NCBI RefSeq assembly: GCF_036174265.1
Contig: NZ_CP108055.1
Location: 3,658,001-3,722,000, forward strand
Source: Streptomyces sp. NBC_00285
Lineage (GTDB): Bacteria; Actinomycetota; Actinomycetes; Streptomycetales; Streptomycetaceae
Reading direction: 5' to 3'
DNA length: 64,000 bases
The notes below the pieces were generated by a model. That model saw nothing but the letters and a program-made list of their open reading frames with translations, did not search any database and had not been told where the DNA came from. The position numbers and the translations under genes are program-made. Shown in pieces: positions 1 to 64,000 of this stretch (position 1 is the first letter of the stretch; every line of letters begins with the position of its first letter).

Positions 1-115
1 CCACCATGCCGAAGGCATCGGCGTCACCGTTGGCCCCCGGGATCATGAGCATGAGCGGGCCGCGGCCACGGGTCTCGTAGTAGAGGCGTGCACCGGGGAC
101 TTCGAGCGTACTCAT
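1..115 (-). CDS. Alpha/beta hydrolase, N-terminal fragment (window edge)
   Basis: The ATG is at 113-115 and the frame is open to the window edge, giving 38 residues that begin MSTLEVPGARLYYETRGRG. The pattern of a short strand, YYETRG, a hydrophobic strand LMLMIPG and then a G-N-G-D loop is the usual start of an alpha/beta-hydrolase fold, with the oxyanion-loop region near residue 28. The catalytic nucleophile and His lie outside the window. The start overlaps the stop of the upstream DUF2218 gene as ATGA, so the two are very probably translationally coupled. The substrate cannot be guessed. Confidence 0.75.
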   Translation of the reverse strand, partial: MSTLEVPGARLYYETRGRGPLMLMIPGANGDADAFGMV

Positions 116-789
116 GCGCTTGTCTGCCGCTTCTTATGGGCCAGCGACGGCCCGCCTCCCTCTCGCCCGGTGCGCCTGCGGCGGTGGGCGACGAAGCCGG
201 CCATTGCGATGGCCTTCGCCAGGAGGGCTGCCGCGATGACGGCGCCGGCACCCCAGCCCAGCCACTTCCAGGCCGCCAGCACGGAGCCACCCAGTACCAG
301 ATGCGCGACGGCCATCAGCGCCACCACCCCGACGACTGCCCTGAGGGTCCACCGGTTCGTTGTGCCGCCTGCGGGACCGTGCAGCTTCGGATGCGGGGCA
401 GCTGTCTGCCCATCCGTACCGGGGAGAGAACCGGGCGCTTCGGGCTGCTGCCAGGCCACCGTCAGATGGTCGCGCCTGCCGATCTTCTCGACGCGTGAGG
501 TGATGAGCTCCCGCATCCTTCGCAGGTTCTCCTCGCTGTCGGCCTCGATACGCACCATCAGTGCGTCCGGGGCGGCCCGCAAGAACCACTGACCCAGGCT
601 CAGGCGGACGGTTCCGTCGGTGTCGGACCATTCGACGTGATGCACCTCGGGGGGCCTGTGCGTGTCACCTCCGCCGTGAGCACCCGGCCGGTAGTGCGGG
701 TGATTCCCCATCTGCTGGGCATGTCGGCAGAGTTGGTCGAGGTATCGGCTCGCACGTTCGGTCTCGACTCGGGCTTCCACGGTCAGCAT
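112..789 (-). CDS. DUF2218 protein with C-terminal membrane anchor
   Basis: This 225-residue protein starts at an ATG with AAAGGAA eight bases upstream. Residues 1-110 match the DUF2218 pattern: an N-terminal VEARVETERASRYLDQLC helix, an HH pair in the middle, and a strand-rich half ending in RRDHLTVAWQ. DUF2218 is a small domain of unknown function, common in actinobacteria and usually about 100 aa alone. Here a Gly/Pro linker leads to two hydrophobic segments (about 146-168 and 175-195) and a basic tail, so this version is probably membrane-anchored. It is the first gene of an operon with the downstream hydrolase. The role is unknown. Confidence 0.75.
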   Translation of the reverse strand: MLTVEARVETERASRYLDQLCRHAQQMGNHPHYRPGAHGGGDTHRPPEVHHVEWSDTDGTVRLSLGQWFLRAAPDALMVRIEADSEENLRRMRELITSRVEKIGRRDHLTVAWQQPEAPGSLPGTDGQTAAPHPKLHGPAGGTTNRWTLRAVVGVVALMAVAHLVLGGSVLAAWKWLGWGAGAVIAAALLAKAIAMAGFVAHRRRRTGREGGGPSLAHKKRQTSA

Positions 790-816
790 TGCGTTCCTTT
801 CCGGAACCTCACGGGT

Positions 817-1449
817 TCAGATCCTGGTGAGGGCGACGAGCCAGGCCCGGATGCCGTCCGGATCGGTGGTGATGTCGATCGTGCTGGGTTCGATGGAGTC
901 GATGCGCCATCCGTCGGCGAACGAGGCCTCGATCTCGTCCCGGGTGAGCTTGTGCACCCGTCCCCATTCGCCTGGCTGCCGGTCGCTGAAGCACAGCATG
1001 AAGTAGCGGCCGCCGCGCCGGGTCGCGGTTCGCAGGCTGTCGACGTAGGCGGCGCGGTCGGCACCGTCGAAGGTGTGGAAGAGCCCGCAGTCGAGCACGG
1101 TGTCGAAGGATTCCCGCAGGTCGCCCAGCTTCAGGGCGTCCCGGTGGAGGAACCGCGCGGCGCGGTCCCGTTCACGCGCCTTCTGCTCGGCGGTACGCAG
1201 GGCCCGGGTGGCTAGGTCGACGCCAGTGGCCTCCAGGCCAAGGCCGGCGCACAGGAGCACGTGCTCGCCGGTGCCACAGCCGGCGTCCAGCACCCGGCCC
1301 TGGATGGCCCCCGCTTCCGCGAGGGCGAGGAAGGCCGGTTGCGGTCGGCCGATGTCCCAGGGAGGCGGGGTGGCATACAGGTCCTCGGGCTCTGGCGGTT
1401 CCTCGGAACCGGAGTGGGCGTGGTGGGGGTAACGGAGTGAGCCGGCCAT
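817..1449 (-). CDS. Class I SAM-dependent methyltransferase
   Basis: The protein is 210 residues from the ATG at 1449, which has GGAAGGA seven bases upstream. A longer frame to 1512 lacks a ribosome site. The SAM-binding motif I is VLDAGCGTGEH, followed by an acidic residue at the end of strand 2 (GVDLA) and motif post-I FDTVLDCGLFHTF. It resembles thiopurine- or tellurite-type small-molecule methyltransferases (the WDIGRPQPAF segment is typical of that group). It stands alone, with 26 bases to the DUF2218 gene downstream. The substrate is unknown. Confidence 0.85.
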   Translation of the reverse strand: MAGSLRYPHHAHSGSEEPPEPEDLYATPPPWDIGRPQPAFLALAEAGAIQGRVLDAGCGTGEHVLLCAGLGLEATGVDLATRALRTAEQKARERDRAARFLHRDALKLGDLRESFDTVLDCGLFHTFDGADRAAYVDSLRTATRRGGRYFMLCFSDRQPGEWGRVHKLTRDEIEASFADGWRIDSIEPSTIDITTDPDGIRAWLVALTRI

Positions 1450-1619
1450 GCCGGTGTCCTTCCCGTCGCGTCGGACGTTCCGGATCGTCGTCCAGGTCCT
1501 CATGACGGACACCAGCTTTATCGATACACACTGTCCCTGTCAATGCACGATGTCCCGACCGTGGCGCCATGTATGCGTCGATCACGGAGCATCCGGACCC
1601 GGATCGAGCCAACAATCTA

Positions 1620-1632
1620 CTAAGTAACTTAG
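1620..1632. promoter_or_regulatory. CTAA-N5-TTAG palindrome, site 1
   Basis: The exact 13-bp palindrome extends to a perfect ACTAAGT-A-ACTTAGT inverted repeat (1619-1633) in an otherwise G+C-rich stretch. It lies 55 nt before an ATG at 1688 that has a strong GGAGGGGG ribosome site, and 170 nt before the methyltransferase start on the other strand. It is the most symmetrical member of the motif family described in the findings. The frame opening at 1688 (to 2275) has poor codon bias and no recognisable domain, so the original target gene may have decayed. Confidence 0.6.
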
Positions 1633-1938
1633 TTTTACCGGATGACGTGAGCGCGACACCCGACACGGGCGTGAATCGGAGGGGGAAATGAGCGGACATA
1701 GGGACGCTCACCCTTCAGCTGTTCACGCACACGGCACCCCCGATGGCGGCACACGCGTTCCACTGCCGACCGGATCCGCGGTAAGCGCGATTCCGGACGG
1801 CCGCAGCCCCCTTCCCGGCCGCGCCGCACCCCTTGCGCTTCCACAGCACCCCGGGCGCTTTCCTCTTGCCCGCCGCAGCAACATTCCGCACCTGAAGAAC
1901 CGACGCGCCACCCTCGCGGCGCGCCCAGGAGGCATCGC

Positions 1939-2109
1939 ATGCAGCCCCTCATCGACTACGCGCGGCCGTTCCGGCAGCGGACCGCAGCACGGCCCGAGAA
2001 GTTCGCGCGCCTTACCGAAGGCCAGGCGCCGCAGGCCCCGTTCACCACCCACTCCGACTCGCGGGTCATCCCCATCCCCGATCACCGTGCGCGCAAGTCG
2101 GAGAACTGA
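1939..2109 (+). pseudogene. Beta-carbonic anhydrase N-terminal remnant
   Basis: An ATG with AGGAGG six bases upstream opens a 56-codon frame starting MQPLIDYARPFRQR and reaching TTHSDSRVIP. Beta-carbonic anhydrases of Streptomyces start MQPLID.AR.F and then carry the zinc-binding ITCSDSRVVP motif. Here the zinc-ligand Cys reads His, and the frame ends after about 15 more codons where a base appears to have been lost (ATCACC-GTGCGCGC matches the expected ALITGAR codons in another frame). I infer a dead gene. The preceding bases from 1450 contain only palindrome site 1 and a low-quality open frame. Confidence 0.55.
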
Positions 2110-2437
2110 GGAGCCGACCGCACACCGCGCCAGGGCGCGCCCATCATCTGCCGACGAACTCACCCTTGCGACGCCGCACCATTCCGTGACCTGCGTCACA
2201 CCATCCGGCCGCCAAGACGCCGGGCTTGGCCACCGACTCCGGTCCAGGGTAAGGCGAGGGGCAATACGGACGTAACAACGAAGAGCCTTAGTAGAGGCCT
2301 TGCGCGTGGAGCCCCCAATGTCCGTTATGACGTCAATAAGGAGTGGCGCGCCGGGAATTCCGGGCCGCGGTTGAGTAAGTGTGGCGCACCCCACGTCCCT
2401 TGAAGATATGGAGGAGACCCTGATACCGGTTGTTCTC

Positions 2438-3268
2438 ATGTCCCACACCGCTCAGATACCAAGCCACAGGAAACCCGCCCGCAACACGTCGAGAATGGCA
2501 GTGAGGGCCGGAGTTGCCGGTGGCGTCCTCGGCGCCCTGGCAGTGGCTGGCGCGTCCGGCGCGGCGAACGCCGCCGAGCCGGTGACGCAGACCCTCGAAC
2601 TGCCCACGCTCACAGCCGACCTGGCCGCTCAGGTCGCGCAGTCCGCGGACGCCACCCAGCAGGCCGCGGCCAGCTACGAGCTGAGTGCCGAGCGTGACGC
2701 GGCCGCTGCCACGGCCGCCAAGCAGGCCAAGGCGAACCTCGCCCAGGCCAAGGCGAAGGCCGAAGCCGCGCGGAAGGCCGAGGCCGAACGCAAGAAGGCC
2801 GCCGCCTCACGCTCCTCCGAGCGGACCACACTGGCCTCGTCCGCCAGCACTGCCACCACCAGCACCACCAGCACCAGCACCAGCACCAGCACCTCCTCAT
2901 CCACGGCCAGCGGCTCGGCAGCCGCTGTCATCGCCTTCGCCAAGGCGCAGATAGGCGACGCCTACGTGCTCGGCGCCACAGGACCCAACTCCTGGGACTG
3001 CTCCAGCCTGCTCCAAGCCGCGTTCAAGCAGGCGGGCATCAGCCTCCCGAGGGTGTCGCAGGACCAGTCGACTGCGGGCACCCCGGTCTCGCTGAGCAAC
3101 CTCCAGCCGGGCGACATCCTCTACTGGGGCTCCGCGGGCAGCGGCGCCTACCACGTGGCGCTGTACGTCGGCGGCGGCAACTTCGTCGGAGCCGAGAACC
3201 CGTCCACGGGCATCGTCGAGAGGCCCCTCTCCTGGGACCCGCCGACCGGCGCGGTGCGCGTGCTCTGA
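2438..3268 (+). CDS. Secreted NlpC/P60 peptidoglycan endopeptidase
   Basis: From the ATG at 2438 the protein is 276 residues (MSHTAQIPSHRKP), a start I recall for Streptomyces homologues. An in-frame ATG at 2408 is the alternative, and neither has an ideal ribosome site. A signal peptide with AAVAGASGAANA cleavage is followed by an Ala/Lys-rich coiled coil (about 60-130), a Ser/Thr repeat linker (about 140-165) and a C-terminal NlpC/P60 domain. The catalytic Cys lies in SWDCSSL and the His in YHVALYVGGG. Such enzymes cleave the gamma-D-Glu-diamino-acid bond of wall stem peptides. The leader 2110-2437 holds only a CTTAGTAGA half-motif at 2285-2293 and no recognisable riboswitch. Confidence 0.88.
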   Translation: MSHTAQIPSHRKPARNTSRMAVRAGVAGGVLGALAVAGASGAANAAEPVTQTLELPTLTADLAAQVAQSADATQQAAASYELSAERDAAAATAAKQAKANLAQAKAKAEAARKAEAERKKAAASRSSERTTLASSASTATTSTTSTSTSTSTSSSTASGSAAAVIAFAKAQIGDAYVLGATGPNSWDCSSLLQAAFKQAGISLPRVSQDQSTAGTPVSLSNLQPGDILYWGSAGSGAYHVALYVGGGNFVGAENPSTGIVERPLSWDPPTGAVRVL

Positions 3269-3483
3269 CGCGCCGTGGCGTCGTAGAGGGCCGCTTTGCC
3301 CGGACAGGTCACTGGACGGGGAAGGTGGCCCTCGAGCTTGCCCGGCCCAGCTCGCCGGCGTCTCGCACAGCCAGTCGGCACCTCCGCCGACGGCATGCTT
3401 CAGCGGCTCCATCCCAGGCGACTCTTGCAGCCCCGGATCGCGATATTGCGGATGCGGGCCGCCCGGAACGCGGGGTACAGGTG

Positions 3484-3536
3484 CGCCGCCCGGACGGGCC
3501 CGCCCGAGAGGACTCGGCGGGCCCGTCCGGGCGGCG
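3484..3536. terminator. Bidirectional hairpin between NlpC/P60 and multicopper oxidase genes
   Basis: Two perfectly complementary 21-base arms (3484-3504 and 3516-3536) enclose an 11-base loop that can pair further. The hairpin sits 12 bases past the stop of the convergent multicopper oxidase gene and about 215 bases past the NlpC/P60 stop. Streptomyces terminators often lack a T-run, as here. The interval 3269-3483 shows no gene. Confidence 0.8.
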
Positions 3537-3547
3537 TGAGGCGAACG

Positions 3548-5179
3548 TCAGGCCTTGTAGGCCACGTTCGCCATCATCCCGGCCTCGCCGTGGTAGGCGT
3601 TGTGACAGTGCAGCATCCACTGGCCGGGGTTGTCGGCGTCGAGGAACACGGACACCGTCTTCTTCGGCAGGACGACCGCGGTGTCCTTGCGCGGGCCGGA
3701 GGCGCCGAGCTGGTACGTGTGGCCGTGCAGGTGCATCGGGTGCCACATCTCGGTCGTGTTGACGAAGTCGAGCCGTACCCGCTGGCCCTCCTCGATGAGG
3801 ATCGGATTCGCCTCGGGATGCATCATGTCGAACGACTTGTCGTTGATGGACCAGTTGTACTTCATCATGTTGCCGGTCAACTTGATCTGGTGCGTGACGT
3901 CGGTCTTCGCGGACTTGAGCCGCACGTCGTCGGCGGCCTGCAGCTGGGACGCCGTCATGATCATGCCGTCGAGTTCCTTCGGGCGGACAGTCGCGGACGG
4001 TTTGCTCCCGGAGCCCGTGCGCACGAGCGCCAGGCCGTTCGCGTTCTTGCCCTCGGCCAGGGCGACGAGCGGGAAGACCCCATTGCCGAGGGTGACGAGG
4101 ACGTCGTACCGCTCCCCCATGCCGACCAGCAGGGCGTCCACCTCCTGGTGCTGGACCGGGAAGCCGTCGGTGTGGGTGATCGTCAGCTTGTGGCCGCCGA
4201 GGGCAACCCGGTAGGCAGTGTCCGAGCCGGCGTTGATGATCCGCAGGCGCACCTTCTTGCCGGGCTTGCCGGTGTAGACGTCGGGGTCGGCCGCTACCCG
4301 GCCGTTGATGAGGTGGTGCGGGTACTTCACGTCGCCGGCGTCACCGCCGAGCAGCTTGCTGGTGGCGCCCGTGAGCATGAACTTCTTGGACATGTCGCCG
4401 GAGGCGGAGGCCGAGGCCGACGGGGAGGCGGAGCCGCCCATGTCCATCCCGCCCATGTCCCCCATGCCGGTATCCGAACTGCTGGGGCTCGGGCTGCTGC
4501 CCATGTCCATGCCGCTCATGTCACCCATGTCGGCCATGCCACGCTTGAGTTCGGCGAAGGCGTCGTCGGGTGTGCCGGTGACTCCGTCGAGCCAGTCGTC
4601 GAGGAGGACGACCCACTCGTCGTCGTACGACAGCGGCTCCTTGGGGTCCTCGACGATCAGCGGGGCGTACAGGCCGCGGTCGAGCTGGACGCCGACGTGC
4701 GGGTGGAAGAAGTACGTGCCGGGGTCGGGGGTGATGAAGCTGTAGGTGAAGGTGGAGCCGGCCCGCACGGCGGTTTGGACGGCGGGCGGTACGCCGTCCA
4801 TGTCGTTGCGCAGTGCGATGCCGTGCCAGTGGATCGACGTGGTGGTCTTGTTCGGGAGCTGGTTGGACAGCTCGGCGACGAGAGTGTCACCGGCGGAGAG
4901 CCGGACCTCCTTGCCGGGGGTCCGGCCGTCGAAGGCCCAGGTTTTGGGCATGACCCCGGCGCCCAGGTCGATCATCGCGGGCGCCGCGGTCAGGGTGACC
5001 TTCTTCCGCCGTCCCGTGGCTTTGCGCTTCATATCGGCGGCGGTGACGGCCGAGGCGGTGGGGCTGACCAGAGCGCTACCGCCGCCGGAGCCGGAACCAC
5101 TGCTACAGGCAGCGAGTGCGCCCGCTCCGGCGACTCCCAGGCCGGTGAGCAGGACGGAGCGTCGGTTGAAGCTGTTCAT
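3548..5179 (-). CDS. Tat-exported multicopper oxidase lipoprotein
   Basis: This 543-residue protein starts at an ATG with GAGGACA upstream. The N-terminus has a Tat-like NRRSVLLTG signal and a lipobox (LAAC), so it is probably anchored outside the membrane. All copper motifs are present: HWHG, HPH, HPMHLHGH and HCHNAYHGEAGM, the set that builds the type 1 and trinuclear sites. A Met/His-rich loop around 220-260 (repeats of MGDMSGMDM) resembles the loop that gives CueO-type oxidases cuprous oxidase activity. A role in copper detoxification by Cu(I) oxidation is likely. It follows a small Met/His-rich membrane protein gene by 75 bases, and both lie behind a CsoR-type operator at 5741-5755. Confidence 0.93.
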   Translation of the reverse strand: MNSFNRRSVLLTGLGVAGAGALAACSSGSGSGGGSALVSPTASAVTAADMKRKATGRRKKVTLTAAPAMIDLGAGVMPKTWAFDGRTPGKEVRLSAGDTLVAELSNQLPNKTTTSIHWHGIALRNDMDGVPPAVQTAVRAGSTFTYSFITPDPGTYFFHPHVGVQLDRGLYAPLIVEDPKEPLSYDDEWVVLLDDWLDGVTGTPDDAFAELKRGMADMGDMSGMDMGSSPSPSSSDTGMGDMGGMDMGGSASPSASASASGDMSKKFMLTGATSKLLGGDAGDVKYPHHLINGRVAADPDVYTGKPGKKVRLRIINAGSDTAYRVALGGHKLTITHTDGFPVQHQEVDALLVGMGERYDVLVTLGNGVFPLVALAEGKNANGLALVRTGSGSKPSATVRPKELDGMIMTASQLQAADDVRLKSAKTDVTHQIKLTGNMMKYNWSINDKSFDMMHPEANPILIEEGQRVRLDFVNTTEMWHPMHLHGHTYQLGASGPRKDTAVVLPKKTVSVFLDADNPGQWMLHCHNAYHGEAGMMANVAYKA

Positions 5180-5254
5180 TACGTTGTGTCCTCTGTCTCG
5201 AAACTGCCGATGTGGTCACGGAAGGACGGCACATCGCGCGCCGTCCGGCGCGGC

Positions 5255-5695
5255 CTATAGACGCAGTTGAGAGAGGACGGAGAGATCTGGCGGAGCGCGC
5301 CCGACCAGCGCGCCGGGTGAGCGTCCGGCCGCAGCTTGCCGCAAATGCACCAGCGGGTCGAACGAGCTCTGGCCGGGCACGGCGAGCTGCACGGTGTCGA
5401 CGCTCGCCGAGGTGCAATGCTGCATGCCGGGCATGGCGCACCCGCCGTCTTCGATGTCGTGCGAGGAGTCGTCCGAGACCGACGTCGCCTCATCGCCGCC
5501 CATCACGTGTACAGCCTGGGCAGAACCCGGCATCACGTGCCCGGCATGGGCCGGTCCCGACATGGACGACGAAGTGCCCATCGCGGACGTCTCGTGGTGG
5601 ACGAGGACGGCCAGCGCGACGCAGAGGGTGAGGAACACCCCGTACGTCCAGCGGACGGCTGTGCCGCCTCCGCTGTGCGCTGTCCGTATCGCCAT
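5255..5695 (-). CDS. Small Met/His/Cys-rich membrane protein of copper operon
   Basis: The ATG at 5695 has GGTGGAG six bases upstream, giving 146 residues. A GTG at 5704 would overlap that ribosome site. One membrane helix (about 14-34, WTYGVFLTLCVALAVLVHH) is followed by an exported tail rich in metal ligands: HAGHVMPG, AVHVMGG and GCAMPGMQHC. The layout resembles the DUF6153 group of short actinobacterial proteins, but I assign that only tentatively. It is first in the operon with the multicopper oxidase and directly downstream of a CsoR-type operator, so a periplasm-side copper-binding role is the best inference. Confidence 0.75.
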   Translation of the reverse strand: MAIRTAHSGGGTAVRWTYGVFLTLCVALAVLVHHETSAMGTSSSMSGPAHAGHVMPGSAQAVHVMGGDEATSVSDDSSHDIEDGGCAMPGMQHCTSASVDTVQLAVPGQSSFDPLVHLRQAAAGRSPGALVGRAPPDLSVLSQLRL

Positions 5696-5740
5696 GATCT
5701 CCACCTGTGTCGTGGTTACCGATCGCCGGAGTCGGCATCC

Positions 5741-5755
5741 TACCCCCAGGGGGTA
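5741..5755. promoter_or_regulatory. CsoR-type operator before the multicopper oxidase operon
   Basis: TACCCCCAGGGGGTA is a perfect palindrome and matches the established CsoR/RcnR-family copper operator of actinobacteria. It lies 46 bases upstream of the 5695 start codon on the minus strand, where it could block the promoter until Cu(I) releases the repressor. A CsoR gene is present at 52002-52322. Confidence 0.85.
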
Positions 5756-5942
5756 CCAGGATGCTCGCCCTTACACTCGCGTCTCGGAATCACCCGTAGC
5801 GATATCGCCTTGCATGGAAAGACCAGCGAGACTACGAAAACCACTAGTAGCTACGGGAGGAGTCTGCCACACGCCGCAATCGCACCGGCGGCGCCCCCGA
5901 CACGCGGGAACCGAAAGGGTCCGCCGATCGTCTACGAAAATA

Positions 5943-5955
5943 CTTAGATCATTAG
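5943..5955. promoter_or_regulatory. CTTA-N5-TTAG site before the L,D-transpeptidase
   Basis: This is one mismatch from the exact palindrome (CTTA for CTAA in the left arm, TTAG intact). It lies 20 bases before the L,D-transpeptidase ATG, in an AT-rich pocket. The right half, ATTAGGTAA, is shared with the sites at 56529 and 41324. The stretch 5756-5942 holds no gene. Confidence 0.55.
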
Positions 5956-5974
5956 GTAAAGAAGAGGGAGCCTC

Positions 5975-7189
5975 ATGGGACAGCGCCTGACAGCACGGCC
6001 GGTTCGCCGGTCCGCGCGATCGCTCGCGCTCGCCTCGGCCGCCGTCGTCCTCGCCGCATGCAGCTCCGGCGGCGGCAAGGCGGACAGCGGCTCGGACACG
6101 GCAGTCGGCGACAGCAAGAACGGCGGACCTGCCGCGATAGCCGTGACTCCCGGCGACGGCGACGCGAAGGTGCCGGTCAGCCGGAAGGTGACGGTGCACG
6201 CCCAGGGCGGCTCCCTCTCCACCGTCGCGGTCACCTCCCCCGGCCCCGGCAAGCTCGCCGGCACCTGGTCGAAGGACAAGTCCGTGTGGACCTCCACGAC
6301 ACCACTCGCCCCGGGCGCCAGCTACACGGTGACGGCCAATGGCAAGGCGTCTGGCGGATCCGCCCTCAACAAGACCGCCTCCTTCACCACCGAGGCGGCC
6401 AAGAACAGCTTCGTCGGCGAGTACTACCCCGACAAGGGCACGAAGGTCGGCGTCGCGATGCCGGTCTCGATCACCTTCAACAAGCCGATCAGCAACAAGG
6501 CGGCGGTGGAACGGAAGCTCAAGGTCACCGCGTCCCCCGCGATTGAGGGCTCCTGGAGCTGGATGAAGGACCGCGACGGCAAGGACCGCGTCGACTACCG
6601 CCCCGAGAGGTACTGGAAGACCGGCACGGACGTAACCCTGCGCATGGACCTCGCGGGCGTGGACGCGGGCGGCGGTGTGTACGGCACCCAGCAGCGCGTC
6701 GTGAACTTCCGTATAGGCGACGCCGTGACCAGCACCGTCGACGTCAACAAGAAGACCATGACGGTCGCGAAGAACGGCCGGACGCTCCGGACCCTGAAGG
6801 TCTCGTCCGGCAAGAAGGGCTACGAAACCTGGAACGGCACGATGGTCGTCCTGAGCAAGGTACCGACCATCCGCATGAACTCCTCGACCGTCGGCATATT
6901 CGGCCCCGAGGCGTACAACCTCGGCTCGGTGAAGTGGGACGTCCAGCTCACCCCGTCCGGCACGTACGTCCACGCGGCGCCGTGGAACGCGGGCAAGTTC
7001 GGCGTCGTCAACGGCAGCCACGGCTGCATCGGTATGAGTACGAGTGACGCCAAGTGGTTCTTCAGCCAAGTCAACCTCGGCGACCCCGTCACGGTCGTCC
7101 ACTCCGTCGACACCGTGGCGGTCAACAACGGCTACGGCGACTGGAACGTCGACTGGACCACCTGGACGAAGGGGAGCGCCCTGAGCTGA
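5975..7189 (+). CDS. L,D-transpeptidase lipoprotein
   Basis: The protein is 404 residues and the ATG is preceded by GAAGAGGGAG. The signal peptide ends in the lipobox LAAC at about 28, so it is anchored to the outer face of the membrane. Two Ig-like domains (about 50-145 and 150-245) precede a YkuD catalytic domain (about 250-375) with the active-site motif SHGCIGM (His, Gly, Cys). This is the usual actinobacterial LdtMt2-like architecture and length. It makes 3-3 crosslinks in peptidoglycan and can confer beta-lactam tolerance. It is preceded by a palindrome-family operator and followed by a CsoR-type site that serves the next gene. Confidence 0.93.
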   Translation: MGQRLTARPVRRSARSLALASAAVVLAACSSGGGKADSGSDTAVGDSKNGGPAAIAVTPGDGDAKVPVSRKVTVHAQGGSLSTVAVTSPGPGKLAGTWSKDKSVWTSTTPLAPGASYTVTANGKASGGSALNKTASFTTEAAKNSFVGEYYPDKGTKVGVAMPVSITFNKPISNKAAVERKLKVTASPAIEGSWSWMKDRDGKDRVDYRPERYWKTGTDVTLRMDLAGVDAGGGVYGTQQRVVNFRIGDAVTSTVDVNKKTMTVAKNGRTLRTLKVSSGKKGYETWNGTMVVLSKVPTIRMNSSTVGIFGPEAYNLGSVKWDVQLTPSGTYVHAAPWNAGKFGVVNGSHGCIGMSTSDAKWFFSQVNLGDPVTVVHSVDTVAVNNGYGDWNVDWTTWTKGSALS

Positions 7190-7203
7190 CGCACCGGTTC
7201 CCC

Positions 7204-7222
7204 TATACCCCCAGGGGGTATA
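7204..7222. promoter_or_regulatory. CsoR-type operator before the 476-aa membrane protein
   Basis: TATACCCCCAGGGGGTATA is a perfect 9-1-9 palindrome, 46 bases before the next ATG, the same spacing as at the multicopper oxidase operon. It is the best copy of the copper operator in the window. Confidence 0.88.
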
Positions 7223-7268
7223 TTCTCGCCGTATCGGCCATCGTCGACCACGAAGGCGGGCGAGGAAC

Positions 7269-8699
7269 ATGAACCGGCTCATCACCGCTGCGGCCAGCGG
7301 GCTGCTGGCGCTGTTCAGCATGTACTGGGACGACTCCCTGCACACCGACGTGGGCCGGGACACCTTCTGGAGCGCACCGCACGCGCTGCTCTACGGCTCC
7401 CTCACGGTGACCCTCGCGGCCACCGCCTGGTGGGGCGTCGGGAGGATCCGCAGCCAGGGTCTCGGCCTCCGTGAGGCCGCGGCGGACCCGCTGCTGCGAT
7501 GGGCGGTCATATCCGCCGGTTCCATCGGGATCTCAGCTCCGGCGGACGCGGCCTGGCACACCACGTTCGGTCGAGACGCGGTGCTCTGGAGCCCGCCCCA
7601 CCTGCTGGCCATCATCGCGACGTTCGCCCTCGCAGTCACCCTGCTCCGGGCGATCACCGCCGAGGGCGGAGGCCGGCCGATGGTGCTCGGCGGGGGACTC
7701 GTGCTCGCGGCCTCGCTGGCGCCGGTCATGGAGTACGAGTCCGACGTGCCGCAGTTCTCGGCGGTCTGGTTCCTGCCCGCCGCCGCGACCGGGATCACTC
7801 TGGCCATCGCGCTGATCCGCCGGTTCGACGCTCACCCGTGGGCCGTCACACGCGCGGCCCTGGTCGTCACCGCTGTGCGACTCGCGGTGATCCCGGTCCT
7901 CGCCGGGCTCGGGCACTCCACGCCGATCGTGCCGCCCGTGCTCGCCGTCGCCCTCGTGGCCGACCTGGTTCGCAGATGGCGTACGTCCCCGTGGTGGTCG
8001 GCACTCGTCGTCCCCCTCGCCGTACATGCGGCGTACGTACCACTGCTTCCCGTTCTGCCGCACGGCACGACCGTCGCTGCCGACCAGGTCGTCCCGTCCC
8101 TGCTCCTCTCACTGGCGGGCTCGGCCCTGATCATGTTCGCCGCCGAAGGACTGCCGCACACCCGGCTCCCTCTCGTCCGCACGGCCGGGCTCACGGTCGC
8201 CATGCTGACGCTCATGCTGCCCCTGCTGTCGGCCGGGCGCGCGGCCGCACACGACCCTGGCCAAGGGACCGATGCGGGCCAGGCCCAATGGCGGGCGACG
8301 GTGCGCGGATCCACTGTCGACGTCACGGTGACTCCGGAGCGGAGCACCTCGGGTCGCGCCACTCTTGTCGCACGGCGCGCCGGGGAGAAGCTGACCGCAC
8401 CTCTGACGCCGTCCCGCAACGGCGTCTACCAGGGGGACATCACGGTGTCGGAGTCCGGCCGCTGGTTCGTCTACGCCACCTTCTCCGGCTCCCGGGCGTC
8501 GACGACAGAGACCTGGATCCCGGTCGAGACCGGCTCCTCCCAACTCCTGCGCGAGGCTCGGCCGTTGTACGTTCCCGCCCAGCAGAAGGACGGCGCGGGC
8601 CGGACGGCCGCCACCGTCGCGCTGTACGGGCTGGCGGCAGTGATCCTCCTGGCCATCGCCCGTTCGGGCCGCCGCTCGTCTTCACCAGCAGCGGCCTGA
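7269..8699 (+). CDS. CsoR-controlled polytopic membrane protein, unknown function
   Basis: The protein has 476 residues with roughly ten hydrophobic segments (1-325), then a strand-rich exported domain (about 335-430) and a last helix (about 445-465). Two early loops carry the same pattern: D-x2-HT-x2-GRD-x2-WS-x-PH near residues 21-38 (LHTDVGRD, WSAPH) and again near 93-110 (WHTTFGRD, WSPPH). The exported domain resembles the small beta domains found in FixH/CopC-type proteins. I do not recognise the family. The CsoR operator and ligand-rich repeats suggest copper transport or delivery. The start is set by GAGGAAC before the ATG. Confidence 0.72.
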   Translation: MNRLITAAASGLLALFSMYWDDSLHTDVGRDTFWSAPHALLYGSLTVTLAATAWWGVGRIRSQGLGLREAAADPLLRWAVISAGSIGISAPADAAWHTTFGRDAVLWSPPHLLAIIATFALAVTLLRAITAEGGGRPMVLGGGLVLAASLAPVMEYESDVPQFSAVWFLPAAATGITLAIALIRRFDAHPWAVTRAALVVTAVRLAVIPVLAGLGHSTPIVPPVLAVALVADLVRRWRTSPWWSALVVPLAVHAAYVPLLPVLPHGTTVAADQVVPSLLLSLAGSALIMFAAEGLPHTRLPLVRTAGLTVAMLTLMLPLLSAGRAAAHDPGQGTDAGQAQWRATVRGSTVDVTVTPERSTSGRATLVARRAGEKLTAPLTPSRNGVYQGDITVSESGRWFVYATFSGSRASTTETWIPVETGSSQLLREARPLYVPAQQKDGAGRTAATVALYGLAAVILLAIARSGRRSSSPAAA

Positions 8700-8715
8700 T
8701 CCACTTCAGTAGTTA

Positions 8716-8728
8716 CGTAGTAGATTAG
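8716..8728. promoter_or_regulatory. CGTA-N5-TTAG site before the M23 peptidase
   Basis: TAGTAGATTAGTA is shared almost base for base with the reverse complements of the lgt site (59496) and the tlpA site (56529). One arm carries a single change (CGTA). It is 16 bases past the stop of the preceding gene and 72 bases before the M23 start. TAGTAT at its right edge could serve as a -10 box. Confidence 0.55.
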
Positions 8729-8762
8729 TATCTGGGCTGACGGCTACGGATTCGGCCGTGCC

Positions 8763-8793
8763 GCCAAAGGGCAGTCGCCGCTTGCCCTTTGGC
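8763..8793 (+). promoter_or_regulatory. Leader hairpin before the M23 peptidase start
   Basis: GCCAAAGGGCA (8763-8773) and TGCCCTTTGGC (8783-8793) form a perfect 11-bp stem with a 9-base loop. It lies between the palindrome site and the first plausible start codons. It is not followed by a T-run and lies upstream of the gene it precedes, so an RNA leader structure or protein-binding site is more likely than a terminator. Confidence 0.5.
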
Positions 8794-8800
8794 TGCCCAG

Positions 8801-10066
8801 GTGAAAGAGAAGGTGCTGGTGGACGACCGTCATGCGTCGGGTTTCCCGCCTCCGGCAGCCCCCGTTTCCGATACCCCGCACCCCGCATGGCCGCAGAACC
8901 CCTCACGGGAAGTCCCGTTGGAGCCCTACGGCAAACCCCACGTCGGCTATGGCGACGCGGACCCGCTATTCGGTGCCCTGCCTGGCGCGTACGACACCGG
9001 TGTGTGTGATGAGCAATTCGCCCACCACGTGTGGTGGTACGAGAACGATGGACACGAAACGGCCCCGCAGTGGCAGGCGACCGGCCACGGGATCGACCCC
9101 AACGGCGAGTGGTACCCGGGGTTTTCCCAGGCGGCCCCTGCCGACTCCGAGGCGTTCGACGTGCACAACGCCTCCGCCCTCGCTGATCTCCGCTTCGCTC
9201 CCGGCCAGGCACCAGCAGACCAAGCACCATGGCCCGATGAGCCAACCGCGCACCAGAACCGGTCCGAAGCCGAGCCCACCCCCAGCACTCCCCCGGACCC
9301 GCCGACGACGCGCCGCCCAGGCGGCCGTGGTCGCCGCGCGCCACGCCGAGGATCCGCGTTTCTGACAGTCGTCGCCCCCTCGATCGCGTTCGTAGGTATG
9401 GCCGGGATCGCCGCCGCCTCCGTCGGACTCAGCGAGAACGGCAGGAACGTGCAGGCCGCGCCCGAACCGACTGTCCAACCCTCCGCAGCCAACGACGAGT
9501 TCGACACCCAGCTCAGCACACTCAGCCGGGAAGCCGACGATTTCGCCGACCGCGCGAGCCGTACGCAGCAACGCGTCGACCTTGAACAGCGCCGACGTGA
9601 GGAGCAGAAGCTCCGGGAGGCCGACGCCGCGAGCAAGAAGGCTGAGGCGGCCCGCAAGGAGGCGCTTCGCCCGAAGTTCGCACTCCCCGTCGCGCAGAAG
9701 GGAGTCGGCGAGCTGTTCGGAGCGGTCGGATCCATGTGGTCGAATCGGCACACCGGACTCGACTTCCCGGTGTCGATGTACACGCCAGTGATGGCGGTGA
9801 CCGACGGTACGGTCGTGGCCAAGTGGAATCCGTCCTACGGGAACATCGTCGAAGTGACGGCCGCCGACGGCACACAGACCTGGTACGCCCATCTGGCCAG
9901 CGCGCGGATCCGCTCCGGCTACGTCAAGGCCGGGACCGTCATCGGTTACGCCGGCAGCTCCGGCAACTCGTCGGGCCCTCACCTCCATCTGGAGGTTCAC
10001 CCAGGCGGTGGCGCCCCCGTGGATCCGCTGGCGTGGCTGCGCACTCACGGCCTCGACCCGACGTAG
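8801..10066 (+). CDS. Membrane-anchored M23 (LytM) peptidase
   Basis: The start is uncertain. GTG 8801 lies just past the leader hairpin, TTG 8789 lies inside it, and GTG 8819 has the best ribosome site (AGAAGG). A hydrophilic cytoplasmic N-terminus of about 185 residues, rich in Pro, His and Trp, precedes one membrane helix (about 188-210), a coiled coil (about 235-285) and a C-terminal M23 domain. Zinc ligands are visible as HTGLDF and HLHLEVH, with YAHL between. M23 enzymes cut peptide crossbridges in peptidoglycan or act as activators when degenerate, but the motifs here look intact. The operator and hairpin upstream suggest control shared with the L,D-transpeptidase. Confidence 0.85.
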   Translation: MKEKVLVDDRHASGFPPPAAPVSDTPHPAWPQNPSREVPLEPYGKPHVGYGDADPLFGALPGAYDTGVCDEQFAHHVWWYENDGHETAPQWQATGHGIDPNGEWYPGFSQAAPADSEAFDVHNASALADLRFAPGQAPADQAPWPDEPTAHQNRSEAEPTPSTPPDPPTTRRPGGRGRRAPRRGSAFLTVVAPSIAFVGMAGIAAASVGLSENGRNVQAAPEPTVQPSAANDEFDTQLSTLSREADDFADRASRTQQRVDLEQRRREEQKLREADAASKKAEAARKEALRPKFALPVAQKGVGELFGAVGSMWSNRHTGLDFPVSMYTPVMAVTDGTVVAKWNPSYGNIVEVTAADGTQTWYAHLASARIRSGYVKAGTVIGYAGSSGNSSGPHLHLEVHPGGGAPVDPLAWLRTHGLDPT

Positions 10067-10078
10067 GTACGTGCCAAC

Positions 10079-10098
10079 TTCCCTTCCGGGAAAGGGAA
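10079..10098 (+). terminator. Weak hairpin after the M23 gene
   Basis: TTCCCTT and AAGGGAA (10079-10085, 10092-10098) form a 7-bp stem with a 6-base loop, 12 bases after the M23 stop. It is a possible terminator but short for this genome. Confidence 0.35.
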
Positions 10099-10104
10099 TC
10101 CGTA

Positions 10105-10447
10105 TGTGAGCTGCGCGCTCTCGTCGCGCGGCTGCCCGACATAAGAAAATCGCGCGCGGAAATCGGCCGGGAACTGGCCGCTGACCGTCGCGCGGTGGCC
10201 GGATACGGGACCGCGCCTGTCGCCGGGGCGCTGTTGAAGGTCGCCGACTCACCGCGATGGGCGCAAGCGGCGTCGACGGCACCTGCTCGAAGCGAGAATT
10301 GCTCAGCTGGAAGCCGGCGTGCCGCCGCGTCCCGCGTCACCTGCCCGGTGGCGCATCGCAGCCTCCGCCGCCGGGATCGCGACCTACGCATCGGCGTTCG
10401 CGGCCTCTGCCGCGCTGATCGCTTCGACCCTGCTGGGCTGCGGGTGA
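10105..10447 (+). pseudogene. Possible frameshifted small membrane protein
   Basis: Two good-looking reading frames abut. The first (from 10105) encodes CELRALVARLPDIRKSR and EIGRELAADRR, then loses sense near 10260. The second picks up at about 10255 with RHLLEARIAQLEAG and ends in a hydrophobic Ala-rich helix at the TGA 10445-10447. No start codon with a ribosome site is visible. I do not recognise the protein. It may be a decayed gene or chance, and nothing else is seen in 10067-10493. Confidence 0.25.
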
Positions 10448-10493
10448 GTTACCCGGAGGCCGTATCGCATTGTCCGGTCTCTCCTCGCGGGGT

Positions 10494-11390
10494 TCAGCCG
10501 GACTGGTCCGTCCCGGCGTCGAGGTCGTACGCGAGCCGGCGCAGTGCCGGGCCGTACTCGCGGTGGGTGAGGGCGTGAGCGAACTGGGCTTCGAGGTACG
10601 CCTGCGGAGAGCCTGTGTCGTACCAGGTGCCGGCGATGACCTGCCCGTATACCGGATTGTTGGCGGCGTAGCTGTGCAGAGCGTCGGAGAGGTAGATCTC
10701 CCCCTGCGGGTTGCGGTGCCAACGGCGGGTCTGATCCTCCAACTCGGCGACGATGCCTGGGGTGATCACGTATCCGCCGATCGCGGCGTAGGGCGAGGGG
10801 GCGTCCTTCGGCTTCGGCTTCTCCACCAGGCCGGAGATGCGCAGGCGACCACCGCCGAGATCATCCTTGACGACCGGTACGCCGTAGCGAGAGGCATCGG
10901 CGGGGTCCATCGGCATCAGGGCCAGGACCGGGGCGCCGGTGGCCTCGTACGCCGCCTTGAGCTGCTGGGCGCGCGGGATGTCGGAGACGAAGACGTCGTC
11001 CGCCCACAGGACCATGAACGGCTCGTCGCCGATGATGCGGGAGGCGTTGAGGATGGGGGTGCCGTTGCCGTACGGCCCGTTCTGGTGGATGAAGCTGACG
11101 TGCGCAGCCAGGTCGGAGAGTTCGCGCACGGTGTCGGCGAGGTCGTGTTTGTCCGTGGTCCGCAGTTGCAGCTCCATGTCGGTGTCGGGGGCGAAGTGCT
11201 GCTGGATCAGGGTCTTGCGGCTGGAGGTGACGATGGTGATGTCCCTGATGCCGGAGGCGACGAGTTCGCGCACCGTGTGTTCGATCACCGGCTTGTCCCC
11301 GATGGGAAGCATCTCCTTGGGCAGGGCCTTGGTCAGCGGGAGTAGGCGGCTGCCCAGGCCGGCGACCGGGATCACGGCTTTGCGGATCAT
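10494..11390 (-). CDS. galU: UTP-glucose-1-phosphate uridylyltransferase
   Basis: The true start is the ATG at 11390 (MIRKAVIPVAGLGSRLLP) with TAGGAA upstream, giving 298 residues. The nucleotide-binding signature AGLGSRLLPLTKALPKEMLP, the uridine-contact region PYGNGTPIL and the metal-binding WADDVF segment are all intact. The enzyme makes UDP-glucose from UTP and glucose-1-phosphate. It ends the long minus-strand gene group, 91 bases after the condensation-domain gene, and could feed the two glycosyltransferases in the neighbourhood. Confidence 0.93.
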   Translation of the reverse strand: MIRKAVIPVAGLGSRLLPLTKALPKEMLPIGDKPVIEHTVRELVASGIRDITIVTSSRKTLIQQHFAPDTDMELQLRTTDKHDLADTVRELSDLAAHVSFIHQNGPYGNGTPILNASRIIGDEPFMVLWADDVFVSDIPRAQQLKAAYEATGAPVLALMPMDPADASRYGVPVVKDDLGGGRLRISGLVEKPKPKDAPSPYAAIGGYVITPGIVAELEDQTRRWHRNPQGEIYLSDALHSYAANNPVYGQVIAGTWYDTGSPQAYLEAQFAHALTHREYGPALRRLAYDLDAGTDQSG

Positions 11391-11481
11391 GGGATTCCTA
11401 TCGGGTTCGGCGGGGTGGGTGTGTGCCCAACGGGGAGAGCCAGCCGGGCACTTGGCGTAACCAATGAGTCGGCGGACTCGG

Positions 11482-12786
11482 TCACCGTGAAGCGGACTCC
11501 TGCATCGCGCAGAGCCGTGCCAGATGTGAACGGAAGTCGTCGAGCAACGCCAGAGCGCCGGCCTCGCTGAACTCGGCCGCGTCGTAGGCGGTCCTCCCCA
11601 CAAGAGCGCCCTGCGGGGTGCGTCGGACCCGCAGGAAGAAGCCCATGTGGTTGTCCTCGTGCTCGGTGCCGGTGGAATGGGAGACCTCGCCGTGCGCCTG
11701 GCCGAAGGCGAACCCGGCGGTGTCGACGTTCGGGAGGTACTCGAACATGCGGTACCAGGTCGGTTCCTTGCCCCTGAGTCCGGGGACCAGTTGGGGGACG
11801 GTTCCCAGAAGATCCCGCACGGGGAACTGCGCGCGTTGATATGTGGCGGTTACGGAGGCCCGGACCCGGGCCACCCAGTCGGGCCCGGACTCGCCCGACC
11901 GGGTGCGCAACCGCAGCACGGTGGGATAGATGAAAGGGCCGATCAGCTGCCGGGCTTCCAGACGGTCGCGCTGCTCGAAGACGGTGGTCAGCACCAGGTC
12001 ATCGGTATCGGTACGGGCCCGCAGGGCGAGGGCGAACGCGGCCAGGAGCGTGGTGAACAGCGTGCTGCGATGACGTCGCGACCAGGCGAGCACCGTCTGC
12101 ATCTCGGCGTGGTCGAGCAGTTCGGTGCGCAGCACCCGGCTGACGGGGGACGACTCCGGCCGGAAGGGGATGTCGCGTTCGTACCGGGGCGGCTGTACTC
12201 CGGCGAGCGTGGTCTGCCATGCATCGCGGTCGGATGCTGCCCGGGCGGCCAGCCGCTCGGCCTGCCACCGCGCGTACTGGCCGTACTGCATCGTGTTGGG
12301 CGGCAGTTGCTGTCCCCGCAGCCGGGCGGTGTACAGCGCGGCCAGTTCGGTGACGGCCAGCCGTAGGGACGTCGGATCGACGGCGAAGTGGTGGAAGACC
12401 AGCCCGATCAGGTGTTTTTGCGGGTGGCAGGTGAGGAGGAAACCCCGGACGGACGGGGGCGAGCCGAGATCGACCGGAGTCTTTTCGAGGAGGGCTGCCA
12501 ACCGGTTCGCGTCGGTTGCGGGGTCGCCGGACGTGTCGAGCGGCTCCAGCGACGCGTCTTCAACGGACTCGATCTCCATCTGGGTGGTGCCCGCGACCGG
12601 TTGGGACCGGAGGGGTTCGTGCCGCGCGATCAGGTCCCGGAACGCCGCGTCGAGGACCTGGGGGTCCAGTGCTCCCTGCACGTCGACGACGATGTTCATG
12701 GTGGTGCGGGGGTTGGTGACGGCGCCGGGCCGGATCTCCTCCGCCTGTATGGCGTTCCTCTGGGAAAGGGACATCTCGCATCTCAT
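11482..12786 (-). CDS. Free-standing condensation-domain acyltransferase
   Basis: The ATG at 12786 overlaps the upstream stop as ATGA, giving 434 residues. The condensation-domain active site reads HHFAVDP (HHxxxD) near residue 130, and the N-terminal SLSQRNAIQ segment fits the first strand-helix of the fold. The second-half DFGWG motif of classical NRPS domains is not obvious. Free-standing members join an acyl or aminoacyl carrier-bound group to an amine or alcohol. With an acyl carrier protein seven genes upstream in the same transcript, an amide or ester bond-forming step is likely. Other possibilities are PapA-like ester formation. Confidence 0.8.
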   Translation of the reverse strand: MRCEMSLSQRNAIQAEEIRPGAVTNPRTTMNIVVDVQGALDPQVLDAAFRDLIARHEPLRSQPVAGTTQMEIESVEDASLEPLDTSGDPATDANRLAALLEKTPVDLGSPPSVRGFLLTCHPQKHLIGLVFHHFAVDPTSLRLAVTELAALYTARLRGQQLPPNTMQYGQYARWQAERLAARAASDRDAWQTTLAGVQPPRYERDIPFRPESSPVSRVLRTELLDHAEMQTVLAWSRRHRSTLFTTLLAAFALALRARTDTDDLVLTTVFEQRDRLEARQLIGPFIYPTVLRLRTRSGESGPDWVARVRASVTATYQRAQFPVRDLLGTVPQLVPGLRGKEPTWYRMFEYLPNVDTAGFAFGQAHGEVSHSTGTEHEDNHMGFFLRVRRTPQGALVGRTAYDAAEFSEAGALALLDDFRSHLARLCAMQESASR

Positions 12787-13883
12787 CGTGCGCTCTCCTT
12801 GATCAGGGAGTCCGGGTAGCTTGTGGCGCGGGCTCGGGCGTCGAGCAGGCGGTGGTGCATGCCTTCGAGGAGCGCACGGGACCGCCCGCTCCGCTGCCAG
12901 GCGGCGTACGGGATCCCGAAGCCGAGTTGCTCCCACAGGCGGGCGTTGTGTGCCTCGTGTACTCCGAAGGGCTCAAGCAGGACGACGGGGGTCGCTGCGG
13001 CCAGCGAGTCCATCAGGGTGCCACCGCCGGGCTTGCTGATCATCGCCATGGCGCTGCGGGCCAGGTGGAAGGAATCGTGGTGCGCTGCGGATCGCCGGTA
13101 GGCGGCCGTGCCGTCGGACTGCACCCGGCCGAACGGCGGGAATCCGTCGTCGTGCCAGGGGTGCCAGTCCGGGTCGATCATGAAATACCGGCAGCCGGCA
13201 GCGCGGGCCTGGGCGCCGGCGCCGGGGATGTCTCCGCGCTCGTACGCGATGATGTCCAACGCCAGCCCGCAGTCGGCCAGTTCGCGAGCACGGGCCGCGT
13301 ACGTCCCCATACCCCAGCCGCCTCCATGGACCAGGAAGCGCGGCTCACGCTCCGCCCAACGGACCGGCTCGGCCAGGCTCACCGGGATGGTCCGGGCGAT
13401 CACACCCGCGTGTTCCTCCAGCAGCCAGACGTCCCGGTAGCCAGCTCGCGCCCCATCTGCTCCCGTGCCCGACGACGCGGCAGAGGTGAACGAGGGCGAC
13501 GCCACCGAGTCGACGTGGCAGGCATGGACACGGACGCCGGGCCGCTGTGCGGCGTACCACCGGGCGGCGGGCAGCCAGAATCCGGAGAGCACCACAAGCA
13601 GGTCCACCCCCGCGGCCGTCCACTCGGCGAGCAGCGTCCGGACGGCTTCCTCGTCCGGGCCCGTGGAGTTCTGGTTGGACAGCCGCTGTCCGGCCAGGGC
13701 CAGCCGGAAGTCACGGTGAAAGGCGTGCTTGGATGCGGGTATCCGGCTGCGCCTGTCCGGCGGCAGGAACCGCTCGAGCACATCGACACGGACCGGTAGG
13801 CCGGACTCGGTGAGCCGGCGGGCCAGCAGCAGTCCCGGTACGTGCACGCCCAGTGCCACACCCGAGGTGAGCACGGCGATCAT
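12783..13883 (-). CDS. GT-B glycosyltransferase (MurG/GT28-like)
   Basis: The start ATG at 13883 overlaps the upstream stop (ATGA), giving 366 residues. The N-terminus MIAVLTSGVALGVHVPGLLLARRL is a Rossmann start typical of GT-B enzymes. The C-terminal half holds the nucleotide-sugar site, SKPGGGTLMDSL and FGVHEAHNARLWEQLGFG, as in GT28/MGT enzymes. It probably glycosylates a cluster intermediate, with UDP-glucose from the nearby galU a plausible donor. Acceptor and sugar are not determinable. Confidence 0.75.
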   Translation of the reverse strand: MIAVLTSGVALGVHVPGLLLARRLTESGLPVRVDVLERFLPPDRRSRIPASKHAFHRDFRLALAGQRLSNQNSTGPDEEAVRTLLAEWTAAGVDLLVVLSGFWLPAARWYAAQRPGVRVHACHVDSVASPSFTSAASSGTGADGARAGYRDVWLLEEHAGVIARTIPVSLAEPVRWAEREPRFLVHGGGWGMGTYAARARELADCGLALDIIAYERGDIPGAGAQARAAGCRYFMIDPDWHPWHDDGFPPFGRVQSDGTAAYRRSAAHHDSFHLARSAMAMISKPGGGTLMDSLAAATPVVLLEPFGVHEAHNARLWEQLGFGIPYAAWQRSGRSRALLEGMHHRLLDARARATSYPDSLIKESAR

Positions 13884-14875
13884 CGGTCGGCCCCGGTAGC
13901 GAGGGCCAGGGTACGCAGCGCGTGCTCCAGCTTGTGGTGGCAGAAGCGCTGGGTGACCAGATGCCGGGGACCGGAGTAGCTGCGGGGCACCGCCTCGACG
14001 ATCATGATCAGGTACAAGTAGGCCTGGTAGAGGGTGAGGCGCCGACGCAGCCTCGGTGTGAAGTCGGCCTGCCCTCCGGCTGCGCGGTAGCCGGCCAGGA
14101 AGGCGTTGTCCTTCTCGATGTCGCCGAACAGGGCCAGGGAGACGAAGTCGGCGTGCGGGTCGCCCCAGAAGGCCCGTTCGGCGTCGATGAGTCCTTCGAT
14201 ACGCGGTCCTGCCGCGCCGGTGTCCAGCATGATGTTTCCCTCCCACAGATCGAAGTGGGCCAGCGTCGGTGTGATGACCTCGTCCAACGCCGGGATCTGC
14301 GCAGTGGCGAGCGCTCGGATGTCGGCGGGCGGCACGGGCAGGGGAACGCCGAAGCGTTCGGCGTCGGCGAGTACCGCGTCAAGCATCGTGAGGAAGACCT
14401 CGGCCCACCTGTTCCCGTTCAGTCCGGTCTCCGGCTGGGGGTAGCCGAACGCGGACCCGTGGATCTGGTGCAGGCCGGCCACCAGCTGACCGAGTTCGTG
14501 CCGCAGTCGCCGTCCGACCAGGCCGGTCAGCTGCCTGCGCGCGCGGTGCCACGAGGTCCCTTGCAGAGCGGAGGTCACCAGGAAGTCGCGGCTGATGGAG
14601 GTACGGTCAAATCCGGCGTGGTGCAGCGCGGGCACCGCTGCGGTGGTCGCAGCCAGTTGGAGGAAGAGTGCCTCAGTCCGCATGATGTGGTGCTCGTAGG
14701 TGAGCAGGGGCATGTCCGGGGGCGGGGCGACCTTCAGCACCACCACGCCGACGCGGTCCAGCTCAAGCAGCCATACGGCGTTGAACATCCCATCGGTAAG
14801 TTCGCGGGCCGCCAGGATGGCGGTGCCTTGGCCGAAGGCCTCGCTCACCGCTGCCGACAGTTCCTCGCCGCTCAC
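13880..14875 (-). CDS. Aminoglycoside phosphotransferase-family kinase
   Basis: A GTG at 14875 overlaps the upstream stop (GTGA), giving 331 residues (VSGEELSAAVSEAFGQG). The catalytic loop HFDLWEGNIML and the metal-binding IDAERAFWGDPHADF are intact, and VVVLKVAPP supplies the ATP-binding Lys. This fold phosphorylates small hydroxylated molecules: aminoglycosides, fructosamines, choline, homoserine and others. Inside a biosynthetic operon it may activate or protect an intermediate rather than confer external drug resistance. Confidence 0.82.
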   Translation of the reverse strand: MSGEELSAAVSEAFGQGTAILAARELTDGMFNAVWLLELDRVGVVVLKVAPPPDMPLLTYEHHIMRTEALFLQLAATTAAVPALHHAGFDRTSISRDFLVTSALQGTSWHRARRQLTGLVGRRLRHELGQLVAGLHQIHGSAFGYPQPETGLNGNRWAEVFLTMLDAVLADAERFGVPLPVPPADIRALATAQIPALDEVITPTLAHFDLWEGNIMLDTGAAGPRIEGLIDAERAFWGDPHADFVSLALFGDIEKDNAFLAGYRAAGGQADFTPRLRRRLTLYQAYLYLIMIVEAVPRSYSGPRHLVTQRFCHHKLEHALRTLALATGADR

Positions 14876-15909
14876 CGCTTGCCTGGTTCGACTGTGCACG
14901 GCTCTCCTTCCTTGGCGGTGCGGCCGGTGTCGGATCGCAATAGCCGGATCATGGGAGCCGCGAAAAACGCGCTGATCAGAGCGCGGGACAGCAGGTAGGC
15001 GGTGGACCACAGCAGGCTGAGTGCGACCGCGTCGGCGCGGGGCAGCAACTGCCACGTGTCGGTGAGCAGCAGGACGCAGACTCCTTGCGGACCGCCGTAC
15101 CCCCCGACCGAGACGGGCAGTTGGGTGGCGACGAGGAACAACGCGCCGAACTGCGCGAGGTGTCCCGGGCCGAGGCGGTGGCCCGAGCCGAGCAGCAGCA
15201 GCCACCAGGCGGCGAGCATTGCCAGCACCAAGGCGAGCCGCAGCGCCAGCTGCAGCGCCATCTCGGCGGGGCTGCTACGGATGAAGGCGGCCAAGAACTC
15301 GCTGCGGCGTATCCGTGGGAACACCCGGTGTGCCGCAGGCAGCCAGGCCCAGAGCAGGAAGAGAGCCAGTGCTACGCACGCGCCGATGCCCGGCAGCACG
15401 ATGTCGGCGGGCAGTCCGGTACTGCCGAGCGCCGCTCCGGCCGAGACGAATGCGATCACCACGACGGCGTCGGCGATGGTCAACACCTCGGTGGCTCCGA
15501 GGGTCCGTGCGGCCCCCACCCGCCAGTGGCGGTGAAAGTACACCGGGGCGATCAGCTTGGTGAGGGGTGGGAAGATCAGCCCGAGAAGCTGTTTGCCGCA
15601 CACGATCGTCACTACGTGAGGGATGGGCACATGAGGGGTGAGATGGCGGCGGTAGACCAGAGCGAACCCGGTGATGTCCAGGGCGTAGAACGCCGCGGTG
15701 TAGCCCAGAGCCACCAGAGCGATCACCGCCGGGTGGGTTTCCTGGAGGGCCCGGGCCAGAGCTGTCCGGTCGACTCCGCGCAGTGCCCACCAGCAGATCG
15801 CACCCGCGGCGCCTGCTGTGGCCAGGGCGCTGGTGGTCCTGCGCAGCAGTCCTTTGCGCGCAGGGGCCGATGGGCCCTCGTTGATGGGTGTTCCGCCGAT
15901 TCCGGTCAT
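14872..15909 (-). CDS. YbhN/LPG-synthase-type membrane protein
   Basis: The protein is 345 residues from ATG 15909 (ATGA overlap with the upstream stop). It has about eight membrane helices and the family landmarks KQLLGLIFPPLTKL and QLPVSVGGYGGPQGV. This is the flippase-like integral membrane domain shared by MprF and YbhN (UPF0104). Such proteins move lipids or lipid-linked products across the membrane. Its place between a sugar kinase and an oxidoreductase gene suggests translocation of a lipidic cluster product. Confidence 0.8.
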   Translation of the reverse strand: MTGIGGTPINEGPSAPARKGLLRRTTSALATAGAAGAICWWALRGVDRTALARALQETHPAVIALVALGYTAAFYALDITGFALVYRRHLTPHVPIPHVVTIVCGKQLLGLIFPPLTKLIAPVYFHRHWRVGAARTLGATEVLTIADAVVVIAFVSAGAALGSTGLPADIVLPGIGACVALALFLLWAWLPAAHRVFPRIRRSEFLAAFIRSSPAEMALQLALRLALVLAMLAAWWLLLLGSGHRLGPGHLAQFGALFLVATQLPVSVGGYGGPQGVCVLLLTDTWQLLPRADAVALSLLWSTAYLLSRALISAFFAAPMIRLLRSDTGRTAKEGEPCTVEPGKR

Positions 15910-16889
15910 CGTCCGGGCCTTCTGCCGAGGGCATCGAGGTAGATGTCCTCCATGACGGCGATCCGCTCGGCGGCGTCCGAGCAATCCGCGGTGCCTGGCT
16001 GGTCCAGCCTGTGGAGGATCCGGGAGAGCTGGTCGTCGTAGTAGGCGGACGGTTCGAAGGACTCGACCCGGCGCCGGTCGTTCTGCGGGGCGATGACCAG
16101 ATTGACGGGGAACGGTCCGGCAGCCGGTCGCAGGAAGTTGTTCAGCCGTACGCGACCGCCGGTGAAGGTGAACTCGTGCTCCGCGCAATGCTGCTCGGCC
16201 AGAGCCGCGTCAAGCGTGGCGCGCAGACCCGACGGCCAGGTCAGCGTGGCCGTGAAGTCCAGGTCCACACCGCCCGGACCGCTGAAGTCGGAGTGGCCGC
16301 CTGCGGTGGCCCCTGCGAGACCGACCGTGGCCCGTACGGCCTGCAGCCAGTAGCTGGCCGTGTCGAAGAACGCGCCGCCGCCGAGCTCAGGCACGAAGCG
16401 GTAGCCGGCACCGACCGGGACGTCGAAGGCGATCCGGGAGCGGATCCCGGTCAGTTCGCCCAGCTCACCCGATGCGATCAGGGCCCGGATCGCGGCCTGC
16501 CAGGGGTGATCGGCGGTCATCACCGCCTCGATGACGTGAACGCCGCCGGCCACCGCAGCGGTCCACAGCGTCCGCAACTCGCGGCGCCCGAGGCACAGCG
16601 GCTTCTCCACGATCACGTGCTTGCCCGCGCGGGCGGCCTCGGCAGCCCACTGGGCATGAGCCGAGTTGTGCAGCGACACATAGACCGTGTCGATGCCCGG
16701 GTCGTCGAGCAATGCCCGGTAGTTGGGGTGGGCGACAGGGAGCCCGTGTGTCGCGCGGAATGCCTCGGCCCGGTCGACGGTACTGGCGGCGACCGCCCTC
16801 ACCCGTACGCCGGGCCGCCCGGCCGAGGGCCGTACGATGGCCCGTTCCGCGATCCGGGTTGCGCCTAGCAGCCCGATCTCATGGGGCAT
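15906..16889 (-). CDS. Gfo/Idh/MocA-family oxidoreductase
   Basis: The protein has 327 residues. The NAD(P) Rossmann start GLLGATRIAERAI is slightly unusual (GATRI for GxGxxG). The diagnostic KHVIVEKPL and a C-terminal half with FFDTASYWLQA (the position of the catalytic His pair region) follow. Family members oxidise or reduce sugars, inositols and related polyols. The start overlaps the ATP-grasp stop by 11 bases. It may modify the sugar used by the glycosyltransferase. Confidence 0.85.
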   Translation of the reverse strand: MPHEIGLLGATRIAERAIVRPSAGRPGVRVRAVAASTVDRAEAFRATHGLPVAHPNYRALLDDPGIDTVYVSLHNSAHAQWAAEAARAGKHVIVEKPLCLGRRELRTLWTAAVAGGVHVIEAVMTADHPWQAAIRALIASGELGELTGIRSRIAFDVPVGAGYRFVPELGGGAFFDTASYWLQAVRATVGLAGATAGGHSDFSGPGGVDLDFTATLTWPSGLRATLDAALAEQHCAEHEFTFTGGRVRLNNFLRPAAGPFPVNLVIAPQNDRRRVESFEPSAYYDDQLSRILHRLDQPGTADCSDAAERIAVMEDIYLDALGRRPGR

Positions 16890-18186
16890 GTGACACCTCG
16901 GTGGGCTGCCTGCCCACCATGTCCAGGGCCTCGGCCATGGTCTCGTCCAGCAGACGGTCCTCTTCGAGGCTGCGGGCCACCACGGCGTAGTAGAGACGGC
17001 CTCGCGGCGGCCGCAGCGTGTTGACGGTCAGGGGAAGCAGGCCAGTTCGGCCGGCCTGGAGCAGTCCGCCACGTTCTTCGAGGACGGCTGTCAGCCGTCC
17101 GAAGACACGGGAGACCGTGGACGGTTCGGGCAGGCGCAGCGTGCGGACGGACAGCCGGGCCGTCGTGCCCGGGCCGGCCAGCCGCCGCTCAAGGGCAAGG
17201 CTGATCAGGCCCATCGAGACTCGGGGATTGATTTCGAGAACCGGGACGAGGGCACCGTCGCGCAGCAGCATCGAGTCGACACAGACCGGTCCGTGGTACC
17301 CCTCGGAGGCCAGCGCGGTGCCGACGCCAGTGATCAGCTCCCGGTAGCCGGCCTGGGCGAGGCGTTGTTGCAATGCTGCCGGGACGGGGCGTGAACCGGC
17401 GTAGGAGAACGCCTCGTTCTCCATGAGCCGGATGCCGTGCCAGCGGATCTCGCCGTCCTCGGTGACGTGGATCTGGGCCGAGAAGTCGGCGGCCCGGTCG
17501 TAGTGGGGCTGCACGAGCAGCTCGACGGCCGCGCCCTGGTCCGCCTGGCGCTGAAGGACCCGGGTGACGGTGCGCAGCATCCGTGGTGATGACACCGCCA
17601 TGGTGCCGCGCCCGGCCACGCCGTATGGGTCCTTGATGACCGCCGTAGCGGTGCCGAGCTGTTCCACCTGCGTCAGGAGTTCCGGTACCGACCTGGCCAC
17701 GGTGCCGGCGCCGCGGAGTCCCATCGTCCGTACGAGCGCGTTGGACCACGTCTTCGAGGAGACCCGGCACACCACGTCGACACCGGGCAGTTCCGTGCGG
17801 AGGCCGCAGGCGCGGATCAGGGATCCGGTCTCCGGCAGAACGGCGTAGGGCGCCAGGCCGTAACCGGCCAGGTCTCCGGGCGCCGCGTGCAGCAGCCGCT
17901 GCTCGACTGTCAGGTGTCCGTCGTCGTCGGTACCGGCGGGTGGCGCTTGCCGGTACCGCAGGGCGATGCCGGCTCCGGCCAGGACGCCGATGAACGAGTC
18001 CGGCAGGGCTGACCCGGTGATCAGCAGGTCATCGGGGCCGCACAGTACGGCGAGCAACTCATCCATGGCAGCGGCCACCCGGTCGCCGCCCGGGCTGCGG
18101 ACAGCAGGGAGCGTGGCCAGCCCGCTCGGACGCCAGCTGCGCTCGGCGTCGAACGTGCCGAGCCGGATCAGCTTGCTCTCGCTCAT
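16879..18186 (-). CDS. ATP-grasp ligase, preATP-grasp type
   Basis: The protein has 435 residues and its start overlaps the acyl carrier protein stop by 4 bases. An ATP-grasp core is visible: the Lys/Gly-rich loop IKDPYGVAGRGTMAV near 195 and the Mg-binding VLEINPRVSMGL near 320. These enzymes form amide or thioester bonds through an acyl phosphate. The direct coupling to a carrier protein recalls BtrJ, which loads an amino acid on the carrier BtrI in butirosin biosynthesis. I infer a similar aminoacyl-carrier ligase but cannot name the substrate. Confidence 0.82.
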   Translation of the reverse strand: MSESKLIRLGTFDAERSWRPSGLATLPAVRSPGGDRVAAAMDELLAVLCGPDDLLITGSALPDSFIGVLAGAGIALRYRQAPPAGTDDDGHLTVEQRLLHAAPGDLAGYGLAPYAVLPETGSLIRACGLRTELPGVDVVCRVSSKTWSNALVRTMGLRGAGTVARSVPELLTQVEQLGTATAVIKDPYGVAGRGTMAVSSPRMLRTVTRVLQRQADQGAAVELLVQPHYDRAADFSAQIHVTEDGEIRWHGIRLMENEAFSYAGSRPVPAALQQRLAQAGYRELITGVGTALASEGYHGPVCVDSMLLRDGALVPVLEINPRVSMGLISLALERRLAGPGTTARLSVRTLRLPEPSTVSRVFGRLTAVLEERGGLLQAGRTGLLPLTVNTLRPPRGRLYYAVVARSLEEDRLLDETMAEALDMVGRQPTEVSHAP

Positions 18187-18482
18187 ATCCGCTGGCGCTG
18201 CTGCTGGTGCGCGTCGGCCGTCACGAACTCGCAGAACTGCCGTACTGAGTCGAGCTGTTCGAGCTCCAGGCTCTCGAAGTCGAGTTCCAGGTCGAATTCG
18301 TCCTCGATACGGAGCAAGAACGTGATCATTTGGATCGAGTCGAGCCCGAGGTCGTTGACGATTCCGGTGTCGTCGGTGATGTCGGCCACCAGATCCTGGC
18401 CGAGGATCCCGCCCAGGATGGCCTTGACCCGCTCCTGGACCGAGGCACCCGATCCATAACCGTTCACCTGGTCACACTCCAT
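18183..18482 (-). CDS. Acyl carrier protein
   Basis: The protein is 99 residues, with the phosphopantetheine attachment Ser in LGLDSIQMI (about residue 49) and the acidic helices usual for the fold. It is longer than fatty-acid ACPs (about 80) because of short tails at both ends. It overlaps the radical SAM gene upstream by 11 bases and the ATP-grasp gene downstream by 4, so it is very likely the carrier on which this operon works. No ketosynthase or adenylation domain is present in the cluster. Confidence 0.92.
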   Translation of the reverse strand: MECDQVNGYGSGASVQERVKAILGGILGQDLVADITDDTGIVNDLGLDSIQMITFLLRIEDEFDLELDFESLELEQLDSVRQFCEFVTADAHQQQRQRI

Positions 18483-19647
18483 TCAGATAGAGAAGGATGC
18501 ACTTGGAGCAGACGGGCATCAGTCCGGTGCCGCTGAGTACCTCGCGCACCCGGTGGAACGGTTCGCCCTGCCAGACCTCGGCAACGCTGTTCGCGTAGAG
18601 GTCCCCGATGACGAACTCGGGGAAGAACTTGCAGGAGCTGACCTTGCCGTCGGCGTGAACCTCCAGCCGGTTGGACACCGCCAGACAGCGGCTGCGCTGC
18701 TGCGCCGGCTGCGGCGTTCCCAGGACGAAGTCGGCGACCTCGTCGGGCTCCAGCTGCGGCTGGTAGCGGATGCGTACCCGCCACGTCCGTTCGGTGAGCT
18801 TGGCCATGGAACCGCGCAGCGTCTCGATGAGGTCGGGGTTCAGGCGGTAGGTGTAGGAGTGCCAGGTCGGTTTCGCGCCGGGGGACGGCTGATCGAGCCA
18901 CTTGAAGGACTTCTCGTACAGTTCGTCCATGGACTGGGCCACCGGCGGGCTGATGTACCAAGGGAACTGGAAGTAGACGGAGTTGACGCCGAGTTCCTCG
19001 GCCCACTCCATGAACTCGTACATGCCGCCCACGGTCTGGTCACTCACCATGCAGGAGATCGAGATCTCTCCCTGGAACTCTCCTGAGCGCTGGAGGTCGA
19101 GCATCGTCTTGATGTTGCGGATCGTGCGCGGGAAGGTGCCGCGTCCGCGGAGCGCCTCGTGATCGCCGCCGAGGCCGTCCAGGCTCACCAGCAGATTCAG
19201 ACCCGGCCCGAGCGGCAGCAGGTGGGGCAGATTACGCTCCAGCATCAGGCCGTTGGTGCACATGTTGATGGTGCGCGGGGTCCGCGCCAGCAGCTCCGAG
19301 ATCTCAGCGAAGCGGGTGTGCATCAGCGGCTCGCCGCCCCAGAGGAAGACCTTGGCCCGCGTCTCCTCGGTGGCCTGCAGCACCCGGTCGACCACGTCCA
19401 CGTCCAGCTCGGTGCGTTGCTTCTCCTTGCTGAAGTCGTGGAAGAAGCCCTGATCGCTCCACTGGTAGCAGTGGTCGCATCGCAGATTGCAACGATAGGT
19501 GAGCTGCATGCTCACCTCACGCGGCATCGGCGTCGCGTATCCCGGATCCAGGACGAGGTTTCTCCGGGTCTCGGAGCGAATGGCGACGGTGCGTCGCAGA
19601 TCGGCGAATTCGCTGGAATTCAACTTGCGGTCTGTTTTCGGATGCAC
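18472..19647 (-). CDS. Radical SAM/SPASM-domain enzyme
   Basis: The GTG start at 19647 has AGAGGAA upstream, giving 391 residues. The 4Fe-4S motif is YRCNLRCDHC (CxxxCxxC, residues 53-60), followed by FLWGGEPLM (the GGE motif) and a C-terminal SPASM region with Cys at VSSCKFFPEF and PVCSKC for an auxiliary cluster. SPASM enzymes include peptide maturases and alcohol dehydrogenases such as BtrN. It is first in an eight-gene overlapping set ending with the condensation protein. It needs a low-potential electron donor, which KorAB just upstream could supply through ferredoxin. Confidence 0.9.
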   Translation of the reverse strand: MHPKTDRKLNSSEFADLRRTVAIRSETRRNLVLDPGYATPMPREVSMQLTYRCNLRCDHCYQWSDQGFFHDFSKEKQRTELDVDVVDRVLQATEETRAKVFLWGGEPLMHTRFAEISELLARTPRTINMCTNGLMLERNLPHLLPLGPGLNLLVSLDGLGGDHEALRGRGTFPRTIRNIKTMLDLQRSGEFQGEISISCMVSDQTVGGMYEFMEWAEELGVNSVYFQFPWYISPPVAQSMDELYEKSFKWLDQPSPGAKPTWHSYTYRLNPDLIETLRGSMAKLTERTWRVRIRYQPQLEPDEVADFVLGTPQPAQQRSRCLAVSNRLEVHADGKVSSCKFFPEFVIGDLYANSVAEVWQGEPFHRVREVLSGTGLMPVCSKCILLYLNGV

Positions 19648-19697
19648 AGTGCATTCCTCTTGTTGTCGGCCGGCAACGCGTCTGCGCCACAGTGCCT

Positions 19698-20795
19698 TTA
19701 TCTGCGTGCCGGCCCGGTGACGGTCCAGGTGTCGTTGCCGGTGAGGAGTGCGCCGAGGTCGCCCTTGCCGTGTTGTTCGACGGCTCGTTCGAGTTGGTCG
19801 GCCATGTCGGCGTCGTAGACCGGGCGGTCGATGTCGCGCAGTACGCCGATCGGGGTGTGGTGCAGGGTGTCGGGGTCGGCGAGGCGGGACAGCGCGAAGG
19901 CGTTGGTGGGGCTGGCCGCGTGCGCGTCGTGGACCACGATGTCCGACTGGTTGGCCTCGGTGACATCGACCACCCGCAGGTCGCCGGTGGCCGGGTCGCG
20001 TACGACACCGCGCGAACCGTCGGCCCCGAACCGGATGGGTTGTCCGTGTTCCAGGCGGATGAGGGCTTCCTGGGGGGACTGTTGGTCCTTGAGGGCGTCG
20101 AAGGCGCCGTCGTTGAAGATGTTGCAGTTCTGGTAGATCTCCACGAGCGCGGTGCCGGGGTGTGCGGCCGCCGCCCGGAGCACGCCGATGAGGTGCTTGC
20201 GGTCGGAGTCGATGGTGCGGGCGACGAACGACGCCTCGGCGCCGATCGCCAGCGAGATCGGGTTGAAGGGGGCGTCGAGCGAGCCCATCGGCGTGGACTT
20301 GGTGATCTTGCCGACCTCGCTCGTCGGAGAGTACTGGCCCTTGGTGAGGCCGTAGATCCGGTTGTTGAAGAGCAGGATCTTGAGGTTGACGTTCCGCCGC
20401 AGGGCGTGGATGAGGTGGTTTCCGCCGATGGATAGCGCGTCGCCGTCGCCGGTGACCACCCAGACGGACAGGTCACGGCGCGAGGTGGACAGGCCGGTGG
20501 CGATGGCGGGGGCGCGGCCGTGGATGGAGTGCATCCCGTAGGTGTCCATGTAGTACGGGAAGCGGGACGAGCAGCCGATGCCGGAGATGAAGACGATGTT
20601 CTCGCGGGCCAGGCCGAGTTCGGGCATGAAGCCCTGTACTGCGGCGAGGATCGCGTAGTCGCCGCAGCCGGGGCACCAGCGCACTTCCTGGTCCGACTTG
20701 AAGTCCTTCATCGACTGCTTCGCGTCGGCCTTCGGGACCAGGGAGAGTGCCGTGATCCCCTGCGTCGGGTGGTCGACGACGGGTGCCTCAGACAT
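19698..20795 (-). CDS. korB: 2-oxoacid:ferredoxin oxidoreductase, beta subunit
   Basis: This 365-residue subunit has the WCPGCGDY cluster/TPP region at its N-terminus, GIGCSSRFPYY, and the thiamine diphosphate signature GDGDALSIGGNH followed by NN. It fits actinobacterial KorB in length and order. With KorA it oxidises 2-oxoglutarate (or another 2-oxoacid) to the acyl-CoA and reduces ferredoxin. The start overlaps korA by 8 bases. Confidence 0.93.
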   Translation of the reverse strand: MSEAPVVDHPTQGITALSLVPKADAKQSMKDFKSDQEVRWCPGCGDYAILAAVQGFMPELGLARENIVFISGIGCSSRFPYYMDTYGMHSIHGRAPAIATGLSTSRRDLSVWVVTGDGDALSIGGNHLIHALRRNVNLKILLFNNRIYGLTKGQYSPTSEVGKITKSTPMGSLDAPFNPISLAIGAEASFVARTIDSDRKHLIGVLRAAAAHPGTALVEIYQNCNIFNDGAFDALKDQQSPQEALIRLEHGQPIRFGADGSRGVVRDPATGDLRVVDVTEANQSDIVVHDAHAASPTNAFALSRLADPDTLHHTPIGVLRDIDRPVYDADMADQLERAVEQHGKGDLGALLTGNDTWTVTGPARR

Positions 20796-22719
20796 CTGCG
20801 CTTTCCTCCTGCACGGCGGTGATGGCGCGGGCGAGTTGTTCGGCCTTGAACGGCAAGCCGGTGACCTGGGTGCACGAACGCACGTCGACCAAGTACCTGG
20901 CCCGCAGCAGCTGGGCGAGCTGTCCGAGGTTCATCTCCGGGACGATGACGCGGTCGTAGGAGCGCAGCACTTCGCCGAGATTCCTCGGGAAGGGGTTGAG
21001 ATGACGCAGATGCGCCTGCGCGACGGCGCCACCAGCACGCCTGATGCGCCGGACGGCCGCGGTGATGGGCCCGTACGTGGAACCCCAGCCGAGCACCAGA
21101 GTGCGCGCCTGCCGGGAAGGGTCGTCGACTGCGATGTCGGGGACGGTGATTCCGTCGATCTTCGCCTGCCGGGTGCGGACCATCAGGTCGTGGTTGGCCG
21201 GGTCATAGGAGATGTTGCCGGTGCCGTCCTGCTTCTCGATGCCGCCGATCCGGTGTTCGAGTCCTGGTGTGCCGGGGACCGCCCATGGCCGGGCCAGGGT
21301 CTGCGGGTCCCGCTTGTACGGCCAGAAGACCTCGGTGCCGTCGGCAGCGGTGTGGTTCGGTCGGGTGGCGAACTGCACCCGCAGGTCCGGGAGTTCGTCG
21401 ACCTCGGGGATCCGCCAGGGTTCGGAGCCGTTGGCGAGGTAGCCGTCGGAGAGCAGGAAGACGGGGGTGCGGTAGGCGAGCGCGATGCGGGCGGCCTCGA
21501 CCGCGGCGTCGAAACAGTCCGCGGGGGTGCGCGGCGCGACGATCGGTACCGGCGCCTCGCCGTTGCGCCCGTACATCGCCTGGAGGAGGTCGGCCTGTTC
21601 GGTCTTGGTGGGCAGTCCGGTGGACGGGCCGCCGCGCTGGATGTCGATCACCAGGAGCGGCAGTTCGAGGGAGACCGCGAGGCCGATGGTCTCCGACTTC
21701 AGCGCGACGCCAGGACCGGAGGTGGTGGTTACCGCGAGCGAGCCGCCGAAGGCCGCGCCGAGCGCGGCGCCGATGCCGGCGATCTCGTCCTCGGCCTGGA
21801 ACGTGCGCACCCCGAAGTTCTTGTGCCTGCTCAGCTCGTGCAGGATGTCGCTGGCCGGGGTGATCGGGTACGAGCCCAGATACAGCGGCAGGTCGGCCTG
21901 CCTGCTCGCGGCGATCAGGCCGTACGACAGGGCCAGGTTCCCCGAGATGTTGCGGTACTGGCCGGCCGGGAAGGCGGCCGCGGCCGGCTGCACCTCGTAG
22001 GAGACCGCGAAGTCCTCGGTGGTCTCGCCGAAGTTCCAACCCGCCCTGAACGCCGCGATGTTCGCCTCGGCGATGTCCGGCTTCTTCGCGAACTTCTTCC
22101 GCAGGAAGGCCTCGGTGCCCTCCGTCGGCCGGTGGTACATCCAGGACAGCAGCCCGAGCGCGAACATGTTCTTGCTGCGCTCGGCCTCCTTGCGCGACAG
22201 GGGGAACTCCTTCAGTGCGCCGACGGTCAGGGTCGTCAGCGGCACCGGGTGCACCGCGTAGCCCTGTAGTGAGCCGTCGTCCAGCGGGCTGGCGGGATAA
22301 CCGACCTTGGCCAGTGCGCGCTTGGTGAACTCATCGGTGTTCACGATGATCTCCGCGCCGCGCGGCAGGTCGTCGATATTGGCTTTCAACGCGGCCGGGT
22401 TCATCGCCACCAGCACATCGGGGGCGTCGCCCGGAGTCAGGATGTCGTGATCGGCGAAGTGCAACTGGAAACTGGACACTCCCGGCAGGGTGCCTGCGGG
22501 GGCCCGGATCTCCGCCGGGAAGTTCGGCAGCGTCGACAGATCGTTCCCGAACGATGCCGTCTCCGAGGTGAACCGGTCCCCCGCGAGCTGCATCCCGTCT
22601 CCGGAGTCTCCGGCGAATCGGATGATCACCCGATCCAGCCGCCGGACCTCCTTGGCCGGTTTACGCCGCTCACCGAGCACGGGGTGCTCATCGGCTGGGC
22701 TGCTGATCTGACTCGTCAC
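20788..22719 (-). CDS. korA: 2-oxoacid:ferredoxin oxidoreductase, alpha subunit
   Basis: The GTG start at 22719 has a near-perfect AAGGAGGTCC ribosome site, giving 643 residues. It is the usual actinobacterial gamma-alpha fusion. The N-terminal gamma domain (VIIRFAGDSGDGMQLAGD) precedes the pyrimidine-binding alpha domain (YPITPASDI, FQAEDEIAGIGAALGAA). It pairs with korB. It may be a housekeeping enzyme caught in the cluster, or the dedicated source of reduced ferredoxin for the radical SAM enzyme and nitric oxide synthase on either side. Confidence 0.93.
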   Translation of the reverse strand: MTSQISSPADEHPVLGERRKPAKEVRRLDRVIIRFAGDSGDGMQLAGDRFTSETASFGNDLSTLPNFPAEIRAPAGTLPGVSSFQLHFADHDILTPGDAPDVLVAMNPAALKANIDDLPRGAEIIVNTDEFTKRALAKVGYPASPLDDGSLQGYAVHPVPLTTLTVGALKEFPLSRKEAERSKNMFALGLLSWMYHRPTEGTEAFLRKKFAKKPDIAEANIAAFRAGWNFGETTEDFAVSYEVQPAAAAFPAGQYRNISGNLALSYGLIAASRQADLPLYLGSYPITPASDILHELSRHKNFGVRTFQAEDEIAGIGAALGAAFGGSLAVTTTSGPGVALKSETIGLAVSLELPLLVIDIQRGGPSTGLPTKTEQADLLQAMYGRNGEAPVPIVAPRTPADCFDAAVEAARIALAYRTPVFLLSDGYLANGSEPWRIPEVDELPDLRVQFATRPNHTAADGTEVFWPYKRDPQTLARPWAVPGTPGLEHRIGGIEKQDGTGNISYDPANHDLMVRTRQAKIDGITVPDIAVDDPSRQARTLVLGWGSTYGPITAAVRRIRRAGGAVAQAHLRHLNPFPRNLGEVLRSYDRVIVPEMNLGQLAQLLRARYLVDVRSCTQVTGLPFKAEQLARAITAVQEESADV

Positions 22720-22786
22720 TGAATCGGACCTCCTTCGAAGCGGCGCACGCGTGTGGCCGGGACTCTGTCGTGGGACGGCACCCGGC

Positions 22787-24028
22787 TCATCCGCCGTGGT
22801 ACGGGCACTGGCCGCGGCCGAGGTCGCGTGCGTGGTCGTCGAGGTAGAAGTTCGGGCGCTGGTCGGCCTGGTCGTAGTAGCGGTGGAAGACCGGGGTGAT
22901 GCCGCCGGACAGCGGGGGGACGATCCAGGTCCAGTCGGCGGGGACGGTTCTGCCCGCGCGCTGTTCCTTGTCCATGTGGGTCAGGAAGCGCCGGGACTCG
23001 GTGTGGTGGTCGCTGATACGGGCGCCGGCCTCGTTGAAGGAGTGCAGGACGGCCACGTTGAGTTCGACCAGGGCGCGGTCGCGCCACAGGGAGGTTTCGC
23101 TGTCGGTGTCGAGCCCGAGGCGGGCGGCAATGAGGGGCAGCAGGTCGTAGCGGCCTTCGTCGACGAGGTTGCGGGCGCCGATCTCGGTGCCCATGTACCA
23201 GCCGTTGAAGGGGGCGAGCGGGTAGTCGAGGCCGCCGATGCGCAGCCGCATGTTGGAGATGGCCGGCAGTGCGTGCCAGCGCAGTTCCAGGTCGGCGAAC
23301 CAGGGGTGTTCGGGGTGGCTGAGCGGGACTTCGAGGACGGCGTCGGCGGGGACGTCGAAGAGCTGCGGTTTGGTGTCGTGGGTGCTGATGACCAGGGGTA
23401 GGACGTCGAAGGTGCCGCCGGGGGCGTTCCAGCCCATCCGCTGGACCAGTTCGGTGAAGTCGGCGTACGCGGGGTCCCCGATGACGCTGCCGTCGCTCTG
23501 CCGGTAGCCGGCGTAGCGGATGAGCTGGTCGTTCCATACTCGCGGGCTGGGGCGGCCAGGGACGTCGGGGGCGAAGACGGAGATCACCGGGCGGATGCGC
23601 CCGCCGTTGGTGCCCTGGCGGAGATGGGTGATCAGATGCTGGTGGATTTCCTCAGGGGCGGTGGCGTCGCGCCGGTCCAGGACCTGCAGGCTGTTCCAGT
23701 ACAGGCGGCCGATGCAGCGGCTGCTGTTGCGCCAGGCCACCCGGGCGCCGAAGGCGAGTTCGGCGGAGCTGTGGCGGTAGGTGCCGGTGTCGCGGATCTG
23801 CCGCTGTATCTCCTGGAGCCGCGCGTGGAGGGAGTGCGGCTGGTCGGGGTGCTCGCGGTAGTGCATCCGGATGAAGTCCTCGGCTTCGGCGGGGTCGGCC
23901 TGGCCGGCCCCGCCGGCGACAGGGAGCGCCGCGGGATCCTCATAGGTGGTCCGGTTCGCGGCGGCGGGCTGCGGGCCCGGGTCCGGGTGGGGCGCGAGGC
24001 GTGCGGCAAGGGTGTCGGAAGGGTTCAT
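22787..24028 (-). CDS. nos: Nitric oxide synthase oxygenase
   Basis: The protein has 413 residues from an ATG with GAGGACA upstream. The heme-thiolate Cys is in WRNSSRCIGR. The substrate/pterin region FNGWYMGTEIGARNL, with the Glu that binds L-arginine, and the DHHTESRRF and DWTWIVPP segments are intact. Length and content match bacterial oxygenase-only NOS, which makes NO and citrulline from arginine and borrows electrons from a separate reductase. Within Streptomyces, NOS in a gene cluster is known from thaxtomin nitration (TxtD). Here no P450 of the TxtE type is nearby, so the NO acceptor may be different. The nearest upstream neighbour is 180 bases away, so it may have its own promoter. 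Confidence 0.95.
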   Translation of the reverse strand: MNPSDTLAARLAPHPDPGPQPAAANRTTYEDPAALPVAGGAGQADPAEAEDFIRMHYREHPDQPHSLHARLQEIQRQIRDTGTYRHSSAELAFGARVAWRNSSRCIGRLYWNSLQVLDRRDATAPEEIHQHLITHLRQGTNGGRIRPVISVFAPDVPGRPSPRVWNDQLIRYAGYRQSDGSVIGDPAYADFTELVQRMGWNAPGGTFDVLPLVISTHDTKPQLFDVPADAVLEVPLSHPEHPWFADLELRWHALPAISNMRLRIGGLDYPLAPFNGWYMGTEIGARNLVDEGRYDLLPLIAARLGLDTDSETSLWRDRALVELNVAVLHSFNEAGARISDHHTESRRFLTHMDKEQRAGRTVPADWTWIVPPLSGGITPVFHRYYDQADQRPNFYLDDHARDLGRGQCPYHGG

Positions 24029-24208
24029 GGCCTGTCCTCGGAAGGGGGCAGCTCGGCCCGGGGCGGCAGGTGTCGGGAGGAGCGGCCGGTGGCCGCCCGC
24101 TGTAGTGCGCGTGGGCGCCTGCGCCGTTCACCGGGGCCGGGCACCGACGACAGGTTGTGGTCCCGGTGGCGGCGAGGCGCCCACGCGGTTCTTGGGGGCG
24201 GGCGGGCG

Positions 24209-24886
24209 TCAGGCGCTGCTGCCGGGTGCGGCGCCGACGCGCTGCCCGGTCCGGGGCGAGCGGGCGATGGAGGTGCCGAACAGTTCGTCCCAGTAGGGGG
24301 CGCTGATGCCGAAGCCCCGGGTGTCATCGCGGAAGTGATGGCGCATGTGGTACTCGCGCAGGGTGCGCAGCAGCCGGTTCTTCGGCTTGCCGTGGTGCAG
24401 GTAGAGGTGGACCAGGTCGTAGGCGAGGTATCCGACGATGTAGCCGGCTCCGAAGACCAGCGGCACGCCGAGCAGCCCGCTGGAGAAGTAGAAGGCCGAC
24501 CCGACCATGGGGATGCTCAGCAGGGGGCTGAGGATGGAACGGCGGGCGTCCTGCGGGTACTCGTGGTGGACACCGTGCAGGAGGTAGTGCAGCTTGGCGC
24601 CGAAGCCGCGCTCGGGTTCGTAGTGCAGGACGATCCGGTGGCCCCAGTATTCGGACAGGGTCCAGTAGACGTAGCCGGCGAGCCCCCAGCCGAGCAGGGA
24701 CCAGCCGCCGCCACGGCCGACCGAGATGACGGTGGCGACGACCGCGACGGGGGCGAACATGACGACGGTGGTGGCCGGGCTGACGTGGATGAGCTTGTCG
24801 AGGAGCCAAATGCCGGTCACGGAGGGGGCGTTGCCCCGCCGGACGGCGCCCTTGGCGGCGGAGGCCGACTTGGTCGGGGTGTTCAC
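24209..24886 (-). CDS. Fatty-acid-hydroxylase-superfamily membrane enzyme
   Basis: The protein is 225 residues from a GTG that overlaps the SDR stop (GTGA). Four membrane helices surround the eight-His di-iron pattern: HRIVLHY, HGVHHEYPQD, HLYLHH and HMRHHF. Members hydroxylate or desaturate lipid, sterol or carotenoid chains. The short length and HHEYPQD motif fit the fatty acid 2-hydroxylase group. In this cluster it probably oxygenates an alkyl chain. Confidence 0.85.
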   Translation of the reverse strand: MNTPTKSASAAKGAVRRGNAPSVTGIWLLDKLIHVSPATTVVMFAPVAVVATVISVGRGGGWSLLGWGLAGYVYWTLSEYWGHRIVLHYEPERGFGAKLHYLLHGVHHEYPQDARRSILSPLLSIPMVGSAFYFSSGLLGVPLVFGAGYIVGYLAYDLVHLYLHHGKPKNRLLRTLREYHMRHHFRDDTRGFGISAPYWDELFGTSIARSPRTGQRVGAAPGSSA

Positions 24887-25725
24887 AGACTTGCCTCCCT
24901 CGGCCCGATGTGGCCCAGCCGGGCCTCGTAGCCGATGCGTGCCTGGTAGTCGGTGGTGCGCAGCAGCTGGTCGGCCTTCAGGAGCCGTCCCATGGCGTCG
25001 CGCCAGGGCTGGGGCAGCAGGAACAGGGAGCGGGTGACCGGGTTGGTCCAGCCGGGGACGTAGACGTTGTAGCGGGGGCGTCGGGCGGTGCGGACCACGG
25101 CGGCAGCGATGTCCTGGGGGGTGAGCAGCGGGACGAAGCGGCCCTTGCTGACGCCGGAGGTCAGTTCGGTCTGGGCGGGGATGGGCAGGATGATCGACAG
25201 GTCCACGCCGGAGCCGCGCAGTTCGGCGCGTACACCCTCGGACAGGCCCACCACGGCGTGCTTGGCGGCCGAGTAGGTGGCGCAGCCGGGCAGACCGATC
25301 ATGCCGACGGCGGAGACCATGTTGATGATGTGGCCGTGTCCGCGCTCGCGCATCGGGCTCAGCGCGGACTTCATGCCGTTGATGGTGCCGATCAGGTTGA
25401 CGTTGATCTGGTGGAGGGTGGCGTCGTCGCTCTCGTTCTCGAAGCGGCTGACCAGCATTTCGCCCGCGTTGTTGACGAAGATGTCGATGGGGCCGAGGTC
25501 GGCCTCGACCGTCTTCCAGAACTGTTTGGCGGATGCCGGGTCGGTCACGTCCAGCGGGTAGGCGTGGGCGCCGATCTGGTCGGCGACCGTGGCTGCGAAG
25601 TCGTGGTTGCGGGCGCCGATGGCGACCTTGGCGCCCTGTTTGATGAATGCCTCGGCGGTGGCGCGGCCGATGCCGCGGCTGCCGCCGGTGATGGCGACGA
25701 CCTGGTTGGTCAGTTTCCTCGACAC
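24883..25725 (-). CDS. Short-chain dehydrogenase/reductase
   Basis: The protein is 280 residues from a GTG with AGGAGG upstream. The cofactor motif is ITGGSRGIG, with NNAGE, and the catalytic residues Ser (NMVSAVG) and YSAAK are in place. The extended C-terminus (YNVYVPGWTNPVTRSLFLLPQPW) is typical of lipid-linked SDRs that sit near membranes. It is coupled to the downstream hydroxylase, so the pair may act in sequence on the same alcohol or ketone. Confidence 0.88.
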   Translation of the reverse strand: MSRKLTNQVVAITGGSRGIGRATAEAFIKQGAKVAIGARNHDFAATVADQIGAHAYPLDVTDPASAKQFWKTVEADLGPIDIFVNNAGEMLVSRFENESDDATLHQINVNLIGTINGMKSALSPMRERGHGHIINMVSAVGMIGLPGCATYSAAKHAVVGLSEGVRAELRGSGVDLSIILPIPAQTELTSGVSKGRFVPLLTPQDIAAAVVRTARRPRYNVYVPGWTNPVTRSLFLLPQPWRDAMGRLLKADQLLRTTDYQARIGYEARLGHIGPREASL

Positions 25726-25766
25726 GGGTCCTCCTGGGTGGGGAGCTGTTGGGGTTCGGGCGGCAG

Positions 25767-26321
25767 TCAGGCGAGGGCGTGGAAGCGGCGTGAGTACCAG
25801 ATCAGGGGCTGGCTGTGGGTGTATCCGAGAGCGTGGACGCGGCCGGTGAGGATCGTGTGGTCGCCGCCGGGATAGGTGTCCTCGACCTGGCAGGAGAGCC
25901 AGGCCAATGCCCCGTTGAGGACGAGTGACCCGTCGGCCTCGTGGCGGCAGGAGGCTGCCGAGAAGCGCTTGTGCTGGTCGGTGTCGCGGTCGGCGAAGTC
26001 CTTGGCGAGGTTCGCCTGGTCCTGGCGCAGCACGTTGACGGCGAAGGCGCCATGGTCGCGGATACTAACCAGGGTGCGGCTGTTGTTGTCGACGCACACC
26101 AGGACCAGGGGTGGGTCGAGGGACAGGGAGCAGACAGCGCTGGCCGTCATGCCGGCAGGGCCGTGGATTCCGTCGGTGGTGATGACGCTCACCCCGGCGG
26201 GCAGGTGGGCCATGACATCGCGGAACGCCTGGGCGGATGGCTGGGCGCAGGGTTCGCCAGGAACGGACGCGGGAGCGGAGCCGGGGAGCGGCGGCAGCGC
26301 GGTGGGGGTGTGCCAGGTCAT
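25767..26321 (-). CDS. Flavin reductase-family protein
   Basis: The real start is ATG 26321, which overlaps the upstream SRPBCC stop (ATGA), giving 184 residues. The domain runs FRDVMAHLPAGVSVITT, GMTASAVCSLSLDPPLVLVCV, then NSRT and the closing HALGYTHSQPLIWYSRRFHAL. These are the landmarks of the HpaC/ActVB group, which supplies reduced FMN or FAD to a partner monooxygenase. No classical two-component oxygenase is in the cluster. The acyl-CoA-dehydrogenase-fold protein at 29327-30460 is the best candidate partner. Confidence 0.88.
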   Translation of the reverse strand: MTWHTPTALPPLPGSAPASVPGEPCAQPSAQAFRDVMAHLPAGVSVITTDGIHGPAGMTASAVCSLSLDPPLVLVCVDNNSRTLVSIRDHGAFAVNVLRQDQANLAKDFADRDTDQHKRFSAASCRHEADGSLVLNGALAWLSCQVEDTYPGGDHTILTGRVHALGYTHSQPLIWYSRRFHALA

Positions 26322-26800
26322 GGCCGACCGCCGGCATCGGCCGCGACGGGCTCCGGCTCGTGCAGGGTGATGCGGGACCCGAACAGCCCCTGTGCGATCA
26401 GCGCCATGGTGTCCAGCAGAGTGCGGGACGCGATGGGGTCGATGAGCGAGGCGAGGCTGGGGATGCCGAGGTCGAAGGCGGCAGCGAACCGGGCGCGTGT
26501 GTCGGGCCCTTCCTGCTGGACGTACCAGCCGCCCTCGAAGGTCTCGAAGTCGCCGTCGAGCTGGGTGAATTCGATGGTGAGCGCGGCCGGGTCGATGCGG
26601 TCGCGCTCGGACCAGCACAGCACGCCGTTACGGAAGTTGGCCGACCAGTGGGAGTCCACGGTGCGGTCGTCGACCTCGGTGACGCGGACCTCGCGGATGG
26701 CGTCGGTGTACTTGGGGTAGGCGGCGAAGTCGCGCAGCAGGCCGAAGACTTCCGGGGCGGCGGTATCGGGCACGTGGACGTCGAGAGTGACCTCGGGCAT
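26318..26800 (-). CDS. SRPBCC-family protein (polyketide cyclase-like)
   Basis: The protein is 160 residues with the START/SRPBCC layout: VTLDVHVPDTAAPEVFGLLRDFAAYPKYTDAI at the N-terminus and a long C-terminal helix. It resembles the aromatase/cyclase and RatA-like group that binds hydrophobic ligands. It starts one base after the aminotransferase stop and overlaps the flavin reductase start. Without a polyketide synthase nearby, a lipid- or intermediate-binding role is as likely as cyclisation. Confidence 0.8.
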   Translation of the reverse strand: MPEVTLDVHVPDTAAPEVFGLLRDFAAYPKYTDAIREVRVTEVDDRTVDSHWSANFRNGVLCWSERDRIDPAALTIEFTQLDGDFETFEGGWYVQQEGPDTRARFAAAFDLGIPSLASLIDPIASRTLLDTMALIAQGLFGSRITLHEPEPVAADAGGRP

Positions 26801-26801
26801 G

Positions 26802-28076
26802 TCAGTGGAGTCCCTTCAATAAGGCGGCGGACGCGGCGGTGAAGGCTTCGGAGATCCGGTCCAGGTCAGAGCGGGTGAGCACTGCCGGCGGGGTCAGGCG
26901 CACCACGCGGTGCGCGTTGAGGGAGTGGTTGACCAGCAGCCCTGCTTCGAGCAGGTGCAGTACGAGTTCGCCGGCGAGCGCCTCGTCACGCATCTCGATG
27001 CCGATGAGCAGTCCCTTGCCGCGTATGTCGGCGACGGCGTCACCGAGCGGTGCGAGGGTGTCGCGGACCCGGTCGATGAGGTCGATCCCGAGCAGGTGTG
27101 CCTGCTCCACGAGGCCTTCCTCGGCGATGGTGCGTACCGCGGCGTGCGCGGCGGCCATGGCTACGGGGGCGCCGGCGAAGGTAGAGGTGTGCAGAAACGG
27201 GTCGCGGTCGAAGGGCGCGTAGGCCTCGGCGGTAGCGACCGCGGCCGCTACGGGGATCACTCCGCCGCTGAGGTTCTTGCCGACCAGGAGTACGTCGGGG
27301 CGTACGTCCTCGGTGTCCGCGCCCCACCAAGTGCCCAGGCGGCCGAGGCCGGTCTGGATCTCGTCCAGGACGAAGAACGCTCCGTACTGGACGCAGAGCA
27401 GCTGGACATCGCGGAGGTAGCCCGGAGGCGGCAGGACGACTCCGCCCTCGCCCTGCACCGGTTCGATCACGACACAGGCCGCGGGCCCGGCGGCCAGGGC
27501 GGAGGCCAGGGCTTCGGCATCTCCGTAGGGGATGTGTTCGGCAGGCAGCAACGGCCGGAAGGGGTCCTGGTAGAACGGCTTGGCGGTCAGCGCGAGGGCG
27601 CCGGTGGTCTTGCCGTGATAGCCGCCCGTGGTGGAGATGAGCCGCTGCAGTCCGTGGGCGCGCGCCAACTTGATGGCCGTCTCGGTCGCCTCCGCGCCGG
27701 AGTTGACGAAGTGCACGTAGTCCAGTCCGGGCGGGGTGATATCGGCGAGCGCCGTCGCGGCGCCGGCCGCCACCGGTTCGAGCAGCAGGCGGGAGGCGAG
27801 CGGGTGGCGGCGGACCTGGGCGACGACCGCCTCGACGACCCGGGGGTGGCAGTGGCCGAGCAGGAAGACCCCGTAGCCGCCGCAGTCGACGTATTCCCTG
27901 CCGTCCGCAGCGAAGACCCGGGCGCCGTATGAGGCGATCTCCATCACACCGCCGGTCATGGACGCCAGCCGGGCCCTCCCCCGGCCCAGGTGCTTCCGGT
28001 AGGCGTCGAGCACGTCGGCCACCGAAGATTCCTGCGGCGCCGTCCCGCGTACGGTCGGCACGGTCACCGGCGTCAT
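26802..28076 (-). CDS. Class III PLP-dependent aminotransferase
   Basis: The ATG at 28076 overlaps the reductase stop (ATGA), giving 424 residues. The open frame continues upstream but only as a shadow of the neighbour. PLP-site features are NSGAEATETAIKLAR, EPVQGEGG, FVLDEIQTGLGR and the Schiff-base Lys in LLVGKNLSGG. This family transaminates terminal amines, aldehydes and omega-amino acids. Directly after a thioester reductase, the expected reaction is conversion of a carrier-derived aldehyde to a primary amine. Confidence 0.92.
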   Translation of the reverse strand: MTPVTVPTVRGTAPQESSVADVLDAYRKHLGRGRARLASMTGGVMEIASYGARVFAADGREYVDCGGYGVFLLGHCHPRVVEAVVAQVRRHPLASRLLLEPVAAGAATALADITPPGLDYVHFVNSGAEATETAIKLARAHGLQRLISTTGGYHGKTTGALALTAKPFYQDPFRPLLPAEHIPYGDAEALASALAAGPAACVVIEPVQGEGGVVLPPPGYLRDVQLLCVQYGAFFVLDEIQTGLGRLGTWWGADTEDVRPDVLLVGKNLSGGVIPVAAAVATAEAYAPFDRDPFLHTSTFAGAPVAMAAAHAAVRTIAEEGLVEQAHLLGIDLIDRVRDTLAPLGDAVADIRGKGLLIGIEMRDEALAGELVLHLLEAGLLVNHSLNAHRVVRLTPPAVLTRSDLDRISEAFTAASAALLKGLH

Positions 28077-29167
28077 GCGGGCACCCCTGCCGGGGCCGTC
28101 CGTACGGAGCTGCCAGTGGCGGTGACCTCGCCGATCCGCTTGGTCTCCGCGAGGTACAGGATCGAGCTGCGCAGCGCCGAGTCCATCCTGGACCGGGTCA
28201 CCGGCGGCGGCCCGCCCGGCAGTTCGCCGAGCGAGGTGGGGAAGGTGGGTGCGTCGGCGAACAGCGCGGTCATGGCGAGCATGTCGTCGAAGCGGCGCAG
28301 CATCCGGTCCGGGAGACCGTCGGCCAGGAAGACCGGGCGGATCAGCCGGTCGACCATGTCGGTGCCGACGAAGCGGGGCATCTTCCGGATCAGTCCGAGT
28401 TCGGCGCAGGTGTCGGCGACCACGTCCATCACCTGTTCGGCGCGGAGCGCCTGCGGCCCGGCGGTCACCCAGACCTCTCCGTCTTGGCGTTCCTCGGCGA
28501 TCAGTGCGGAGATGGTGCGTGCCACCAAGTCCTGCGGGACGAAGTCGATGAGTGAGGTGGCGGGCAGCGGGACCAGCGGCATGAGACCGCGCAGCAGCAT
28601 CTGCAGGATGTTGTGCAGTCCCTGGAAAGCGGAGATCTGCCCCGTGCGGGAGTCGCCTATGACGATCGACGGACGGATGATCACCGCCGGTATGCCCGAG
28701 TCGCGCACGACCTGCTCGCCGGCGCGTTTGGAGTCCAGGTAGTCCTCTGGCCGGGCGGAGGCTTCCCCGATGTCGCGACCCAGCCGTGAGCGGGTCAGTT
28801 CGTGCCGGGCCACGAACGCGGTGGAGACGTGGTAGAGCGTCGCACCGGCGTCGGCGGCGAACTCGGCCACCGCACGGGTGCCGGCCTCGTTCGTGGCGTG
28901 GGTGGCCTCGGGCCCGCGGGTGAAGTCGGTGACGGCGGCGCAGTGCACGACGGCGTCGACCTGGCGGGCCAGGGCCTGGTACGTCTCGCGGTCCAGACCG
29001 AGGCCGGGGGCGGTCAGGTCGCCCGTGAGCTGATCGTCGGCGATCGGGCAGGGGCAGGTGTGGACCAGGGCGGTCACATGGCAGGAGGAGGGGAGTTCGG
29101 CCAGCAGGGCGGTGCCGAGGACGCCCGAGGCGCCGGTGAGTAGGACGGTGGGACGGGAAGCAGACAC
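28073..29167 (-). CDS. Thioester reductase (extended SDR, male-sterility type)
   Basis: The protein is 364 residues from a GTG. The NADPH motif is LTGASGVLGTALL and the catalytic Tyr/Lys are in YLDSKRAGE, with VVHCAAVTDF and HVSTAFVA as in carboxylic-acid-reductase R domains. It would release an acyl chain from a carrier protein or CoA as aldehyde (or alcohol). Coupling to the aminotransferase mirrors TamH of tambjamine biosynthesis, in which reductase and aminotransferase are one protein. Confidence 0.88.
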   Translation of the reverse strand: MSASRPTVLLTGASGVLGTALLAELPSSCHVTALVHTCPCPIADDQLTGDLTAPGLGLDRETYQALARQVDAVVHCAAVTDFTRGPEATHATNEAGTRAVAEFAADAGATLYHVSTAFVARHELTRSRLGRDIGEASARPEDYLDSKRAGEQVVRDSGIPAVIIRPSIVIGDSRTGQISAFQGLHNILQMLLRGLMPLVPLPATSLIDFVPQDLVARTISALIAEERQDGEVWVTAGPQALRAEQVMDVVADTCAELGLIRKMPRFVGTDMVDRLIRPVFLADGLPDRMLRRFDDMLAMTALFADAPTFPTSLGELPGGPPPVTRSRMDSALRSSILYLAETKRIGEVTATGSSVRTAPAGVPA

Positions 29168-29326
29168 GATGGTGCACCTCGGGGAGTCGGTCGACAGGGA
29201 TTACGGCGCGGTCCGCCGCCAGCGGTCGTGCGGCAGGACGCCGTACAGAGGCAGTGCCCACCGACGGCTTGGCCTCAGTCGGGCCCGCCGTGCCGGACAA
29301 AGCAGGTTGTGCGTAGAGGTGTGCCG

Positions 29327-30460
29327 TCAGGCGGGGATGCGCAGCGGACTGCCCCCGAAGTACTCGACCAGCGGCTCGGACATCCGGGCACGTGCCGGCG
29401 GGTGGAAGGCCAGGGCGCGGCAGGCCGAGTGCAGGTAGGCGATGTCACCGGAGGAGATGAAGGCCATCCCGCCCAGTGCCTCGACGCACAGTTCCAGTAC
29501 GCGGCTGATGGCGTCCTGGGCGGCGTAGCGGCAGACCAGGGCCCGGGCGAGCGTTCCGTCGTCGACCGGCCCAGTGGCCGCACCCGCGGCCAGCCCTTCC
29601 AGCATCAGGACGACGCCTTCCACGGCGGTGACCGCCTGTGCCCGGGTTGCCGGGGCGATCCGGGTGTTGGCCAGGGTGCGCTCCACCAGGGACGAGGCGG
29701 CGCCGAGGTAACTGGCGGTCATGAGAGCCTCGAACCACAGGAACCCGACTGTGTTGAGGCGGTCGAGCTCGCCGTCGGCGGTGACGTCGGTACGCACCAG
29801 CAGGTCGGCGGGCACTTCCACGTCGGACAGCACGACCTCGTCGCTCTCCGCGCCGCCCAGCACCGGGCTGTTCCAGAACGGCCGCACTTCCAGGCCGGGT
29901 GCGGTGGCCGGGACGACGGCGACGGCCAGCCGCGGTGTTCCGTCCGCGTCGGGTAGGGCGACGGACGCGGTGAGCAGGTCCATTGACCTGGAGAGACTGC
30001 ACGGTTTCTTCGTGCCGGTCAGCCACACCTTGTCCCCGTCGACCCGTGCGGTGATCGAGGGGTTGAGGATGCCCTGGCCGGTGCGGCCCTCGGCGAAGGC
30101 GGAGGCGAGCAGCAGGTTGTCCTTTGCGATCGCCGCCAGCAGCATCCACTCCATGCCGTCGCTGTGGGCCGCGGTCTCCACCAGGGAAGCCACCGAGAAG
30201 TGGTGCATGGTGGTGGCGACCGCCAGGGACGGGGACCTTGAGCCCACCGCGCGCTGCACACGCACCGCGGTGAGCAGGTCGGCGCCCTTACCGCCGTGTT
30301 CGGCCGGCACCAGCAGGGCGGGGCCGCCGGCTTTGCGGAATTCCTTCAGCCCTGGATTGTGCGGTGATTCCCAGGTCTGCATCGGGGAGGAGGTCAGGGC
30401 GTCATCGAGCCCGGGAAGAAGGTCTTCGAGGACGGCACGTTCATTTTCCAGATACATCAT
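29327..30460 (-). CDS. Acyl-CoA dehydrogenase-fold flavoprotein
   Basis: The protein is 377 residues, with ATGATG at the start. The three-domain fold is recognisable: an N-terminal helix bundle with LLVPAEHGGKGADLL, a beta domain with VWLTGTKKPCSLS, and C-terminal helices with LGGMAFISS. The usual catalytic Glu of the IYEGT segment is absent, the same region reading LVEYFGGSPL. That fits either an isovaleryl-type enzyme with Glu elsewhere or a flavin monooxygenase of the DszC/VlmH type. A flavin reductase in the same operon supports the second reading. A TamP-like desaturase role is the alternative. Confidence 0.75.
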   Translation of the reverse strand: MMYLENERAVLEDLLPGLDDALTSSPMQTWESPHNPGLKEFRKAGGPALLVPAEHGGKGADLLTAVRVQRAVGSRSPSLAVATTMHHFSVASLVETAAHSDGMEWMLLAAIAKDNLLLASAFAEGRTGQGILNPSITARVDGDKVWLTGTKKPCSLSRSMDLLTASVALPDADGTPRLAVAVVPATAPGLEVRPFWNSPVLGGAESDEVVLSDVEVPADLLVRTDVTADGELDRLNTVGFLWFEALMTASYLGAASSLVERTLANTRIAPATRAQAVTAVEGVVLMLEGLAAGAATGPVDDGTLARALVCRYAAQDAISRVLELCVEALGGMAFISSGDIAYLHSACRALAFHPPARARMSEPLVEYFGGSPLRIPA

Positions 30461-30719
30461 TTTCCGCGAGCCCTTACGTCGGTTGGCCAGATCGCTGGAA
30501 TTTCTGGATGCGGGGCGGCGGGGAGATTCCCCTTCGCCGCTGCGACGCTCCCAACGCTAAACACCCGTGATGCAACGACGGTTCAAGTGGACTGCAATTG
30601 GATGTCAGGTCTTCCCTGCCGCGAATGACATCCGCGCTGGACATCCCTTGAAGGGAGGCGATGAGAAGTAACGGCCGTATGAAGGTGCGTGAAAGAGAAG
30701 GGGGAGACGCCGGATGAAG

Positions 30720-31184
30720 CTATGCCGGCTTCTCGGCCTCGGCCTTGAGCTGGGCCAGGGTACGTTCGATGTTGCGCTGGTTGCGGGCGGGGCGGTCGAC
30801 CACCCCGGTCGCCGCTACGGACACCAGGCACATGGTCCTGCCGCGCAGGTCGCGGGTGCTCTCGGTGACCCGGCTGCCGCGAGCAGTGGGCACGATGTCG
30901 TAACGCCAGGTGGCCACCGGCCTGCCGAATGACGTGACCTCGAAGGCGAGACTCCGGGGCGGCACGGCCTGCAGCACCTTGGTGGTCGTGCGCCAGCGCC
31001 ACAGGCCGTTCCGGTTCCAGGCACGGAACGTCGTACCAGGGGCAAGGCTGTCAGGGACGGCCCGGGCGGGAACGCGGGTCTCGACGACGAACCGGTCCCA
31101 GCGCGAGAGATCCGTGATGAGGCCGTAGATCGTGGTCGGGCTGGCAGCGATCTCGATGCTTCCCACGATGGTCGGCTGGCGCAT
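30720..31184 (-). CDS. SRPBCC-family protein, second copy
   Basis: The start is the ATG at 31184 with GGAAGGAG six bases upstream, giving 154 residues. A frame ten codons longer lacks a ribosome site. The protein has the polyketide-cyclase-2 layout (IVGSIEIAASPTTIYGLITDLSRWDRF, WRWRTTTKVLQAVPP). It is only loosely similar to the other SRPBCC protein. It is probably the first gene of the minus-strand cluster, facing the two-component system across a 346-base promoter region. Confidence 0.8.
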   Translation of the reverse strand: MRQPTIVGSIEIAASPTTIYGLITDLSRWDRFVVETRVPARAVPDSLAPGTTFRAWNRNGLWRWRTTTKVLQAVPPRSLAFEVTSFGRPVATWRYDIVPTARGSRVTESTRDLRGRTMCLVSVAATGVVDRPARNQRNIERTLAQLKAEAEKPA

Positions 31185-31530
31185 GCGGCTCCTTCCGATG
31201 CCGATCGCTCTCACTCCTCAATCCGAACACTCCGGCTCAGGATCAGGTGGGGCCGGTCAGGGAGAGGATCGCTCGCTGCCGCACAGGCCACGCTCCCGGG
31301 GCAACGCTGCTGCGGAAGTAACCATTCCATTTCCGGTTCCGTCAGGATGGTTGGAACCGGTGCACAGTGGTCGAGTACGACGTTACTGGCCGGGAATACA
31401 GCGGACCTACAGGTGACGTTCAAAGGAATGACAAGTCTGTAGCACTGTATGTCGTGCCGGGGTTCAACTAAGCTCGAAACTGTGCACTCCGCTGTATGGA
31501 GTGTGAAATTGGACCCTTCATGGGGGAATT
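31185..31530. promoter_or_regulatory. Divergent promoter region between cluster and two-component genes
   Basis: These 346 bases carry no gene and are the likely control region of both the minus-strand cluster and the response regulator. A CACTCC/GGAGTG inverted repeat (31484-31502) lies 28 bases before the response-regulator ATG and could be an autoregulatory site. No CsoR or CTAA-N5-TTAG site was found here. Confidence 0.45.
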
Positions 31531-32235
31531 ATGCGTATTCTGCTGGTCGAGGACGACGAGCATGTGGCCGATGCACTGTGCGCGGCGCTGCGCCAGCAAG
31601 GGCACGACATCGTTTCCGCGCCAACGGCGGCCAAAGCGCTGGCCAGCCTGGACGGCTGTGAATTGGTTCTCCTCGACCTGGGTCTGCCGGACCTGGACGG
31701 TATCGAGGTGTGCAAGCGGATGCGGGCCCGGACCTCGGTGCCGATCATCGTGCTCACCGCCAGGACCGATGAGATCGACAAGGTGCTTGGCCTCCACGCC
31801 GGAGCCGACGACTACGTTGTCAAGCCGTACTCCGTCCACGAGCTGCGGGCGCGGATGGAGGCGGTGACGCGCCGGTCCTGCCGCTGCGGGGTGGGTCCGG
31901 GGGGCCACGACCCGTCGTGCGGCGCCAGCGCCCAGGAGGTCGTGACTGCCGGCCCCCTCTCCCTGGATCTCCGCAGCCGGGACGTCACCCTGGATGGCCT
32001 GCCGGTCCAACTCACCCGCAAGGAGTTCGAGTTACTCGCGATGCTGATAGAGCAGCCGGACACCGTCCACACCCGGGAGGCCATCATCTCCCGGGTGTGG
32101 GACGAGAACTGGTTCGGATCGACGCGCACCCTGGACGTCCATATCGGGGCGCTGCGCCAGAAACTCGGATCGTACGAGTGGATCGAGACGACGCGCGGCG
32201 TCGGATTCCGCCTCGGCACCCCTCCTACCGCTTAG
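31531..32235 (+). CDS. OmpR-family response regulator
   Basis: The protein is 234 residues with GGGGGA before the ATG. The receiver domain has EDD near the N-terminus, the phospho-acceptor Asp in LVLLDLGLPDLDG, and the conserved Lys in VVKPYSV. The C-terminal winged-helix domain ends RTLDVHIGALRQKLG and TTRGVGFRL. The linker between them (about 112-130) is unusual in carrying four Cys and a His, RRSCRCGVG and HDPSCGA. It pairs with the histidine kinase downstream and probably controls the adjacent gene cluster. Confidence 0.93.
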   Translation: MRILLVEDDEHVADALCAALRQQGHDIVSAPTAAKALASLDGCELVLLDLGLPDLDGIEVCKRMRARTSVPIIVLTARTDEIDKVLGLHAGADDYVVKPYSVHELRARMEAVTRRSCRCGVGPGGHDPSCGASAQEVVTAGPLSLDLRSRDVTLDGLPVQLTRKEFELLAMLIEQPDTVHTREAIISRVWDENWFGSTRTLDVHIGALRQKLGSYEWIETTRGVGFRLGTPPTA

Positions 32236-32416
32236 GACCTGGCGTGTGGATCTCCGTGGAGTCGCGTGCCTCGACACCGGCACTCACGGCGTTGTCGTCA
32301 GTCCCCCCAAACTCCCTCCTCCGCCTTGCGATCGCAGGCGCCGGACCCCGCTCATTCCCCCCACGAAGATCCACACCCCAGGCCCCAATGACCACCCCCG
32401 TCTGGAGACGTCCTTC

Positions 32417-33841
32417 GTGCGCCGCCGTCTGCTGATCACGTACCTGACGCTCACCGCGCTGCTCCTGCTGGCCACGGAAATTCCTCTCGGCATCAGCCTG
32501 GCCATGAACACCTATCACCATCTGGTGATCCGCCAGGTCTCGGACACCTTCGTGCTTGCCTCCGCCGCCGCAGCCGACGCGAACAATCCGGAGCCCGAAC
32601 AGGCCTGGGCCAACAGGGCCGCTGCCTACAGCCGCGACCACGACACCGTGGTCCTTCTGTTCGACGCCAAGGGGAAGCAGATCCGCAGCACACGCCCGGG
32701 CACCCTGGTGGACAACGACGAGTGGGAGGACGTACTGGAGAAGGCGCTCGCCGGACGGAGCACGGTCCCATTGGACTACTCCTTCAACGTCAGGGCCCGG
32801 CCCCTCTTCGTAGCGGAACCGGTCCTTCAGCACGGGAAACCAGCCGGAGCGGTGGCGACGATCGCTCCCACCTCGTCCCTGCGCTCGGAGGTGACAGAAG
32901 ACTTCTTACTGCTCCTGGGAGCAGGCCTGATAGGGCTGTTGGCCTCCGCTCTGGTGGCCATACCCCTCGTACGGTGGAGCCTCGGTCCGGCCCGGAAGCT
33001 GCACGAGACGGTTCGGAAGATCGCCCAGGGCCAGTACTCGGTACGCGCTCCGGCCCACCGCGGCCCGGTCGAACTGCGTGACCTGGCCGAAGCCGTCAAC
33101 GCGATGACGGACCGACTGGTCTCGGTCCTGGAAGCCCAGCGCAGCTTCGTGGACGACGCGTCCCACCAGATGCGCAATCCGCTGACCGCACTTCGGGTAC
33201 GGGTGGAGGCACTGGAAGCGGTCGTCCCTCAGGAGGGGCGGAAGGACCTGGTGGTGGCCATCACCGAGGCGGACCGGCTCAGCCGGATCCTCGACGAACT
33301 CCTAGCCCTGGCCAACGCCTCGGCCGCAGGCACCGGGACCATCACGGTCGAGGTCCGCTCGGTGGTGGAATCCCGCGCCCAGGCCTGGAGCGACCGGGCG
33401 GAGGAGGCCGGTGTCACCATCGCGGTCCAGGGCCGCCCGGTTGCCGCGGTCTGCCTGCCCGGCGCCCTGGACCAGGTGCTTGACGTCCTCCTCGACAACG
33501 CCATCAGTTTCTCCCGGCCTGACGGCCGGGTGACCATCCGGACCCGCTCCGACGACACCTGGGTGTACGTGGAGGTCGAGGACGAAGGCCCCGGTATGAC
33601 GGGCGGTGACAAGGACCGGGCGGCCGACCGCTTCTGGCGCGGACGCCAGCCCGCCGGCAGAAGCGGCTCCGGCCTCGGCCTGGCCATCGCCAAAGCCCTG
33701 CTCACCGCCGGCGAAGCCAGGCTCGAACTCGAGGACGCCGCACCGCACGGCCTGATCGCGCGGGCGGTCCTGCCCCGGGTCGTGCCGGCGGCGGCGCTGC
33801 GCGATGCCGCCGAGGCTAGGCCCGGCGCCGCGAGGACGTAG
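32417..33841 (+). CDS. Sensor histidine kinase
   Basis: The preferred start is the GTG at 32417 (VRRRLLITYLTLTALLLL) with GGAG upstream, giving 474 residues. A longer frame from 32246 adds only a Pro-rich shadow segment. Two membrane helices flank an exported sensor of about 110 residues, followed by HAMP, the H-box VDDASHQMRNPLTALR, and ATPase motifs LLDNAISFS, DEGPGMT and GSGLGLAIAK. The signal is not predictable. It probably phosphorylates the response regulator 181 bases upstream. Confidence 0.92.
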   Translation: MRRRLLITYLTLTALLLLATEIPLGISLAMNTYHHLVIRQVSDTFVLASAAAADANNPEPEQAWANRAAAYSRDHDTVVLLFDAKGKQIRSTRPGTLVDNDEWEDVLEKALAGRSTVPLDYSFNVRARPLFVAEPVLQHGKPAGAVATIAPTSSLRSEVTEDFLLLLGAGLIGLLASALVAIPLVRWSLGPARKLHETVRKIAQGQYSVRAPAHRGPVELRDLAEAVNAMTDRLVSVLEAQRSFVDDASHQMRNPLTALRVRVEALEAVVPQEGRKDLVVAITEADRLSRILDELLALANASAAGTGTITVEVRSVVESRAQAWSDRAEEAGVTIAVQGRPVAAVCLPGALDQVLDVLLDNAISFSRPDGRVTIRTRSDDTWVYVEVEDEGPGMTGGDKDRAADRFWRGRQPAGRSGSGLGLAIAKALLTAGEARLELEDAAPHGLIARAVLPRVVPAAALRDAAEARPGAART

Positions 33842-33847
33842 CCGGCT

Positions 33848-33893
33848 CCTCAATCGCCGGACGGGCCGATTTCGGTCCGTCCGGCGATTGAGG
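33848..33893. terminator. 17-bp hairpin, convergent terminator inside the glycosyltransferase 3' end
   Basis: The perfect 17-base arms (33848-33864 and 33877-33893; CCTCAATCGCCGGACGG on the left) enclose a 12-base loop. I recognise this as a hairpin sequence repeated many times in Streptomyces genomes downstream of genes. It begins 7 bases after the kinase stop, and its right part encodes the last residues of the convergent glycosyltransferase. Confidence 0.85.
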
Positions 33894-35133
33894 ACGAACC
33901 GGCCACCGGACCGGCGAGCAGTCCCTCCAGCTCAGTGGCGGCCTGGTCGGCGCCGCCGGCACTCCGCAGCCGAGTCGCGACATGTTCGGCCGCGGCCTTC
34001 TTCGTCACCGCCTCGCGTACCGCGTCACGCAGTCGGCGCGCGTTCAGCCGCCCCGCGGGCAGCCGTGTACCGGCGCCCGCGACCTCGACTCGGCGCGCGA
34101 CCTCCAACTGGTCGCGGCCGAAGGGCACGATGCACACCGGGACACCGGCCAGGAGCGACTTCTGGGTGATCCCCATGCCGCCGTGGGACACCACACAGAC
34201 GGACCGCCGCAGGACCAGGCTGTGCGGAACGAACCGGTGGAGATGGGCATTGGCCGGACCGCGGAAGGTGCCGGGGTCGGTGGAGGCGGTGGTGACGACG
34301 ACGTCGTAGGGCTCGTCGGCGAGCGCGTCGAGGGCGGTCTGGATGAGTTTCGCGTCGTCCTGGAACACAGTTGAGACCGTCACAAGGACGATCGGCCGCT
34401 CGATCGCAGCGAGCCACTCCGGCTCCGCCTCGTCCGCGGCGGGATCCCAGCTGCTGGGCCCGACCATCCTTACCGACGCGGGCAGTTGGGTCCTGGGGTA
34501 CTCCAGCGGCTCCGCGGTGTAGGACAGGATGAGAGGAGCCGTCATGTAGAGGTCCGGCACGTGCTTGACCCGCGGGATGCCCAAGCCGCGCCGCAACTTG
34601 TTTATCGGCGGCAGCGAGATGTCGAACAGCGGGACGGCGCTCTGCCGGAGTATGTCGTCGCGCAGTCGGCCCAGCCAACTGGTCGGCGGCTTGAGGCCCA
34701 GTCCGAACGGCGGCGCGTCCCTGGTGGTCAGCGGCAGCAGGAAAGTGGCGATCTGCGCCCAAGGGAGCCCGGACGCTTGCGCGGCCGCGGCTGCCCCCCA
34801 GCAGTTGTTGTCCAGCGCGATCACGTCCGGCTGCCACTTCCGTACGGCCTCCTGGAGGTCGGTGACCTCGTACCGGGCCCGGTCGGAGTACATCGCCACC
34901 GAGCGTCGCAGCGCGCCGATGGGAGTGCGCGCCTTCCAGGTGTCGTCCTCGCGACGCTCGATCTCCGGGTGGATCGCTGCCGCCTCGAATCCCTGTCGAC
35001 GCAGGGTGTCCAGGCCCGACTCCTCCGCGTAGACGACGATTTCATGGCCTCGCCGCCGCAGTTCGGACAGGGTGGGGATCAGCGGGTAGATGTGTCCGCT
35101 TCCGGGGGCGGTGTAGACGAGATAGCGGCTCAT
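33850..35133 (-). CDS. Macrolide-family glycosyltransferase (MGT/OleD-like)
   Basis: The ATG at 35133 (MSRYLVYTAPGSGHIYP) has AGAGGGA upstream, giving 427 residues. The GT-B acceptor domain starts with the GSGHIYPLIP loop containing the catalytic His. The donor site reads VSHGGMGITQKSLLAGVPVCIVPFGRDQLEVARRVEVAGAG with the HGG motif. Close relatives glucosylate macrolides and other lipophilic antibiotics, often for self-protection. It sits next to an exporter, which supports that role. The last residues are encoded by the terminator hairpin. Confidence 0.88.
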   Translation of the reverse strand: MSRYLVYTAPGSGHIYPLIPTLSELRRRGHEIVVYAEESGLDTLRRQGFEAAAIHPEIERREDDTWKARTPIGALRRSVAMYSDRARYEVTDLQEAVRKWQPDVIALDNNCWGAAAAAQASGLPWAQIATFLLPLTTRDAPPFGLGLKPPTSWLGRLRDDILRQSAVPLFDISLPPINKLRRGLGIPRVKHVPDLYMTAPLILSYTAEPLEYPRTQLPASVRMVGPSSWDPAADEAEPEWLAAIERPIVLVTVSTVFQDDAKLIQTALDALADEPYDVVVTTASTDPGTFRGPANAHLHRFVPHSLVLRRSVCVVSHGGMGITQKSLLAGVPVCIVPFGRDQLEVARRVEVAGAGTRLPAGRLNARRLRDAVREAVTKKAAAEHVATRLRSAGGADQAATELEGLLAGPVAGSSSIAGRTEIGPSGD

Positions 35134-35214
35134 GGTGGGGATCCCTCTTCCGGGGGGGGGTGGATGGGCTGTGCTGTCCGTACGGCCGGTCGGCCACAAC
35201 CGGGATGGTGCTCT

Positions 35215-36828
35215 TCAGCGTGCGGGGGCCCGCTCGGCGGGCTGCTCGGCACCGGGCGCCGGGGACTCCTCGGGGAAGTCGCGTTGCCGCATGAGGACGA
35301 AGCCGATGATCCCGCCGGCGATCGCGACGATCCCGCCGACCCGCATGACGATGTCGAGTCCCGCGATGAAGGCGTCGTTCGCGGTCTGGGCGACGAGGGC
35401 GCGCTGGGCGGCCGGCACGGTGCCGGCCACCTCGGTCAGCCTGCCCGCGGAGACCATCTGCGCGAGTTCGCTCGCCTGGCGGCCGGTGAGCTCGCCCGAG
35501 GCGCTGATCGCCGCGGCGAAGTTCTCCTTCGTCTGGCTGTGCGCCACGGAGCCGAGTGCCGCGACGCCCAGCGCGACTCCGCCCTGCTGGAAGGTCTCAC
35601 TGATGCCGGAGGACATCCCCGCCCTGCGCAGCGGGACGAGGGCGACGGCCGCAGCGGCACGTACCGGGTTGAACACACCCGCGCCGAAACCGGCGAGCAG
35701 CATGCCGGGCAGCAGATCGGTCCAGGTGGACTTCGCGTCGAGGCCGTCGGTTGCGAGCAGCCCCATGCCCAGAGCCACGCATCCGACCCCGACCAGCAGC
35801 CGGGCGGGAATTCGGGTCGAGTACGTACCCGCCACGGCCGCCGCGATGAACACCGCGACGGTGAGCGGCAGATAGCGGACCCCGGTGCCGTAGGCCGAGA
35901 ACCCCAGGACATACTGCATGTACAGGACCTGGAAGAGGATGGCCACGTTGAGTGCCGCGTTCGCGGCGAGCGTCGCGATGGACAGTCCGTTGAAGGACCG
36001 GTTGCGGAACAGGGCCAGGTCGAGCATCGGATCGGGCCGTACCCGCTCCACCGCCACGAAGGCGGCCATCAGGACGGCGGCGCCGACGAACAGACCGATG
36101 ATCAGCGGGTGCGTCCAGCCCTGCGACTCGCCACGGATGAGCCCGAAGACCAGTAGCGCGAGCGCGGTCGAGAACAGCGCGAGGCCGGGCCAGTCGATCC
36201 GCTTGCGCTCCGGGTCGCGGGATTCGGCGGCACGGGTGACCATGACCAGCGCCACCACGAGGCCGATCGGCACGTTCAGCAGGAAGATCCACCGCCAGCT
36301 GACGGCCGTCAGCGCGCCGCCGAGCAGCGGGCCGACCGCGACGGCGAGGCCGGTGACGCCTCCGGAGATGCCGAAGGCGATGCCGCGCTGCTTGCCGTGG
36401 AAGTCGTTGGCGATCAGCGCGGGCGACACCGCGTACATGACGGCCCCGCCGATGCCTTCGACGGCCCGGGCGAGATTGAGCGTCAGCGGGCTGGACGCCA
36501 CTCCGCACAGCAGTGACGCCACGGTGAAGATGCCCAGGCCGATGACGAAGACGCGCTTGCGGCCGAGTTGGTCGGCCAGGGTCCCGGCGGCCAGCAGGAA
36601 CACCGCGAGGGTCAACGCGTAGGAGTCGACGACCCATTGGAGGTCGAAGAAGCTCGCTCCCAGGGATTTCTGCATGTCGGGGAGCGCCACGTTGACGACG
36701 GTGACATCGAGCAGCAGCATGAACGTCGCCACCGAGACGGCACCGAGCATCCACCACTTGTTGGGACGCGCGAACGGTGTCCGCTGGTGATCCGGGGGGA
36801 CTGTCTTGTTGTCGGTGTGGTCGACCAT
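35215..36828 (-). CDS. DHA2-family (EmrB/QacA) multidrug exporter
   Basis: The protein is 537 residues with 14 predicted membrane helices. Motif A appears as GTLADQLGRKRVF and the antiporter motif C as GISGGVTGLAVAVGPLLGGAL, with LDVTVVNVALP in helix 1, all hallmarks of drug/proton antiporters. It lies 81 bases upstream of the glycosyltransferase on the same strand, making a plausible modify-and-export resistance pair for the neighbouring cluster product. The stretch 36829-37123 shows no gene. Confidence 0.93.
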   Translation of the reverse strand: MVDHTDNKTVPPDHQRTPFARPNKWWMLGAVSVATFMLLLDVTVVNVALPDMQKSLGASFFDLQWVVDSYALTLAVFLLAAGTLADQLGRKRVFVIGLGIFTVASLLCGVASSPLTLNLARAVEGIGGAVMYAVSPALIANDFHGKQRGIAFGISGGVTGLAVAVGPLLGGALTAVSWRWIFLLNVPIGLVVALVMVTRAAESRDPERKRIDWPGLALFSTALALLVFGLIRGESQGWTHPLIIGLFVGAAVLMAAFVAVERVRPDPMLDLALFRNRSFNGLSIATLAANAALNVAILFQVLYMQYVLGFSAYGTGVRYLPLTVAVFIAAAVAGTYSTRIPARLLVGVGCVALGMGLLATDGLDAKSTWTDLLPGMLLAGFGAGVFNPVRAAAAVALVPLRRAGMSSGISETFQQGGVALGVAALGSVAHSQTKENFAAAISASGELTGRQASELAQMVSAGRLTEVAGTVPAAQRALVAQTANDAFIAGLDIVMRVGGIVAIAGGIIGFVLMRQRDFPEESPAPGAEQPAERAPAR

Positions 36829-37123
36829 GTCAGGTGCACTCCGGGGCAGGGGCGGCGGGGATGTGCGCGTGAACCGGCGGTGTCGTCGGCGTCTTCCACG
36901 CTAGGGAGACCATCGGCAGCGGCAGCCAAAGGGCGATGCAGCGGAACGTTAAGAAAACGCGGCGGCGGATGAGCTGAGGGCACCGTGGCCACTCTGTTCC
37001 GCGCCCGCAGCCCCGGTACGCGGGCGTTTCTCGTCTTCTGCCTCTGCCCGTGGATGCCACTCTCGTACGGGGCATCCACGTCCCGGCGGTGACGCGACCG
37101 GGCGCCGCCTTGCGACGGCTGTG

Positions 37124-38578
37124 TCACGCCGTCGTAGTAACGGCGACCGTGTGATATCCGGAAGCGCCGGTCGGGAACGGGTCGCGGGGAACCGGGCTCT
37201 GGAGCGCTCCGCCCCGTCCTGCGCAGCGGGCCTGGATCGTGTGGGGGCCCGGAGGCGGGGAGAGCGGCACACGCCAGCGACGCCAGGCCGTGGGGGCGAG
37301 TTCGGCCGCGAGTTCGGCCGACTGCCACGGGCCGCCGTCGACCCTCACCTCGACCGCCTCGACCCCGTGCGGGGGTGCCCAGGCCACCCCGGCACACACC
37401 ACCGGAGCGCTCGGCAGGCGGCCTGCGGCCGGTGTGTCGATACGCACCGTGGGGCGCACCGGCACCGGCTCGCGCGGCCATCCGCGCGGGAGCCAGTAGT
37501 CCTGGTTCGGGTGCTCGGTCAGGCGCAGTTCGGTCAGCCATTTGGCGCCGGTGAACTGCCCGTAGATGCCGGGCACGAACACCCGGGCGGGAAAGCCGTG
37601 CGCGGCACTGAGTGGGCGTCCGGCCATGCCGACGACCACATAGGCGTTCAGTGTGCGCACCAGGTCCAGTGGCAGGGTGCACTCCCAGCCGTCGGTGGCG
37701 CAGGTCACCAGGAAGCCCGCGGCGGCGTGCGGTACGGCCTCGTCGATCAGGTCGCGCAGCGGGAGCCCGGTCCAGCGCTGGTTGCCCAACCGGCCCCAGC
37801 CCAGGCGGTTGTGGACGCAGGAAAGCACCGCATCGAACTCGACCAGATCCCGGGCCAGCAACTGCGCGTACGACAACCGCAGGGGCGAGGCGCATGCGCC
37901 GGTGATGTCCAACTGCCAGGTGTCCGGGTCGACCAGCGGCGGCCGCATGGCGACATCGGTGACGTAGAAGTCCTCGGCCGGGGTCATCAGCGGGCTTACC
38001 CCGGCCCAGGATTCGGCGCCGTCGCGCGGGGGCGGCAGCGGGCGCGCCACCTTCAGCTCACCGGCTCGCCGGACGGCGTCGTGCCGGGACAACTGCCGCT
38101 TTCGGGCCCGGAAGGCCGCCGTCAGTGCGCTGCCGCCCACCAGCGCGAGGGCGGGCGCGCCGCGTGCGGGCATGGACAGTGCCAGCAGCGTGGCCAGGCC
38201 CCCTGCCGCAGCCGCGGTCAGTGCCCGGGCCGACTGGAGGCCGCCGTCGGCGTCCGCGGCACCGCGCCGCCGCAGGGCGAGGGTCGCGCCCGCAGCACCC
38301 GCAGCGGTGACCGCCAGATCCCTGGGGAGGCTGCGGTCGGCCCGGCCGAGTACCGCACCGGCCCCGACCGCCGTGCCGGCGACCAACGCCCGGATCGTCG
38401 GCTTGTCCGCAGAGCGCAAGTACTTGACAGTGCGTTCGACCACGGGCCGGGGACCGGTGTCCACGACGAGCTTGCCCGCGGCGTCCACCGGAGACCCGGT
38501 CTGCCACAGCGCCGCAAGGATTTCAGCCGTTCCCACCCCGACCAGTGCGGCGGCCGCACCGTGCTGCCACGTAACCAT
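37124..38578 (-). CDS. Membrane-anchored sulfite oxidase-like molybdenum enzyme
   Basis: The ATG at 38578 has CAGGAG upstream, giving 484 residues. Several hydrophobic stretches (1-170) precede a sulfite-oxidase fold. The molybdopterin-binding Cys is in LSCVHNRLGWGRLGNQRW, and HGFPARVFVPGIYG and a C-terminal Ig-like dimerisation domain (VAWAPPHGVEAVEVRVDGGPW) follow. Such actinobacterial proteins are YedY/sulfite-oxidase relatives of unknown substrate on the outer face of the membrane. It is divergent from the TetR gene, with a probable shared operator between. Confidence 0.88.
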   Translation of the reverse strand: MVTWQHGAAAALVGVGTAEILAALWQTGSPVDAAGKLVVDTGPRPVVERTVKYLRSADKPTIRALVAGTAVGAGAVLGRADRSLPRDLAVTAAGAAGATLALRRRGAADADGGLQSARALTAAAAGGLATLLALSMPARGAPALALVGGSALTAAFRARKRQLSRHDAVRRAGELKVARPLPPPRDGAESWAGVSPLMTPAEDFYVTDVAMRPPLVDPDTWQLDITGACASPLRLSYAQLLARDLVEFDAVLSCVHNRLGWGRLGNQRWTGLPLRDLIDEAVPHAAAGFLVTCATDGWECTLPLDLVRTLNAYVVVGMAGRPLSAAHGFPARVFVPGIYGQFTGAKWLTELRLTEHPNQDYWLPRGWPREPVPVRPTVRIDTPAAGRLPSAPVVCAGVAWAPPHGVEAVEVRVDGGPWQSAELAAELAPTAWRRWRVPLSPPPGPHTIQARCAGRGGALQSPVPRDPFPTGASGYHTVAVTTTA

Positions 38579-38610
38579 CGCCCACTCCTGAACTAGGTGT
38601 GTATCGTTAT

Positions 38611-38628
38611 TGCAACGCAAGTGTTGCA
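38611..38628. promoter_or_regulatory. Probable TetR operator
   Basis: TGCAAC-N6-GTTGCA forms an inverted repeat in the 65-base gap between the divergent oxidoreductase and TetR genes. It lies 16 bases before the chosen TetR start, where it could control both directions. Confidence 0.55.
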
Positions 38629-38643
38629 TCCTTGGGGGGCCAC

Positions 38644-39306
38644 GTGGCAAGCACGGCGAACACCGGGAGTCCGGTCCTGGACGAGGCGGTCCTCGCCGCC
38701 ACCGCACAGGTCCTGGCCGAGCACGGCTGGCACGACTTCACCCTGGAACGCGTGGCGGAAGCCTCGGGGATCTCCCGGGTGACGCTCTACCGGCGCGGCA
38801 TCACCAAGGACGTACTGGTCGACGCCCTTGTGGTGGGCGCCGCACAGGCCTGGCAGGCCGCCATCTGGCCGGCCATGACCGCACCGGGCAGCGGCGCGGA
38901 CCGGCTGCTGCACGCGATGCGCGCGGCCTGCGCCGTGGTGGAGGAACACCTGCGGCTGCTCACCGGACTGTCCACCGTGCCGGACCCGGTCTTCCACCTC
39001 GGCGAAAGCGACCGTACGGGCCGCTCCACCCGGGACGTCTACGTGGCCCCGTTCCGCCGGCTGCTCCAGGACGGCCAGGCCGACGGCAGCGTGCAGCCGC
39101 ACCTCGACGCCGAGGAGACCGCGACGCTGCTGTTCAACGTGATCACCAGGACCTACCTGCACATGCGCGCCGGCCACGCGTGGCCGCCGGACCGGGCCGC
39201 CGACTCCCTGCTGGACCTGATCACCCCCGGGCTCCTGACCAGCACCGCGGACGGGGACACCGCCACAACCACCGCCGCAGATCCCACCGCAGAGACCAAG
39301 GAGTAG
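38644..39306 (+). CDS. TetR-family regulator
   Basis: The GTG at 38644 gives 220 residues. An earlier frame start at 38599 would run through the operator. The N-terminal helix-turn-helix reads FTLERVAEASGISRVTLYRRGITKD, with the unusual RRG where most members have YRHF/YYHF. The C-terminal ligand domain is long and ends in a Thr-rich tail. It is followed after two bases by a hydrolase gene whose ribosome site (AAGGAG) lies inside this stop region, so both are co-transcribed and the regulator may sense the hydrolase substrate. Confidence 0.9.
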   Translation: MASTANTGSPVLDEAVLAATAQVLAEHGWHDFTLERVAEASGISRVTLYRRGITKDVLVDALVVGAAQAWQAAIWPAMTAPGSGADRLLHAMRAACAVVEEHLRLLTGLSTVPDPVFHLGESDRTGRSTRDVYVAPFRRLLQDGQADGSVQPHLDAEETATLLFNVITRTYLHMRAGHAWPPDRAADSLLDLITPGLLTSTADGDTATTTAADPTAETKE

Positions 39307-39308
39307 CC

Positions 39309-40175
39309 ATGGCCACCGCAGTCTCCGAACTGGGCGCCATCCACGACATCGAACTCCCCGAGGGAGTGATCCGCTACCACGAGACCGGCACAGGGCCGCC
39401 CATCGTGTTCGTGCACGGCATCATCGCCAACGCCGACGTCTGGCGTGGCGTTGTCGCGCGGTTGAGTGACCGCTACCGGTGCATCACCCCGGACTGGCCG
39501 CTGGGCGGGCACACCGCACCCATGCGTCCGGGCGCCGACTTCACCCTGTTCGGCCTCGCCGACCTCGTCCAGCGCACCATCACGGCGCTCGGCCTGGAGG
39601 CGCCCGCCCTGGTCGGCAACGACACCGGCGGCGCCATCTGCCAGGCCGTGGCCGCGCGCCACCCCGAAAGGATCGGGTCCCTGGTCCTCACCCCCTGCGA
39701 CGCCTTCGACAACTTCCTGCCGCTGCCCATCCGCCACCTGCAGGTGTTCGGCCGCACCCCCGCCGGACTCAAGATCCTCGCCGAGTCGATGCGGCTGCGC
39801 ACCATCCAACGGTTACCCATCGCCTTCGGCCTGCTCACCCGTCGCCCCATCCCCGCCGACATCATGGCCAGTTACACCGGCCCGCTCCGCGAACACCCCA
39901 CCACCCGGCAAGACTTCGCCCGCCTGGTAAGGGCCATCTCCACCACCTTCACCAAGGAAGCAGCCGAGGGCCTGCGGACCTTCCCCCACCCCGCCCTCAT
40001 CGCCTGGGCCCGCCAGAACTTCTTCCCCCTCGCCCACGGCGAACGGCTCGCAGGCCTCATCCCCGACGCCCGGCTGCGCATCATCGAGGACTCGGGCCCC
40101 TTCGTCACTGAGGACCAGCCCGACGAGACCGCGACCCTCATCGACGAATTCCTCCTCGGCAAGCCCTCGCAATGA
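39309..40175 (+). CDS. Alpha/beta hydrolase, Asp-nucleophile type
   Basis: The ATG at 39309 gives 288 residues. The core is visible: HG oxyanion loop (VFVHGIIANADVWRG), nucleophile elbow VGNDTGGA with Asp rather than Ser, and a late His region near SGPFVTEDQPDE. An Asp nucleophile is the feature of haloalkane dehalogenases and epoxide hydrolases. The substrate is unknown, but the TetR gene in front suggests an inducible catabolic or detoxifying step. Nothing is seen in 40176-40296. Confidence 0.85.
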   Translation: MATAVSELGAIHDIELPEGVIRYHETGTGPPIVFVHGIIANADVWRGVVARLSDRYRCITPDWPLGGHTAPMRPGADFTLFGLADLVQRTITALGLEAPALVGNDTGGAICQAVAARHPERIGSLVLTPCDAFDNFLPLPIRHLQVFGRTPAGLKILAESMRLRTIQRLPIAFGLLTRRPIPADIMASYTGPLREHPTTRQDFARLVRAISTTFTKEAAEGLRTFPHPALIAWARQNFFPLAHGERLAGLIPDARLRIIEDSGPFVTEDQPDETATLIDEFLLGKPSQ

Positions 40176-40296
40176 CGACCAGGATGGCCCCGGCTGCTTC
40201 GCGGCGGTGAGCCGGCAGCCTCGGTTTCGCGGCCGGCACCAAGTGTGCTGTCCGGGGCGGTGACGCGTCCGTCGCCTGCCTCGGCTCGGGGCGTCG

Positions 40297-41271
40297 TCAC
40301 GCGGTGGTCTTCCAGGTGGTTCCGCCGTCGGTGCTGCGGTAGGTGCGGGCGTTCTGGCCGTCGAGCGCCGCCGCGTACAGGGTGCTGCCGGTGGCGTCGT
40401 AGCTGACCGCGCTGGTGCCGTTGGGGAGGTCGGCCTGCTTCCAGGTCTTGCCGCCGTCGCTGCTCAGCTGGGCACCGTCCATGCCGACGGCGACGATCTG
40501 GCTGATGTCCTCGGGATTCCAGGCGGCGGCCATCGCGCCCGTCGGGCCGCCCAGGCTCTTCCAGGTTCTGCCGCCGTCGGTGCTGGTCTGCAGCCTGCTG
40601 GACATGTCGGGGGCAATCAGCCGTTGCGGGTTCTTCGGGTCGACCATGATGGTGCCCATGAAGGACCGTCCCGCCTCGGCGTTGACCGTCTTCCAGGTCT
40701 TGCCGCCGTCGGCGGAGGCGAGCACGCCGGACTCGGGGGAGCCGATGTAGGCGGTCTTGCCGGTGCCGCCGATGGCGTGCACGTCGCCGACCGCGCCCGC
40801 GCCGGTCACCTTGCTGAACGTCGCCCCGCCGTCAGTGGACCGGTACAGCCCCGGGTGCCCGCCCACCAGCACGGTGCCGGGCGTCGACGCCCACCCCATC
40901 GCGTCGGCTCCGCGCAGCGAGGGCACGTCCTGCCAGGTGCGGCCGCCGTTGGCGGAGACGGCGACGGCCTCGTGCCCGCCGACGAAGAGCCGGTTGCCGA
41001 CCACGGCCACGGTGTGCAGGTCGCCGCCCACCCGGGAAAGCCCCGCCGCAGGCCCACTCGTGTCGCCGCCGCGGCCGTCGCGGGCGGCAAGGTAGATCCC
41101 ACCCGCCGCGGCCACAGAGACGGCCAGGGCCGCGCCGCCCCAGCGCAGTCGCCGCGCCCGCTGCGCGGCACGCCGTGCCTCGGCCGCCCTCTCGGCGGCC
41201 TGAGCCCGGCGCCGCTCGGCCTTGGTGGCTCCCGATGGCGACTTCGTCTTACGGGGCGACGTGGAGGGCAT
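40297..41271 (-). CDS. Membrane-anchored BNR-repeat beta-propeller protein
   Basis: The ATG at 41271 has AAGGAAA eight bases upstream, giving 324 residues. A Lys/Arg/Ala-rich cytoplasmic start (about 1-40) and one helix (about 42-60) lead to an exported beta-propeller with at least five Asp-box motifs (SADGGKTWK, STDGGRTWK, SSDGGKTWK, STDGGATF, STDGGTTWK). This is the BNR/sialidase-like fold of F510_1955-type glycosylhydrolases, but I see no catalytic residues. An exact CTAA-N5-TTAG site lies 53 bases upstream, placing it in the same putative regulon as the envelope genes. Confidence 0.82.
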   Translation of the reverse strand: MPSTSPRKTKSPSGATKAERRRAQAAERAAEARRAAQRARRLRWGGAALAVSVAAAGGIYLAARDGRGGDTSGPAAGLSRVGGDLHTVAVVGNRLFVGGHEAVAVSANGGRTWQDVPSLRGADAMGWASTPGTVLVGGHPGLYRSTDGGATFSKVTGAGAVGDVHAIGGTGKTAYIGSPESGVLASADGGKTWKTVNAEAGRSFMGTIMVDPKNPQRLIAPDMSSRLQTSTDGGRTWKSLGGPTGAMAAAWNPEDISQIVAVGMDGAQLSSDGGKTWKQADLPNGTSAVSYDATGSTLYAAALDGQNARTYRSTDGGTTWKTTA

Positions 41272-41323
41272 GATCGTGTTTCCTTCGTAGGGCGTCATCA
41301 CTTTCGACCACCCTACTAGGCAA

Positions 41324-41336
41324 CTAAGGTTCTTAG
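41324..41336. promoter_or_regulatory. CTAA-N5-TTAG palindrome before the BNR protein
   Basis: This is an exact copy of the palindrome (spacer GGTTC) followed by GTAT, 53 bases before the BNR-protein ATG on the minus strand. A CTACTAGGC half-site sits just beside it (41314-41322). Confidence 0.65.
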
Positions 41337-41453
41337 GTATACAGACAAAGCCTTCCGAGTCGACCGGGTCGGTGAAGTAGCCGGGCCGCTTCACCGGAGA
41401 CAGTGAACTCGACACCGGGAAGATCGGGTACGGGAACTCAGCTTGATCTTTAT

Positions 41454-42924
41454 CTACCAGGATCTTCCGGGTCTGCCGATGGCCTTGAGAGTCTCGGGGC
41501 GTTTGACGGTTTTACCCACGTCGTAGCGGGGTGCGGGATGGCGGTTCTTGGTCCCGGGCGGCCGTCCGGGACCTGTGCCACGAGGTTGGGGAACACGGGC
41601 CGGGCAGAGCAGGTGGGCTCGGATGTTCCTGAACCCCCGGCGGACCCGGGCCGGGGTGAGGCGTTCGGGCCTGGTCGGCTTCTCCCAGGGCCGGCGGAGG
41701 TCGGCGGCCAGCGGCCGGGCGAGCCTGAGCTGGGTGTGCGCGACGACCAGGAGCCAGGTCCAGCGGTCCGCGGCCTCGGGTGTACGGAGTTTCGGGGTGG
41801 TCCAGCCGAGCGTCTGCTTTCCGAACCTGAAAGTGTGCTCCAGGTCGAATCTCCTCAGGAACCCCTGCCACCAGCGGTCCACGTCCGCCGGGGTGGCTTC
41901 GGTCTTCGAGGACCACAACCATACCGGCGGCGCCTCCCGTTCCTTGGAGAGGTGCTCGACTTTGAGGCGGACCAAGGTGCCCTCGACGATGGGGAGTTCA
42001 CCGTCGTGCTCCAGCCAGGCCGAGCGGTGGGTCAGCCTCGGGTGGATCCGGTCCCACGCCTGGGCTTCGGCCTTGCCGTAGTTGGCGGTGTCGGTCGTTG
42101 TGGTCACGCAGGGTTCGGGCCACGTCTCGGGATTGCCGAAGCGGAACTCCGGCCCGTGCTTGGGCGGGCGCCCGCCCCTGGGGTCGTAGACACGGAGCGG
42201 CTTCGGCAGGCGCATCACCCGGTCGCCGCGGATCCGGCCGACCAGCTCGACGGGAAGATCTCGCAGCATCCAGGCCAAGCGGGTGACGTCGTAGCCGGCG
42301 TCCATGACGACCGTGATGTCCGGGTCCCCGGGCTGCCACTGGCCGGCCGCGACGAGCCGTTCCACCACGGCCCTCAGCTGAGCGGCGGTGACCGCGGTCG
42401 CATCGTCGGCGGGCCCGAGCCGGACCACGTCCACGATCCCGGTCCACGACGTGGCACCGGGCTCCAGGACCGCGACGAACGAGTAGGGCCAGCCCGGGAT
42501 GAACTGCGACGCGGACTTCGCCCGCCCGTAGACATGACAGAACAGCCGTTGGTCCGAGCACGGAGCGTCCGAGCGAAGCCACGGCGACACGTCGACCGCA
42601 AGCACCAGGCGCCCGCCCTCGAAACGTGGCAGCGGCAACCCGGCCAGCGCCGTCCGCAGACGGTCGACATCAATCCCACCGCGGTTGAGAGCGCCGTACA
42701 ACGCGCCGTGCCCACGGCGGTGTTCGGGCACCAGCGTCAGATCCACCGGCGACTTCACCGGGCCGTCCGCGCACAGCACCGCGTCCACCAACTCGAACAA
42801 TTCATCGCGCCGGGCGGTCAGACATGCGTAGAAGGCACCCCGGAAGCGGTGACGCCTCCATGAACGCTTCCTTCCGGACAGCATCGGGCAGCAGACTCAC
42901 CATCACGGCCTTCGTCTCGGTCAC
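41454..42924 (-). pseudogene. Insertion-sequence transposase, frameshifted near the N-terminus
   Basis: The main frame (41454-42884) encodes a DDE-type transposase of the NF041680/IS701-like group: VDVSPWLRSDAP, VVMDAGYDVTRLAW with the second Asp, and RRFDLEHTFRFGKQTLGW with the Glu. The first codons of that frame (MLSGRKRSWRRH) do not look like the family. Reading the adjacent frame from GTG 42924 or ATG 42903 gives MVSLLPDAVRKEAFMEAS, which joins naturally to RFRGAFYACL if one base is removed near 42857. The copy is therefore probably inactive. No terminal inverted repeats or target duplication could be identified. Confidence 0.75.
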
Positions 42925-43039
42925 GTGCACCTTGGTCGGAGCACATGATCAGACGAAGGCCGCCCCCACATCCGGCGAATCCCCAGGTGGGTGAACTTGT
43001 TCGGGGAGCAGTTCGAGACGAGCGCCTTACTCTCTCTGC

Positions 43040-43318
43040 GTGCCTTCTCTCCTGGACCTTCTGCAGTCCCTTGAAGAACAACCTGCCGAAGCGGTCATCT
43101 ACGCGGCCAAGCCCTGGACGGCCGCCTCAGACGCGGTCGTCGCAGCATTCGACGTCCCGCCGCACGGCCTTGCCTATCTCCTCGAAGTCGAACTGGCCCA
43201 GGACGTTCTCGACGTGTGGTCGTCCTGGCGGCACGGAGCCCGGCCCAGCCCCTCGGAGAAATGCCAGGCAGTCATCCACTACGCCGAGCACGACGCATAC
43301 CTGGACCCGCCTCGCTGA
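43040..43318 (+). CDS. Small hypothetical protein
   Basis: A GTG start gives 92 residues (MPSLLDLLQSLEEQPAEAVIYAAKPWTAASDA). The sequence has normal Streptomyces codon bias, a Trp-rich amphipathic middle and ends AEHDAYLDPPR. I do not recognise a named domain with certainty, although the length and AVIYAAKPW start recall small immunity-like or DUF7716 proteins. It stands alone between the broken transposase and a decayed LuxR fragment. Confidence 0.55.
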   Translation: MPSLLDLLQSLEEQPAEAVIYAAKPWTAASDAVVAAFDVPPHGLAYLLEVELAQDVLDVWSSWRHGARPSPSEKCQAVIHYAEHDAYLDPPR

Positions 43319-43456
43319 CCACCACCACACAGCAACAGAGGCTTCGGCCGTCGTTGATAAAGAACAAGTCAGCGGACGCGAACTTCGACGCCGGATGGCC
43401 AGGCAAGCAGTCCCCTGGCGACCGGCCGCCGACTGCGACCCCTTACTGCACGCTCC

Positions 43457-43590
43457 CTCACCAAGCACGAGCGCGAGATCCTCATGACCGTCGACCGCGG
43501 CTGGACCACCGGCGAGATCGCCGATCAGTCGCACATTCCGAGTTCACGGTGAAGTCCCGTCACGAAGGAAAAGATCGCCGCCTTGACGCG
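43457..43590 (+). pseudogene. LuxR-type helix-turn-helix remnant
   Basis: The first frame reads LTKHEREILMTVDRGWTTGE then IADQ, the classic opening of a LuxR/FixJ DNA-binding domain. After a stop caused by a shift, other frames give TVKSRH and KIAALTR, the expected next parts. At least two indels have occurred and no receiver domain is left. It is a scar from a lost response regulator. The rest of 43319-43633 has no gene. Confidence 0.6.
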
Positions 43591-43633
43591 GAAGCGGCCA
43601 ACGCACACGAGGCGAACCCAGACCATGGGCATA

Positions 43634-43646
43634 CTAAGAGCCTTAG
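43634..43646. promoter_or_regulatory. CTAA-N5-TTAG palindrome before the 43703 membrane protein
   Basis: An exact copy (spacer GAGCC), 57 bases before the ATG at 43703. A TAATAAT tract about 25 bases downstream could be the -10 box, which would put the palindrome over the -35 region. Confidence 0.62.
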
Positions 43647-43702
43647 CGGTGGAGCGGATCAGCCCCCGGGCAGCTAATAATTCACCCATACGTGGCTCAA
43701 TC

Positions 43703-44200
43703 ATGCCAGATCGTGATGCTCTGATTACGATCAGTGGCATGCCGCAGGAATACGTCGGCTGCGCATCGGCGCGCAGGCCGACTCTCGTCCTCCTCCTGGG
43801 TGTGGCCATGACCCTCATGGCGCACCTGGTGGCATGCGGCGTGCACGCCACGGAGGACCATCGGCCCGCGGTGACGGCCTCGACGGAGAGGGGGCAGCAC
43901 GGCGTCGACGCCCTCCCCCTTGCCGCTGCCGATCTGGCATGCTCAGCGACCGACGCGGGCGACGGGAATCCGGATCACGACGTGCTGTGCTGCGGCCCGG
44001 CCCACGTACTCGCGTATCTGCCCGCGCCCATCGGGGCGATGCTCCTGGCACTCCTGCTCCTCGTTCTCCTCCCCTTGCGTCACCGCTCGCAGGAGGCGAC
44101 GGCGTCCGGCACACCGCCAGGGCCCGAGGAAACACCCGAGGCGCGGCGGATCCTCACCGGGTCCAGCCTTCTGCGCATCGTCTGCGTCAGCCGTACCTGA
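43703..44200 (+). CDS. Cys/His-containing membrane protein, unknown function
   Basis: The start is ATG 43703 (165 aa) or ATG 43739 (153 aa), neither with a good ribosome site. A helix (about 26-45, LVLLLGVAMTLMAHLVACGVH) and a second helix (about 105-130) flank an exported loop with HATEDH, DLACSATD and DHDVLCCGPAH. The layout of one early helix followed by Cys/His loops is like the small protein in the multicopper oxidase operon, so a metal-related role is possible. It lies behind an exact palindrome site. Confidence 0.6.
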   Translation: MPDRDALITISGMPQEYVGCASARRPTLVLLLGVAMTLMAHLVACGVHATEDHRPAVTASTERGQHGVDALPLAAADLACSATDAGDGNPDHDVLCCGPAHVLAYLPAPIGAMLLALLLLVLLPLRHRSQEATASGTPPGPEETPEARRILTGSSLLRIVCVSRT

Positions 44201-44310
44201 CCGTGCCTGCCCGACGGTTCACACCGTGACACCGGGCCTTCCGGCACGCCTCCCCACGTACGGCACTGACGCGCGGCCCCTACAGCAGGCAGGCCGCGGA
44301 AGGACCATTC

Positions 44311-45441
44311 ATGACCACGGCTCTGCGCAGCATCTCCCCCCGCGACATCTCCTCCTTCCTCTCCGCGCACGAACTCCCCGAACCGGTCGGCGCGGCGCGC
44401 CGGTCGCCGGCCGGCATGGTCGGTAACACCCCTGTCCTGTGGGTGGGGGAACCCTTCAACCCTCCGGGGCACGGCTTCTGGGCGAAACTGGAGGGCTTCA
44501 ACCCCGGCGGTATCAAGGACCGCCCGGGCCTCCACATGGTCGCCGCCGCCCGCAAACGCGGCGACCTGGCGCCCGGCGCGCCCGTCATCGAGTCCACCAG
44601 CGGCACCCTCGGCCTCGGCCTCGCCCTGGCCGGCATCACCTACGGCCACCCGGTCACCCTGGTCACCGACCCCGGGATGGAACCCCTGATGGTGCATCAA
44701 CTGCGGGCCCTCGGAGCGCACCTCGACGTCGTCACCGAACCCCACCCTGACGGCGGCTGGCAGGAGGCACGCCGGCAGCGGGTACGCGAACTCCTCGCTC
44801 GCACGCCGTCGGCCTGGTGCCCGGACCAGTACAACAACCCCGACAACGTTGCCGCGTACGCCCCGCTCGCCCTCGAACTGATGGTCCAGCTGGGTCGGAT
44901 CGACGTCCTGGTGGCAGCGGTCGGCACCGGCGGCCACTCGGCCGGCATCGCCAGCACTCTGCGCACCTTCAACCCGGAACTGAAAGTCGTCGGCGTCGAC
45001 TCGGTGAACTCCACCGTCTTCGGGCAGCCCGCCGGACCGCGCCTCATGCGGGGCCTGGGCAGCAGCATCCACCCCGGCAACGTCGACCACGCGGCCTTCG
45101 ACGAGGTCCACTGGGTAGCCCCGGGCGAGGCCGTATGGACCTGCCGCCAGCTGGCCCGCGGCCACTACACCAGCGGCGGCTGGAGCGTGGGCGCAGTCGC
45201 CCTCGTTGCGAACTGGCTGGCTCGCACCGAACCAGAGCACACGCGGATCGCGGCGATCTTCCCCGACGGCGTGCACCGCTACTGGAACACGGTCTACAGC
45301 GACGAGTACTGCCGCACGCACAACCTCCTGCGCAGCTTCCCGGCCTCCGACCCGGACGAGATCGCCGATCCTGGGGAACGGACGGTCGCACGCTGGACCC
45401 GCTGCACCCACGTCACCCTGCCGCAGGGAGCCGTGCGATGA
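44311..45441 (+). CDS. Cysteine synthase-family PLP enzyme
   Basis: The protein is 376 residues. The PLP Lys is in [14 protein letters not shown] and the phosphate-binding loop is [27 protein letters not shown] is the second Gly-rich loop. The fold is that of O-acetylserine sulfhydrylase and cystathionine beta-synthase. The ATCATG context has GGAAGGACC upstream. It is coupled to an MFS transporter by an ATGA overlap. The pair could make and export, or import and process, a cysteine-like thiol, useful next to copper genes, but this is inference. Confidence 0.9.
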
Positions 45442-46721
45442 AGCCCAAGTCCCTTGCCGCACAGTTCCGTTCGTTCAACGGGTGCGTCCGGCTGCTGATG
45501 GTCCAACAGTTCACCATCAACACCGCCTTCTACATGCTCATGCCCTACCTGGCGGTGCACCTGGCGGACGGCCTGGGCATGGCCGCCTGGGCGGTCGGAC
45601 TTGTGCTGGGGGTACGCAACTTCACCCAGCAGGGCATGTTCCTGGTGGGCGGCACGCTCGCCGACCGGCTGGGCTACAAGCCGGTGATCGTGGCCGGGTG
45701 CGTACTGCGTACCGTCGGCTTCGGCCTCCTCGGGTTCGTCGACTCGCTGCCCGCGCTCGCCTTGGCCTCGGCGGCGACCGGGTTCGCGGGGGCGCTTTTC
45801 AATCCGGCCGTGCGCGCCTACCTCGCCCAGGAGGCGGGAGAGAGGCGGGTGGAGGCGTTCGCCGCCTTCAACGTCTTCTACCAGGCCGGGATGTTCGTCG
45901 GCCCCCTGATCGGACTCGCCCTGCTGGCAGCCGACTTCCGACTGGTGTGCGCCGTGGCCGCGGTGCTCTTCCTCGCGCTGACGGTCATGCAGGTGCGTAT
46001 CCTGCCGGCCCAAAAGACCGCCGAGGTGACCGAGTCCCGGGGGGTGATGGCTGACTGGCGTGTGGTCATCGCCAACCGGCCGTTTCTCCTCTTCTCCGGC
46101 GCGATGATCGGCTCATACGTGCTGTCCTTCCAGGTCTACCTCGCGCTGCCGCTTCAGGCGCATCGCGCCTTTCCGGGCAGCGGTGACGCGGTGACCACGG
46201 CCCTGTTCGCGGTGTCTGCGGCAGTGGCCGTGACCGGGCAGCTGAAGATCACCTCGTGGGCCCGTGCCCACTGGAGTTCCCAGCGTGCCATCGTCTACGG
46301 CATCACGCTCATGGGCGCCGCCTTTCTGCCACTGCTGTTCGGCACCGGAACGGTGGCTCCGGGCTCCGGTCCCCTCGGCTGGTTCGCGGCTCTGGCGTCC
46401 CTGTTCACGGCAGTGACGCTGCTCGGTCTGGGCACGGCCGTGGTCTACCCCTTCGAGATGGACACCGTCGTCTCGCTCGCCGGCGGACGGCTGGTCGCCA
46501 CGCACTACGGGCTCTACAACACCGTCTCCGGTCTCGGCATCACCCTGGGAAACCTGACCACGGGCGTGGTCTGGGACGCCGCCGACCGTATGGGCCGACC
46601 GGAGCTGACCTGGCTGGTGCTCGCGGCAACCGGCGCCGTGTGCGCTGGGTGCGTCGGTCTACTCGCCCGCTCGGGCCGCCTCACGGCCCGACCGGAGCCG
46701 GAGCTGACGACGGTGGCCTGA
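45438..46721 (+). CDS. MFS transporter
   Basis: The true start is ATG 45438, overlapping the cysteine-synthase stop (ATGA), giving 427 residues. There are twelve predicted helices and motif A as [15 protein letters not shown]. It resembles the MdtH/drug-efflux branch ([14 protein letters not shown]). The substrate is not predictable. Coupling suggests it moves the substrate or product of the PLP enzyme. Confidence 0.9.
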
Positions 46722-46886
46722 GAGCATCCGGGAACGCATGATCGCGCCGCGCCCAAACTGGGCCTGCGGTTGATTGACGCCGCGGTGCGGGATGGCGTTC
46801 CCGGATTGCCCACGCCCGTCGGATCGGCTGCGCGGTGCTGGAAGGCCAGCCGCCGGAGCTCATCGAATCCGAGGCCTGTGAACAAC

Positions 46887-46929
46887 AGGAGGAGGCCTGG
46901 GCAGCGGCCCGCCCTCTCGCCCTCCTCCT
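46887..46929 (+). terminator. Possible terminator after the MFS gene
   Basis: AGGAGGAGG (46887-46895) pairs with CCTCCTCCT (46921-46929) across a G+C-rich loop that can fold further. It is 166 bases past the MFS stop. The intervening bases hold no recognisable gene, only a short frame with PKLGLRLIDAAVRDGVPG that I cannot assign. Confidence 0.35.
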
Positions 46930-46952
46930 TGCCGTCGCAGATCACTCTGCTA

Positions 46953-46965
46953 CTAAGTAGATAGA
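46953..46965. promoter_or_regulatory. Degenerate CTAA-N5-TTAG site before copZ
   Basis: CTAAGTAGATAGA: the left arm and spacer match the lgt/tlpA copies, the right arm is degenerate. The core CTACTAAGTAG is itself an 11-base palindrome. It lies 55 bases before the CsoR operator and 157 bases before copZ, so the copZA promoter region carries both signals. Confidence 0.5.
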
Positions 46966-47019
46966 GAGATACAAGGTTCGCTACACACGGGTCGCGTGGA
47001 CAGCATCACAGGTAGCGGA

Positions 47020-47036
47020 ATACCCCTAGGGGGTAT
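47020..47036. promoter_or_regulatory. CsoR-type operator before copZA
   Basis: ATACCCCTAGGGGGTAT matches the copper operator consensus and lies 86 bases before the copZ ATG. Confidence 0.88.
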
Positions 47037-47121
47037 AGTCTTGCCATCTGCCGAGAGGGACAGGGCAACCACCCACCTCCCTGCGAGCGACCCGACGCAT
47101 CCACACCCGGAGGAAGAAGCC

Positions 47122-47415
47122 ATGACCACCGAGACGAACTCCACCTCCTGCTGCGGCGGCGGTTCCTGCGGTTCCGACGCCACGGTCGACGTCCACGGCC
47201 TCGGCGTCACCACCGTCTACAAGGTGTCGGGCATGACCTGCGGCCACTGCGAGGGCGCCGTCTCCCAGGAGATCTCCGCCCTGGACGGGGTCAGCGCGGT
47301 CACGGCCGTCGCCAAGACCGGCGAGGTCGCCGTCACCTCTGCCGCTCCGCTCGACGAGGAGGCCGTCCGTGCCGCCGTCGACGAGGCCGGCTACGAGCTC
47401 GTCGGCCAGGCCTGA
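47122..47415 (+). CDS. copZ: Copper chaperone CopZ
   Basis: The start ATG 47122 has GGAGGAAG upstream, giving 97 residues. A heavy-metal-associated domain (about 32-97) carries the Cu(I) site GMTCGHC. A Cys-rich extension precedes it (TSCCGGGSCGS), so extra Cu(I) could be bound. The protein carries Cu(I) to CopA and can load CsoR. copA follows after 112 bases. Confidence 0.95.
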   Translation: MTTETNSTSCCGGGSCGSDATVDVHGLGVTTVYKVSGMTCGHCEGAVSQEISALDGVSAVTAVAKTGEVAVTSAAPLDEEAVRAAVDEAGYELVGQA

Positions 47416-47527
47416 CGACCCCTCCGGGGCACCTGGTCCCGGATACGCGAATTCCTCCCCGCGCCGGGATGTACCGCTCCGCTGATACGGACGCCGTACG
47501 TCCCGGCCTCCCCCTGGAGATACGTCC

Positions 47528-49807
<2,280 letters not shown>

Positions 49808-49827
49808 CCACGAGGTGCGTCGAATGC

Positions 49828-49862
49828 ACGGGAGGTACCCGGCTGAGTCGGGTACCTCCCGT
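49828..49862 (+). terminator. Terminator of copZA
   Basis: A perfect 14-bp stem (49828-49841 with 49849-49862) and a 7-base loop start 20 bases after the copA stop. There is no T-run, as is common in this genus. Confidence 0.85.
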
Positions 49863-49914
49863 CGCTGGTCGGCTGCAAGTCGCTCTGCCAAGGCGAGCTA
49901 ATCAACCTCCGGGC

Positions 49915-50061
49915 TGCCTTGCCTACTTCGCCTTCCCCGCGGGCGGCGCCAACCACAGCGACATGCAGCGGCCCCGCGAATACCTGTCCGCCCTATGCCG
50001 CGGCTGGAACGTGCAGCAGGTCGTGGGTATTGTCGCCGAGACACTGAAGGACCTCGTCGAC
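49915..50061 (+). pseudogene. HAD-IB hydrolase internal fragment
   Basis: The fragment reads AYFAFPAGGANHSDMQRP, then REYLSALCRGWNVQQVVGIV and AETLKDLVD. It matches, from memory, the internal part of Streptomyces HAD-IB family phosphatases (GGADHDQMERMREYLSALCRGWNVQQV). Neither the N-terminal DxD motif nor the C-terminal half is present. It is a gene scar next to an insertion-sequence remnant. Confidence 0.55.
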
Positions 50062-50177
50062 GGTCGGAGGGGATTGTGGACCGGAACGCAGGGAGCGACC
50101 TGGTACGTCCCTGCGGCCTAGTCGACCAGGCTCCCGGCCTAGCCGGCGGGCTTAGATGGGACAGACGGAAAAGTACG

Positions 50178-50312
50178 TCTGCCGCAGCCACTCAGCAAGG
50201 GCATGGCAGCATCTCGGTCCTGGATGTTCGCTGCGGTCACCGGCACCGCCAAGACTAGACCGAGACAGTCCGTGACCACGTGGCGTTTACAGCCGCCGTC
50301 TTCTTGCTTGCC
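50178..50312 (-). pseudogene. IS5-type transposase remnant
   Basis: On the minus strand the frame reads KRHVVTDCLGLVLAVPVTAA followed by NIQDRDAAMPLL, the conserved core around the second catalytic Asp of IS5-family transposases. The rest of the gene and both ends are missing. Together with the HAD fragment it marks a deletion or insertion scar between copA and the methyltransferase. The remainder of 49863-50389 has no gene. Confidence 0.65.
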
Positions 50313-50389
50313 GTCCCAGCCCGACGTCGAGCGTGGGATGACGGAACCCTGCCGAGGTCAGAAGCGGTCCGTGGTCGGCGGTCTGAGGG

Positions 50390-51139
50390 TCAAGCTCCCT
50401 TCCCGAAGACAAGCACCTCAGTGGAGGCGACGCCCATGGGAGCCAGGAAGCTGGCCTCCAGGCTGCAGCCGAGGGCCGCAAAGAGCTCCACGCATGTCCG
50501 GCGAGGCATGGCGGCTGGGTAGGAGTCGTGCCCCGCGCCGCCCTGCGCCGCCCAGGCGCGCATTGTGGCCGGGTCCAGGCAGGTCTCTGTCATTACGTCG
50601 AAGACTATCCGGCCACCGGGTCGCGTGACACGCACCATCTCGAAGAAGTAGCGGGAGGCTGTGAGAAAGGTCAGAGTATTGAAGACCTTATGAGCCTGAA
50701 CGAGGTCGATGCTGTCGTCGGGTGTCGGGGCGAGAGTGCATCCTCCGACCGGCTGGGCGACCACGCTGAATGTGTCCACTAGATAATCGGCCCAGGGTGC
50801 TGCAGTCTCGTAGATCTCGTAACGTCCCGGCGAACACTCCTTCAGCGTCTTCTCCAGGTATCGTCCGGACCCGGGGCCGATCTCCAAAACCGTGTTCGGG
50901 TCGGCGGCGAAGACCCCGAGAGCGCGTAGTTCATCGATGGTGGACTGGGTGGCGCCAGGCGTCCCGTTCATGACCTCGTCGATGTAGTCGCCAACCGACA
51001 GACCGGCCGCCCGCGCAGCCCGCATCGTCGCCTCGAACGGGATGAAATCGTCCACTCCACCCCGATTGTTGGTGCTGCGCACGATGTCGAATCCGGCACG
51101 CCCCAAGAGCCGCTTGACCCCCGACTTCAACACTGACAT
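50390..51139 (-). CDS. SAM-dependent methyltransferase
   Basis: The ATG at 51139 is preceded by AGGAAGAGG, giving 249 residues. Motif I is VLEIGPGSGRYLEKTL, then YEIYETAAPWADYL, DSIDLVQAHKVFNTL and the post-motif region VTRPGGRIVFDVMTE. The N-terminus (KSGVKRLLGRAGFDIVRS) is like the SAM enzymes found with glycan or wall genes, for example FkbM or phosphoglycolipid types. The substrate is unknown. The stretch 51140-51603 has no supported gene. Confidence 0.85.
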   Translation of the reverse strand: MSVLKSGVKRLLGRAGFDIVRSTNNRGGVDDFIPFEATMRAARAAGLSVGDYIDEVMNGTPGATQSTIDELRALGVFAADPNTVLEIGPGSGRYLEKTLKECSPGRYEIYETAAPWADYLVDTFSVVAQPVGGCTLAPTPDDSIDLVQAHKVFNTLTFLTASRYFFEMVRVTRPGGRIVFDVMTETCLDPATMRAWAAQGGAGHDSYPAAMPRRTCVELFAALGCSLEASFLAPMGVASTEVLVFGKGA

Positions 51140-51603
51140 TCCTCTTCCTGCTGCCCCCATCAGGCAGGCTTGGCATAGTCGTCCGCGTACGCAATGGTGC
51201 GCGAGTTCGGGAGGGCTGGCACTGGATGTCTCCCCTGCCGAAGTGCCGGAGTATGCGTGCACGGGCAGGCTCCTTGGAGGACGTGTCCATGCCTCCCCTG
51301 CCCGTGCGCGCGGTTGGTGGGACTACCTCGGGTCGGAGTTGACCGCCTACTGCCTCACCAGTCGACGCTCCGCTCGCGGCAGCCGCCCTGACGCCGCGCT
51401 GCTGCGGGCCCGCCGCTACCAGAACCCGGCGGCGGACGACGCAGCAGCGCGGCTCGATGGGGGCACGTCCCATCCTTTTCACACCCCGAAATACTAACCT
51501 GCTTAATTGGTTCGTGCATCCCTGTTCGCCCCAGCCCCAACCCTTGCCCGCCGGTCACGTCACTCAGCGGGCGCGGGCACGAGGCGGCCGACGCCGCCCA
51601 ACC

Positions 51604-52002
51604 GCAGCGTCGGCCCGAGTTGATGCAGTTGACCGCCTGCTGCATGAGCTGGTCACTCATGACGTTGATGAACTCGGCGTGGTCGGTGACCGGTACGTAC
51701 TGCCGGCCGGGGAAGGAGTCCACGGCGAACTTGTACCGGTTCGGCGGGGTGAAGGTCAGCCGCTCAGTCAGCCGCGATACGGCTTGGAAGCCGTTCGGAC
51801 AGGCGCCGGTGTTCGGATCGGCGTTCACGATATGCGAGCGGTGGTCGGCGCTGTCGATGTTCCTGCCGTCCCCGCAACCGGAGAAGGCGAAGCTGCGGAC
51901 GACCTTGCCGCCGGTCGGACAGATCGAGCACTCGTCCTTCACCTGAACCTTGCTCTCGAAACCGGCGCAGGACCAGTGGTACACCAAGCCCCAACTCGAC
52001 AT
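51604..52002 (-). pseudogene. DUF1996 C-terminal remnant joined to csoR
   Basis: From an ATG that overlaps the csoR stop (TGATG), 133 codons encode the end of a DUF1996 protein: CPNGFQAVSRLTERLTF, FAVDSFPGRQYVPVTDHAEF, then INVMSDQL and AVNCINSGRRC. Full-length members are secreted proteins of more than 300 residues with a signal peptide, both missing here. The frame continues to 51355 without family resemblance. A deletion seems to have fused the tail to csoR. It could still be translated, but without export it is unlikely to function. Confidence 0.6.
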
Positions 52003-52322
52003 CACGTGCGCAGCAGGCGCGCGATGGCCTTCGAAGCCTCGGTGACCTTTTCCTGAGCCACGTCGCCTCCGGCCACCATGGCCTCGCGCACACAATGATC
52101 CAGATGTTTCTCCAGCAGCTCCATGGCCACCGCCTGGAGGCCCTTGGTGGTCGCCGCGACCTGGGTGAGTACGTCGATGCAGTATTGATCTTCCTGCACA
52201 AGGCGCTGCAGGCCACGTACCTGACCCTCGATGCGACGGAGCCGCTTGAGGACGGCTTCCTTGTCGTCGTGATATCCCGGCGGCGCCTGCTCGGCTTCGG
52301 TTTGCTGCTGCAGTTGCTCCAT
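52002..52322 (-). CDS. csoR: CsoR-family Cu(I)-sensing repressor
   Basis: The protein is 106 residues from ATG 52322. The all-helical fold has RLRRIEGQVRGLQRLV and the Cu(I) ligands Cys (EDQYCIDVLTQ), His and Cys (EKHLDHC), the C-H-C set that defines CsoR. It binds GC-rich palindromes and leaves DNA on Cu(I) binding. The window holds four matching operators, including one over its own start codon. It presumably controls copZA, the multicopper oxidase operon and the 476-aa membrane protein. Confidence 0.94.
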   Translation of the reverse strand: MEQLQQQTEAEQAPPGYHDDKEAVLKRLRRIEGQVRGLQRLVQEDQYCIDVLTQVAATTKGLQAVAMELLEKHLDHCVREAMVAGGDVAQEKVTEASKAIARLLRT

Positions 52323-52337
52323 ACCCCCCAAGGGTAT
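52321..52337. promoter_or_regulatory. CsoR-type operator overlapping the csoR start codon
   Basis: ATACCCCCCAAGGGTAT is an imperfect copper operator that includes two bases of the csoR ATG on the minus strand. It probably mediates autoregulation. The overlap implies a leaderless or very short-leader transcript, or a start codon different from the one chosen. Confidence 0.78.
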
Positions 52338-52543
52338 TACCTCGCAGCGCCGAAAGGAAGTAAACGCATCTCCGCACTGGAGGCGACAGTCCGCACGTCG
52401 CGAAGGTCGACCGAACATAACGCCGACCCCGAGATGGTGGCCACCCCAGCCAACAGCAGACGATCACTCCGCCGACATCACACCATCCTGCCAAGTCCCG
52501 GCAAAATAAGGTCTTGTTATGGGCTTTTCGATTAAAGAAACCA

Positions 52544-52556
52544 CTAAGTACCTTCG
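52544..52556. promoter_or_regulatory. Degenerate CTAA-N5-TTCG site before the LVIVD protein
   Basis: CTAA, five bases, then TTCG (one change from TTAG) in an AT-rich pocket, 76 bases before the start of the secreted LVIVD protein. It is a weak member of the motif family. Confidence 0.35.
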
Positions 52557-52631
52557 CAATGCCGGCCAGTTGGTGACCGGCATCACCTCGTTATGGGCCG
52601 GTGAACTCCGGCCGCACGAGTGGAGGCAAGC

Positions 52632-54491
52632 ATGCGCAGAGCCCACAGACGGACCGGCGTGGGCATGTTCGCGGCGGCTCTCTTCGCCACGACCGCTCTC
52701 GCCGGTTCCGCACAAGCACATGACGGCGTCTCGGCATCCGACGGCGCCATCGACAACGCCGCAGCCACCCACGGCCACGACCAGCACGGCGGCAGCGGAG
52801 GACACCTGCCGGCCACTCAGAAAAACGTCCGCCTGGTCAGCAAACTCAAGCTGAGCAACGTCGTAGAGGGGAAGATCGCCGACGTAGGCGTTTTCAAGGG
52901 CTTCGCCTACCTCGCCTCCTGGGGCGGCGTCGGCTGCGACAACACCGGCGTGCACGTCGTCGACATCCGCAAGCCCAGCAAGCCCAAGGAGGTCGGCTTC
53001 ATCCCGGCCCCGGCGGGCAGTGCCCCCGGTGAGGGCATCCAGACAATGCACCTGTCCACGCCGTCCTTCAACGGTGACGTACTCGTCAGCAACAACGAGA
53101 TCTGCGGCGACGCCGGCGTCGGAGGCATGAACATCTACGACGTCACCGATCCCACCAAGCCCAAGACGCTCGCCGAGGGCGTCGGCGACTTCACCCTCAA
53201 CGGCGAGCCGACGGAGATCGCCCGCCAGATCCACAGCGTGTTCGCGTGGGACGCGGGGCGCAAGGCGTACGCCGTGCTCGTCGACAACGAAGAGGGCACC
53301 GACGTCGACATCATGGACATCACCGACCCGTCCAAGCCGCAACTCGTCGCCGAGTACGACCTCGCCGAGACCTTCCCGCAGATCGTCCAGGCGGCCCCGG
53401 AAAACCTCACCGAGATCTTCCTGCACGACATGGTCGTCAAGAACATCCACGGCCGCCAGGTCATGCTGGCCTCGTACTGGGACGCCGGCTATGTCGCGCT
53501 CGACGTGACCGACCCCAAGAACATCAAGTACATCGGCGACACCGACTTCACCAATCCCGACCCCGAAGGCGCCAAGAGGGGACGGACCGTGGCGCCGGAA
53601 GGCAACGGCCACGAGGCGGAGTTCACCCTCGACAACCGGTATGTGATCGGCGCCGACGAGGACTTCGGACCGTACGCGCTGTCGGCTCGCAACCTCGACG
53701 ACGACACCACCATCACCGCCGGTCAGGGCATCCCCCTGGAGGCGGGCAAGACCATCACCGGCGGCTCGGTCTACGTCGGCCTGGCGTGCGACGGCGGCCC
53801 CGCCGTCCCCGCGGGCGACCCGACAACGGTCGACATCGCGGTCGTGGAGCGCGGCACGTGCACCTTCACCGAGAAGGTCGCCAACGTCGAGGCCTCGGGT
53901 GGCTACGACGCCGTGCTCGTCTTCAACCGCACTGGCTCGGACGCCTGCGACGCGCAAAGCGGCATGAGCGTCGAGGGCACCATACCGACCTTCGGCGTCG
54001 CCCCGCGAAGCCAGGGCTTCGCCGTCTTCAACCAGCCCTACAGCAGCGAGGATTGCCTCGCCGGCACCGGCCCAGCGACCCTTCCGGTGGACATCGGTAC
54101 GAAGGGCGACCGGCTCACCTTCTCCTCGCACTTCGACGGCTGGGGCTACGCGCACCTCTTCCGCAACAAGAGCGGCAAGATGACCGAGTTGGACACCTAC
54201 GCCATCCCGGAGGGCCAAGATCCTGCGTACGCCACCGGCTTCGGCGACCTGACGGTCCACGAGGTGGCAACTTCCGGCGTCCGCCCCGACCTGGCGTACT
54301 TCGCCTACTACGCGGGCGGTTTCCGAGTCACGAAGATCAAGAACCACAAGCTCGTCGAGGTCGGCCGCTTCATCGACGAGGGCGGCAACAACTTCTGGGG
54401 CGTACAGACCTTCAACTCCTCCGGAAAGGAGTACGTGGCGGCGTCCGACCGCGACTTCGGGCTCTACATCTTCGAGTACACCGGTCGCTGA
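52632..54491 (+). CDS. Secreted LVIVD-repeat protein with PA-like insert
   Basis: The ATG at 52632 has GGAGG eight bases upstream. A GTG at 52620 would bury it. The protein has 619 residues: a signal peptide ending SAQAHD, a His-rich mature start (HGHDQHGGSGGH), LVIVD repeats (VHVVDIRKPSKPKEVGFI, MNIYDVTDPTKPKTL, VDIMDITDPSKPQLV, VALDVTDPKNIKYIG) that form a propeller, and a PA-like segment (about 375-460, VVERGTCTFTEKV). It is probably extracellular. The function is unknown. The N-terminal His cluster and position next to csoR fit metal binding. Confidence 0.85.
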   Translation: MRRAHRRTGVGMFAAALFATTALAGSAQAHDGVSASDGAIDNAAATHGHDQHGGSGGHLPATQKNVRLVSKLKLSNVVEGKIADVGVFKGFAYLASWGGVGCDNTGVHVVDIRKPSKPKEVGFIPAPAGSAPGEGIQTMHLSTPSFNGDVLVSNNEICGDAGVGGMNIYDVTDPTKPKTLAEGVGDFTLNGEPTEIARQIHSVFAWDAGRKAYAVLVDNEEGTDVDIMDITDPSKPQLVAEYDLAETFPQIVQAAPENLTEIFLHDMVVKNIHGRQVMLASYWDAGYVALDVTDPKNIKYIGDTDFTNPDPEGAKRGRTVAPEGNGHEAEFTLDNRYVIGADEDFGPYALSARNLDDDTTITAGQGIPLEAGKTITGGSVYVGLACDGGPAVPAGDPTTVDIAVVERGTCTFTEKVANVEASGGYDAVLVFNRTGSDACDAQSGMSVEGTIPTFGVAPRSQGFAVFNQPYSSEDCLAGTGPATLPVDIGTKGDRLTFSSHFDGWGYAHLFRNKSGKMTELDTYAIPEGQDPAYATGFGDLTVHEVATSGVRPDLAYFAYYAGGFRVTKIKNHKLVEVGRFIDEGGNNFWGVQTFNSSGKEYVAASDRDFGLYIFEYTGR

Positions 54492-54507
54492 GGTGAGTTG
54501 ATCTGAA

Positions 54508-54555
54508 CGCGGCGGGGTCCCGTACGACACCGGAGTAAACGGGGACCTCGCCGCG
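54508..54555 (+). terminator. Terminator after the LVIVD gene
   Basis: Arms 54508-54523 and 54539-54555 pair over 16 positions with one wobble and one bulge, loop 15 bases, 16 bases past the stop. The following bases to 54982 contain no gene I can support. Confidence 0.75.
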
Positions 54556-54982
54556 ACACCGGGACCGTGTGCGACCATCATCCCGACAACACCCGTGTCC
54601 TCCCAGGGCAGTCACCGGCCACGACGGGCCGCAGCTTCAGACACAAGCCCAACACTCGCTTGAAGAGGACCACTTCACCTGCCCGGATTCCGCACACGGA
54701 CCGGCAGGGGTGGCTCGAACAAATCGACGACAGCTCTCGGATTCGCCGAGCGACTACTCAATGCGAGGAGATGGGAAGTCGGCGGAAGCTTCTCGCCCTT
54801 CGGCTCTTGTGGCCGGTCATCGCCCCCGGGCGCCGGTGTCGCCGTCCGGGCTGACCAGGTCGTCGTAGCAGGCAGGCGGTGATCCACGAGCTGCGGGCTG
54901 GGCGAGCGGTGGAGGTCCACAGCAGCCTTCCCTTTACGCCGGTCAGACCCATGTCGAACTACCCCAGCCAACGACGCGACCA

Positions 54983-55864
54983 TCATCGAGAGCGGGTGGC
55001 GGCAACGAGGTAAGCCGTCCCTGGCCAACGCCAGAGACCCCGGCCAACGGTGTCCGCCGGTCGTTCGTGCCGACGCGTCCACCGGCACACGAACCGATCG
55101 AATGGCGGGACGGAGGGCGTCAGATCGTAGTGGATGACGTCGACGGGACAAAGCCCGGCTTCCCGCATCCGCCGCCGCAACCGCCCAGCCGAGAGCGCCC
55201 GGATACCGGACTTCGGAACACTGTGCCTTCGCTCCGGGGGCAGGCCGAGTAAACCCTCGGCCTGGCCAAGCAGCCGAAGCAGCGGCCAATACACCCCCCA
55301 CTCGAACAGTCGGTACGGGCTCAGCGGGTTCAACATGCTGACGAGAACGAGCCCGTCCGGGCGCACAACGCGGGCAAGGTCCCGCAAGACCACGGAAGGG
55401 TCGCAGTACTCCAGCACCCCCATCGCGACCACGACGTCGAAACTCGCGTCCGGGAACGGCAGCGCCTCTGCATCCCCTACGGCCAGTTCGACCTCGGCAC
55501 CCGCCGTGCGGCCCGCGATCTCAGCAATCATGGCGGGCGCCTTGTCGACGGCGGTGATCCGGAAATCGCCAGGTCGCGTGTCGAGCACACGCCGGACGAA
55601 CATCCCTGGACCGCAGCCGACGTCGAGAAGATCGCCACCGGGACACCGATCCAGGATCTCGAAGACCGCGTGGAGTCTGGAGGAGAAGTACCGCTCAGCG
55701 GGCCCCGAGCCCTGATACGAGGCGGCGTAGGAGGCCGCGAAGGACGTATCGTCGAAACGGACACGTCCGTCACGACCGGACGCCTCTGGATCCGCGACCG
55801 TCGGACGCACCTGGGCGGAACCTGCCCTTACTACGCTCCAGCTCTCATTGCGAAATCCCACCAT
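54983..55864 (-). CDS. SAM-dependent methyltransferase (UbiE-like)
   Basis: The protein is 293 residues. Motif I is LLDVGCGPGMFVRRVL, followed by ITAVDKAP, AEALPFPDASFDVVVAMGVLEY and VRPDGLVLVSMLNP. A C-terminal stretch with SPYRLFEWGVYWPLLRLLG suggests membrane association, as in lipid or quinone methyltransferases. The substrate is unknown. A half-match to the palindrome family lies 39 bases upstream. Confidence 0.85.
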   Translation of the reverse strand: MVGFRNESWSVVRAGSAQVRPTVADPEASGRDGRVRFDDTSFAASYAASYQGSGPAERYFSSRLHAVFEILDRCPGGDLLDVGCGPGMFVRRVLDTRPGDFRITAVDKAPAMIAEIAGRTAGAEVELAVGDAEALPFPDASFDVVVAMGVLEYCDPSVVLRDLARVVRPDGLVLVSMLNPLSPYRLFEWGVYWPLLRLLGQAEGLLGLPPERRHSVPKSGIRALSAGRLRRRMREAGLCPVDVIHYDLTPSVPPFDRFVCRWTRRHERPADTVGRGLWRWPGTAYLVAATRSR

Positions 55865-55902
55865 CGATCTCCCGTCAGAGCAGCTTCACAACATCGAATC
55901 AA

Positions 55903-55915
55903 CTAAGTTGTACAG
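55903..55915. promoter_or_regulatory. Half-site of the CTAA-N5-TTAG family before the 54983 methyltransferase
   Basis: AACTAAGTTGTACAG: the left arm CTAA is intact, the right arm is ACAG. An AGTAGTT follows. It is AT-rich against the local background and lies 39 bases before the methyltransferase start. Low support alone. Confidence 0.3.
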
Positions 55916-55971
55916 TAGTTAAGCCTACTTTGATCGGTCATATCCTCCGTTCTGCGATGGCCCTCGCTTCC

Positions 55972-56301
55972 GAGCATCTGCTGAAAGACCGAGTAGACGT
56001 CGGTGCGCTGTCGGGCCCCGGCCCTTAGCAGGAGGCCTCTCAGCCGGTCCAGCACCAACTGCAGCAACCGGTCGGCGGCGCCGGCCTGTTCGGCCGGCCG
56101 GGCCCTAAACTCACGCAGGCCCGAGTGGTCGAACCCCGCATCCTCCAGCGTGAGCTGACCCGGCGACAACCCCGGCCTGCCGCTGTCCGGACACAGGCCA
56201 GCGAACTCCTCGTCCTCGAACAGGACATCCAACCGGTCCCGGATAAGCATCGCCGGGGTTCCCTTGGACACGCCGTTCGCACTGTCCGTGCCGGGATTCG
56301 C
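55972..56301 (-). pseudogene. IS1182-type transposase N-terminal remnant
   Basis: The minus-strand frame has VSKGTPAMLIRDRLDVLFED, PDSGRPGLSPGQLTLEDAGF, DHSGLREFRAR, ADRLLQLVLDRL and RQRTDVYSVF. These are the successive conserved N-terminal blocks of IS1182-family transposases, but the segment between LSPGQL and EDAGF (about 35 residues) is deleted and the catalytic domain is absent. Confidence 0.65.
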
Positions 56302-56528
56302 TGCCGACTCTCCGGCCGCGGGGACACCGCGACCACCTCCACCGATGACACCACCCCGCACGCACACAGCCGTCAGCGACTTACCAACATCACCAGCAGA
56401 GTCACGGCATTGCCCCTGCGGGTATCGGACGACAACGATGGAGCCCCTGTCTCGAGGCCTCGGAGGCCTGCGCATCGCCTTTGAGCAACCTTGCGGGACC
56501 CCGGGTCAAAGTCATTCGAGGGGCTTAC

Positions 56529-56541
56529 CTAATCTACTTAG
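56529..56541. promoter_or_regulatory. CTAA-N5-TTAG palindrome before tlpA-ccdA
   Basis: ACCTAATCTACTTAGAAG contains an exact copy (spacer TCTAC, the same as at lgt), 36 bases before the TlpA-like start. Confidence 0.68.
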
Positions 56542-56577
56542 AAGCTTCTGACCAAGCCGCCGGCGAAGGAGACAGCC

Positions 56578-57264
56578 GTGGCCCCCTCGGCACCCCACAC
56601 ACAATCCGCCCCCACAGGACCGCCGACGAATCGGGTCGCCGACCGGGCACGGGCCCCGCGACGGGCAGCGGGCCTGGTCGCGGCTTCTCTGCTGTTGGCC
56701 GCATGCGGGACGGGCACGACATCCGGTTCATCCGGCTCGCCGGGCGCCAAGAACGCGGCCGGCTCCAGCAGCCAGCAGGCACTCACCCAGTACCCGGCAC
56801 GCAAGCGGTCCACGACTCCGATGATCAGCGGCAGGACGATCAACGGCGACCGCCTCGACCTCGCCACCCTGCACGGCAAGGTGATCGTGCTCAACGTCTG
56901 GGGCTCCTGGTGCGCACCGTGCCGCGCCGAGGCCCCCGATCTGAACAAAGCCTCCGCCGAGACGCGCGACCTCGGAGTGCGGTTCGTCGGCGTCGACACA
57001 CGCGACAACGACGCCGCGGCCAGAGCCTTCGAGCGGAACTACGGCATCACGTATCCCAGCTTCCGTGACCCCGACGGCAAGTTGCTCCTGGGCTTCAACG
57101 GCCGCATTCCGCTGTCGGCGGTCCCCAGCACCGTGTTCATCGACCGCGACGGGCGGATCGCCGCCCGGATCATCGGCCCGACCACGTACACAACGCTGAG
57201 CGAGCTGGTGAAGGGCCTCGCCGCGGAGAAGTCGGAGAAGAACGGCGGAGGTGCGGCCAAGTGA
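56578..57264 (+). CDS. TlpA/ResA-like thiol-disulfide lipoprotein
   Basis: The GTG at 56578 has GAAGGAG upstream, giving 228 residues. A signal peptide ends in the lipobox LLAAC (about 43). The thioredoxin-like domain (about 75-225) has the active site WGSWCAPCRAE and the cis-Pro region AVPSTVFID. Such proteins reduce disulfides or metal-site cysteines outside the membrane. It is coupled to the ccdA gene (GTGA overlap), its expected electron source. An exact palindrome site lies just upstream. Confidence 0.92.
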   Translation: MAPSAPHTQSAPTGPPTNRVADRARAPRRAAGLVAASLLLAACGTGTTSGSSGSPGAKNAAGSSSQQALTQYPARKRSTTPMISGRTINGDRLDLATLHGKVIVLNVWGSWCAPCRAEAPDLNKASAETRDLGVRFVGVDTRDNDAAARAFERNYGITYPSFRDPDGKLLLGFNGRIPLSAVPSTVFIDRDGRIAARIIGPTTYTTLSELVKGLAAEKSEKNGGGAAK

Positions 57265-58034
57265 CGCTCGCCGCCGGCGTCGGGCAAACGGTCATGGCCG
57301 GTCCGCTCGCCCTCGCTCTCCTCCTGGCGCTCGCCGCCGGAGCCCTTTCCTTCTTCTCTCCCTGCTGCCTGCCCCTGGTCCCGGGTTATCTCTCCTACGT
57401 TGCCGGGATGTCCGGCGCCGGCGCCGCCGAGACGGCGAGGCGAGCCGCCCGGTGGCGGGTCCTGGCCGGATGCCTGCTCTTCGTGGTCGGTTTCGCTGCC
57501 GTCTTCACCAGCTACGGCGCGCTGTTCGGCGGCGCGGGCGCGGCACTGCTGACGCACCAGCGCACGCTCGGCATCGTGCTGGGCTCGCTGACCATCGTGC
57601 TGGGCCTGGTCTTCGCCGGTCTGCTCGACAAGCTGCCGTGGGCCGGGTTCAGTTGGCGGCCCTCCTTCCGGCCCGGCGCGGGGCTTGCGGGCGCGCCGCT
57701 GCTCGGCGCCCTCTTTGCGATCGGCTGGACACCGTGTATCGGCCCCACCCTCGCGGCGGTCCTGTCCCTGGCCGCCGACAGCGCGAGCGCGGGCCGCGGG
57801 GCCGCCTTGTCGTTCACGTACAGCCTCGGCCTCGGCATTCCGTTCCTGCTCGCGGCGGCATCGTTCGACGGTGCGATGCGGCGCTTCACCTGGGCCCGGC
57901 GGCACGCACGAGCCGTGATGCGCTTCGGCGGAGTGCTGCTGGTGGGGGTGGGCGCCATGCAGGTGACCGGCTGGTGGGGGCAGCTGATCGCCCGACTGCA
58001 GACGCTGATCACCGGGTTCCATCTGCCTCTGTGA
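57261..58034 (+). CDS. ccdA: CcdA-type thiol electron carrier
   Basis: The protein is 257 residues with about seven membrane helices. The two redox Cys are in SFFSPCCLPLVPGYLSY and IGWTPCIGPTL, the defining pair of CcdA/DsbD-beta. It carries reducing power from cytoplasmic thioredoxin to extracytoplasmic partners, here almost certainly the TlpA-like lipoprotein encoded just before it. CcdA-TlpA pairs support cytochrome c maturation or copper-site assembly. Confidence 0.93.
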   Translation: MTLAAGVGQTVMAGPLALALLLALAAGALSFFSPCCLPLVPGYLSYVAGMSGAGAAETARRAARWRVLAGCLLFVVGFAAVFTSYGALFGGAGAALLTHQRTLGIVLGSLTIVLGLVFAGLLDKLPWAGFSWRPSFRPGAGLAGAPLLGALFAIGWTPCIGPTLAAVLSLAADSASAGRGAALSFTYSLGLGIPFLLAAASFDGAMRRFTWARRHARAVMRFGGVLLVGVGAMQVTGWWGQLIARLQTLITGFHLPL

Positions 58035-58080
58035 GCCTTGCGTCTCCTACCCGGGGCTGGCACCAACTCGCCCAAATAAT

Positions 58081-58093
58081 CTAAATTACTTAG
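58081..58093. promoter_or_regulatory. CTAA-N5-TTAG palindrome before two small membrane proteins
   Basis: An exact copy (spacer ATTAC) followed directly by TAGATAGGT, which shares the extended TTAGTAGAT of other sites. It is 55 bases before the ATG at 58148. Confidence 0.68.
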
Positions 58094-58147
58094 TAGATAG
58101 GTCATTGCCGGGCTCCACGCGCGGCTGGCGCCCACCGGGAGGTCCCC

Positions 58148-58348
58148 ATGCCCCAGTCCCTGTATCCACTGCTTCTCCTGGCCTGCCCGATCGGCATGGG
58201 TCTGATGATGTGGGCCATGCTGCGCGGGGGCTCGCACTCGTCGCGGCCAGCCGACCCGACACGGAACGAGCTCGCCGAACTGCGCCAGGAACTCGCCGAG
58301 CTACGCACCACCGCCCAGAAGGACATCCGCCAGCCCTTGCGGAACTGA
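58148..58348 (+). CDS. Small membrane protein with cytoplasmic coiled coil
   Basis: The protein has 66 residues and GGAGG lies seven bases before the ATG. One helix (about 5-26, LYPLLLLACPIGMGLMMWAML) contains Cys and several Met. It is followed by a charged heptad-like tail (ELAELRQELAELRTTAQKD). I do not recognise a family. The Met/Cys-rich helix and the operator suggest a link to copper or redox stress. Confidence 0.7.
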   Translation: MPQSLYPLLLLACPIGMGLMMWAMLRGGSHSSRPADPTRNELAELRQELAELRTTAQKDIRQPLRN

Positions 58349-58367
58349 GCCAGAGACCCACAGCCCC

Positions 58368-58646
58368 TTGGCCGCGACGGCAGTAATGATCGCCGCACTG
58401 CTCTGCGCCGCCACGCTCTACGACACAACGCGCCTGATCACCCCGCACCATGCCCGCCGACCTCCCTTCACCCGACTTCGAGGACGGCGCGCGGCCCTGG
58501 AGGCCGAGGAGCGGTGGTGCACGGACCTCCTTCTGCGCGGCCGGATCGACAGACGCTCCTACCAGCAGCGCATGAGCGCACTCGCCCGCGGGAACCGCGC
58601 CACCCGACCCCACCGCGGCGGACGGTCAGGCCGCCATTGCTACTAA
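58368..58646 (+). CDS. Small membrane protein with SHOCT-like tail
   Basis: The reading frame opens at TTG 58368, and ATG 58386 is the alternative. It has up to 92 residues: one N-terminal helix, then an Arg-rich stretch and ERWCTDLLLRGRIDRRSYQQRMSAL, which resembles the SHOCT motif (LLxxGxIxxxEYxxxxxxL) of short C-terminal oligomerisation tails. It is probably co-transcribed with the preceding small gene. The next palindrome site overlaps its stop codon. Confidence 0.6.
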   Translation: MAATAVMIAALLCAATLYDTTRLITPHHARRPPFTRLRGRRAALEAEERWCTDLLLRGRIDRRSYQQRMSALARGNRATRPHRGGRSGRHCY

Positions 58647-58655
58647 GGCCATTAG
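58643..58655. promoter_or_regulatory. CTAA-N5-TTAG palindrome overlapping a stop codon
   Basis: An exact copy (spacer GGCCA). Its TAA is the stop of the preceding small gene. It is 102 bases before the next start (58757). Confidence 0.6.
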
Positions 58656-58756
58656 CAATCTAGGATGGCGGCCAGCCGCCGACCGGGGGCCGACCAAAGG
58701 CGCCCCCCCGTCGCCAGGCCTGCCGGTCGGCGGCCCGATCACGAGGAGTGAGCCCC

Positions 58757-59212
58757 ATGCGCACCTGGCCCGCCAGAAGATGGGCCGTGGCGACAGCGGT
58801 CACGGTGCTCGCGGCACTCGTCATCGGCGTCCCCACCGGAGTGGTGCCGACCCCCGTCTACACACGCATGACCCCGGTCCTGTGGTGGAACTACCCGGTC
58901 TGGCTGGTCAGCTCCGCACTTGAGGGACTCCTCGTGGCCACGTACGTACGCATCGGCGCGGCCGAAGCCCCCGAGACCGCGCCGCGCGAACGCCCCCGCA
59001 CCACTCGCGCCATCGGCGCGGGCCTGCTGTCCGCCTTCGCGGTCGGCTGCCCGATCTGCAACAAGATCGTGGTATTGGCCATCGGCGTCAGCGGCGCCCT
59101 GTCGTACTTCGCGCCGGTACAGCCCGTACTCGCGCTGGCGTCCGTCGCCCTGCTGGTCCACGCGCTCGTGCGACGGCTGCGTACCGCGAACGTCTGCCGA
59201 GTTCCTTCGTGA
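58757..59212 (+). CDS. Four-helix membrane protein with CPIC motif
   Basis: The ATG at 58757 has GAGGAG eight bases upstream, giving 151 residues. About four helices are predicted. The conserved-looking part is AVGCPICNKIVVLAIGVSGAL, a CxxC pair at the membrane surface, and YFAPVQPVLALASVALL. I do not recognise a named family. CxxC in membrane proteins of this size suggests thiol redox or metal handling, in line with the neighbouring CcdA-TlpA and Lgt genes. The stretch 59213-59495 shows no gene. Confidence 0.7.
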   Translation: MRTWPARRWAVATAVTVLAALVIGVPTGVVPTPVYTRMTPVLWWNYPVWLVSSALEGLLVATYVRIGAAEAPETAPRERPRTTRAIGAGLLSAFAVGCPICNKIVVLAIGVSGALSYFAPVQPVLALASVALLVHALVRRLRTANVCRVPS

Positions 59213-59495
59213 GGATTGGCCCCCGCCTCACCGCGCGCCGCGGCGCGACATTCGCCCTGCTCCTGGGCAACCACCGCCACTGCCGATCCTGGCGGTCCGA
59301 GGGTGGCGCCCCAGGTCCACCCTCACCGTGATACATGCGCCCTGGCCCTCCGCTCTCGCCGCGCGGCTGCTACCTCGCCCGACGGCCGGGGCCGCCGGCA
59401 CCCGTCGGTCCCGCCCTGCCCCTGGGACGCATCCGCCACCCCGGCGTCCGCGTGGAGGTATCCGCCGACCGTCCCGAGCAATGACCCATCATTTA

Positions 59496-59508
59496 CTAAT
59501 CTACTTAG
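59496..59508. promoter_or_regulatory. CTAA-N5-TTAG palindrome and promoter of lgt
   Basis: TACTAATCTACTTAGC contains an exact copy. TATAGT at 59519-59524 is a good -10 hexamer and lies 6 bases before the ATG at 59531, so transcription would start at or near the start codon. The palindrome then covers the -35 region and spacer, the classical place for a repressor. Confidence 0.72.
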
Positions 59509-59530
59509 CTGCATCTTCTATAGTGCGTGT

Positions 59531-60394
59531 ATGGAACTCGCTGTACTGCCCAGCCCCTCCACCGGGGTCCTCCATCTGGGACCGATCCCGCTGAGGGCGT
59601 ACGCCTTCTGCATCATCCTGGGCGTCTTCGTCGCCGTCTGGCTCGGCACTCGGCGCTGGGTGACGCGCGGTGGCAAGAAGGAAACGATCGCCGACATCGC
59701 CTTCTGGGCGGTGCCCTTCGGGATCGTGGGCGGCCGTCTCTACCACGTGATCACCAGCCCGGACGCGTACTTCGGCGCAGGCGGCGAGCCCATCAAGGCC
59801 CTGTACATCTGGGAGGGCGGTCTCGGCATCTGGGGCGCCATCGCGCTGGGCGGCTTCGGCGCCTGGATCGGGTGCCGTCGGCATGGCGTCCCGTTCCCGG
59901 CGTTCGCGGACGCGGTCGCGCCGGGCATCGCGTTCGCGCAGGCGATCGGACGCTGGGGCAACTGGTTCAACCAGGAACTCTTCGGCGGGCCCACATCCCT
60001 CCCCTGGGGCCTGCAGATCTCCCCGGACAAGCGGCCCGCGGGTTACGCGGACGTGGCGACCTTCCACCCCACCTTCCTCTACGAGTCGCTGTGGGACGTC
60101 GGCGTCGCGGTTCTGGTCATCTGGGCAGGTGCGCGCTTCGCCCTGGGCCACGGGCGGACCTTCGCCCTCTACGTGGCCGCGTACACGGTCGGCCGGTTCT
60201 GGATCGAGTACCTGCGGATCGACGAGGCACACCACTTCCTGGGCCTGCGACTGAACGACTGGACCTCGATCGTCGTGTTCGTCGGCGCCGTCGCCTACCT
60301 GATGATCTCGGCCCGGCGACGACCGGGCGTGGAGGACATCTCAACGACAGGCACCCGGGCGGACACCCTCGAAGCAGAGAAGGCGAGCGCATGA
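59531..60394 (+). CDS. lgt: Prolipoprotein diacylglyceryl transferase
   Basis: The ATG at 59531 gives 287 residues, close to the family norm for short Lgt (many Streptomyces Lgt have a longer tail). There are seven membrane helices with IPLRAYAFCIILGV, GRLYHVITSP, the signature GRWGNWFNQELFGGPT and HPTFLYES. It attaches diacylglycerol to the lipobox Cys of exported lipoproteins. Three lipoproteins with intact lipoboxes (multicopper oxidase, L,D-transpeptidase, cupredoxin) and the TlpA-like protein are encoded in this window. No ribosome site is seen, consistent with a leaderless message. Confidence 0.94.
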   Translation: MELAVLPSPSTGVLHLGPIPLRAYAFCIILGVFVAVWLGTRRWVTRGGKKETIADIAFWAVPFGIVGGRLYHVITSPDAYFGAGGEPIKALYIWEGGLGIWGAIALGGFGAWIGCRRHGVPFPAFADAVAPGIAFAQAIGRWGNWFNQELFGGPTSLPWGLQISPDKRPAGYADVATFHPTFLYESLWDVGVAVLVIWAGARFALGHGRTFALYVAAYTVGRFWIEYLRIDEAHHFLGLRLNDWTSIVVFVGAVAYLMISARRRPGVEDISTTGTRADTLEAEKASA

Positions 60395-60639
60395 GCAGCA
60401 ACAGCATCAAGCACAACAAACTCAGGGTCGGGAAGCTGCACACCCGGTCCGTGCCGAACCGGATCTTCGGATGGTCCCTGTTCTGGCTGAGTCTGGCGGT
60501 CGTCGTGGTGAACTGGATCGAGGAGTTCAGCGACCTCGAAGTGCTCCCCGGCGGCCACTCCGTCTTCTACCTCGCGGGTGGCATGCTGGCGGCCGTCATC
60601 GGGCTCTGGCGGGCGGGCGTCATGGACGCGAAATCGTAG
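60391..60639 (+). CDS. Small two-helix membrane protein
   Basis: The protein is 82 residues with an ATGA overlap with the lgt stop. A basic N-terminus (KHNKLRVGKLHTRSVPNR) precedes two helices (about 27-45 and 58-75). I do not recognise a family. Coupling to lgt implies co-expression. Confidence 0.75.
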   Translation: MSSNSIKHNKLRVGKLHTRSVPNRIFGWSLFWLSLAVVVVNWIEEFSDLEVLPGGHSVFYLAGGMLAAVIGLWRAGVMDAKS

Positions 60640-60764
60640 CCTTGATGCCGTTCCGTTTCCTGAACAGAGCACACCTTGCATCCGTATCTCCCATAGAGGA
60701 CCTCTCGCCACAGACGGATACAAGTCCGGCGCTGGTCGAGTGGACCCCGAAGGGGATGAGCCAC

Positions 60765-61184
60765 ATGGCGATCTCGACACGAGTCGCACTCCGTACGACC
60801 GCGCTGGCGTTCTCCGCCGCTCTTGTCCTGGCAGCCTGCTCCAGCGGGGGTGGGGGCAGTCAGGGGAGCGGCACGGAAAGCGCCGGCACGAGCAAGACCG
60901 GCTCGGGCACCCAGGTGACGGTCACCGAGACCGAGTACGCACTGAATCTGTCCCGCACCTCCTTCGCACCGGGCACGTACACCTTCACAGCGGACAACGC
61001 CGGCAAGGTTGCGCACGCTCTGGAAGTCGAGGGGCCCGGTGTGTCGGAGGCCAAGACCAAGACCATCCAGGGTGGTGATAAGGCATCAGTGACTGTGACG
61101 CTCAAGAAGGGCAGCTACGAAATGTACTGTCCCGTGAGCGGCCACAAAGGGCTGGGCATGGAGCAGCGGATCGAGGTCGGCTGA
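60765..61184 (+). CDS. Cupredoxin-type lipoprotein
   Basis: The ATG at 60765 has AAGGGG upstream (another ATG at 60756 is too close to it), giving 139 residues. The signal peptide ends in LAAC (about 23). After a Ser/Gly linker, the domain shows HALEVEGPG with the first His ligand and the closing loop YCPVSGHKGLGMEQRIEV with Cys, His and Met spaced C-x4-H-x4-M. This is the type 1 blue-copper site of plastocyanin/amicyanin relatives. It probably carries electrons or copper outside the membrane, next to a complex-I-like operon. Confidence 0.9.
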   Translation: MAISTRVALRTTALAFSAALVLAACSSGGGGSQGSGTESAGTSKTGSGTQVTVTETEYALNLSRTSFAPGTYTFTADNAGKVAHALEVEGPGVSEAKTKTIQGGDKASVTVTLKKGSYEMYCPVSGHKGLGMEQRIEVG

Positions 61185-61325
61185 GACGCTTCGGCCGCCG
61201 CCTCCTGGGCACTGAACAAGGAATCGAAGCTGATCGCGGTGTCGCACATTCCGCCGACAGCGGCAGGTTGACATGATGCCTCGCGGCGGTGGCCGGGTGA
61301 GGGGCCTATCACGGGAAGGGACCGC

Positions 61326-61682
61326 GTGGAGAGATCCGACTGGCAGCCGGTGCTGGTGCTCCTCGTGCTCGTCGTCGCGGCGATCGTTCTCCTGCACGCC
61401 GTCTCGATCGCCGTACGAGCGATCCGTGAGCCGTTGCCGACCGGCCCCTTCAGCGGAGGGCTCGAACCGGAGGAGCACGCACTGTCCCGGTTCCACGTGC
61501 GCTGGTATCCGGTCACGATGGTCTTTCTCGCCTTCGACATGGAGATGCTGTTCATGTATCCGTGGACGCGGGTGGTCTCGGCGGTCGGCACGAGTGCGGT
61601 CGTCGAGATGTTCCTGTTCCTGGGCATCCTGCTCGCCGGTGTCGGCTACGCCTGGCGGGAGGGGGCCTTCCGGTGGAGTTGA
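61326..61682 (+). CDS. nuoA: NADH-quinone oxidoreductase subunit A paralogue
   Basis: The GTG start at 61326 has GGAAGGGA upstream, giving 118 residues. There are three helices with the NuoA pattern SGGLEPEEHALSRFHVRWY and FDMEMLFMYPW (acidic quinone-loop residues). The canonical NuoA Cys loop (YECG) reads FSGGLEPEE without Cys, as in several secondary complex I copies. It starts a new operon 141 bases after the cupredoxin gene. Confidence 0.9.
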   Translation: MERSDWQPVLVLLVLVVAAIVLLHAVSIAVRAIREPLPTGPFSGGLEPEEHALSRFHVRWYPVTMVFLAFDMEMLFMYPWTRVVSAVGTSAVVEMFLFLGILLAGVGYAWREGAFRWS

Positions 61683-63271
61683 GGCGCAGGCTCGTACGAG
61701 TGGCGATGTCTCGGCCAGGAGTGCTGCTGGCCGTGTGCCCCGGGGCAACGAGGGAACGTCTTGCGGCCGAGGCCGAGTTGGCACGGCGGGGATGGCCGTG
61801 CGTCGCCGTGCCGGCGGACGCGGATCTACTCGTGGTCGTGGGCGACCCCGGTACCGACGGGAGCAATTGGGTCGCGAACGTGTGGGGTGGCATTCCGGCG
61901 CCCAAGGCGCGGGTTCGGATCGCGGATGCGGAGCAGGTCGCCGCCGCACTCGATCGCGGGATGCTTGAACTTGGCCATGGAGGACTTCCGGCTCCCTCGG
62001 CGAGCGGCCAGGACGGCGGTCATCACGGTCAGGGATCCCATGGCGAGCGCGCGGCACACGGTGACCACGACGGCCACGGTGGGCATGAGGACCATGCTTC
62101 ACACGAGAACCGGAATGGTCATCACGAACACGGTGAAGGAACGCCGCATACCAGTGACCCTGGCCCCACCATGCACGAAGCGCACAATCACGAAGGTGGA
62201 CACGCCTCCCACGCCCAAGGCGGACCGGCGGCCGCTGATCATACGGGGCACCACGCGCACGAGGGCCATGCTGATCAGGGGCGACATGGCGAAGGCGGCC
62301 CTGATCAGCGTGGTGCCCACGAAAACCACGGTCAGTCCGAGGGCCATGGCAATCTCGACGAGCACGGCGAACACGAGGCACACGGCGGGCATGGCGGGCA
62401 TGAGGCCCATGACGGGCACAGCGGCCACGACATGCACGGTGGGCATGACGGTCACGCGGGACACGACATGGGAGTCGTGGACGGACTGCCCATGGCGGAT
62501 CGGGCTGATGACCGCGACGGACTGCGACTGGACCTCCTGCATGTGCCGTTGGGGCCTGTGCTCCCCGACTGGCCCTCGGGGCTGGTACTTCGACTTGCCC
62601 TGCAGGGTGACGTCGTACAAGAGGCCACCGTCGAGCGGGTGACCGCTCCTCCGCCCCCTCAACCGCCCTTTTGGAGCGAACCGTTCCTGCGCGCCGCCAC
62701 AGGCGAGCGCATTCCGCGGGGTGACGCGGCACGACGGTTGTGTGCCGCGCATCTGGACAGCCTGGGCAGGTTCTTCGCAGTGGCCGGCTGGGGCGACATG
62801 GCGGCGCGCGCACGGTACGCACGGGATCGCGCCCTCGCGGGGGCCACAGCGGCCGAACTCTCCGCTCTCGTACGTCCGTTGACTCGTCGGGCCGAGCGGT
62901 CGCGGACACTGCGCTGGCTCACCGCCGGGCTGGGAGTGCTGCCTGCCGGGCATGCGCGGCATCACGGCGTGACCGGTCCCGCGCTGGTCGCCGACGGAGA
63001 CGCGCACGACCGCATGCTCGCGTGGCTCGACGCGGTCGGACGCAGCGCGGCAGCGGTCGACGCCTTGGAAGTACTCGACGACGCGGCCCGGGCCGTCGGC
63101 CCCCGCGGACAGGTTGTGGGTGCGGTGCCTGCTTCACAGGCGCTGTTGAACGTCCTGCCCGGTCTGCTGCAGGGCGCCGAGTTCGCGTGTGCGCGGATCA
63201 TCGTCGCGAGCCTCGACCCGGATCTCGACGAGCTGAATCACGTATCTGCAGCGGGGATGGTCCATGGCTGA
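61673..63271 (+). CDS. NuoB/NuoD-like protein with very His-rich insert
   Basis: The GTG at 61673 has GGGAGGGGG upstream and overlaps nuoA by 10 bases. ATG 61706 is an alternative. The protein is 532 residues. The N-terminus (VLLAVCPGATRERL, then DADLLVVVGDPGTDGSNWVA and IPAPKARVRI) looks like a degenerate NuoB without cluster cysteines. Residues about 117-266 hold about 39 His in HGGHEAHDGHSGHDMHGGH-type repeats. The C-terminal half ends LLNVLPGLLQGAEFACARII and is not clearly assignable. The position between nuoA and nuoH is where nuoB-C-D normally sit. The His tract could bind or store metal. Confidence 0.75.
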   Translation: MELRRRLVRVAMSRPGVLLAVCPGATRERLAAEAELARRGWPCVAVPADADLLVVVGDPGTDGSNWVANVWGGIPAPKARVRIADAEQVAAALDRGMLELGHGGLPAPSASGQDGGHHGQGSHGERAAHGDHDGHGGHEDHASHENRNGHHEHGEGTPHTSDPGPTMHEAHNHEGGHASHAQGGPAAADHTGHHAHEGHADQGRHGEGGPDQRGAHENHGQSEGHGNLDEHGEHEAHGGHGGHEAHDGHSGHDMHGGHDGHAGHDMGVVDGLPMADRADDRDGLRLDLLHVPLGPVLPDWPSGLVLRLALQGDVVQEATVERVTAPPPPQPPFWSEPFLRAATGERIPRGDAARRLCAAHLDSLGRFFAVAGWGDMAARARYARDRALAGATAAELSALVRPLTRRAERSRTLRWLTAGLGVLPAGHARHHGVTGPALVADGDAHDRMLAWLDAVGRSAAAVDALEVLDDAARAVGPRGQVVGAVPASQALLNVLPGLLQGAEFACARIIVASLDPDLDELNHVSAAGMVHG

Positions 63272-64000
63272 GCGCGCTCCGCTGTGGACGGTCTTCGTGC
63301 TGCCCGTCCTGCTGGTCATCGTCGCCCTGGTGGCGGCCGGGTTCGACGCGGTGCTGTCCGCCGGGGCTCGGAGCGGGCGCTCCGCGTCGCTGCGAGAGGC
63401 AGCCGTCCGCGCCTCGTGGCCCGGCCGCGAGGCACTGCGGCACCTCGTCCAGCAGCCTCGGCGAACGCGGGCGTCGGATGTGCCGCTGACCCGGATCGGA
63501 ACCGCGCTCCTGCCTGTGGCCGCAATCCTGGCCGGCGTCGTTCTACCGCTGGGCTTCCGGTCGGTGAGTGATCTGCCGGAGGGCATCGTCTGGTTCAACG
63601 CGATGGAGTCGCTGGCCTGGGCGGCGGTGTGGCTGGCGGGCTGGGGACCGAACTCGGCTCTCTCGCTCATCGGCGGCTACCGGTTCCTCGCGCAGGGGCT
63701 GGCGTACGAACTGCCGCACATGCTCGCGATCACCACGGCTGCTCTGGGGGCGGAGTCGTTGCGGGTCGGTGAAGTGGTCGACGCACAGGCGGGGTTGTGG
63801 TTCGCGGTGTGGATGCCGGTGGCCTTCGGGATCTATCTGCTCAGCGCCATGGCGATGGCGTTCTGGGGGCCGTTTGACCAACCCGCCGGGCGGGACGTGG
63901 CCGGTGGCGCGGTCGCCGAACTGTCCGGCGCGGACCGCGTGCTCTTCCTCGGTGGCCGGTGGCTGCTACTGGTGGTCGCCTCGGCGTTCAGTGTCCCGCT
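63264..64000 (+). CDS. nuoH: NADH-quinone oxidoreductase subunit H paralogue (window edge)
   Basis: The ATG at 63264 overlaps the His-rich gene by 8 bases. The frame is open for 245 codons to the window end. NuoH features are visible: GIVWFNAMESLAWAAVWLAGWGPN, the quinone-site GGYRFLAQGLAYELPHML, and AFWGPFDQPA. Compared with standard NuoH, the early RMGPN region is altered (QQPRRTRASDVP). The remaining subunits presumably follow beyond the window. Confidence 0.92.
   Translation, partial: MAERAPLWTVFVLPVLLVIVALVAAGFDAVLSAGARSGRSASLREAAVRASWPGREALRHLVQQPRRTRASDVPLTRIGTALLPVAAILAGVVLPLGFRSVSDLPEGIVWFNAMESLAWAAVWLAGWGPNSALSLIGGYRFLAQGLAYELPHMLAITTAALGAESLRVGEVVDAQAGLWFAVWMPVAFGIYLLSAMAMAFWGPFDQPAGRDVAGGAVAELSGADRVLFLGGRWLLLVVASAFSVP

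Follow-up and report, generated by a model that had tools for sequence, protein, structure and literature searches.

A palindromic candidate operator before copper, redox and envelope genes in a Streptomyces chromosomal stretch encoding two BlaI-type repressor–protease pairs

A short palindrome, CTAA-N5-TTAG, recurs before copper, redox and cell-envelope genes in a stretch of about 105 kb of a Streptomyces chromosome. It marks many of the promoters of this stretch and is probably the operator of BlaI-type repressors that are encoded there, each with a metalloprotease predicted to inactivate it. The sequence evidence comprises the clustering of the palindrome, its position between genes, a copy before the repressor gene blaI-1, conservation of most sites before orthologous genes and co-occurrence of the motif with blaI-1 relatives in other families.

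Clustering of the palindrome

The window, meaning the whole 64,000-nucleotide stretch of DNA that was analysed, contains seven exact copies (at 1620, 41324, 43634, 56529, 58081, 58643 and 59496), just as the original prediction listed them; 100 dinucleotide shuffles averaged 0.01. There are 14 exact copies in the whole genome (10.3 Mb), where a reversed-pattern control gives five, and nine of the 14 fall in the 105-kb stretch around the window (binomial P ~2e-15 under uniform placement, for an interval picked after the fact). The shuffles and the reversed-pattern control rule out an artefact of chance or composition, and the rarity claimed at the outset is thus borne out. A motif equally common inside genes had been named as grounds for abandoning the idea; all 18 copies with at most one mismatch in the stretch are intergenic. 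So are the five exact copies outside it, whose number equals that of the reversed control, ruling out a genome-wide regulon. One of these five has a TetR-family gene on one side and an FBP_C gene on the other, and the eight core bases are evidently not unique to BlaI.

The degenerate copies reported earlier are of uneven quality: those at 5943 and 52544 have one mismatch, those at 8716 and 55903 two and that at 46953 three. Copies with a single mismatch at 2279, 5935 and 51494 were absent from that list; no convincing gene lies behind the last of them.

Two repressor–protease pairs

Upstream of the window, at distances of 35 and 14 kb, are two genes for BlaI/MecI/CopY repressors, and behind each comes a gene for a membrane metalloprotease. 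The original prediction was right to link the motif to this family, and its statement that no such gene lies in the window itself agrees with these results. The PF03965 winged-helix domain scores 89.7 bits in BlaI-1 and 78.7 bits in BlaI-2 (Pfam cut-off 22.6), placing both in the family. A palindrome with one mismatch is found 49 nt before the blaI-1 start, and likewise for relatives on three plasmids; among the loci listed, blaI-1 is preceded by a site in 11 of 11, covering plasmids and three genera. Neither BlaI-1 nor BlaI-2 contains a cysteine and BlaI-1, the one compared, scores 29.5 bits against the NCBIfam CopY_TcrY equivalog model, below its cut-off of 121.95. A MerR-type gene adjoins blaI-2 in the source genome (G000), and the related genome G107 carries a third BlaI gene.

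The adjacent membrane metalloprotease has an HExxH motif and a BlaR1-like fold. Plain Foldseek returned no match to the protease model at E < 0.001, with BlaR1 ranked third, and Foldseek realignment placed BlaR1 first. The blaI-1 partner is a protein of 325 amino acids that ends soon after its last helix (residues 278–309), and no beta-lactam sensor domain was found in it. All 60 relatives that were aligned, picked from 120 listed of 608 hits, keep Cys75, Cys152 and Cys312. Cys75 is located in a short helix (68–84) and Cys312 in the tail following the last helix, a tail modelled at low confidence.

Sites before envelope genes

Two related genomes, G107 and G275, carry most of the sites before the same genes, so that the conservation on which the original prediction was staked is found. 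The same applies to most of its gene calls: YkuD L,D-transpeptidase, M23 peptidase, BNR protein, CopZA, LVIVD-type protein, TlpA-CcdA and Lgt are all confirmed. The exception is the exact copy at 1620..1632 (TA-flanked on its left), behind which are just a beta-carbonic anhydrase remnant (1939–2109) and an ORF with no Pfam match; this copy has no conserved counterpart before the methyltransferase gene. A predicted operator with one mismatch (2279..2291) lies 102 nt before the start, at 2381, of a gene for an NlpC/P60 (C40) cell-wall peptidase (2381..3268, + strand), and occupies the same alignment position in G107 and also, one base weaker, in G275.

Beyond a multicopper oxidase gene (3548..5179, – strand) are a CsoR-type box, TACCCCCAGGGGGTA (5741..5755), and an operator-like sequence, TACGAAAACCACTAGTA (5833..5849), 142 nt before the gene for an L,D-transpeptidase with Big_10 and YkuD domains (5975..7189, + strand). 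The latter sequence has one mismatch to TACTA-N7-TAGTA and an aligned copy in G107. Two overlapping predicted operators, one mismatch each, precede the same gene (5935..5955), the first being kept in G107 and the second weaker there. Another CsoR-type box (7206..7220) lies before a gene at 7269 (476 amino acids, no Pfam match). The degenerate operator at 8716..8728, upstream of the M23 peptidase gene (8789–10066), has an aligned copy in G275 and none in G107. Further along, an exact predicted operator (41324..41336) is found 26 nt before the gene for a BNR/sortilin-like beta-propeller protein (40297..41298, – strand), its G107 counterpart lying between BNR and the third blaI, and another (43634..43646) is found 105 nt before a small ORF of no Pfam family (43739–44200).

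Sites before copper and redox genes

The predicted operator before copZ-copA (copper chaperone and P-type ATPase genes, 47122..49807, + strand) has decayed to three mismatches (46953..46965). G107 and G275 both have an exact copy here, and since that in G107 stands just as far (169 nt) from the called copZ start, the degenerate copy still looks real. A CsoR-type box (47021..47035) also precedes copZA, and a further one (52322..52336) lies at the start of a csoR/ricR-like copper repressor gene (52002..52322, – strand; 127.8 bits against the RicR model, below its cut-off of 175). The one-mismatch predicted operator at 52544..52556, before the gene for an LVIVD/PA-domain protein (52632..54491, + strand), shares its fixed bases with its counterparts in G107 and G275.

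Four exact predicted operators follow. The first (56529..56541) is found 49 nt before the tlpA-ccdA thiol-redox pair (56578..58034, + strand) and is conserved in G107 and G275. The second (58081..58093), conserved in G107, precedes a gene for a small membrane protein (58148..58348, + strand) that resembles one before CopC-CopD (g25). The third (58643..58655), 114 nt before the gene for the CPIC membrane protein (58757..59212, + strand), is conserved in G107 and G275 and present as a variant in G094, whose CPIC relative matches MerT below the Pfam cut-off. The fourth (59496..59508) lies 35 nt before lgt, encoding prolipoprotein diacylglyceryl transferase (59531..60394, + strand); it falls where a -35 element would lie, with equal spacing in G107, G275, G094 and G055. 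A cupredoxin-like protein is encoded at 60756..61184 (+ strand).

Operator subtypes and distribution

The sites linked to blaI genes fall into two subtypes, CCTAA-N5-TTAGG for blaI-1 and TACKAA-N5-TTMGTA for blaI-2, for which BlaI-1 and BlaI-2, respectively, would have a preference. Several window sites have mixed flanks. The original prediction of a single repressor is not supported: there are two BlaI–protease pairs, a third BlaI in G107 and two operator subtypes. This split in the flanks weakens the case for one operator and one repressor, and a single repressor for all sites is unlikely.

In other actinobacterial families, 34 loci of blaI-1 relatives hold 36 exact motif copies against two control matches; eight of the 34 have no recognisable upstream site and three have one with a single mismatch. 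At 40 blaI-2-type protease genes, whose loci overlap or are incomplete at an edge, only eight distinct unmismatched sites were seen, with eight further one-mismatch sites, four of which lack A/T flanks. Across 43 genomes TACKAA-N5-TTMGTA has 15 matches (control, 0). Ten lie near a blaI-2, fall within or next to the stretch, or share a contig with genes of the stretch; the other five do none of these and G000 has no match, so the pattern was rejected as a genome marker. Genome totals of CCTAD-N5-HTAGG (0–8 per genome) fail to tell genomes that have blaI-1 from those that lack it but its clustering does discriminate: among the matches listed, six of six in G055, seven of eight in G005 and three of five in G132 are near blaI-1.

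At many blaI-1 relatives (Nonomuraea, Nocardiopsis, Actinoallomurus) no relatives of the G000 copper genes were found within 8 kb. Four Streptomyces genomes have blaI-2 after copZ-copA-csoR, and L130 has blaI-2 without a neighbouring copZA. A tblastn tally of neighbours at 80 blaI-1 loci, which placed blaI-2 at 80 of 80, was discarded as an artefact of cross-matching between the two repressors.

The signal and the part played by CsoR

In unstressed cells, BlaI dimers would cover the -35/-10 regions of blaI-1, copCD, tlpA-ccdA, lgt and the wall-enzyme and membrane-protein genes. On copper or thiol stress in the envelope, the partner protease would become active and cut BlaI, so that all of these genes would be derepressed together; staphylococcal BlaR1 works in this way, though with a beta-lactam sensor. 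Such stress is more likely than a beta-lactam to be the signal, given that the repressors contain no cysteine, the blaI-1 partner protease has no beta-lactam sensor domain and the stretch shows neither a beta-lactamase nor a PBP match. What supports a copper signal is gene content. Counting against it are the many blaI-1 relatives with no copper-gene relatives found nearby, and a study of S. mirabilis, excerpts of which report that cosmids with copYZ of plasmid pI left nickel and copper tolerance both unchanged (PMC9195940), and that copY, there under a different locus tag (SMIR_41155), decreased under nickel (PMC9195940).

The motif could also be a BlaI-type operator answering to wall damage or beta-lactams, with the copper genes as passengers in the stretch. 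The wall enzymes among the predicted targets (YkuD, NlpC/P60 and M23, with VanW in G107) fit this, as does the sensing of beta-lactams by classical BlaI/BlaR1 systems described in the excerpted text of PMC9834060. We consider it unlikely, however: the short protease beside blaI-1 has no beta-lactam-binding domain, the 3.62–3.73 Mb interval contains none of the genome's six beta-lactamase2 and 11 transpeptidase matches, and blaI-2 stands after copZ-copA-csoR in four Streptomyces genomes, three of which have a CsoR box before blaI-2. In G000 such a box precedes the copZ'-blaI-2 operon.

Some promoters carry this second, CsoR-type box, so that the wiring looks dual. CsoR would provide a second, cytoplasmic Cu(I) input at copZA, csoR, the multicopper oxidase/transpeptidase region and the copZ'-blaI-2-protease operon, and may also act at tlpA, whose palindrome in G107 has an exact CsoR box 62 nt before it. 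A looser, 14-base CsoR form has a one-mismatch match at 56411. That CsoR alone governs the copper genes, the palindromes merely modulating minor envelope genes, would suit that G107 box and the exact boxes before copZA and csoR, where the G000 BlaI site at copZA has decayed. It is nonetheless improbable, since that site is exact in both G107 and G275, and CopC-CopD, tlpA-ccdA, lgt and blaI-1 in G000 each have a BlaI-type site with no CsoR box in front in a scan allowing one mismatch. Binding by some other TetR- or MerR-type regulator, with the nearby blaI genes a coincidence, could draw on the copy beside the TetR-family gene and the MerR-type neighbour of blaI-2 but is very improbable given the site before blaI-1 at all 11 loci listed and the enrichment of the motif around blaI-1 relatives of other families.

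With a BlaI-type operator as the preferred reading, it is possible, if doubtful, that the sensor-domain-free protease senses through an extracytoplasmic Cys75–Cys312 pair, reduced by TlpA-CcdA and altered by copper or disulfide stress. One outside-facing switch might then release copper efflux, thiol repair, lipoprotein maturation and wall remodelling, on top of the cytoplasmic CsoR.

Relation to known systems

CopY has a cysteine copper site. The CopY/CopR copper repressors share the Pfam family, and copper efflux genes are among the predicted targets here, but the present repressors have no cysteines and do have a protease partner. The closest solved structure by sequence is 2g9w (E 5e-20), which we take to be M. 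tuberculosis Rv1846c; with this BlaI, whose regulon and crystal structure have reportedly been studied, the likeness is one of protein sequence. With the staphylococcal BlaI-BlaR1 and MecI-MecR1 systems, as excerpted in PMC9834060, the pairs share a PF03965 repressor beside a BlaR1-fold HExxH membrane metalloprotease and a site before the repressor gene, whereas the beta-lactam sensor domain is missing and the operator, CTAA-N5-TTAG (13 bp, odd centre), has many predicted targets. The CopY/CopR operator is given in the abstract of PMC7253601 as RNYKACANNTGTMRNY, and the CopY/TcrY form, TACANNTGTA (PMC7253601), is not matched by either blaI-linked subtype; the resemblance to TACTAC..GTAGTA operators noted originally is only partial. 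The Streptomyces CsoR regulon box, ATATACCCCTNAGGGGTATAT in the excerpted PMC3902906, is of the type that precedes both copZA and csoR in the window, whereas the BlaI-type set has another operator and another protein, with overlap on some promoters. Among the open-licence literature matches listed, judged by title and the opening of the abstract, there was no Streptomyces report of this operator or regulon.

BlaI-type repressors have so far been tied mainly to beta-lactam resistance (BlaI/MecI) and copper efflux (CopY). Here, a BlaI–protease pair with neither repressor cysteines nor a drug-sensor domain appears linked through a conserved operator to a copper and envelope programme of many genes in Streptomyces, and the same motif ties in relatives from other actinobacterial families and plasmids. 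A concrete operator would offer a handle on what sensor-domain-free M56-type proteases detect, and may help in asking why lgt, the TlpA-CcdA pair and wall enzymes accompany copper resistance.

Clustering and conservation of the sites

All seven exact copies of the CTAA-N5-TTAG palindrome placed in the window by the original prediction are present, with no eighth, against a mean of 0.01 copies in the dinucleotide-shuffled window. The entire 10.3-Mb genome of Streptomyces sp. NBC_00285 contains 14 (five for a reversed-pattern control), nine of which lie between 3.622 and 3.728 Mb (the window spans 3658001–3722000), a clustering with a binomial P of ~2e-15 if placement is assumed to be uniform and for an interval picked post hoc. 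Among 120 sampled genomes of the genus, exact copies number 2 at the median (mean 2.2, maximum 11), and just one genome (G324, where blaI-1 and its site are also present) has nine or more. Across 3.618–3.732 Mb, 79% of which is coding, each of the 18 exact or one-mismatch copies falls outside mechanically called genes, so the objection that the motif might be equally common inside genes fails; the reversed control gives no exact matches here and six with at most one mismatch. The five exact copies beyond the stretch are intergenic too. Gene starts are mechanical calls throughout.

Two other genomes, G107 and G275, share most genes of this region, the majority at 75–95% protein identity, and lack the biosynthetic cluster (window ~10494–40175) that splits the copper/envelope stretch in NBC_00285; in G107, copZA lies within 4 kb after the M23 peptidase gene with no cluster in between. 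Eleven of the 13 exact copies in G107 are inside this stretch, whilst 17 of 19 in G275 fall within 124 kb on a single contig, 12 of these in the portion that aligns with NBC_00285. Conservation before orthologues is borne out for most sites: those of blaI-1, LVIVD, tlpA, CPIC and lgt are kept in both genomes, those of CopC-CopD, the Lipoprotein_15 gene, L,D-transpeptidase, BNR, the small membrane protein and g121 in G107, and that before NlpC/P60 is kept, one base weaker in G275. The copZA site, decayed in NBC_00285, matches the motif exactly in G107 and G275. The site at 1620, before a methyltransferase gene, is not kept, nor are the M23 and csoR-side sites in G107. A truncated beta-carbonic anhydrase remnant lies at window 1939–2109, with a longer copy (Pfam Pro_CA) in G107.

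Over 13 sites compared with G107 (one misaligned yet counted as is), the eight fixed bases are identical at 96 of 104 positions, the central five at 50 of 65 and the flanks within 60 bp at 819 of 1236; the corresponding figures for G275 are 50/56, 23/35 and 463/747. The 35-nt distance from site to lgt is retained in G094 and G055, from another genus of the family (Lgt 75–76% identical). In NBC_00285 this site occupies the -35 position of a putative TATAGT promoter, and as six bases separate the hexamer from the ATG, lgt may be leaderless.

Repressor genes in the stretch

Two of the eight PF03965 matches in the genome lie within the stretch, each followed by a membrane metalloprotease gene: blaI-1 (3622771–3623142; 325-aa protease) and blaI-2 (3643617–3643991; 303-aa protease). 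The sequence CTAGGCGGCTTAG, one mismatch from the motif, lies 49 nt before the blaI-1 start, and an exact copy separates the blaI-1 protease gene from an operon of two small proteins and CopC-CopD. We aligned 11 blaI-1 loci: that of NBC_00285, three on Streptomyces plasmids (pFRL6, S. mirabilis pI and one from S. liliifuscus) and seven from six further genomes that span three genera, one genome having two copies. All 11 have the upstream site as CCTAG-N5-TTAGG, followed by AT in 10; the TAGGAT within its right arm may be a -10 element. BlaI-1 at 58% identity or more occurs in at least 7 of 297 family genomes and on plasmids, and because of this patchy occurrence we call the stretch an island.

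In G107 a third blaI-protease pair (L074:16092–17350) and BNR are oriented divergently, and an exact site lies in the gap separating them; NBC_00285 has no PF03965 match at its BNR locus, although the operator at window 41324 persists.

A scan with a seven-sequence BlaI-1 alignment as query retained 80 of 110 loci, some from genomes already considered (L142/G275, L148/G324, L149/G132, L151–L152/G055, L153/G094). Thirty-four, ranging from Streptomyces to Flexivirga, Actinoallomurus, Nonomuraea, Nocardiopsis, Saccharopolyspora and Amycolatopsis, were examined singly (506 kb) and hold 36 exact motifs versus 2 reversed-control matches; the remaining 46 hold 13 versus 1. Within 10–140 nt upstream of blaI, CTAD-N5-HTAG is found unmismatched at 23 of the 34, with one mismatch at three and not at all at eight, and in 10 an exact motif lies 1336–1421 nt past the blaI start, roughly at the protease gene end.

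CTAAAAGCTTTAG, at L034:10019 (genome position 1454619) between TetR-family and FBP_C genes, recurs over 13 bases in other Streptomyces genomes (G048, G040 and G275) and is probably an unrelated operator with the same eight bases. Paired CTAAC-N3-GTTAG palindromes, ~20–35 bp apart in Streptomyces G371, G324 and G009, are a distinct repeated site family.

Copper genes and predicted operator subtypes

The stretch encodes CopC-CopD, DUF305, DUF3105, multicopper oxidase, cupredoxin, CopZ-CopA, TlpA-CcdA, Lgt and complex I subunits, with no beta-lactamase2 or transpeptidase matches. The complex I genes (chains 3, 6, 4L and antiporter-type; window 61326–64000, on to genome 3727891) lie near the cupredoxin and lgt genes and are perhaps a second nuo set.

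TACCC-N5-GGGTA matches the published S. lividans CsoR consensus (PMC3902906). Five of the eight exact boxes of this type in the genome (reversed control, five) lie here: at window 5741 (L,D-transpeptidase/multicopper oxidase region), 7206 (before the gene for a 476-aa protein without a Pfam match), 47021 and 52322, and at genome 3643273, before copZ'-blaI-2-protease. Four Streptomyces genomes (L121–L124), selected for a full TACKAA-N5-TTMGTA site, share the order copZ-copA-csoR-blaI-2-protease-site; a box lies ~67–73 bp before blaI-2 in L121–L123, with none at that position in L124. A fifth blaI-2 locus, L130, lacks copZA beside blaI-2. In G107 a box precedes the palindrome of tlpA by 62 nt.

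Flanking bases differ between the two sets of sites. Of 30 distinct sites linked to blaI-1 relatives, 20 have a left C and 25 a right G. In the 200 nt behind each of 40 blaI-2-type protease genes (loci overlapping or incomplete), all eight distinct unmismatched sites have left TA and right T, and four of eight distinct one-mismatch sites have the A and T flanks. Exact sites in the window are mixed, with left TA in four of seven and right G only at 41324. Given this difference, we read CCTAA-N5-TTAGG as the predicted operator of BlaI-1 and TACKAA-N5-TTMGTA as that of BlaI-2.
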